The position numbers and the translations under genes were made by a program. Below are positions 1-29,609 of a DNA stretch of 29,609 nucleotides, piece after piece. Location of the stretch: positions 1 to 29,609 of the IMG/VR virus record IMGVR_UViG_3300044984_001149; one strand, 5' to 3'. Within the stretch, counting starts at the first letter, position 1; each line of letters opens with the position of its first letter. The DNA is from a virus. The notes below the pieces were generated by a model that did not search any database, was not told where the DNA came from, and was given only the letters and a program-made list of their open reading frames with translations.

Positions 1-164
1 CTCAGGCTCAGCTTGAACATCTCCAGCTACTGACTGTCGATCAACGCGTTGCCGAGTACTGCAGCGACATCCATCTTCTTTAACCTGCAACCGAGTCCCC
101 GACATGGCCCAATACGTCGGACTTCGCGCCTAAGTGTTTGAGCTTTATGGGTAATCCGGCGAAA
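1..164. other. non-coding left edge, unassigned
   Basis: I see no credible gene here. Short open stretches exist on the minus strand (for example an ATG near 81 followed by about 15 codons), but they are stopped early or have no correctly spaced ribosome binding site. The phage lysis cassette ends at 247, so this may be a phage/host junction, part of a mobile element, or simply the next phage intergenic region. The sequence does not decide between these. Confidence 0.4.
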
Positions 165-240
165 CTGTCCAAAACAAAACCGGCGGATAGCACGGCGGGA
201 ACCCGCGCCAGTGCTGGAGCGCCTAGTTAGTTTTGGACAG
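165..240. repeat. 76-bp long imperfect palindrome with 11-bp perfect terminal inverted repeats
   Basis: CTGTCCAAAAC at 165-175 is the exact reverse complement of 230-240. Inside, AGCAC (189-193) pairs with GTGCT (211-215), and GCGGG (195-199) with CCCGC (202-206), so nearly the whole element can fold into one hairpin. It lies 7 bp beyond the holin stop codon. On the minus strand the distal side carries runs of T, so it could end late transcription. The sharp terminal repeats also resemble a MITE or the end of an insertion sequence. No target-site duplication is evident: the flanks GAAA and CAAA do not match cleanly. Confidence 0.6.
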
Positions 241-246
241 CAAAAT

Positions 247-657
247 TCACGCTGCCTTCTTGATCTTCTCGAAGGTGCGCATGCCTCCCAGGCCGAGCAT
301 GCCGGTTAGCAGAACCATCAGCGTGTCGTTGTCGATTGCCGGTAGGGGAGGGACGTTCGCACCGGCCACTGTCGCCACCCATGGGATGATAGGCATGGCG
401 AGGAACTGGTAGACCAGACCGGCGACGCACGCCCATCCTGTCGCTGGGCGCCAACCCCCACGGAATAGATCCGTTGTGGCCTCGGCTTTGTTGATCTCCA
501 TCTGGCCGAGGGCGAGCTTCATGTCCGCATCGAGCGCGGCCAGTTCACCCTTCTGCACCATTTCGAGCATTTTCAATTTCGCATCTGCTGCGGCTTGCGG
601 ATCTGGGATGAACTTGCCGATTAGGTCGCCAAGCAGGGGGATGAGGGCGGGCCACAT
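247..657 (-). CDS. holin, GTA-type three-transmembrane family
   Basis: This 136-residue membrane protein resembles the holin family of three transmembrane segments first named from gene transfer agents (GTA_holin_3TM). The order fits: a short hydrophobic N-terminus (PALIPLLGDLIGKFI), a charged amphipathic stretch (residues about 20-62), the conserved RGGWRPATGW segment, and then two hydrophobic segments (about 72-98 and 108-125) before a basic tail (EKIKKAA). It would make holes in the inner membrane so that the peptidase encoded just upstream (668-1078) can reach the cell wall. The start is well supported by AGGAGA seven bases before ATG, a site that overlaps the peptidase stop codon. It is the last gene of the late operon in this window. 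Confidence 0.8.
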   Translation of the reverse strand: MWPALIPLLGDLIGKFIPDPQAAADAKLKMLEMVQKGELAALDADMKLALGQMEINKAEATTDLFRGGWRPATGWACVAGLVYQFLAMPIIPWVATVAGANVPPLPAIDNDTLMVLLTGMLGLGGMRTFEKIKKAA

Positions 658-667
658 GGGTTATCTC

Positions 668-1078
668 CTACGGGTAGAAAACACGATTGCCGGATTTGGG
701 CGCGACGGATTGCAGATGGCACCACCCCTTGGTCGCTGCCGGATGCTCCAGCCACAACCCTACGGCGGCGAGTCTTTCCTGGTGCGCCATGCACCAGTCA
801 TCCACGTCGCCCGCAGGATCGAACAGGTCGACGGCCTGGCCGGTCAAGTGCTTTGAGCGGAGTGCTGCACCCGGCACGCGGGCGTTGACAGCGGGCGGCC
901 TCCATCCGCTGGTGACGGGGGAGCCTGTTTCCGGGTTGCGCTCAAGGTGCCAGCCGGCCAGATCAAACAGGGTATTCACCCGGCGCAGCAGATCGTCAGC
1001 GTTGGCGCGTATCTCGCCGGTTAGCTCGCCGCGATACTTGGAGTCGCGGCCCATCCAGTAATCCATTATCAGGATCAT
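668..1078 (-). CDS. endolysin, M15-type zinc peptidase (D,D- or L,D-peptidase)
   Basis: The protein (136 residues from the start at 1078) is a compact one-domain peptidoglycan peptidase. The M15 zinc signature is visible as SKHLTGQAVDLFDP (His77 and Asp84 as zinc ligands), followed by EHPAATKGWCHLQ with the third ligand His121. Upstream, SGWRPPAVN matches the usual 'S(G)YR' region of the family. It should cleave a peptide bond in the stem peptide or cross-link; which bond cannot be read from sequence. No signal peptide is seen, in keeping with holin-dependent release. The ATG at 1078 overlaps the upstream stop (TGATG), so translation is probably coupled. An in-frame ATG at 1093 would add five residues but has no better ribosome binding site. 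Confidence 0.85.
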   Translation of the reverse strand: MILIMDYWMGRDSKYRGELTGEIRANADDLLRRVNTLFDLAGWHLERNPETGSPVTSGWRPPAVNARVPGAALRSKHLTGQAVDLFDPAGDVDDWCMAHQERLAAVGLWLEHPAATKGWCHLQSVAPKSGNRVFYP

Positions 1079-1491
1079 CAGAGTCCCATCCATTTAGATG
1101 CGCCCATCAGCAACAGGGTGGCGAGTATGGAAAGCGCGGAAACCAGCACCTTGCTTACCACTTCCTCCCCCACCTTGCGCTTGCTGCGCGCTGCGGTTTC
1201 TTCGGCCTGTTCCATCCGTAGAACGTAGGCGCACTTCCCGCCTGGGCGGGTGTCGCGGAATTGGGCAATCCATTCGTGGTCGTCGTCATGCACGGCGGTG
1301 TGGCCGTTCAAGACGATTTCCCGGATGGCCTTCTCATCACTCATCACCGCATCGATCTTGCTGCCAATCTCCTCCAGCACGGCCAGCATGAGCAACAGGA
1401 CGGCACGCATGTTGTCGTCGCTGCAATCGGATATGGATTTAAGGATGGCCGCTTTGGTGTTGCTTTCGTGGTCGCTTTGGCGGCGGTTCAT
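1078..1491 (-). CDS. tail-anchored membrane protein of the lysis region, function unknown
   Basis: This 137-residue protein has a soluble acidic N-terminal part and one C-terminal transmembrane segment (about residues 110-133, LVSALSILATLLLMGAS) preceded by a basic stretch (ARSKRKVGEE). A second hydrophobic stretch, RAVLLLMLAVLEEIG (about 29-43), looks amphipathic. I do not recognise a named domain. Its place between the structural genes and the endolysin/holin pair suggests a lysis accessory: an antiholin-like regulator or a membrane-anchored partner. It is not a typical Rz i-spanin, which would have an N-terminal membrane anchor and a periplasmic coiled coil. The stop codon overlaps the endolysin start. 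The ribosome binding site is weak, and only 5 bp separate it from the upstream gene, which points to coupling. Confidence 0.65.
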   Translation of the reverse strand: MNRRQSDHESNTKAAILKSISDCSDDNMRAVLLLMLAVLEEIGSKIDAVMSDEKAIREIVLNGHTAVHDDDHEWIAQFRDTRPGGKCAYVLRMEQAEETAARSKRKVGEEVVSKVLVSALSILATLLLMGASKWMGL

Positions 1492-1496
1492 GGGTG

Positions 1497-1730
1497 TCAG
1501 AGTCGGTATTCGATGGGGAAATGCGCGCGCAGCTTCTCGGAGTCGAACGCCGAATGGCAGTGGTCTTCCTGCCAGAAGAAAAGTGCGTTGATGCTGCGGT
1601 AGGCCAGCCAGCGCATGCCGGAGTTATGCCGGCAGCGGTAGGACTTGGCGCTCATCGTTTCGTCCGCATAGCCCCCAAGCAGGGTGTTGACGAGTTGATC
1701 CAGCGCGATGGCGATCTGCAAGACCCGCAT
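1497..1730 (-). CDS. small conserved phage protein next to the lysis genes
   Basis: This 77-residue protein begins MRVLQIAIALDQLVNTLLGG and continues with YADETMSAKSYR and INALFFWQEDHCHSAF. Small proteins of this pattern are common near the lysis genes of tailed phages and have no established role; names given to them in databases are unreliable. It is rich in aromatic residues and has a CRH...HCH arrangement (Cys33, His35 and His58, Cys59, His60) that could bind a metal, although this is only a guess. It has no membrane segment or signal peptide. It starts 2 bp after the upstream gene and ends 5 bp before the next. Confidence 0.6.
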   Translation of the reverse strand: MRVLQIAIALDQLVNTLLGGYADETMSAKSYRCRHNSGMRWLAYRSINALFFWQEDHCHSAFDSEKLRAHFPIEYRL

Positions 1731-1732
1731 GA

Positions 1733-2029
1733 CTATGCCGGCACTGCGCCGTCGAAGTCGGGGTGTGTCGCCAGGTAGGCGTAGGCGGCGGCCTGGAGGC
1801 TAGTGTCGAGCGGTAGTTCCGGCAGCGGCACACTGTACTGGCGCTGGGTCACCGACTGCATGCGCTCTGTTGGCTCGGTGGCGTAGAAGTACACGTTCAG
1901 ATCCAGCAAGTGCTTGGGCGCGGTGTCACCCAGTCGGGTGATGACAGCACGCTCGATGCGGGCGTAGGCGGCGGGGAATTCCACACCGATTGGGTTGCCA
2001 GCGGCGGCAAGGCAGAGTAGTAGGGCCAT
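1733..2029 (-). CDS. small phage protein downstream of the fibre genes, unknown function
   Basis: I do not recognise this 98-residue protein. It begins with a hydrophobic stretch (MALLLCLAAAGNPIGVEFP) that may be a buried strand or a weak signal-like segment. It then has a segment suggesting mixed secondary structure (AYARIERAVITRLGD, LLDLNVYFYAT) and an Ala/Tyr-rich C-terminus (QAAAYAYLATHPDFDGAVPA). The ATG at 2029 is preceded by AAGGA at good spacing, which argues against a longer in-frame version starting at 2227 inside the fibre gene. Being directly behind the receptor-binding genes, it could be a fibre chaperone or a minor structural protein; that is inference from position. Confidence 0.6.
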   Translation of the reverse strand: MALLLCLAAAGNPIGVEFPAAYARIERAVITRLGDTAPKHLLDLNVYFYATEPTERMQSVTQRQYSVPLPELPLDTSLQAAAYAYLATHPDFDGAVPA

Positions 2030-2039
2030 GATATGTCCT

Positions 2040-3176
2040 TTAGTAGAGGGTTTCGGAGGTGTGCAGTGATGCTGTGCAACGGGTGTTTGTTGCTGCCGCG
2101 CCGGTGAAAGTGACGGCCAGGCCGCCGTTGGTGGTGTCTGCTGTAAGAGCCAGCGCCCATCCAGGCGCATTGCTGATGGCGGTGACGGTGTTAGCAACCA
2201 GGACGGTCGTGGCGGCGCTACCCTCACGGCGGATCAGGCCTTCGACCTTCCAGGCGGCCGATGCGGTGCCGCCCACGCCCTGCTGGCGGGCGACGACGAC
2301 ACCCATGAAGGCCTGCGCGCCGTTATTGGGCAGGACGAGTTGGTTGACACTGGATGCAGCGGATTGGCTGGATGTCAGCACCACGGGGGTCGCGCTGGTG
2401 GAGTTGGCGGATAAGGTGACAAGCCCCGTCTGCGCCGAGCCTTGTGAGGCGGGCACGCAGCCCATCGTAAATTTTCCACCGATGCTATTGGAGTCAGACA
2501 TATGCCCCAGCGCCACGCTAGCGGAGCCGTTTGCGTTGTTGCCGTAACCCGCTGCAAAACTGCGTTGACCACCGACACTGTTGCCTTCACCCAGCGCCAC
2601 GGCACTCATTCCACCGGCCGCGTTGCTGCTGCCGATTGCTGTGCTTGCGCCGCCCGATGCGGTGTTGCTTATACCTATGGCGGTGTCTGCAGCGGCCGTT
2701 GCGGTATTGCCGGCACCTATAGCGACACTTCCGCCACTGCTGGCGTTGTTGCCGTTCCCCAGTGCGACTGCGTAGTTGCCGTTTGCGGTATTGGTCGAAC
2801 CCACTACAAAACTGAATAACCCGGCGGCGACCTGGGTTGCCGCACTGCGGCGGGCTTGCAGGTCAACCGCGCCGAATCCGCGCACGTTCCCGCCGGGAGG
2901 ACCACCATCGGGCACCTGCACGGATATCGCGCCAGGCCCGGCGATGGATTGCCCCGCACGGCCGACAGTGATCGGCAGGGGCAGCACCAGATCGCAGCGG
3001 TCAATGTCCGCGGTAGCTGACCCTTTGTAGCGGTTGACCTGGCCCGAGACCTGGTCGGTGGTTTTCAGCACCAACGCCTCGCCCATGTACTGCGCGGCCC
3101 CCTGGCCGGTTTTGAAGCGGACACGTTCGGCCCGCAGCGGCGCGCCGTAGGATTCGCCGAAGATGCCTTCGTTCAT
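2040..3176 (-). CDS. putative tail fibre/receptor-binding protein with YadA-like head repeats
   Basis: This is a 378-residue virion surface protein. Residues 1-115 form an N-terminal domain (KTGQGAAQYMGEALVLK), then a Gly/Pro-rich linker (PDGGPPGGNVRGFG). Residues about 122-235 hold degenerate repeats of roughly 14 residues with the AIGxxNxAxG theme (VALGNGNNASSGG, VAIGAGNTATAAA, TAIGSSNAAGG). This is the pattern of the left-handed beta-roll of YadA-type trimeric adhesins. Residues 236-378 form a beta-rich C-terminal domain probably exposed to the host. It likely trimerises and binds the receptor. Its ATG overlaps the upstream stop codon (TAATG), with AGGAGG upstream. The only variation seen is between repeats; no diversity-generating template or reverse transcriptase is visible nearby. 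Confidence 0.7.
   Translation of the reverse strand: MNEGIFGESYGAPLRAERVRFKTGQGAAQYMGEALVLKTTDQVSGQVNRYKGSATADIDRCDLVLPLPITVGRAGQSIAGPGAISVQVPDGGPPGGNVRGFGAVDLQARRSAATQVAAGLFSFVVGSTNTANGNYAVALGNGNNASSGGSVAIGAGNTATAAADTAIGISNTASGGASTAIGSSNAAGGMSAVALGEGNSVGGQRSFAAGYGNNANGSASVALGHMSDSNSIGGKFTMGCVPASQGSAQTGLVTLSANSTSATPVVLTSSQSAASSVNQLVLPNNGAQAFMGVVVARQQGVGGTASAAWKVEGLIRREGSAATTVLVANTVTAISNAPGWALALTADTTNGGLAVTFTGAAATNTRCTASLHTSETLY
2472..2813 (-). repeat. degenerate tandem repeats coding YadA-like beta-roll
   Basis: About seven imperfect repeats of roughly 14 codons encode the AIGxxNxAxG motif within the fibre gene (residues about 122-235). They are conserved at the protein level and diverged at the DNA level, consistent with old duplications kept for structure. 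Confidence 0.65.
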
Positions 3177-3559
3177 TACAGGTTGCCTCCTCGCGTCATC
3201 ACGATGTTGAAGGCCTCCGCGTTGTTGGTGCTAAACCGCAGGCTCCAACCACTGGGCAGGAGGATGCCGAGATTAGGCAGGAACATCGACCAGACGGGCG
3301 TGGTTGCGCTGGGAGTAATGGCGGCGATCATAACTTCCTGGATCAGCCGGTGGTTGGTGCCGTCACTCATAAACATCCGCACGACGCCTGCGGTGGTGGT
3401 GCCGGCGGCGGTGATGTAGATGTCGTCAACGCGGGTGCCGCTAGCGGCGCCAGTGACCAGCGTGCCAAGGGTGCCGGTGCCGTCGCGTGCGGTGTTGGCG
3501 GTGGCGATCTGCGCCATCGCGGCGTTGGGGGTTGCTGCGTATGCGGGTGTGGCTGCCAT
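3176..3559 (-). CDS. small beta-rich structural protein between the two fibre genes
   Basis: This 127-residue protein lacks a recognised domain name. It is rich in Thr, Ala and Gly with alternating hydrophobics (DDIYITAAGTTTAGVVRMFM, NHRLIQEVMIAAIT, WSLRFSTNNAEAFNIVMTRGG), which suggests a compact beta-sandwich. Proteins of this look are common beside tail fibre genes of podoviruses and may be fibre tips, spike parts or head-associated proteins. ATG follows the upstream fibre stop codon with no gap (TAA then ATG), and GGAG lies eight bases upstream. Its stop overlaps the start of the next fibre gene, so all three are probably made together. Confidence 0.65.
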   Translation of the reverse strand: MAATPAYAATPNAAMAQIATANTARDGTGTLGTLVTGAASGTRVDDIYITAAGTTTAGVVRMFMSDGTNHRLIQEVMIAAITPSATTPVWSMFLPNLGILLPSGWSLRFSTNNAEAFNIVMTRGGNL

Positions 3560-5239
3560 TTAGAGAACTCCGGCGAGGTTGTGGATGAGGTAGTCGGGGA
3601 CGCTTCCGCCGCCACCGGCTGGCGTGGCCCAGGTGCCGTTGCCGCACCAGTAGGTGGTGCCGCTGGCTCCGCTGCCGCCGGCCAGGTTGGCGACCGGCAG
3701 ATTGCCGGTGACGCCGGTGGTGAGCGGTAATCCGGTGCAGTTGGTGAGTACCCCGGAGGTGGGTGTGCCGAGCAGTGGGGTGACTAGCAGTGGGGTGACT
3801 AGAGTCGGCGAGGTGGCATGTACGCCCGAGCCGGAACCCGTTGAGGTGGTGGCTCCGGTGCCGCCATTGGCAACCGGCAGTGTGCCGGTGATGCCGCCAA
3901 CGGGCAGGCCTGTGCAGTTGGTCAGGGTGCCGGAGGTGGGCGTGCCCAGAACCGGCGTCACCAGGGTGGGGGAGGTGGACAGTACGCCCGCGCCGGAACC
4001 CGTTGAGGTGGTGACGCCAGTGCCGCCATTGGCAACCGGCAGCGTGCCGGTGACTTCGGTGGTTAGCCCGACCGCAGTGCCGGCGCTCCAGGTATCGGTG
4101 GCCGTGCGCCGAACGATGCCGGTAGCGGCCAGGCCTTCGACGGCGGCGAGGTCGTTCGCCAGCGCAAGGGTGATGCTGCCGGATGCGGTAATAGGCCCGC
4201 CTGATGCGGTGATGCCTGCGGCTGGCGCGGTGAGGTTGACGGAGGTGACGGTGCCACTGCCGCCGCCGCCTGATACCAGGCTGCCGTTGACGTAGAGGCC
4301 GGTGGCGTTGACCTTGAGGCGGACAACGCCCGCCCCGGCGTAGAGTTTGACGGTGTCCGCTTCCGAGGTCGCGCCGGTGCCGCCGCCGATGGTGACGGAG
4401 TTGCTCACCGCCCACATCGTATCGCACGCACCGATGGCGATATTGTTCGAGCCAGTGCTGTATCCACCGGAAGCGTAACCGATGGCAATGTTGTTGTTGC
4501 CACTGTTGTGGTCGCCCGCGTCGTAGCCAATAAACACGCACCGGCCAACGGGCACATTTAGCGCCGCATCAAGCGCATTCCCGGCGAACGCGCCAATCAT
4601 CACGGATTCGTTGACCGTGCCGAAGTAGTTGCGGGAGGCCGCGTACTCACCGATGACGACGTTGTTCTCGCTGGAGATGTTGACGTTTCCCAGCGAGTAG
4701 GCGTTGCCGAAATTCACCCCCGAATAGCCAAGCAGCGTGGTGCTGCTCCAGCCGACATCGCCATCGGTGGCACTGTTCTTGATGAGTAATTGCCGGGCGT
4801 CCCCACCGGCGGGGACGCCAGACCCGTTTGCGCCAGGTGGGCCGGCAGGCCCTACGGTGTCTGAGATGGCTTCCTTGAGTTGCTGCATCTGGATCGTGAC
4901 CCGATCCAGCGCGTCGTTGATAACCTCGGGGAAGAAGCCGCCGTAGCTAGTCAGCGCGACGGGTTGCAGCAACGGCATATCCGTGGTGATCGTCAACGTC
5001 CACCCCGAATCGAGCATGGCGTAGGTGCTTACCGTGCCGCCAGGGTTGCTCTCCTGGTTGGCGTTGAGCGCGACGGTATAGTCCGATGTCAGTGCGAGTA
5101 GCGTTACCGCGCCAGCGGTATCCACAATTTCCACGCGCAAATCGCCGGCAGAGAAGACCTTGAAGCTGAACGGGAAGTCTTGCGTTATCCCGTTGCCGGT
5201 GAAAGGGCCGGCTACTCGGGTTTCACTACTGATAGTCAT
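3560..5239 (-). CDS. tail fibre protein, T7 gp17-type N-terminus
   Basis: This 559-residue fibre attaches to the tail by its N-terminal domain (about residues 1-128: [57 protein letters not shown]), which matches the T7 tail fibre N-terminal family. A short collagen-like piece ([13 protein letters not shown], 129-141) follows. Then come a region with NNIAIGY-type repeats (about 190-290) and two long near-identical repeats (398-451 and 452-511) starting [11 protein letters not shown], with a third partial copy. The C-terminus ([12 protein letters not shown]) is short. It is the presumed main adsorption fibre. The start is supported by GAGGT upstream. A long inverted repeat and a copy of the shared intergenic motif separate it from the giant gene, suggesting its own expression signal. 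Confidence 0.85.
3707..4048 (-). repeat. two long in-frame repeats in the tail fibre gene
   Basis: Codons 398-451 (3887-4048) and 452-511 (3707-3886) encode two copies of a 54-60 residue unit. Each starts [11 protein letters not shown] and contains [21 protein letters not shown] and LTNCTGLP. A partial third copy (GNLPVAN) follows. Such units could let fibre length vary through slippage or recombination. Confidence 0.85.
3771..3800 (-). repeat. exact 15-bp tandem duplication
   Basis: AGCAGTGGGGTGACT occurs at 3771-3785 and again at 3786-3800. In the fibre it adds five residues (LVTPL twice) to the second long repeat and keeps the frame. It looks like a recent slippage event. Confidence 0.9.
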
Positions 5240-5257
5240 GGCCGCACCTCTGAAATA

Positions 5258-5284
5258 CTGCCGGCAGGTTACCCCCGCCGGCAG
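5258..5284. repeat. 8-bp perfect inverted repeat before the tail fibre gene
   Basis: CTGCCGGC (5258-5265) and GCCGGCAG (5277-5284) can form a hairpin with an 11-nt loop in the leader of the tail fibre gene. No run of T follows on either strand, so it is not a standard intrinsic terminator. It may be an operator, an RNA-stabilising hairpin or an attenuating structure. It accounts for the larger spacing of the neighbouring motif from its start codon compared with three other copies. Confidence 0.65.
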
Positions 5285-5285
5285 C

Positions 5286-5302
5286 GGACACGCGCACCGT
5301 TA
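5286..5302 (-). promoter_or_regulatory. shared intergenic motif, copy A
   Basis: The plus strand reads GGACACGCGCACCGTTA. Read on the minus strand, the giant gene's TAA stop is followed directly by CGGTGCGCGTGTCC. The 14 bases GACACGCGCACCGT are identical to copies B (23177) and C (25920). The core lies 50 nt before the tail fibre ATG. Its role is unknown: a phage promoter, operator or cassette boundary. Confidence 0.6.
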
Positions 5303-8300
5303 GCGGTAGCCAAACACCAGCGCGGCCGGGTTGTTGGTGGTGCCCTCCGACAGGGCCTCCGCCCCAGTGATAGTGCGGTTAGCCTGCGCCGCAGGGAGGC
5401 CGAACAGGTCGCCGATGACGTTAATCGAGGCCTTGCGGAAAGCGTCGTCGAACTCACCCTGCATCGTCTGCTTGGCAAGCTTGCCGGCGTCGGCCACCAG
5501 TCGCAGCCCCGCCGGGCCGGAGTAATCGTGACCGAAACCCTCCGCACCGATCAGCGACTTCCCTGCTTCGGCGAATTCCCGCACCACCACCATCAGGCCC
5601 ATGAGGTAGTCCAGTTGCGCCGCCGCCAATTTGCCGAGCAACTTCTCCCAGTCCCATTCGTCGTCGTCACCCCCTGGCTGCACAGCATTCTTGAGCGCGT
5701 ACCCCAGCACGGCAGGGACGACGTAGAGCAGTGCGTAGTCCGCCGCCAGCCGGGCCTTCTTGGCAGGCGTATTGGCCGCCATGGTCTTCACCACGCCCGC
5801 GTTCAGGGCCGTGTTCATAAAACTGTAGAACACGGTGAACAGCTTGACGTGGCGCTCGCGCTCGATTCCCGAGAGGTCTTTCTCCGAGCCTGACCCCTGC
5901 GCATCAATCACGGCCTGGTCGGCAAGGCTGATAGACCGATCCTCATCGTTGCCTTCGGAGAGTGCTTTCTCATAAGCCCCCTGCCAGGTCGGGAAGTCCA
6001 CCATCTGCTGGAAGCGCAGCATCAGGTAGAAGCGCCCGTTGTTGATGGCGGCGCGCGTCGCGCTTTCATCCTGCACCTGATTGCGCAGTTCGTTCAGTTC
6101 GCGGAAGCGGGTGCGCCCCCGGTTTGCCATAAAGGTGGACTTGGCGTTGACCTCCTTCGCCAGGCCCAGCGGGCTGGACAGGTAGCGCGCAATGCCGCGA
6201 CCAATCCATGGCGCGCCCACGCGCACGATGGACTGAGTGATGCCCAGAGGCTGCATGAAGGCACTCATCACGTTGAATCCCAGGCCTGCCGCACTCACCC
6301 CCTGGCGCAGTCTACTGATGGCCTGTTCACCGGCGAAGGCAACGCTGCGCCCGCCATCCGCGATGTCCTGCGTCCAGGTCTTGAACTGGTGCTTCACTTC
6401 GGGGCCGTAGTGCGTGCGAATCGCCGCATCGATGCTGTTGGAGCGCAGCAGTCTGTTGGCGTCGATCAGCCACTCATGCCAGGTCAGATCGTGGATCACG
6501 TCGTTGACGCCGGAGTACATGCCCGCGAGGGAGTACAGCAACGGCCGGCCCTTGACCTCCTCGACGCGCGACTTGGTGAAACTGCGCCGCGTGGTTGCCG
6601 AGGTGTAAGCCCCCTGCATCTGGCGCTTCGCGTCTTCCGCGCTGGCATACTCCTCCGCGCGCTGGCTTGCCCTTGGGTCAGGTCGGATTGGGTAGTAGCC
6701 GCCGCGCATCTCGATAGTGGTGCCGTCTGCCAGGGTAAGGCTGAAGGGCGAGTGTTCCACCCAGTTTGGCTCTTTGCCGTAAACGCGGCGCTCCTTGGCG
6801 GCAATCAGGGGGCGATACCCTTCGGCATGATCCCAAATCGCCTGCACGGCGCTCCACTCGGTAACCGAGAGGGATTGCAACACTGGCAGGATCTGTTCCG
6901 GTGTCCATCCCTCGCCCCCGAGCAAGCGTTGGCGGTTGCCTTCGTTGCCCCAGTTAAGCGCGACCGCAATGCGTCCCTCCCGGTTGAAACTGGTATTAAT
7001 ACTGGGGAAGAATGTGCCCTTGCCGCCCATCTTGCCGAGATTGAACACCGGGGCCAGGATGGCCGTCAGGCGTTGCGTTGCGGCTGCGCGCATGCTGACC
7101 TCCTGGTCGCCGCGCTCGTTGGCGTTACGCACCAGAAACTCCCACACCGGGCCGCCGTCCTTGCCGCCATCCATGATGCGTGCCCAGGATGAAACCTTGA
7201 CGTGCGCCGCCCAGAACTGGCGCATGCCCAGCGCCATCTCACCAATGCGCGTGGTAGGTGTGCGCGTATTCGCTTGCCGGTCGCCCGCGTGCGCGTTGAT
7301 GCTGTCCACGATCTCGTCGCGGATTGCCTCGTATTCCCGCTGGTCGCGCGAGGTCAGCAACTTGCGCTTGAGCCGGCCGAGGTGTTCGATCTGCTTGACG
7401 GTATCGACCAGTCCCCGGAATTCCTCGACGGACATCTCCTTGTAACTCTTGCGGAAGGCCTCGTTCTCCAGTTCCGGCGGAATCTCGGGATCAAGGCCGG
7501 CATCGCGCTGCGCCTCGAGCCACTTCGCCAGGGCGATGCGCTTGTCGATAGATTTCAGCGACTGCCCGCTGCGCAAGTCGAACCGCTCCAGCAAGGCATC
7601 GATCTGGTCACTGTAATCGGCGTCGATGGCCTTCCGCCCGGCGGCCGAGTCCAGGCGCTTGAAGTAGCGCAAGGCCTTATCCACTTCGGCCAGGGCTTCG
7701 TGCGCAGCGCGTGCGGCGTAGATGTTCACCATCTGGTTGCGCTTCTCGGCGGCGGCCTGGGCGATATCCCCGGCACGGTGCGCCTTGTCTGCGCCTTTGG
7801 CTGCGCGCGCTTCGGCACTGCTGTACTGGCTAGGCCGCACGTTGCGGATCTTCAGGCGGGAAATCATGCTGGCAGCGAAGGACTTCGCCGCAGCGGGCAG
7901 GACGTTGAAGCTGCGCGGCTTGCCGTTCGGGCCAACCGCTGGTTGCTTCACTTGCAACGCACGATCCAGTGCCGACAGTTCGGTCGCCACCATGCGCGCC
8001 CTGGCGTCGTTATGGATGGCCTTGTCGGCCGCGCGCTCGATGGCGTCCTGGCTGGATAGATCGCCGTACTGCTCCAGCATGCGCTGGTCGGTCATGCCCT
8101 CGATCACCGTGCGTGGATCTTCCGCATCAGCCAGACTGCGCAGCATCTCATCGCCGGACGTGAAACCGCCGATCAGGTCGGCGACGATATCGGGTTGCAG
8201 GCCTTCTTTGGCCGTCATCTTCTTGCCGTCAAGCTGCGCGCGCAGATCGTTCGGGATGCTGCTCTCCTCCAGGCGCGCGGCAGTCAGACCGGCGGGATTG

Positions 8301-11300
8301 ATGATGCCGCCGCTATTTTCAAACTCGGGCTCAAAATAACTCGAGAATTGGGCATTTCCCCGCAATTCTTCGCCGAATTTTTCCTCGAAGTCATGCAGAT
8401 CCCATTTGCCGTTCTCGTCCAGCGTTAGGTAGCCGTACTGGCTCAGAGACTCGGCCATGCCGTCGATGGTCAGTCCGCCCTCCTTGCGCGCCACAGGCTT
8501 GCCGAATACCGGGTTGTCGATCTTGTCGGTGTAGCCCCATTCAGATTTGATCTGATCGCGCTGGATGCCGCCCAGCTTGGCGATGGCGGTGAACAGAGAG
8601 TCGCGCGCCTCATCCACACTGTTGGGGTCAGTCTTAGGCCGGGCGGTTGGGTCTTTCGGTTTCGGGTTGGCCTTGCCCCAGGCCTCGATTGTTTCAGCCG
8701 CCATCGCGGCGAGGTCTTCGGCATGGTCGCGCTTGAACTTCGCGCGCGCCTTCTCCTGGGTGTGCGCCTTGCGGTATTTCGTCTGACCGGCTGGCGAGCT
8801 ATCCCATAAGGTTTTCTCGGCGTCCTTCTCGGCCTGCGCCGCCGCCGTTTTGCGCGCGGCATTCCAGGCAGAGAGTTCCGCACGGTATTGCGCCTGGGCA
8901 AGCTGCGTCGCGGTCATGTCGTCTGGCCCGAGCTTGCCGGTAAGGAAGGCCCAGGCCCGATAGACAGGCTGGCTCATCACTTCGGTGCGCACGGACATCT
9001 GCACTTCCGCGCGCTTACCACGGGATTCTTTTTGCAGGCGCTTCACCTCGCGCCCGTGGGCGTTTTTAAGCCACTGCAAATCGCGCAGGCCGCGCGCCTG
9101 GAGTTCCTGGATGGCCTCCGCAGTAGCCGCGACTCCCATGCCGTGATACGCGGCGAAGGCCTCCGGCGTCATGCCGGCCTGCTCCGGCGAGGCGAACAGG
9201 GGGAACATGCTGCGCGCTTGTTCGGCCAGGGCGATTTCCTCATTGCTCGCCAGCATGCGGTCGAATACGCCGCGCACTTCAGGATTGAGCGTGCCCGCTT
9301 CAGGATGCCCGGCAAGGAAGTCGCGCACGGATTTGTAGACGCTGGTCAACCAGGCGCGGAAGCGTTGGAAATAGGGTTGTAGTTCGATGCTGGGCGATTC
9401 ACCGCTGAACAGGTAATGCTCGAAGGATTCGGCCGTGCGTTCGTGGTAGGCGCGTTTTTCCTCGAAAGGCATGTTGTGCCACTGGTCGATCTGCGCGCCG
9501 ATGTCGCCCTGGATGCCGTGCCAGGTCATCAGGCGGGAAACGTCATCGACGATTTTCTGTTCACCCGCCGTGAGGGCCTCCGTGCGCGCTTTGACCACCA
9601 GTTGCGCCGCGACCGTGATGTCAGTCTCGAAGAAGTAGTGGCCGGATTCGTGCAGGAAGGTGGATAGATCGGCCCCCTTCAGCAAGGCCATCACCCCGGT
9701 TGCCGGGTTGAAGCTGCCGCGCGAGGCTTGCTTGTTCTGGAAGAACAGGTGGGCGAATTCGCCGATCTTCGCCGTCCTGTCGGCTTCGTTCCCCTTCGTG
9801 TAGGTCTTGATATCTACCACGCCGCGCGCACGCAGCGCATCGATGACCTTCTGCGAGGTGCCCTCCGGCACAACCGCACCGGAGAATTCGGCCAGGTCGA
9901 CCTCGCGCAGAATCTTCGCCTCGAAGTATTCCGTTGGCAGCGTCTTGAGCTTGCCCAGGAAATCCGCGACGTTCTGCTGCACGTCACTCGGCACGTTCTC
10001 GAAGCCGTTCTCGCGCAAAGCGCGCGGCAGGCCCATCGTGGCGGCGTCGTACATCATTTGCGAGGTTGAGTCGGTGAAGCTGAATTCCCGGCCGTTGGGG
10101 TGGTAACTGCTCAACGACGAGGTAAGCGAGTCAAACTCTTCGCCGATCTCCTTCTTGACCGCATCGAATGCCTTCCCGTCGATCAGCCGGCCTTTTGCTG
10201 CGCGGATTTGCTCGATGCTTTTGAACTGCGGGGTGTACTTCGAGCGGATCGTGCCCACTCCGTAGTTGAAACCCTCCCCTCCGCGCAGTTCCTTCTTCAG
10301 GATCTTGACCACGTTGTCGAGCGTGTGCGGCGTATACCGGCGATTGCCCGAGTCGGTGAACCCTTGGAAGATTCTTTCCGTTGCGCCGATGGCGGCAAAC
10401 TTGCCATCGACATAGTCATCAAACTCCTGCGTCAGGTTGCCTCGTATCTGGGCGCGCAAAGCGTCCCGCGTCTGATAGTCGTCAACCGTTGCGGGCGCGT
10501 TGACCTTCTTCATCTGGTACGCATATTTTACGGATGCGTTTTTTGGATGCTTTTCAAGGTCGGGGATCAGGCTTTCCAGCCCCGCCTTTTTGTATTGCTG
10601 CGACAAGTCGGCGACGACTAATGCCTGGAACTCAGGATTCCACATCAAGTCCTGATGGTCTTGCATGCCGAAAAACTTCTCGAAGCCTGCGTTGACCAGT
10701 CTTCGCCGTTCGTTGGCGTCAAACGCTGGCTGCATGACGATGTCGGGTGTGATGTTCTTCTCGGTGAGGAACTGCCACATCACGGCGGGGGAATTGATTA
10801 GGGCGCTGCGCCCGCTAGACTCAAATTCATCCAGATCGATCCTGCTGCCTGTTTCCTGCTCGCCCTGCTTGAACTCGGCTACCAGCGTGCGCGCTTGCTT
10901 ATCCGTTGTTTTGTAGTTCACCTTCGGGTAGCGCGGCGAGTAGATGTCCGCCCCGAAAACTTGCGCCTTGGCATACCCCTTCGGGTCAACCATGTCTTTC
11001 GAGCCGAGCAGGGTGATTTCGCCAAACCCGTGCAGGGGGTTGTCCTTCTGCGCCACGGCCAGGGAGGGCACCGCAATGCCGCCCATCTTGACGGCGTGCA
11101 GCAGGTTGTCTGCCGTCAGGTTGTGCTGCACCAGGAGGTCGGCGACCTCGCCCTGGTAAAGCACGCCGCCGGTGTTTAGTCCTCCGGGAACATATCGGCC
11201 AGCATCGCTCGCGTTTCCGGTTCCTGGCTCAGATCCGGCTCGCTTGTCCCGTAGTTCAGGGAAAGCCACGCCGCTTTCGTAACTGGATGCCCCAGCTTCA

Positions 11301-14300
11301 GGAGCATCTGCACTGTCGGGTCGTACTCCCACCCAGGCTGGATCTTTGAACCCGCCGGCAAGGTCAACGATTTGTCTGATGGTGTCGTCATAGGTCTGCT
11401 CTCCTGCATGGTATTTTACCCAAATATCGCGCACCTGATTGACGTTGTCCTGGTTCGCCTTGAATGACGGACTGAACAGTGACCGGATGGCCTCCCACGA
11501 AATCGACTGCATTTCGCGCGGGCGCACCCCCCTGGCTTCTGCGGCGCGCTTCACCGCTTCCGCGTATAACCAATAAGTGCCGTTCAGGCCTTTCGTGCCA
11601 AGGGACTTGGTGCCGGTGCCACCGAAATTCTGCTCCACCTCAAGCGCATACGCCCCCAGCGGCAAGAACAGATTGGCCGCGACTTGGTGGGTGTCGCTGG
11701 TGACGAACGGATGCTCGGAATCCGGCGCATAGATGTTGTTGTAGAAGTTGCGCACCTTATGCTCTTTTCCGAGCATGTGATGGACGTTGTCAACCGATCC
11801 ATCCCGATAGATCGAGATGGCTTTTGCGATGGGGTTGAACGACTTCCAGGCGAGGGAATCGTCCTTGACGCCGTCGTCAAGCTTCACGTTGCCGAGGAAC
11901 CCTCCCTCTGGCGTAACGTCGCGGAAGGAGCGGGGGTTGTGCGCCTCATCGTAGGCGCGCACGAACCAGGCGCGCGCAAAGTCGTCGGTGAGTTCGTTGA
12001 GCTTCTTGCCGCGCACTCTGTCCTGCACGGCGACATTCGGGTCGATAACGGCGGCCGATTCCTGCTTCTCGATCAAGGCCTTTTCCGCCTGGCGCACGAC
12101 CGTCTGCGCCTTGCGCACGTCGGCCTTCGCCTTGCGTAGATCGGCGACCGTGTCGTTGCGTTTGGAATCTTCTACCCCGACGGCCTTTTCGGCCTTCGCC
12201 ACGGCGCTCGCCGCCGCTTTTGTCTCGCGTGCGGCCCCGCCTTTTTCCGCCAGGCGCAGCGCCACCTTCGCATCCCGCAGCGCCGACTTCAGGTCGAGCA
12301 GTTTGGCGTCATGCGCCGCCAGTTTGACTTCCGTCTGGGCGCTGACCTTGTCCAGCGTGACCTGCGCCTTCGGCACGGCCTTCTGTACCCGCGCCAGTTC
12401 CTTGCTGGCCTCCTTGACCGCAGCCGCCTTCCTGGCTGCCTCCGTCTGGCGGCTCTCCTCCGAGTTGGTCATCCAGTCGGTTGCCCACTTCTCCATGTCG
12501 GCGTCCCAGCGGTAATCCTGGCGATGCGCCAGGATGTCGTTGATGCGCTCGACATAGGAGACATTCATCCGCCAGTCCGTCTGCGGCGAGGTGACCGCAA
12601 GCTGCGCCGCCGCCTGCATGGGTGTCAGGCCGTAGCGTTTGGCAAACGCCAGCGAGATTCTGTTTGCGCCGTCGTACCACAGGCGCGACCGCTGCCGGAT
12701 GTCCTCGCTGAGTGAGTCGAAAATGGAGTGCAGGTTGCGCACCATCTGCGTGATGATCGACTCCGCGCGTTCGTGCGGGGTGGCTCCCTCCGCGTTGATC
12801 GAGTCATAGCCGCGCTTTTCTTCCTTGGCGACGGTTTGCGTGTGCTTGTTGAAAAGCGCCGTGTTCTTGTCCAGCGCCTCCTCGCCACCTGGCGCGGACG
12901 CTTCGGTGTAGCCAGGCACTTGCACCAAATCGTGGTCGGGCACGGTTCCCTTCACGGTGGGCACCATCGTGGTGAGGGGCTGAAACAGCGTCTTGCCCGT
13001 GCGGTCAAGGTAGGCAGGGCCGTCACCCGGAAGATTGCCAATTTCGCCGAAATACAACGCGCCAGACTCACGATGCTCGAGCGGCATGGCCGTGCCGAAA
13101 TTGTCGCCCACTGGGGTGGTTACCTGATCCAGCCCCCGCCCACCGTCTAGCCCACTAGATGGCCCGCGCCGAACGGCGAGCGTCAGGCCGTTGTCGTTGG
13201 CAAACTTCTGGAATCTAGCGGGAACACGGACGCGGGCCGGGCCGGTAACGACGGCGCGGCCCTCTTCATCGACGCGGAAGGTGATGCCCTTCTCGGGCGC
13301 TTCGAGTCCTGCGGCTGCACGTCGTAGATCGCGCAATGCGGCCCCGTCGATAGGCAGGTTGTTAGGGGTGTCAGGTTGTACTTCATAGTCTGATTGTAGA
13401 TGGCTGGACTGCGGGTTCCCGACGTTCTCCGCAACCACCTTGAGCATGTGCCGCTGGAAAAATGCCTCCGGGGTGATGCCCAGGTCTGCCGCGCGCACGG
13501 CGGCATAGCTGGAAATCAAGGTGGCGTTGGCCTCGTTGACTGCCGGTGTGAAGCGGTTGGTGGTGTTCAAACTTTCCAGCAAGGTTTGCTTGACGGCGTT
13601 GCGACTGGTTGTAAAAACCTCATCGACTTGCTTATCCGTCAGCAGTTTTTCGATGTCGCGTTGCAGTGCCTCACCCTGCGTCTGCATGTACTCTTGCGCC
13701 TCCGCACGGGTGAACCCGTCGGGGTCTGTGCGCACATGATCGATCAGGCTTTGACCGAGTTCAGTCGGGGCGACGCGCGCCGCGTATTCCTCGACGGGGA
13801 TTGCGATCTGCCCGCCCGATGCGATTGCGTGGTCAAACTGCGCGGCGGCAGAGGGCGAGGCCTTGATTAGCTCGCCGCCCAGACCGGACTGCATCAACGT
13901 CCCCGCATCGATATACACATCGCGCACGGGGCCATCCTCCGCTGCGAGGGCGATGAACTGCTCAAAGCTTTGCGGGTCGCGCGCCAGCGTCTTGCTGGCC
14001 GCCGAGGCCTCGCCCAGCTTGCCAAGTAGTTCGGCGCCCTGATCGGCTTTGTCGGCTTTTATCTGCCCACGGTTCGCAATGCTGCCTATGCCCTTCAGGA
14101 CGGTAACCTGCCCGCCGACGCCGACCAGTGTCGCCACCAGGGTCTGAGTGAACGCGTCTGGGCGGGCATCTGCGTAGTCTTTTAGCGTCTTCTCCGGGTG
14201 GAGAACGGCCCACTCATTTAGATCTTGCAGCAGGGTCGCCACCTGTTCGCCGGGGATTTCCCTCATTGCCTGGTTGGCCAGCACCTTTAGCAAAGATGCC

Positions 14301-15262
14301 CCGGCGAACAGGTCTTTCAGCAGCACGTTAACCGGGTTTTTCTCGGTGAAGTACTCCACCATCGCCTGCACTGCCGCGAAGTTAATCGATGTCAGCACCC
14401 CGCGCCCTGCATCGCTCGCATCACCATATGACTGGCCGTACACCGTGCCGGTCATGGGGGCCAACGCCATGCTCGGGTTCCCCGTCACTACGGCGAGCGG
14501 CAGCGTCACAAGGTTTTGGCCGAGGGATTGCAGCCCCGAGTAATAGCCCGCCACAATCGGGTCATCGCTTTGCGTCATAAGCTCGTTTTTCAGGGCCTGC
14601 TGCGCGTGCCTTTGTGCGGCGAAAAACTCCGACGCGCGCGCTGCCGGGTCTTCAGGCAAAAGCGAGCCCACCAGGGGGCTAGTGATGCTCGACACTGTAT
14701 CGGAGACACTCTGCAACGCGCCCCATACACTCTCGTTTATCAAGGGTGCGCTGGAGGCGAAAGCGCGCAGGCTATTCTCCACCGGGCCGCGCGCGCCTTG
14801 CTTGGCATCCCGCAGCGCCTGCGCGCTCTCTGCCAGACTGTCCAGGTAGGCGTTGGTCTGCTGCGTGCGCCGGCGTTCGGCGGCCATGTAGTCGGCGGAG
14901 GCCTGCGCGAAGCCGTAACCCTTTCGCAATTCCGGGACGGGCGTTTTCTTGAATAGGGGGCTCTCGGCGATAGGCCCGAGTGTGGCGAGGTCATCGTGTG
15001 CGACTCGCAGGAAGTTCGGGTCTTCGGTGTGCTTTGCCAGCGACGGGAACAGGTTCAGCAGTTCGCTCGCCTTGTTGCCGTTGGCGATGGCCTGTGCCTC
15101 GGGCGTGCGACCCATCACCGTCGGAATGGGCAGCCCGGTCTGCCGGGACAGGTTCAGCGTATTCGCAAACTGGTCGGGGTTTGTGCCCGTCGTTGCGCGG
15201 ATGCGCGCCAGTGCACGTTCGTGTTCGTCATCCCGCGCAAGAAATTCTTCAAAGCTGCCCAT
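5300..15262 (-). CDS. giant large polyvalent protein (3320 aa) with HExxH metallopeptidase, in the T7 gp16 position
   Basis: This is an unbroken 3320-residue reading frame in the class of large polyvalent proteins of phages. In order (numbers from the ATG at 15262): an N-terminal region with hydrophobic patches (about 225-270 and 375-400), an Ala/Lys/Glu-rich coiled coil (about 940-1080), a DUF7178-like domain (KVRNFYNNIY near 1170, VTSDTHQVA near 1195), a domain with VPSLAVAQ and FGEITLLG (about 1395-1425), a zinc peptidase with HESGHYFFE (His1871, Glu1872, His1875) and a probable third ligand in HERTAESFEHYL, and an LPD38-like domain (from about 2885). A hydrophobic segment lies near 3185. 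Position after gp14- and gp15-like genes suggests an internal virion protein ejected with DNA, perhaps countering host defences. ATG 15262 forms a TAATG overlap with a good AAGGGG site; ATG 15280 is weaker. Confidence 0.9.
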   Translation of the reverse strand: MGSFEEFLARDDEHERALARIRATTGTNPDQFANTLNLSRQTGLPIPTVMGRTPEAQAIANGNKASELLNLFPSLAKHTEDPNFLRVAHDDLATLGPIAESPLFKKTPVPELRKGYGFAQASADYMAAERRRTQQTNAYLDSLAESAQALRDAKQGARGPVENSLRAFASSAPLINESVWGALQSVSDTVSSITSPLVGSLLPEDPAARASEFFAAQRHAQQALKNELMTQSDDPIVAGYYSGLQSLGQNLVTLPLAVVTGNPSMALAPMTGTVYGQSYGDASDAGRGVLTSINFAAVQAMVEYFTEKNPVNVLLKDLFAGASLLKVLANQAMREIPGEQVATLLQDLNEWAVLHPEKTLKDYADARPDAFTQTLVATLVGVGGQVTVLKGIGSIANRGQIKADKADQGAELLGKLGEASAASKTLARDPQSFEQFIALAAEDGPVRDVYIDAGTLMQSGLGGELIKASPSAAAQFDHAIASGGQIAIPVEEYAARVAPTELGQSLIDHVRTDPDGFTRAEAQEYMQTQGEALQRDIEKLLTDKQVDEVFTTSRNAVKQTLLESLNTTNRFTPAVNEANATLISSYAAVRAADLGITPEAFFQRHMLKVVAENVGNPQSSHLQSDYEVQPDTPNNLPIDGAALRDLRRAAAGLEAPEKGITFRVDEEGRAVVTGPARVRVPARFQKFANDNGLTLAVRRGPSSGLDGGRGLDQVTTPVGDNFGTAMPLEHRESGALYFGEIGNLPGDGPAYLDRTGKTLFQPLTTMVPTVKGTVPDHDLVQVPGYTEASAPGGEEALDKNTALFNKHTQTVAKEEKRGYDSINAEGATPHERAESIITQMVRNLHSIFDSLSEDIRQRSRLWYDGANRISLAFAKRYGLTPMQAAAQLAVTSPQTDWRMNVSYVERINDILAHRQDYRWDADMEKWATDWMTNSEESRQTEAARKAAAVKEASKELARVQKAVPKAQVTLDKVSAQTEVKLAAHDAKLLDLKSALRDAKVALRLAEKGGAARETKAAASAVAKAEKAVGVEDSKRNDTVADLRKAKADVRKAQTVVRQAEKALIEKQESAAVIDPNVAVQDRVRGKKLNELTDDFARAWFVRAYDEAHNPRSFRDVTPEGGFLGNVKLDDGVKDDSLAWKSFNPIAKAISIYRDGSVDNVHHMLGKEHKVRNFYNNIYAPDSEHPFVTSDTHQVAANLFLPLGAYALEVEQNFGGTGTKSLGTKGLNGTYWLYAEAVKRAAEARGVRPREMQSISWEAIRSLFSPSFKANQDNVNQVRDIWVKYHAGEQTYDDTIRQIVDLAGGFKDPAWVGVRPDSADAPEAGASSYESGVAFPELRDKRAGSEPGTGNASDAGRYVPGGLNTGGVLYQGEVADLLVQHNLTADNLLHAVKMGGIAVPSLAVAQKDNPLHGFGEITLLGSKDMVDPKGYAKAQVFGADIYSPRYPKVNYKTTDKQARTLVAEFKQGEQETGSRIDLDEFESSGRSALINSPAVMWQFLTEKNITPDIVMQPAFDANERRRLVNAGFEKFFGMQDHQDLMWNPEFQALVVADLSQQYKKAGLESLIPDLEKHPKNASVKYAYQMKKVNAPATVDDYQTRDALRAQIRGNLTQEFDDYVDGKFAAIGATERIFQGFTDSGNRRYTPHTLDNVVKILKKELRGGEGFNYGVGTIRSKYTPQFKSIEQIRAAKGRLIDGKAFDAVKKEIGEEFDSLTSSLSSYHPNGREFSFTDSTSQMMYDAATMGLPRALRENGFENVPSDVQQNVADFLGKLKTLPTEYFEAKILREVDLAEFSGAVVPEGTSQKVIDALRARGVVDIKTYTKGNEADRTAKIGEFAHLFFQNKQASRGSFNPATGVMALLKGADLSTFLHESGHYFFETDITVAAQLVVKARTEALTAGEQKIVDDVSRLMTWHGIQGDIGAQIDQWHNMPFEEKRAYHERTAESFEHYLFSGESPSIELQPYFQRFRAWLTSVYKSVRDFLAGHPEAGTLNPEVRGVFDRMLASNEEIALAEQARSMFPLFASPEQAGMTPEAFAAYHGMGVAATAEAIQELQARGLRDLQWLKNAHGREVKRLQKESRGKRAEVQMSVRTEVMSQPVYRAWAFLTGKLGPDDMTATQLAQAQYRAELSAWNAARKTAAAQAEKDAEKTLWDSSPAGQTKYRKAHTQEKARAKFKRDHAEDLAAMAAETIEAWGKANPKPKDPTARPKTDPNSVDEARDSLFTAIAKLGGIQRDQIKSEWGYTDKIDNPVFGKPVARKEGGLTIDGMAESLSQYGYLTLDENGKWDLHDFEEKFGEELRGNAQFSSYFEPEFENSGGIINPAGLTAARLEESSIPNDLRAQLDGKKMTAKEGLQPDIVADLIGGFTSGDEMLRSLADAEDPRTVIEGMTDQRMLEQYGDLSSQDAIERAADKAIHNDARARMVATELSALDRALQVKQPAVGPNGKPRSFNVLPAAAKSFAASMISRLKIRNVRPSQYSSAEARAAKGADKAHRAGDIAQAAAEKRNQMVNIYAARAAHEALAEVDKALRYFKRLDSAAGRKAIDADYSDQIDALLERFDLRSGQSLKSIDKRIALAKWLEAQRDAGLDPEIPPELENEAFRKSYKEMSVEEFRGLVDTVKQIEHLGRLKRKLLTSRDQREYEAIRDEIVDSINAHAGDRQANTRTPTTRIGEMALGMRQFWAAHVKVSSWARIMDGGKDGGPVWEFLVRNANERGDQEVSMRAAATQRLTAILAPVFNLGKMGGKGTFFPSINTSFNREGRIAVALNWGNEGNRQRLLGGEGWTPEQILPVLQSLSVTEWSAVQAIWDHAEGYRPLIAAKERRVYGKEPNWVEHSPFSLTLADGTTIEMRGGYYPIRPDPRASQRAEEYASAEDAKRQMQGAYTSATTRRSFTKSRVEEVKGRPLLYSLAGMYSGVNDVIHDLTWHEWLIDANRLLRSNSIDAAIRTHYGPEVKHQFKTWTQDIADGGRSVAFAGEQAISRLRQGVSAAGLGFNVMSAFMQPLGITQSIVRVGAPWIGRGIARYLSSPLGLAKEVNAKSTFMANRGRTRFRELNELRNQVQDESATRAAINNGRFYLMLRFQQMVDFPTWQGAYEKALSEGNDEDRSISLADQAVIDAQGSGSEKDLSGIERERHVKLFTVFYSFMNTALNAGVVKTMAANTPAKKARLAADYALLYVVPAVLGYALKNAVQPGGDDDEWDWEKLLGKLAAAQLDYLMGLMVVVREFAEAGKSLIGAEGFGHDYSGPAGLRLVADAGKLAKQTMQGEFDDAFRKASINVIGDLFGLPAAQANRTITGAEALSEGTTNNPAALVFGYR
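11176..11391 (-). CDS. nested small gene inside the giant gene, another frame
   Basis: A 71-residue frame lies wholly within the giant gene in a different frame of the same strand. Its ATG at 11391 is preceded by AGGAG nine bases upstream, a good ribosome binding site. The product looks like a true folded protein rather than a shadow: PGWEYDPTVQMLLKLGHPVT, then KAAWLSLNYG and an acidic end (RAMLADMFPED). It recalls small bacterial and phage proteins with the 'P-V/L-T-x-x-N/W-(Y/W)-L-x-L-x-Y' pattern. The overlapped part of the giant protein (residues about 1291-1363) is a Gly/Ser/Ala/Pro-rich linker of low constraint. Its function is unknown. An alternative in-frame ATG at 11409 has no comparable site. 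Confidence 0.55.
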   Translation of the reverse strand: MTTPSDKSLTLPAGSKIQPGWEYDPTVQMLLKLGHPVTKAAWLSLNYGTSEPDLSQEPETRAMLADMFPED

Positions 15263-16932
15263 TACTTCAACCCCTTCCATTGACGGTATTTGGCCTGGAT
15301 TTCTTCATCGGTCGGTTTCTTTCCGCGCTTTTCAAATGCGGACATGATTTCGCGCAATTCGATTTCCGGGATCTTGATCGGTAGCGCCTTCCGCTCCTCC
15401 GGGGTGAGCTTGTAGCCGGGTGTGTTGCTGCGGAGCATGCCGGGATTGCGTAGGAGGATCAGATCGTCAAGGATGTTTTTTCGGATGGTGTAGTCCACCC
15501 GCTCACCCGCGTCGATTTTTGCCTGAATGGCGGTGTGGGCAGCCTGCGTGAATGCTGCCTGTTCGGCCGCGCCCTTGATCGTCTTGCTGTAACTGGATAT
15601 TTGCTGCGACTCGTTTGCCGCCTCGGCAGATTTCTTCTTGCCGGAACGTAAATCACCCCGGAGCTTGATGAAAGTCTCGCGGTCGGCCTGGTCGAGCTTG
15701 GCGAAGTAGGGCGCCAAGTCCATCTCGGCGAAGGCCTTCGGATCATCGGAGTATTTGTTGTATAGATCCTGGTAGACCTCCGGGTTGGTCTTGCTGGTTC
15801 CGGCGCCAGCGATGGCCCGCAGTTCGCGCTGGTGGGTATCGTAATAGTTCTTCAACTCGGCTTTTTTGCCGTCCGAGAGCCCACGGTATTGCTCACTTGC
15901 ACCGACGGTTTTCCAGGCCTTGCCCTGTTCCACCAGTAGCCTCCCGGAGCCATATAGCTTTTCATCTCTTTCGGCGTTGGCAAGCCGGTCGTAAGTCTGC
16001 CGGCGGTGTAGTTCCTCCTCCGCCCCCCTGGCGAGCTTTCCATCTTTCACTGCCAGGATGGTCTTCATCGCTGCGCCATAGTCACCGTTCGCGCCCGCCA
16101 GCGCGGTGTTGACCAGGTCGAACGCGCGGGTGTCCAGGCTGGATTCCTGGACGGCCTTGCGCAGCGCATCCTGCTTTGTCGGGTCGATTTCCTTGATGTG
16201 GGCGGTGAAATACGCGGCTGCCCCTTCTGGATTGTTTCGGCTTAAAAGGTCGGAGATGACATTGGCGTGCGCAGCGGTGGTGCCCGTGAGGACGTACTGC
16301 TTGCTGCTGTCGGTTTCGGCGCCACCGAGGCCTTTTAGCTGCGCCTGCTGCTGTAATTCATGCAGGAAAGTGGCGTGCGCGACGCCGAACTGGCTGCCGG
16401 TTATGGATGCCCCGGCGGCGTTGACCACCATGTCCTGGGCAAGGCTGGAAGCGCGGGCAAGGCTTGCTGTCTCGCGGAAGGCGACAACCTGCGCGCCGGT
16501 ATGCTCATCGATCTTGTTCAATGCGGCCTGCCGACGTGTGGCGGATACCTTGCTCCACAATTCTCGCTGGGCGTCGTTCTGCGCGTCTTTCTCGATGGCC
16601 TTCTGGATATCCTGCACGCCGCTCACTGCGGCATCCCGGCGAGAGATGGCGTCCGCGCCCTTGGCTGCCAAGAAGCCTTTCTCCGGGTCGTACAAACCCG
16701 CACGGATAGCATCGGCGTATCGCGCGTCCATCGTGGAGACTTGTGCCTCGTTGATGGTGGCCTGCATGTCGGCGGCCTCTTTAGCCAATGTCGATCCCAC
16801 GCTTTGCAATCCCTGGCCGAGTTGCTGCGCGACCTTGCCGGCGGTGTCAGGGAGTAAAGGCGCGCGCACTTGCACGTCGGGCGAGGCCGTCGTTGTGGCC
16901 TGGAAGTTGTCGTAGGTTGGGACTTTTGGCAC
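15262..16932 (-). CDS. internal virion protein, T7 gp15-like position
   Basis: This mostly helical, Ala- and charge-rich protein (556 residues from GTG) lies between a gp14-like gene and the giant protein gene. That is the place of the T7 internal core/ejectosome protein gp15, and its length (gp15 about 750) and composition are compatible. It has long helices (SGVQDIQKAIEKDAQNDAQR, NAERDEKLYGSGRLLVEQG) and no membrane segment. It probably sits in the capsid or tail and enters the cell with the DNA. Start choice is not straightforward: TTG at 16938 overlaps the upstream TGA, but GAAGGG abuts that TTG with no spacing. The GTG at 16932 lies six bases after GAAGGG and is preferred. Assignment rests on synteny, as the sequence itself is poorly conserved. 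Confidence 0.7.
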   Translation of the reverse strand: MPKVPTYDNFQATTTASPDVQVRAPLLPDTAGKVAQQLGQGLQSVGSTLAKEAADMQATINEAQVSTMDARYADAIRAGLYDPEKGFLAAKGADAISRRDAAVSGVQDIQKAIEKDAQNDAQRELWSKVSATRRQAALNKIDEHTGAQVVAFRETASLARASSLAQDMVVNAAGASITGSQFGVAHATFLHELQQQAQLKGLGGAETDSSKQYVLTGTTAAHANVISDLLSRNNPEGAAAYFTAHIKEIDPTKQDALRKAVQESSLDTRAFDLVNTALAGANGDYGAAMKTILAVKDGKLARGAEEELHRRQTYDRLANAERDEKLYGSGRLLVEQGKAWKTVGASEQYRGLSDGKKAELKNYYDTHQRELRAIAGAGTSKTNPEVYQDLYNKYSDDPKAFAEMDLAPYFAKLDQADRETFIKLRGDLRSGKKKSAEAANESQQISSYSKTIKGAAEQAAFTQAAHTAIQAKIDAGERVDYTIRKNILDDLILLRNPGMLRSNTPGYKLTPEERKALPIKIPEIELREIMSAFEKRGKKPTDEEIQAKYRQWKGLK

Positions 16933-16934
16933 GG

Positions 16935-17495
16935 TCAACCCTTCATCTCAAAAGGCGTGCCGTTTAGCGCGCCGAGTTTGTTTAGCGCATACCACGAACT
17001 CGCCACACTGCCGGCGCTGCCGAGCAGTGACCCCGCAGCCGATCCGAATGGGCTGATGGAGCCAGCCGCGCTGCGCGCCATTACCCCCTCGTTTTGCGCG
17101 TTGACGCCCTGCGTGCGGTGTGCCCAGGCCTCACGGGTCGCGTTGTCCTGGATCGTCATCACGTCGATCTCTTTCATCAGGTCGGTGGAGGCCTGTAGCT
17201 CGGCCGCGCTGCCCTCGCCAATGTCGATCCCGTTGGCCGCCATCGAGGCGCGTTGGGTGCTTTTAAGCTGACCGGCTTTCAGGGTGAGATTCCCGACTTC
17301 CCTTTGCCCGCGCAGCATTACCGACTGCGCAGAGCGTTCCGCAGAGCGGGCGTTGATCTCGGCCATCGCGGCCTGGAACTTGAGGCTGGATTTCTGGCTT
17401 TTGGCTGAGTAGAAGCTGCCGATTGCCTGCGTCGCCATACCGGCCAGGCCGGCGTACATGGAAAAACTGCCTACTTGCTGCGGCGTAACGGCCAT
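16935..17495 (-). CDS. internal virion (core) protein, T7 gp14-like
   Basis: This 186-residue protein has the usual features of the gp14-type virion core family. It begins with a hydrophobic N-terminus (SMYAGLAGMATQAIGSFYSAKSQK), followed by a long helical middle (KFQAAMAEINARSAERSAQS, GNLTLKAGQLKSTQRASMAANGIDIGEGSAAELQASTD). It ends with a Gly/Ala/Ser-rich tail (GSAAGSLLGSAGSVASSWYAL). The motif RASMAANGIDIGEGSA is a hallmark of the family. In T7, gp14 is ejected first and makes an outer-membrane channel for DNA entry. GAGGAG six bases before ATG supports the start. The end overlaps the start region of the next gene, so translation is coupled. Confidence 0.85.
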   Translation of the reverse strand: MAVTPQQVGSFSMYAGLAGMATQAIGSFYSAKSQKSSLKFQAAMAEINARSAERSAQSVMLRGQREVGNLTLKAGQLKSTQRASMAANGIDIGEGSAAELQASTDLMKEIDVMTIQDNATREAWAHRTQGVNAQNEGVMARSAAGSISPFGSAAGSLLGSAGSVASSWYALNKLGALNGTPFEMKG

Positions 17496-17508
17496 ATTGG
17501 CTCCTCGG

Positions 17509-19821
17509 TTAGCCCCCCATCGCTACTTCCGCAGCGATGGACACTAGAGTGATTGGCAGCGGGTTTGACTGCCGAACGAAAATTTGCCCATCGGACTGCC
17601 ATGCCGGGGGCATGAGCAAGGTGATTTCTTCGCTGCGTATCGCGGGCGCAGTACCGTAGGACTCGCTCCTGCGGGGGCCGACATCAGCAAGATGCGCGGC
17701 ATCCGGCCCCGCGAAAACACTGCTCGAACGGAACACGCGCAGCCATACCTTGTTGATGTTCTTCGCGCGCCCTTGACCGAATGACGCATCGATTTGGGCC
17801 ACCAGTGGGAGCGTCTGGATGTCCGCCTCGATGGGGAGCCCGACGTGCACCAGGCTGGAGGTGCGCTCCAGGGTGATGGCCCCGCTGGTGACTACTCTGG
17901 GCGGATGCACTGCACCGTCGGCGAGGATGCTCACGGTCTTGCCTTCCAGGTGCCCGAGTCCGGTGAGGGTGCTGGTCGGCGCGCCGGTGTAGGTCAGTCC
18001 GCTATCGACGAAGAAGGCGTCGGTGTGGGTGTCGTCAAACCGGCGGGATTCCAGGCGCTCGACGTAGCGTTTTACCGCGCCGTTGATCGTCCGCCGCACC
18101 ACCACATAAAGCACATCCTCGTCGTATTCCGCCACGACTGCGCAGGATTCAAATGCGCCATCGGTATCGTGCTGGTGCCATGCGCCGATTTGCTGTTCGG
18201 GGACGTAGGTCAGGCCGAGCAGTTTTCCGCTGGTGCTGACAAACCACACCAGGGGGAAGGGCGCTTTGGAGTAGGCCATGTCCACCACGTCATACCCGTC
18301 GAACAGGTGCGCCGCACGCAGGGCCAGATCGCCCGTGATGAAACCGTTGGCCTGCCAGTTGTAGGCCAACTCACGCACATGCCCGCCACGGGATGCGCCG
18401 TAGATCAGGGTGTTGTTGATGACCACCGGCTGCACGTTAGAGGCGCCCACATAGGACTGTGGCCGCACGCTGATGGTGCTGGGGGTGATGGCGTCGGAAT
18501 TGAGCGGGGACACCCGCCACTCGGCCGAACTGGTCATCAGCAGCAACTGCGTCAACGGGACGATGTGCCGGATAGTGTTGGCCTCGCGCGCCGCCACGCG
18601 GAACGCGATGCGGTCATCATCCTTGATCGGCAGCGAGTAGCTCATCGCCGATTCTGTGCCGCTCTTGGTCATCCAGATGCTTTGCGGCTTGTTGGCCGAG
18701 CCGGCAAAGCACCGGCGTTGCTCGAAATAGGATACCGCGCCAGGATATTCCCCGGCAGCGTTGAATACCGTTTCGTAGATGTGCGGCGTTTTGCCGAGGT
18801 CGGCGGCAATGTTGTCGTCCACGAACGAACTGCCGACTGTGCGCCCGATGTAGCCGTAGATGCCGCCGCTGAACTTATAGACGTTGTAGCCTGTTGCGCC
18901 CGCGACCGGATCCCATGTGATGGTGTTTGCGCCCCCGGTTACAAACAGGTTGTTTTTTACACCGGATCGATAGATCGAGCCGCCAGCGGTGTAGCCACCA
19001 AAGGACAGGGTGCTGACGGGTGCGCCAGCGAGCGTTTCCAGCGTCAGCGTGGTGGTGGTGGGTACGGTGTTGACGACGTAGTAGTTGCCATTCAGTTGCG
19101 TCATGCCGCCGCAACCGCTGATGTAGACCGAATTCCCCACGGCCAACCCGTGCGCCACACTGGTGGTCATTACACCGGGGTTGGCGTTTGTGGCGTAGGA
19201 GATGGCTACCGAGGTGCCCTGTGCAGGATTCGACGCGACCGACTCGGTCAGGCCATCCGCCGCGATTGTGCTGACCACGTACTGGTAAAAGTAATCCGTC
19301 CCCTTCGCGTTTCCGGTGACCAGTACCGCAGGGGGTGCGATGGACGGGGTGAACGCTACCGTCGAAAGCTGCCAGTTGGTCGCGCCGAGCCGGCGCAGTT
19401 CTTGCGGCGCATAGTTCGGATGCACCAGGGTGAGGATATCGCCTGACTGAACGTAGTGGATGTCGAAGAGGTCGGCCTCGGAATAGGAGTTGCTGACCTC
19501 GTAAGGGTGAGGCAGGGAGCCCAGGTAGCGCAGGGTGGAGCCCAGGGTGTGGAAGCGGAAGTAACCGGCGCCCAGTTCGATCACCATCGTCTGCGTGGTG
19601 CTGTAGGTGAAGGGGATCAGCTTGACTTTCTTGGTCGAGTCTTTCACCTCACGGACGAACGCAAACCCGGCGCGATTCTCGGCGGGGCCTTGTGGTGTCG
19701 GGACGAAGTTGCGGCACAACGCGATGCCGCTCTGATATTTCGCATCGTCGATGCGGCCGAACATCTCGGGAGATACCTCGCCACCGACGAAGGCAGTCTT
19801 GAATGTGCGGGTGTTAGCCAT
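17509..19821 (-). CDS. tail tubular protein B-like tail nozzle protein (T7 gp12/Bbp13-like)
   Basis: At 770 residues it is close in size to T7 gp12 (about 794), the nozzle of the short tail. The N-terminus is typical of the family: TFKTAFVGGEVSPEMFGRID, then KYQSGIALCRNFVPTPQGPA and FAFVREVKDSTKKVKLIPFTYS. The middle is beta-rich (immunoglobulin-like AVLVTGNAKGTDYFYQYVVS). The C-terminal half has the conserved RRCFAGSANKPQSIWMTKSG and LLLMTSSAEWRVSP motifs, with PQSYVGASNVQPVVINNTLIYGASRGG after them. It starts one base after the tail tubular A stop codon. A 550-codon open frame on the opposite strand is a GC-driven shadow. Confidence 0.92.
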   Translation of the reverse strand: MANTRTFKTAFVGGEVSPEMFGRIDDAKYQSGIALCRNFVPTPQGPAENRAGFAFVREVKDSTKKVKLIPFTYSTTQTMVIELGAGYFRFHTLGSTLRYLGSLPHPYEVSNSYSEADLFDIHYVQSGDILTLVHPNYAPQELRRLGATNWQLSTVAFTPSIAPPAVLVTGNAKGTDYFYQYVVSTIAADGLTESVASNPAQGTSVAISYATNANPGVMTTSVAHGLAVGNSVYISGCGGMTQLNGNYYVVNTVPTTTTLTLETLAGAPVSTLSFGGYTAGGSIYRSGVKNNLFVTGGANTITWDPVAGATGYNVYKFSGGIYGYIGRTVGSSFVDDNIAADLGKTPHIYETVFNAAGEYPGAVSYFEQRRCFAGSANKPQSIWMTKSGTESAMSYSLPIKDDDRIAFRVAAREANTIRHIVPLTQLLLMTSSAEWRVSPLNSDAITPSTISVRPQSYVGASNVQPVVINNTLIYGASRGGHVRELAYNWQANGFITGDLALRAAHLFDGYDVVDMAYSKAPFPLVWFVSTSGKLLGLTYVPEQQIGAWHQHDTDGAFESCAVVAEYDEDVLYVVVRRTINGAVKRYVERLESRRFDDTHTDAFFVDSGLTYTGAPTSTLTGLGHLEGKTVSILADGAVHPPRVVTSGAITLERTSSLVHVGLPIEADIQTLPLVAQIDASFGQGRAKNINKVWLRVFRSSSVFAGPDAAHLADVGPRRSESYGTAPAIRSEEITLLMPPAWQSDGQIFVRQSNPLPITLVSIAAEVAMGG

Positions 19822-19822
19822 G

Positions 19823-20470
19823 CTAGCGCCCCGTCATCCAGCCGACGTTGTGGGTGGCACTCACCCGTCGCTGCCCGGCATCGGACTCAGTCGCGGATGC
19901 GAGATAGGCCTGCGCGACCTGGGCGCAGCGTTTGGCCTCGGCAGCACCGGCGTCACCCTTCAGCATCGGCCCGGCGAGCATGCCGGCGAGGTGCCAGGAC
20001 AGGGCCAGGGTGAAGAGCGGGGTGAATTTACTGGTATCGGTGACGATGGCGGTGAAGCGCATCAGCGCATCAGCCTGGTCGGTGTAGACCACGTTGTTGC
20101 CGTTCGCGTCTACCTCGCAGGAAAACGCCTGCGGGACGTAGGTGCCGCCGGTCGCGTAAGGCACTCCGGGAGTGATGCTGTAGTCGTCGCTTGAGCCTGG
20201 CGGCAGGATGGCGATGACGCTCAACACCCCGGCGGGTTGTGCGTAGGCATAAGCCCATTCTGGAAGGGCGTCGCCGAGAAGGGCGGGGGATGCGCGACGG
20301 GTAGCGAAGCCCCAGGTGTGGGACTCAAGAAGACTATCGCGCGCGATAGCGTAGAAGCGCGCGCATAGCTGGGCCTGGACGCTGCCATCCGGCGGGGAAA
20401 TGCTCGCAACGGCTGCGGTATCCCCGAGGTGGGCTAGTGCCAGGTTGCAGATGTCGGTTTCGGAGGCCAT
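19823..20470 (-). CDS. tail tubular protein A-like adaptor (T7 gp11-like)
   Basis: This 215-residue protein forms the ring joining the portal to the tail nozzle. Family features are ASETDICNLALAHLGD at the N-terminus, RFYAIARDSLLESHTWGFATRR, and a C-terminal helical part (RFTAIVTDTSKFTPLFTLALSWHLAGMLAGPMLKG) followed by QVAQAYLASATESDAGQ. The length matches the family (about 190-230). The ATG at 20470 has AGGAG eight bases upstream; a longer version from 20500 would start inside the terminator hairpin and is unlikely. The gene follows an intrinsic terminator, so it needs either read-through or its own promoter in the 63-bp gap, which I could not identify. Confidence 0.9.
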   Translation of the reverse strand: MASETDICNLALAHLGDTAAVASISPPDGSVQAQLCARFYAIARDSLLESHTWGFATRRASPALLGDALPEWAYAYAQPAGVLSVIAILPPGSSDDYSITPGVPYATGGTYVPQAFSCEVDANGNNVVYTDQADALMRFTAIVTDTSKFTPLFTLALSWHLAGMLAGPMLKGDAGAAEAKRCAQVAQAYLASATESDAGQRRVSATHNVGWMTGR

Positions 20471-20481
20471 GCCACAAACTC

Positions 20482-20510
20482 CTAACAAAAACGGGGGCAC
20501 GCGGCCCCCG
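20482..20510 (-). terminator. intrinsic terminator after the capsid genes
   Basis: On the minus strand a perfect 7-bp GC stem (CGGGGGC and GCCCCCG, coordinates 20504-20510 and 20492-20498) with a 5-nt loop is followed directly by TTTTTGTT. This is a textbook rho-independent terminator for leftward transcription. It sits between the 55-residue gene and the tail adaptor gene, and probably lowers tail gene expression relative to capsid genes. Confidence 0.85.
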
Positions 20511-20533
20511 AGTCTGATGCTGCCGTGAGGCGT

Positions 20534-20701
20534 TTAGACGAGGGCGTCAGCTTCTGGCGCCGGGGCGGACTTCTTCCCCTTGGCAGGTTCAACCACCAAC
20601 TCCAGATTGCCCGATGGTTCACCCTCGACCTCGACAACATCCCCGGTGTTGACCAGGATGTTGTTGATGAAGGACTTCTCCAAGACGCGATATTTCGCCA
20701 T
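20534..20701 (-). CDS. 55-residue phage protein of the capsid cassette
   Basis: This small gene encodes 55 residues starting MAKYRVLEKSFINNILVNTG, then DVVEVEGEPSGNLELVVEP, with a Lys/Ala/Pro-rich end (KGKKSAPAPEADALV). The folded part looks like a short beta-barrel (a hydrophobic pattern of strands ending in a glycine-containing turn). Tiny proteins of this pattern are often found next to phage capsid genes and may be minor head proteins, but their role is not established. GGGAGG lies eight bases before ATG. It is the last gene before the intrinsic terminator. Confidence 0.75.
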   Translation of the reverse strand: MAKYRVLEKSFINNILVNTGDVVEVEGEPSGNLELVVEPAKGKKSAPAPEADALV

Positions 20702-20716
20702 GTTTCAGATCCTCCC

Positions 20717-21184
20717 TTACAGAACGGCGAAGCCGCCGGGGTACATCGCGCCACCACCTTGCGCCTCGACACCGAGGTCGCCGAAGAAGGCCCCGGCAGA
20801 CGAGGTGCCGACGATGACGTAGCGCAGGCCGAGGTAGCGTTGGCCCTTGTTGTTCAATCGCCCAGACACCTTGATGGCCTGGCGCGCGCCGACGCCCCAG
20901 GACGCAATCGCCAGGGGGCCGGTGGTAGCCAGCACGTTGATGTTGGTGGTCAGCGCGGCATCGTCGGCCGTGATGACCTGCACTTCGACCGAGGTTGCGC
21001 CCGCTTGCGCGACGCTGGCCTGGATGCGGGCATAGATGTCCTCGCCCTCGCCAACATCACGCACTTGCGACAGATCCACGGTGTTGGTGGAGAGGAAGCT
21101 GCCGGTGCCGGTAACGGTCTGGCCGGTTGCAACACCGGCGGCAGACACGCTGCCAGACAGCAGGAGGTTGTTGTCTACGATCAT
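20717..21184 (-). CDS. capsid cement/decoration protein, Bbp16-like
   Basis: This 155-residue protein resembles the Bbp16 cement protein family of Bordetella phage BPP-1. It begins with MIVDNNLLLSGSVS, then STNTVDLSQVRDVGEGEDIYARIQA and TSVEVQVITADDAAL. A long loop and RYLGLRYVIVGTSSAG follow before a Gly-rich end. The alternating pattern predicts a jelly-roll or beta-barrel on the capsid surface. The gene lies directly behind the major capsid gene (11-bp gap) with AAGGAGA seven bases before ATG, as expected for a protein needed in near-capsid amounts. It should reinforce the shell against internal DNA pressure. Confidence 0.85.
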   Translation of the reverse strand: MIVDNNLLLSGSVSAAGVATGQTVTGTGSFLSTNTVDLSQVRDVGEGEDIYARIQASVAQAGATSVEVQVITADDAALTTNINVLATTGPLAIASWGVGARQAIKVSGRLNNKGQRYLGLRYVIVGTSSAGAFFGDLGVEAQGGGAMYPGGFAVL

Positions 21185-21195
21185 GTCTGTTCTCC

Positions 21196-22200
21196 TTAGA
21201 TGACGCGGGCTTCGGTGTTCAGCAACTGATCGACGCGACGCAGGGGAACACCCTCGAAGGTCGTCCAGGCTTGAGGCGTGCCGAATTGGTTGAGGCCTTG
21301 CTGGGTGGCGATGGCATTCTGGCTCTTGTTCAGGGCCTGAATTCGCAACATCGAGAACACGGTGCGGTTCATGTAGAACGCAGCGCGACCCATGCCAAAA
21401 TTGGGGATGCGATCCAGTGCGCGAGACATCAGCTTGATGATGTCGGCAGCGCCGGATTCAGCCACCAGGTTGGCGGTGTTGATGTTGCAGATGCGGACGA
21501 TGTAGCGCCAATCCTTGACCACCAGGCCGTTCTTCCACTGGTAGTGGGTCTGGTAGGCCTGGTAAGGGTTGTTGTTGCTGTCGTAGACAGTCAGCACGCC
21601 CTGATCTTCGTGCGTCAGTCCGGCCTTGCTGCCCTTCGGGAAGGTGCAGAAGACCGTGTTCTCGCCCCAGACTACCAGGTAGATCGAGGTGTTGTTGGTG
21701 GACACACCACCGCCATCGATGATGTTCTGCGCATTACCCGCACCGGAGATGGTGCCGAAACGCGGGGCCAGGCCGAGGTACTGGCGCGGGTCGCTGGAAG
21801 GGTTGCCGTACAACAGGGTTTGCGCCTGGGCCTGGTTCATTGCCTCCAGGAAAGCGGTGTCTTCCGACAGGCGGAAGGCGGCCGTGTTGTTGTTCAGTTC
21901 CGCCAGATCCTTGTCCACGCGGGCATAGGCCTCCAGCATGCCAACCGATTCATCCACCTGGACGGTGGTCGATTTGCTGGTCGGGATGCCTTGGTTGATC
22001 GAGCGCCAGTAGGCAGTCGGCAGGCCTGTGCGGATGACGACGCGATGCCCGGTCGGCAGATTGCCTTCCACGAACACCGCATCCTCCAGGACTTCGTTGG
22101 TCTGCGAGAGTAATTCGGCGACGACGGGGACTTTTCCTTCCGGGTCTAGGCGCTTTGCCCAATCGGCTAGGGTGAGTGCGCCGGATGCGAGTGTTGCCAT
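21196..22200 (-). CDS. major capsid protein, HK97 fold, BPP-1-like
   Basis: This 334-residue protein sits between scaffold and cement genes and has the features of BPP-1-type major capsid proteins. It starts with a helix (TLADWAKRLDPEGKVPVVAELLSQTNEVLEDAVFVEGNLPTGH in pieces), then RVVIRTGLPTAYWRSINQGIP and TVQVDESVGMLEAYARVDKDLAEL. The central part is TAFLEAMNQAQAQTLLYGNPSSDPRQ... and the end is GVPLRRVDQLLNTEARVI. This order (N-arm, spine helix region, then 'P-domain') is usual for HK97-fold capsids. AAGGAG lies seven bases before ATG. No N-terminal protease-cleaved delta domain is apparent; the separate upstream scaffold probably supplies that role. Confidence 0.9.
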   Translation of the reverse strand: MATLASGALTLADWAKRLDPEGKVPVVAELLSQTNEVLEDAVFVEGNLPTGHRVVIRTGLPTAYWRSINQGIPTSKSTTVQVDESVGMLEAYARVDKDLAELNNNTAAFRLSEDTAFLEAMNQAQAQTLLYGNPSSDPRQYLGLAPRFGTISGAGNAQNIIDGGGVSTNNTSIYLVVWGENTVFCTFPKGSKAGLTHEDQGVLTVYDSNNNPYQAYQTHYQWKNGLVVKDWRYIVRICNINTANLVAESGAADIIKLMSRALDRIPNFGMGRAAFYMNRTVFSMLRIQALNKSQNAIATQQGLNQFGTPQAWTTFEGVPLRRVDQLLNTEARVI

Positions 22201-22215
22201 TGTGTTGCTCCTTGG

Positions 22216-22839
22216 TTATGAATAAAGGCGATCCGCCAGGGATTTCCCGTTCGGTGAACTGGGCTTGCCCCCGACGAAGGTGTCGTCACTAATTGCCGCG
22301 CCGGCCTTGACCAAAAACCGGATTACATCCGGGTGATTGCCGAGGCCTGAGTCGTTCAGCAGTGTGCGCAGTTCAGGTGTACCGAAAGCGCCGAGGGCCT
22401 TCTGCGCAGTAGCCAGGGATGTTTTCAGCTTGTCGCCGCCAAAATCCTTGTCCGCGCGAGATGCCTCTGCCCACGCCGCATGCGCCGCTTCGATCTGTTC
22501 GGCCTGGCGTTGCGCCAACGCCGGGGCGATCTTGTCGATGACCTTCTGCGCCGCGTCCTGCGGCAGGTTCAGTTCCTTGGCTACTTCGGCAAACTGCGCG
22601 ATGACGTGCGGATCGAATTCGCGGCCCTCCGGGGCGGTGAATTCATATTTATCCGGTGCGCCTGCTGGTTTGCTTACCTCGCCGTCCGGTGAAGACTTTT
22701 CGCCTTCGCCGTTGGGAACTTCGCCCGCCTGCTGCGTGCCTGCTGCCTCCACGGCGGCTTGCGCGCCCGCCGTTGCAGTGGCTTGACTAGAGTCGGCATC
22801 AGGGGAACTTGCGCCTTCCATAATCAGGGTGTCAGTCAT
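22216..22839 (-). CDS. head scaffolding protein
   Basis: This 207-residue acidic, Ala/Gln/Glu-rich protein lies just upstream of the capsid gene. The first 70 residues are disordered-looking (SSPDADSSQATATAGAQ). Then a predicted helical region (YEFTAPEGREFDPHVIAQFAEVAKELNLPQDAAQKVID, read in pieces) precedes a coiled stretch (PALAQRQAEQIEAAHAAWAEAS) and a C-terminal helix near GNHPDVIRFLVKAGAAISDD. Such proteins of BPP-1/epsilon15-like phages are sometimes called endoproteases, but I see no catalytic motif, and scaffold is the more likely role. The gene overlaps the previous one by 8 bp and has AGGAG nine bases before its ATG. Confidence 0.8.
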   Translation of the reverse strand: MTDTLIMEGASSPDADSSQATATAGAQAAVEAAGTQQAGEVPNGEGEKSSPDGEVSKPAGAPDKYEFTAPEGREFDPHVIAQFAEVAKELNLPQDAAQKVIDKIAPALAQRQAEQIEAAHAAWAEASRADKDFGGDKLKTSLATAQKALGAFGTPELRTLLNDSGLGNHPDVIRFLVKAGAAISDDTFVGGKPSSPNGKSLADRLYS

Positions 22840-23149
22840 GTTTAACTTGCTCCTGTTCTTGCACCATAGCGGCGTAGAGGTTAGGCCCCGCCGTGTGGAT
22901 CTGCGCCATCAGCATGAGGCCCACGTTTCTCATTCCCTCTCGGAAGTAGGTTTCTGAGTTACCCGTGAACGAAGACCGATAAACGCCGGTTCGCTCTAAC
23001 AACCGCCACACAACTCGGCGGCCCCGCTTGCTGCTCATCAGCCACTTGAAATCGTCCAGTTCGATTTGCGCTGCCAGTTTGTCGCGCGATGCCGCATCGG
23101 CTTGCGCGTTCTCCTGGCTGCGTAGATCGAGGGGGTCGTAGTGGCTCAT
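22832..23149 (-). CDS. Bbp19-like phage protein
   Basis: This 105-residue protein contains the conserved core of the Bbp19-like family: FKWLMSSKRGRRVVWRLLE, then RTGVYRSSFTGNSETYFREG and MRNVGLMLMAQI. The family is found in BPP-1 and many other tailed phages, always near portal and scaffold genes; its job is not known. It is helical and basic, without membrane segments. It follows motif copy B, whose core lies 30 nt before the ATG, and it overlaps the scaffold start by 8 bp. No ribosome binding site is found at the normal distance: GGAGG lies about 20 nt upstream of the ATG, and a TAG stop in between rules out an extension. Confidence 0.8.
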   Translation of the reverse strand: MSHYDPLDLRSQENAQADAASRDKLAAQIELDDFKWLMSSKRGRRVVWRLLERTGVYRSSFTGNSETYFREGMRNVGLMLMAQIHTAGPNLYAAMVQEQEQVKHD

Positions 23150-23174
23150 GGCTGAATGCTATGCGCGGGCCTCC

Positions 23175-23196
23175 GAGACACGCGCACCGTCAATCA
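23175..23196 (-). promoter_or_regulatory. shared intergenic motif, copy B
   Basis: The plus strand contains GACACGCGCACCGT at 23177-23190, identical to copies A and C. On the minus strand the upstream gene's stop (TGA) is followed by TTGA and then CGGTGCGCGTGTC. The core lies 30 nt before the ATG of the Bbp19-like gene, the same spacing as copies C and D. Confidence 0.65.
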
Positions 23197-23475
23197 GTAG
23201 CAGGCGAAGACGTTGCCGGCGGCAATGGTGGTGCCGGTGGCGAGGATGCGGCTGGCGCGGATGTACTGCACGCCGAACCATGCCGCGCTAATTGCCAGGG
23301 TGACGGTCGAACCGGCCGCCGTGACGAAGGTGATGTTGCCGGCTGCGGTGAAAATCATCGCGCGGCAGGTTCCCTTGGTCAGGTCGGCGCCATCCGCCGG
23401 GGTGACTGACACAACGTCATTCAACGGTGTGAAGTCGTTGCGGTCGTTGATGAAGGGGGTCGGTGCGGTGAGCAT
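23194..23475 (-). CDS. small spike-base-like virion protein
   Basis: This 93-residue beta-rich protein ends in a pattern (VQYIRASRILATGTTIAAGNVFACY) close to that of proteins named after the gene transfer agent spike base RCAP_Rcc01079. The start of the domain (FTPLNDVVSVTPADGADLTKG) and middle (AMIFTAAGNITFVTAAGSTVTLAIS) fit as well: a small beta-barrel with an 'N-G-T/TATGTT' end. In this phage it lies directly behind the portal gene, so it may be a head-completion, decoration or portal-associated protein. The homology is judged by eye only. AAGGAA lies eight bases before ATG. Confidence 0.6.
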   Translation of the reverse strand: MLTAPTPFINDRNDFTPLNDVVSVTPADGADLTKGTCRAMIFTAAGNITFVTAAGSTVTLAISAAWFGVQYIRASRILATGTTIAAGNVFACY

Positions 23476-23493
23476 GGTGTAGGTTCCTTGTGG

Positions 23494-25164
23494 CTAACTG
23501 TAGCCGCTGAATGCGTGGGTAATGTCGGTGAGGGCGCTCTGCTTGGTGGTGTCTACGCTGCCCAGCTTCTGCGCGGTGTCCGCGTTCTGGTTCATCAGCG
23601 CAGCTTGCTGCGCGGCCTGCTGCGCTTCGGCTCTCTGCCGGCGGATTTCGGCAACGCGCTCGTCGGACACGATGACCTTCGGATTCATGCCGAGGGCGTC
23701 CGAATAGGCGTCAACCCACTGATCGGCGTCAAACTTGTCAAGCACCTCTGGCTTGAACTGCGCCACCGCGCCCAGGTTGCCGACAAATCGGTCGATGCTG
23801 TTGGTGCCGATAGCACGCTGCGCCTGCGCGAGCATGCTGACTAACTCCACATTCAGGTCATGGCCCTGTAGTTCAGGCGGGGGCGGTGGCGCGATCCCGG
23901 CATCCAGGATTGCGGTGAAGGTCATCTCGATCAGGGGATCAAGCAGTTCGTTCTGTAGGCGCTCCAGCACGGGGCCGAGCATAAGGAGTTTCTCCTCATG
24001 CCGTTCAGCGACTTCGGTCGCCGTCATGCGCGCATCCGTCTGGTTTGCGAGCATCAGGAAGAGGTCAGCGTAGAAGCCCGACTTGATGCGCTCGCGCACG
24101 TCCTGGATATCCGCCAGGAGGTGGTCGAGTGCGAGGTGAGACTCGAAGGATGTCTTGATCCCGCCGCCGTTGCCGCCAGCGGAGTCCACATAAGTGATGC
24201 CGCCGGGGAGGGTTTCCACGTCGCGGTTTTTCATCGATGTCGGGACTTGCAGTGGCGGACGGGTCTGGTAGTCGATTACCTGCGCCTTGCGATGCTGCTC
24301 ATGCTGGAGTTGCTTAACGTCCCCCAGCACTTCCATCCCCGGCGAGTTCCCGTAAATATCGCCGCCTGATGTCGCCCATCTCGGAACCAGGGCGGGGAAG
24401 GCCTTGAAACCGGACTCGCGCAGGAACTGCCCAGGCCTGGCGCCTAGCTCGAAATAGACCGACCTCCACGGCATGTTCAGATTATCTCGCAGGGAGGGGT
24501 CGCGGTCTTCGCGCGGCTCGATGGCGTGCACGATCGTCACCCATGCATCCAGCGTCCCCCGGTCGTACATGTTTTTGACTGCGTGTGAGACATTGTTGAT
24601 GCCGAACTCGCCCACCAATTCGTGCACCGTTTTCTGGAATTCGCGGTAAAGCGTATTCACTTCACCGCGCCAGTTCGTTGCGATGCAGTATTCCCCGACG
24701 GTCAGACTGTAGTGGTGGATCACGTTGCCGAAATCCGGCACAACGATGCTCGCGGCCGTGCCGAAGGCGCCCAGTTCTTCATACATCGAGTGCAGCGCGC
24801 GATAGGTGTTCGACCGCTGGAAAATCATGTGCATCAGGTCGGTCACGTCCGCCAGCCAGACCTTGACGGGTTGGTAGTCCATCAGCGAGGTGTCCGCCGT
24901 TGCCAGGCGGAACCAGGGCCTGGCGGGCGATGTCATGCCACTCATCATCCCGGCGGCCAGCACGCGCAGCGAGCGTGTGCCCGTGTTGTCGTAGATGTTG
25001 TTGTGCCGGCGTTGCCCCCTATCTCGATCCTGGACAAAAAAGCGCCCGGAACGGGGGAGCAGGTTATCGGATAGCTCTTTCCAGTGGGGAATCCACGTCG
25101 CGCGTTCGGTCTTTAGCTGCCCCCAACGGGTCAGCAGTTTGTCGCGGGGGACACTGTCGGTCAT
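23494..25164 (-). CDS. portal (head-to-tail connector) protein, T7 gp8-like
   Basis: This 556-residue protein forms the dodecameric ring through which DNA is packaged and ejected. It matches the T7-type head-tail connector family: RWGQLKTERATWIPHWKELSDNLLPRSGRF (in two parts), the NIYDNTGTRSLRVLAAGMMSGMTSPARPWF region, and a segment around GTAASIVVPDFGNVIHHYSL. It also has PCSD-type loops around RAQVIDYQTRPPLQVP and a C-terminal part with ADLFLMLANQTDARMTATEVAERHEEKLLMLGPVLERLQNELL in pieces. The last 60 residues are Gln/Ala-rich and helical. Length is close to T7 gp8 (536). It starts 2 bp after the preceding small gene. Confidence 0.93.
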   Translation of the reverse strand: MTDSVPRDKLLTRWGQLKTERATWIPHWKELSDNLLPRSGRFFVQDRDRGQRRHNNIYDNTGTRSLRVLAAGMMSGMTSPARPWFRLATADTSLMDYQPVKVWLADVTDLMHMIFQRSNTYRALHSMYEELGAFGTAASIVVPDFGNVIHHYSLTVGEYCIATNWRGEVNTLYREFQKTVHELVGEFGINNVSHAVKNMYDRGTLDAWVTIVHAIEPREDRDPSLRDNLNMPWRSVYFELGARPGQFLRESGFKAFPALVPRWATSGGDIYGNSPGMEVLGDVKQLQHEQHRKAQVIDYQTRPPLQVPTSMKNRDVETLPGGITYVDSAGGNGGGIKTSFESHLALDHLLADIQDVRERIKSGFYADLFLMLANQTDARMTATEVAERHEEKLLMLGPVLERLQNELLDPLIEMTFTAILDAGIAPPPPPELQGHDLNVELVSMLAQAQRAIGTNSIDRFVGNLGAVAQFKPEVLDKFDADQWVDAYSDALGMNPKVIVSDERVAEIRRQRAEAQQAAQQAALMNQNADTAQKLGSVDTTKQSALTDITHAFSGYS

Positions 25165-25166
25165 CT

Positions 25167-25463
25167 TCAGCCGCCTAACAGGGTATTTTTGCCGAGGGAA
25201 AGGGCGTTTGGATCAACGCCCTGCGCGCCTGTCAGCATGGTGCCGGACGCGCCGAGCTTGCCGGATTGCTGCGCGGCAGACAGGATCGCCATGGTGTCGG
25301 GCTTCTTTTGGTTGGCGCGGTTCAGCGCCTGGCTGGCAGCGTCTTCCTGCTTCAGGGCGTTGGCATTAGCTAGCCTCTGCGCTTTGTCTTGCGCGTTGGC
25401 CGACCGCTCGCCGCTATAGATGGTGTAGGCCACTGCTGCGACGGCCGTTATGACAAAAGACAT
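25167..25463 (-). CDS. small virion-region protein with N-terminal hydrophobic segment
   Basis: This 98-residue protein begins with a hydrophobic stretch (MSFVITAVAAVAYTIYSGE), which could be a membrane anchor or signal-like segment. Then come a charged helix (RSANAQDKAQRLANANALKQ), an Ala/Gln-rich middle, and a Gly-rich end (GKNTLLGG). Similar small proteins are found before portal genes in podoviruses, and their function is not known. The start at 25463 is set by AGGAGG six bases upstream; the longer in-frame version from 25694 lies antisense-like within the cupin gene and is not credible. It overlaps the cupin-like gene by 16 bp and ends 2 bp before the portal start. Confidence 0.7.
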   Translation of the reverse strand: MSFVITAVAAVAYTIYSGERSANAQDKAQRLANANALKQEDAASQALNRANQKKPDTMAILSAAQQSGKLGASGTMLTGAQGVDPNALSLGKNTLLGG

Positions 25464-25891
25464 GCTGCCTCCTGATTGGGTAGTTCGACTTGGCGAGTCT
25501 GGAGTCGGTCGGATTCGGAGGTCGCGGCATCCTCGATGGCGCTTATGTCCGTTGAGTCGGTTGCAACCAGCGTTGTCCACCAGGTATCGGAATGCGCGAA
25601 GCCAACCCGCTTTTGCCCAGCGCAGGCAGGAATGGTGTGGTATCCGGTCAGGCGTACCACCTCGGCGCCGGAGGTGACAGTGATGTCCCCGCACACGATG
25701 CAGATGTTGTCGGAATTCAGCATGGCCCCGGTTAGCATGGTTCCCGCCGGTATATGCACCGTTCGCGCGTACAGGCCCCCATGCACAAGGTGCTTCGCGG
25801 CGAGGGCAATCTGAGGGCGCTGCGCGAGCATCCCCTCAACGCCAACCGCCCAATCAAGGGCCGAGGCGAGTGCTGTAAGCTTATCCGTCAT
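25448..25891 (-). CDS. cupin-like phage protein
   Basis: This 147-residue protein has the beta-rich pattern of a small cupin: ARTVHIPAGTMLTGAMLNSD, NICIVCGDITVTSGAEVVRL, GYHTIPACAGQKRVGFAHSD and TWWTTLVATD. His46 (HIPAG), His84 (GYHTIP) and His100 (FAHSD) are candidates for metal ligands, but the classical two-motif cupin spacing is incomplete. Similar proteins lie between terminase and portal genes in related phages; whether they are virion parts or enzymes is unknown. A copy of the shared motif (C) lies before its ATG. The last residues overlap the next gene. Confidence 0.65.
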   Translation of the reverse strand: MTDKLTALASALDWAVGVEGMLAQRPQIALAAKHLVHGGLYARTVHIPAGTMLTGAMLNSDNICIVCGDITVTSGAEVVRLTGYHTIPACAGQKRVGFAHSDTWWTTLVATDSTDISAIEDAATSESDRLQTRQVELPNQEAACLLS

Positions 25892-25918
25892 GCCGCGAAC
25901 CCTACCCCTAGCGCGTCA

Positions 25919-25935
25919 GGACACGCGCACCGTCA
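25919..25935 (-). promoter_or_regulatory. shared intergenic motif, copy C
   Basis: The plus strand reads GGACACGCGCACCGTCA; on the minus strand the terminase TGA stop is followed at once by CGGTGCGCGTGTCC. Fourteen bases are identical to copies A and B. The core is 31 nt before the ATG of the cupin-like gene. Confidence 0.65.
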
Positions 25936-27447
25936 GGCGTAGGGGTCGTAGTCCATCCCGCGTGTGCGCTTGTCCATGCCAAAGAAGAGCCCGCGTTTAG
26001 GAGTGTCCATCAGCGCCAGGATGTATGCGCTGCCGTAGTCGGGTGAGCGACCTATGCGCTTGACGATATCCTCGCGGCTGGCGACGTACACCAGGCTGCC
26101 GACCAGTTCCCAAGTGGGCGCGCAGAGATCCGCAAGCAGTCGCGGATCTGGCGGCAGACAGATGCCCGTGTTGTTTACCGGGTCGAGCGCCTCCCGCATG
26201 CGCCACCACAATTCGCTGCGCAGATTGCGGAAGCGCAACCGGCCGGATCGGTCGGTGCCCGTTGGGGCCTCCGACACATTGACGCCGACGACTTGCTGGC
26301 GCGCCTCCATCAAGAAGTCGTATGGACTGGCCCCCACGCCGATGACATCGATGTGGATCACGGCCTGGTCGCGCGAGGCGCCCATCGTCAAGCCGGCGAC
26401 AACTGGGCCGTCAGGTGTGGCCTTGCCGGGGTATGCCAGGGGGATGTCGAACCACATGCCGTGCCGCCGGCCGAGGATAGTCTCGTCTTTGCCGCCGCGT
26501 GCTACGTCCACGCCGATTGAGTCCATCGGCGCGAGCTTGTCGGGCCGCGTCCATCTCGCCTGCGCGGCCTCAACCCACGCCGTCGGGATAACCTGCCAGG
26601 GGTCGTCCTGCACTCCCGCCTGGAAGTCGCCATAGAGCATTTGGGAGCGCAGTGGCTCCGGCAGGGATTGCAGAGTAGCCATGTAGCCGGTTCCGGTTAG
26701 GTAGGGGTTGTCGCTGACCCGTGACGGAATGAACGTGCGCGACATAGGGGTGACCAAGTCACCACCATGGCGGAACGGCGACCCATCGGATAGCTCGACC
26801 TCCTTGCCGTCCAGCATTGCGTACCAGCGCAACTCGCCGGGTTGAGCGGGGTTGGGGTGCTTTGGATCTAGCCATGGCGCGAAAAACGCCACAATCCATC
26901 GCCCTTCGGCACTGGTCGGAGGGTTGAACGTCAGCAGGGCCTGGCACCGCTGTCGGGCATCGACCGAACGCAGCCAGCCGAGGAGCGCGCGCACCTGGCT
27001 CTCCAGGAAGTTGGCGGCCTCATCGAACACCAGGAGATCGTGCGGGCGCCCCTGGTACTTGTTCCAATCGTCGAGGTTGGGCGTCGAGCCAAACTCGATC
27101 TGCTTGCCGGGCAGGCGCCATATCCGTTCGGCACCGTTGTATCCGTCCCGCGTGCCGAGCAGTTCGGTGAAGCGGTCAATGATGCCGGTTAGCTGGGTCG
27201 CCTCTCGGCGCAATACCAGGACTTTCTGGTGTTGGGTGAGCGCCTTACCACACGCTAGATCCGTCTTGCCTCCCCCTGCCGCGCCGCCGTAACCAATGAT
27301 GTCCGCGGTGGACAGGTAGGCCACTCCTTGGGGGCCTGGGAGGGGGCGCCAGAGGGTTCTGTCTGCTGTGATTAGTTCGTCTATCTCCGCTAGCTCTTGC
27401 GGCGATAGATAGGCCAGCAGGGCAGCGTCAAACGTAGTCGGCAACAT
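25933..27447 (-). CDS. terL: terminase large subunit (packaging ATPase-nuclease)
   Basis: This 504-residue motor drives DNA into the head and cuts it. ATPase motifs are seen in order: Walker A GYGGAAGGGKTD (about 52-63), Walker B LLVFDEAA (138-145) and the coupling motif LLTFNPPT (171-178). The RNase H-like nuclease domain shows acidic residues at IGVDVARGGKDET (Asp314, Asp321), IHIDVIGVG (Asp367) and RSPDYGSAYILA (Asp470). The order and length are normal for a Terminase_6-type large subunit. It overlaps the end of the small subunit by 20 bp, and an AAGG directly before the ATG is poorly spaced, so translation is probably coupled. Motif copy C includes its stop codon. Confidence 0.95.
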   Translation of the reverse strand: MLPTTFDAALLAYLSPQELAEIDELITADRTLWRPLPGPQGVAYLSTADIIGYGGAAGGGKTDLACGKALTQHQKVLVLRREATQLTGIIDRFTELLGTRDGYNGAERIWRLPGKQIEFGSTPNLDDWNKYQGRPHDLLVFDEAANFLESQVRALLGWLRSVDARQRCQALLTFNPPTSAEGRWIVAFFAPWLDPKHPNPAQPGELRWYAMLDGKEVELSDGSPFRHGGDLVTPMSRTFIPSRVSDNPYLTGTGYMATLQSLPEPLRSQMLYGDFQAGVQDDPWQVIPTAWVEAAQARWTRPDKLAPMDSIGVDVARGGKDETILGRRHGMWFDIPLAYPGKATPDGPVVAGLTMGASRDQAVIHIDVIGVGASPYDFLMEARQQVVGVNVSEAPTGTDRSGRLRFRNLRSELWWRMREALDPVNNTGICLPPDPRLLADLCAPTWELVGSLVYVASREDIVKRIGRSPDYGSAYILALMDTPKRGLFFGMDKRTRGMDYDPYA

Positions 27448-27886
27448 CCTTGCGCATCTGCGCCGCCGCCAGGATGGCCGCGATCTTGGCGGCTCGATCC
27501 GTGTCGGTTATCTCGACCGCGCCGCCGTCTGCGCCGGTTAGCTCCATCCGGGCATTGTCGCGGTATTTCGCCGGGCGGTGCGCCTTGAGCAGGAACATGC
27601 TCAGAACGTCGGAGTGCTTGCGCACCTCACCGCACTGCTCACCCTGGTGATAAATCGGCTCAAGCACACCCTCGAAGGCGCGGCGATGCACCTCATCCTC
27701 CAGCGCGGTGATGCCGATTTCAAGCGCACGTTCCCACGCCGCTGCGAACTCGGGGTCGTCGCGCCGCCAACTGTACGCCGCGTTGCGGCTGATGCCAGCG
27801 CCTTCAAGCGCGCGCATCACGATGCCGGTTTCGGCTAGCACCGCGCAGAAGGCGATGGCTTTTTCTGGTGTCCTAATCGTTTCCAT
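27428..27886 (-). CDS. terS: terminase small subunit
   Basis: This 152-residue protein recognises phage DNA for packaging. The N-terminal part is a helix-turn-helix (CAVLAETGIVMRALEGAGISRNAAYSWRRDDPEFAAAWERAL, seen as overlapping pieces) in the pattern common to phage small subunits, followed by an oligomerisation helix (EVHRRAFEGVLEPIYHQGE) and the conserved SDVLSMFLLKAHRPAKYRD. The last 40 residues are Ala/Asp-rich. It is read first in the packaging cassette and overlaps the large subunit by 20 bp. Motif copy D lies between it and the upstream HTH gene, with its core 30 nt before this ATG. GAGG lies about 12 bases upstream, a slightly long spacing. Confidence 0.85.
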   Translation of the reverse strand: METIRTPEKAIAFCAVLAETGIVMRALEGAGISRNAAYSWRRDDPEFAAAWERALEIGITALEDEVHRRAFEGVLEPIYHQGEQCGEVRKHSDVLSMFLLKAHRPAKYRDNARMELTGADGGAVEITDTDRAAKIAAILAAAQMRKDVADYV

Positions 27887-27911
27887 ACACGAACATTACC
27901 TCGCCGGGGTG

Positions 27912-27929
27912 CCAGCACGCGCACCGCTA
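27912..27929 (-). promoter_or_regulatory. shared intergenic motif, copy D
   Basis: The plus strand reads CCAGCACGCGCACCGCTA. The minus-strand TAG stop of the HTH gene is followed at once by CGGTGCGCGTG, sharing 11 core bases with copies A-C. The core lies 30 nt before the terminase small subunit ATG. Confidence 0.6.
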
Positions 27930-28160
27930 GACACCCGTGCACTGTGCCCGGCGGGTGTAGCGGCAGATATCCCGCACGGTGTGCCTCGAAACGCCCAGTG
28001 CGGCAGCGATACGCCGGTAGCCCATGCGATCTTGCTCGTGCATTTTGCGTATCAACTCAACCTCATGGTCGGTAAGCACCGCGCCAGGGTGAGACTCACC
28101 AATCAGGTTGCCGTTGGCATTCACCTGCCGGCGCGTATTTTTTACAGATTCATCCTTCAT
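27927..28160 (-). CDS. small helix-turn-helix DNA-binding protein
   Basis: This 77-residue basic protein ends in a helix-turn-helix of the resolvase/homeodomain-like type: YRRIAAALGVSRHTVRDIC then RYTRRAQC. The preceding AVLTDHEVELIRKMHEQDRMG fits the usual lead-in helix. It lies alone between the repeat-rich gap and the terminase genes, flanked by motif copies D and (at a distance) E, so it is a candidate regulator of late genes or a DNA-binding helper of packaging; this is inference. The start at 28160 is preceded by AGGGGA at good spacing. A longer in-frame start at 28322 would run through the repeat region and give an unnatural Cys/His/Pro-rich sequence, so it is rejected. Confidence 0.75.
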   Translation of the reverse strand: MKDESVKNTRRQVNANGNLIGESHPGAVLTDHEVELIRKMHEQDRMGYRRIAAALGVSRHTVRDICRYTRRAQCTGV

Positions 28161-28220
28161 GCTGTTTTCCCCTGTTTGCAATAAATCACGTACACAATCC
28201 AAACCGCACTTTGAAAACCG

Positions 28221-28320
28221 GCACGGCGGCACGGCACACTCACCCCCTAAAGGGGGGTCGTGTGCTGTGCTCGTGTGCCAGGCACAGTGCCGGGCACAGT
28301 GCCCGGTGTGCCGGTGTGCC
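28221..28320. repeat. repeat-rich non-coding region between two HTH genes
   Basis: In the 220-bp gap 28161-28379 lie dense short repeats. GGCACAGTGCC occurs twice (28281-28291 and 28293-28303). The perfect palindrome arms CCGGGCAC and GTGCCCGG flank one A (28290-28306). GTGTGCC occurs three times (28273, 28306, 28314). CCCCC and GGGGG arms surround TAAA (28243-28256). The set can fold in many ways. It has no T-run typical of terminators. It may be a set of operator sites for the nearby HTH proteins, an origin-like iteron array beside the replication ATPase, or a packaging recognition site. Confidence 0.6.
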
Positions 28321-28362
28321 AAGCTTTTTCTGCACGTTCACGAATCCGCGCCATTGGCAATT

Positions 28363-28382
28363 CCGCACGCGCAACGCATTCA
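28363..28382 (-). promoter_or_regulatory. shared intergenic motif, degenerate copy E
   Basis: The plus strand has CGCACGCGCAACGCATTCA, so on the minus strand a TGA stop is followed by ATGCGTTGCGCGTG. It matches the core in 10 of 11 positions. It comes right after the first HTH gene, as the other copies come right after their upstream genes, but lies about 205 nt before the next ATG. Confidence 0.4.
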
Positions 28383-28601
28383 TCGCCCACCCGCTACCGA
28401 CTTCAGGATTTTGTTGAACGTAACCGGAGACTCCGCACCACCCGTTTTGCTGTGCGGCTTGAGGTTGAAACCGTTCACGTCGAACCATTCCCGCGCCTTT
28501 TTGATCTTGTTCAACGGCATCCCCCGATTGCCCAGTTGGGAAACCTGGTGCACCCCGATCCCCAGGGCATCGGCTATTTCCTGTCTTGTCGGCCGGCTCA
28601 T
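28380..28601 (-). CDS. small HTH protein coupled to the replication ATPase
   Basis: This 73-residue protein begins with a helix-turn-helix, TRQEIADALGIGVHQVSQLG, followed by NRGMPLNKIKKAREWFDVNG. The pattern resembles the N-terminal DNA-binding domain of Nu1-type small terminase subunits and of phage regulators where 'VSQLxxRGMP' is conserved. The C-terminal 25 residues are short and basic. The ATG overlaps the ATPase stop codon (ATGA), a strong sign of coupling. It may regulate replication or late genes, or help load the ATPase. A true terminase role is less likely, as a separate small subunit is present downstream. Confidence 0.75.
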   Translation of the reverse strand: MSRPTRQEIADALGIGVHQVSQLGNRGMPLNKIKKAREWFDVNGFNLKPHSKTGGAESPVTFNKILKSVAGGR

Positions 28602-29609
28602 ATCAGCCCCACCCGTGCGCCATCAATATCCCCCAGGGTCAGGCCATCAGCGCCCCATGGCTTCTCTGCCACCCCCTCATACTCGATGGCACCCTTGTCG
28701 ATCAGCGACCCCAGCGCCCTGGTGAACGTCTTCGCCTTCCGCCCACCCACATCACGTTCGGCCAGGCTATTCACCAGGCTTGTTGCCGAATAAAGTTTGC
28801 CATCAGTCAGGCCGACCAGTTCCTCAAGCGCATCCCACACCATCTGCTCCACGCCGCCAAACGGTGGGGCTTTCTTCGCACGCTTGCCAGTGGGCTGGAT
28901 GGGTGCCGGCTCATCGTTGTACGCAACCGAGCAACTGATGTCCGGCTTGCCGTTGGCCTTCTTTCCGACTTCGTGCGTCTTCAGGGTAAAGCCGAATTCC
29001 AGGCCGTCCTCGCCGTCCTTCTGCTTGGTGACACGCACGGCGCGCGCGTCATCTACCCGTATCACCTCGAACTCGGCATCGGCCGCCGCCCGCATGCCTG
29101 ACCACCCCCGCGCGCCTCTGCCGGCATCCTTGCCGGCGTGGTGGATCAGGCACAGGAGCGCATTGGTCTTGCCATCACCCAACGCGCGGCCAATATCCCG
29201 GCAGTTCTTCAGGTAGCGCCCCATGTCCTCGCCGCTGTTCTCGTTGCCCACCATCGTCTGCGCCACGGTATCGACGAACACCACGTCGGCGCCGCCCCAG
29301 GCCCGGATGCTCTCGACAATAGCCAGCGCGTGCATGGTTTCGACCAGGTTGGGCGGGACGCTGATCATGCCGACCTTGAAATCCTCAAGCTGCATGTTCT
29401 TTGCCAGGCAGTACGCCTTCACCCGGCCGCGCATCCCGCCCTTGCCCTCGGCAACCACATAGGCCACTCGCTTCTGGAGGGTATCCCGGCCGTTCCACTT
29501 CGTGCCGTGCGCGATGGCGCACGCCATGTCCAGCGCCAGGAAGGTTTTGCCGCCGGTGGATGGGCCGTAGATCATCGCCAGGTCGCCCTGCGGCATGACG
29601 TCATCAATG
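28598..29609 (-). CDS. RepA/AAA_25-like ATPase (partial, 5' end beyond the window)
   Basis: At least 336 residues remain; the frame stays open to the window edge, and the residues before Met at 29596 (IDDV) suggest the true start lies outside. Walker A is GPSTGGKTF and a Walker B-like stretch is VVFVDTVAQTM. A region after it, LLCLIHHAGKDAGRGARGWSGMRAA, is the 'HxGK...RG.RG..' pattern of the RepA/RecA-like hexameric helicase family (as in RSF1010 RepA). The C-terminal part looks like a winged helix (LYSATSLVNSLAERDVGG, FTRALGSLIDKGAIEYEG). It is likely a replicative helicase or helicase-loader-like ATPase of the phage. The gene overlaps the next one by 4 bp. Confidence 0.85.
   Translation of the reverse strand, partial: IDDVMPQGDLAMIYGPSTGGKTFLALDMACAIAHGTKWNGRDTLQKRVAYVVAEGKGGMRGRVKAYCLAKNMQLEDFKVGMISVPPNLVETMHALAIVESIRAWGGADVVFVDTVAQTMVGNENSGEDMGRYLKNCRDIGRALGDGKTNALLCLIHHAGKDAGRGARGWSGMRAAADAEFEVIRVDDARAVRVTKQKDGEDGLEFGFTLKTHEVGKKANGKPDISCSVAYNDEPAPIQPTGKRAKKAPPFGGVEQMVWDALEELVGLTDGKLYSATSLVNSLAERDVGGRKAKTFTRALGSLIDKGAIEYEGVAEKPWGADGLTLGDIDGARVGLI

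Follow-up and report, generated by a model that had tools for sequence, protein, structure and literature searches.

Putative late promoters in a BPP-1-like phage and a small helix-turn-helix protein that probably reads them

The window, by which we mean the whole stretch of 29,609 nt that was analysed, is a viral contig of 29.6 kb from a BPP-1-like phage (a Rauchvirus relative), with packaging and head genes homologous to those of BPP-1 and in the same order. BPP-1 serves as the model phage in work on diversity-generating retroelements. The shared gene order is terS, terL, short tail fibre, portal, Bbp19, protease, capsid, tail genes, giant gene and tail fibre; the Bbp19, protease and capsid families were recognised in the window, and its TerL has 62.7% identity to BPP-1 TerL over 98%. 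Five minus-strand genes concern us here. A 77-aa helix-turn-helix (HTH) protein, the ortholog of BPP-1 bbp27, is encoded at 27927..28160 and is followed by the terminase small subunit gene (27428..27886; phrog_4044, 9.8e-35). A short tail fibre-like gene (25448..25891; phrog_12032) and a Bbp19-family gene (22832..23149; PF25181, 1.1e-19) come next, the latter heading a unit with the protease and the major capsid protein. The fifth gene, at 3560..5239, encodes a 559-aa protein without a Pfam match, which by its position relative to the BPP-1 bbp9 site is the equivalent of the tail-fibre gene bbp9. The giant gene (5300-15280, 3,326 aa) is about the size of BPP-1 bbp10 and bbp11 combined and more. 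Among the relatives, Limnohabitans phage DC33 (PQ492659) is filed under Inoviridae, yet its gene content is that of a 39-kb tailed BPP-1-like phage.

Four sites on the minus strand of the window, each in a real gap between genes as the original prediction had it, share one bipartite pattern: GGTGCGCGTG, then exactly 17 nt, then TAnnnT, a sigma70-type -10 element. Site D (27893..27925) has the box GGTGCGCGTGCT at 27925-27914 and TAATGT at 27898-27893, 6 nt from the TerS ATG at 27886. Sites C (25899..25931), B (23156..23188) and A (5266..5298) all have the box GGTGCGCGTGTC. In C it lies at 25931-25920 with TAGGGT at 25904-25899, 7 nt from the ATG at 25891 that opens the first gene of its unit, the short tail fibre-like gene; in B at 23188-23177 with TAGCAT at 23161-23156, 6 nt from the Bbp19 ATG at 23149; and in A at 5298-5287 with TAACCT at 5271-5266, 26 nt from the ATG at 5239 of the 559-aa gene, where a Shine-Dalgarno sequence is present. 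The distance to the start, noticed earlier as nearly constant, is thus 6-7 nt from the -10 element in B, C and D, and longer in A. Searched as TGCGCGTG-N17-TAnnnT, the window yields 4 matches, A to D, and all are minus-strand sites; dinucleotide shuffles give an expectation of 0.01. The plus strand has none.

The original prediction rested on a recurring 14-base motif at five gene ends. The exact 14-mer does occur at 5287-5300, 23177-23190 and 25920-25933 (A, B and C) and nowhere else in the window, and D (27914-27927) carries its core, with 3 mismatches to the 14-mer. On its own the 14-mer would be weak evidence, since a loose search allowing 3 mismatches finds 10 copies where 7.1 are expected, which is chance level. 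The second element, TAnnnT at the fixed 17 nt, had been missed. Judged by it, four of the five sites stand and site E (28366..28377, minus strand) falls: it has CGGATT at the -10 position, with no TAnnnT and no close gene start behind it. A copy in coding sequence near 6217, dismissed earlier as probably chance, also has no -10 element, nor do the coding copies at 5139, 17741 and 24968; all four were rejected.

A TTGACA-like -35 element at 16-18 nt is absent from A-D, which have 0-1 of its 6 bases. The sequences support reading A-D as late promoters in which a box of 12 bp, lying at about -39 to -28, takes the place of the sigma70 -35 element, followed by an exact spacer and a TAnnnT -10 element.

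The same arrangement is found in relatives. BPP-1 has it at three orthologous junctions, before bbp24, bbp19 and the tail-fibre gene bbp9; its site at 24130 is the ortholog of site C and that at 6183 the ortholog of site A, and a further BPP-1 promoter is at 20745. Controls were the late strand versus the other strand, and reversed patterns; the pattern T.C.CGT was dropped, as it matches conserved coding sequence. Across 25 genomes or contigs the pattern occurred 58 times on the late strand versus 3 times on the other, with a bimodal distance from -10 to ATG, 31 sites having 5-8 nt and 17 having 24-29 nt. The picture was the same in another 30 records, of which 18 had matches and in which the reversed control matched only twice; these genomes mostly had 2-5 sites each, all on one strand. 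Of 74 nonredundant regions upstream of bbp19 orthologs, 68 have the box. When these are aligned on the box alone, -11 is A in 64/68, -7 is T in 62/68 and -12 is T in 52/68, and the box lies 39-41 nt from the ATG in 60/68; this alignment is free of the selection by score that partly determined the -10 A and T in an earlier one. Over about -39 to -28 the consensus reads GGTGCnCnTACC. As in the window, the relatives have no sigma70 -35 element, and TGn (extended -10) appears in only 2 of 56. Some relatives have the HTH protein and no recognisable site, among them Acinetobacter phages: prophages L339, L342, L345 and L384 keep the HTH family (helix ISHEM..RICN) and show no recognisable box before bbp19.

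Within nearly every genome the box is uniform, and between phages it differs: TGCGCGT in the window, TGCCCGT in BPP-1, and TGCACGT, TGCACTT, TACCCGT or TGCGCAT elsewhere. A contig (G028, behind locus L131) has boxes with C, G and A at the variable base together, and two promoter-like sites 49 nt apart. A palindrome in the box (GGTRCGCGYACC) is only partial, is not retained in BPP-1 or the window, and was set aside.

These variants bear on the other reading offered earlier, that the motif is a recombination boundary between cassettes, a repeat placed at gene ends by chance. Short identical repeats at gene junctions would suit it, as would the stop codon that abuts the box; the latter was indeed seen in A, C and D, but it is a by-product of tight packing, and both its distance from the box and the stop codon itself vary among relatives. 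The boundary reading is unsupported because the box changes between phages, at the same junctions, while the promoter geometry stays exact; a boundary repeat would also leave the fixed -10 spacing, start-codon distance and orientation unaccounted for, and we give it almost no credence.

The -10 elements lie very close to the start codons. At site B the distance is 5-8 nt in 56 of 56 nonredundant starts, of which 54 have no Shine-Dalgarno sequence, and it is at the ATG behind the -10 element that the conserved N-terminus of Bbp19 (such as MSNYDPTDLRSQ) starts. With the -10 element only 6-7 nt before the ATG, the mRNAs from B, C and D are probably leaderless, and the Bbp19-family gene of the window is predicted to be translated in this way. 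A constant distance to the ATG could also mark a translation element at gene starts, like the start-associated sequences (SASs) of mycobacteriophages. Those cover the ribosome-binding site, 3-7 nt from the start (PMC3203893), whereas the present box is ~39 nt upstream of the ATG; the second class of sites has 24-29 nt between -10 and ATG with the box to -10 spacing unchanged, and the site-B starts lack a Shine-Dalgarno sequence, so that a translation element is hardly credible. SASs and stoperators are similar in being short repeats in one orientation at phage gene starts (PMC3203893), but no fixed -10 partner has been described for either.

The tail-fibre promoters (the A class) usually lie inside a strong predicted hairpin, at 5240-5300 in the window and L084:6120-6183 in BPP-1. 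By predicted folds, read-through RNA forms a hairpin around the -10 element in 11 of 13 genomes (exceptions G017 and G033), at about -20 to -30 kcal/mol, whereas RNA beginning at the predicted start folds at 0 to -3.6 kcal/mol. In the window the hairpin (5257..5285, minus strand; z -2.8, about -28 to -29 kcal/mol) encloses both the -10 element and the point at which promoter A is predicted to start. In most genomes the Shine-Dalgarno sequence is part of the 3' arm; in the window it is just outside the stem. In BPP-1, with U5 after the stem, the hairpin may double as a terminator of read-through. Gene e of T4 has a late promoter inside a hairpin that masks the ribosome-binding site, which only late transcripts expose (PMC3014915). 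The A-class promoters are alike in usually lying within such a hairpin, and differ in the gene served (tail fibre), the promoter type and, for the window, the Shine-Dalgarno sequence outside the stem.

The best candidate for a protein that reads the box is the 77-aa HTH protein. In 228 of 241 loci its gene precedes terS by no more than 300 nt. It matches Pfam HTH_38 (homeodomain-like HTH) above the cutoff, at 29.3 versus 27 bits; other matches are HTH_23 and similar families and, weakly, Sigma70_r4, and there is no recognisable activation domain among Pfam families. An AF2 model of modest confidence (pLDDT 74.5) is a three-helix HTH with R63 and D64 in the third helix, where 59-66 is the recognition helix. 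Structure searches gave generic HTH matches only (best Foldseek E 0.14, VIA Z 5.9), including IS21, Tc3 and resolvase proteins and sigma region 4, and so the fold leaves the mechanism undecided. BPP-1 bbp27 (L084:26337-26573) is annotated in RefSeq as 'endonuclease'; by sequence its product looks like a DNA-binding regulator. In the window the 219-nt gap before the HTH gene (28161-28379) is rich in GTGCC/GGCAC repeats and has a CCCCCCTTTAGGGGG inverted repeat; it is possibly the regulatory region of that gene.

The recognition helix of this family varies in step with the box. The variable box base, p6, was compared with the columns of several late proteins, as a control for shared ancestry, and its best partner each time was HTH residue 64 (column 58; D64 in the window): it ranked first among 1,180 columns on mutual information and first among 1,058 in distance-matched pairs, with an odds ratio of 10.3. 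On a tree built from TerL, portal, TerS and Bbp19, p6 changes on 20 branches and residue 64 changes too on 17 of them, the best result among 932 columns (p = 3e-11; the parsimony p treats branches as independent, and the ranking is the control); the next column, also in the HTH protein, had 3.6e-5 and the best column outside it 2e-3. In the nonredundant set G accompanies D in 18/19, C accompanies K in 9/11 and A accompanies GR in 10/10. This rule was fixed before later loci were retrieved, and held in most of the new viral loci and prophages of named bacterial genomes; in the prophages D went with G at 5 of 5 well-scored sites (two nearly identical), GR with A once and AK with C once. Exceptions are L139 (AK with A), L142 (AR with G) and L325 (DK with A). 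A simpler rule of R with A fails outside GR (AR-G, KR-C, RR-C, WR-C). Aspartate plausibly reads the cytosine opposite G, and lysine the guanine opposite C. The sequence of a relative aligns without gaps to sigma-E region 4, with TVRD on TVRS, and S172 there touches the -35 element of sigma-E at base -34 (PMC6713349); p6 falls at -34 if the transcription start is counted 7 nt after the -10 element, a match that is supportive only, as numbering conventions differ between promoters. At p4 an association with HTH residue 63 was seen, based on 8 loci. The HTH protein was not singled out at p8, p10 or p11; for p5, p8, p10 and p11 the best columns are mostly in portal or TerL, so that a read-out at these positions is inseparable from shared ancestry and was rejected.

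Since the box changes in step with one of its residues, the 77-aa protein is probably the reader, and of the HTH proteins first suggested as binders it is the one that the co-variation favours. Fixed-spacing bipartite geometry is also typical of sigma factors, and a host alternative sigma factor might read the promoter, the HTH co-variation being incidental. We regard this as very improbable: the -10 element is of sigma70 type, the box tracks a phage residue better than any other of 932-1,180 columns, and related phages have different boxes at the same junctions.

That the motif is a phage-specific promoter, as first proposed, is borne out by the fixed -10 spacing, the strand bias, the conservation in BPP-1 and relatives and the co-evolution with a phage protein at the level of single residues. 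We consider it quite likely that these are late promoters, 3-5 per genome, at which the Bbp27-family protein is an activator that replaces the sigma70 -35 contact. The protein would be made at the end of the early or lytic transcript; its recognition helix would bind the box and recruit host RNA polymerase, host sigma70 supplying only the -10 contact, and it would so switch on the packaging, head and tail-fibre units, with D driving terS and A the 559-aa gene. At B, C and D transcription would start at the ATG or at most 2 nt away, giving leaderless mRNA. At A-class promoters it would start inside the hairpin; read-through RNA would form the hairpin, hiding the ribosome-binding site in most relatives, and RNA begun at the promoter would not.

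We infer activation rather than repression because the promoters have no -35 element of their own and the HTH gene, within the lytic unit, stands first in the late region. The protein might instead read the box and repress, the sites being stoperator-like or Cro-like operators that keep the late genes off. The box does cover the -35 region, a frequent repressor position, and the missing activation domain would fit; but with neither a sigma70 -35 nor an extended -10 element the promoters lack the means for unaided activity, and a gene just before terS in the lytic unit is where an activator is expected. To our knowledge L5 stoperators are not tied to a -10 element. Repression is therefore unlikely, if less so than an alternative sigma factor.

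An activator that replaces the -35 contact is the arrangement of MotA, and here the co-evolution of p6 and residue 64 pairs the box at the -35 position with a DNA-binding protein of the phage. T4 middle promoters are served by sigma appropriation, with a MotA box centred near -30 and a need for AsiA (PMC6755090). There, too, sigma70 reads the -10 element and a phage protein recognises a box standing in for the -35 element (PMC6755090); the present box is centred near -33.5, and the HTH is a different small one, with late genes as targets and no known AsiA-like partner. C of phage Mu, a Mor-family dimer bound beside or over -35, is the late activator of lys, I, P and mom (PMC4461284), so that there, as proposed here, one small phage activator serves four late promoters with poor -35 elements; the window protein matches HTH_38, not Mor. 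Its Pfam matches (HTH_38, HTH_23 and similar) include neither a MotA nor a Mor domain. The mode would resemble that of MotA and Mu C, with membership by sequence in neither family, and the residue-to-base signal is unusually direct.

Xpf of PBSX is a phage sigma or sigma-like factor. The 77-aa protein, with a single HTH, no region 2 and a host sigma70-type -10 element at its sites, differs from phage sigma factors, and for its size and missing region 2 cannot be a complete sigma70-family factor; its sigma matches are to region 4 only and below cutoffs (sigma70-ECF), with a weak match to a 'positive control sigma-like factor' model. Gp47 of phage 7-11 is comparable as a phage-encoded specificity factor with a bipartite late promoter set (PMC8948821). 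More tentatively, and with doubt outweighing belief, the 77-aa protein could be a detached sigma region 4 that displaces region 4 of sigma70 both from RNA polymerase and from the DNA at -35. If true, promoter specificity would have two sources, host sigma70 for the -10 element and a phage mini-protein for the -35 position; the residue-to-base code would be readable and the late mRNAs leaderless.

In the open-access literature we found no report on how BPP-1 late genes are switched on, on the role of Bbp27 or on Rauchvirus promoters. The present analysis supplies putative late promoters for BPP-1, names bbp27 as the likely regulator and predicts which HTH residue reads which box base. The many natural pairs of box and HTH protein would offer a collection from which orthogonal promoters could be drawn, and the leaderless starts raise the question of how leaderless virion genes are translated in Proteobacteria.
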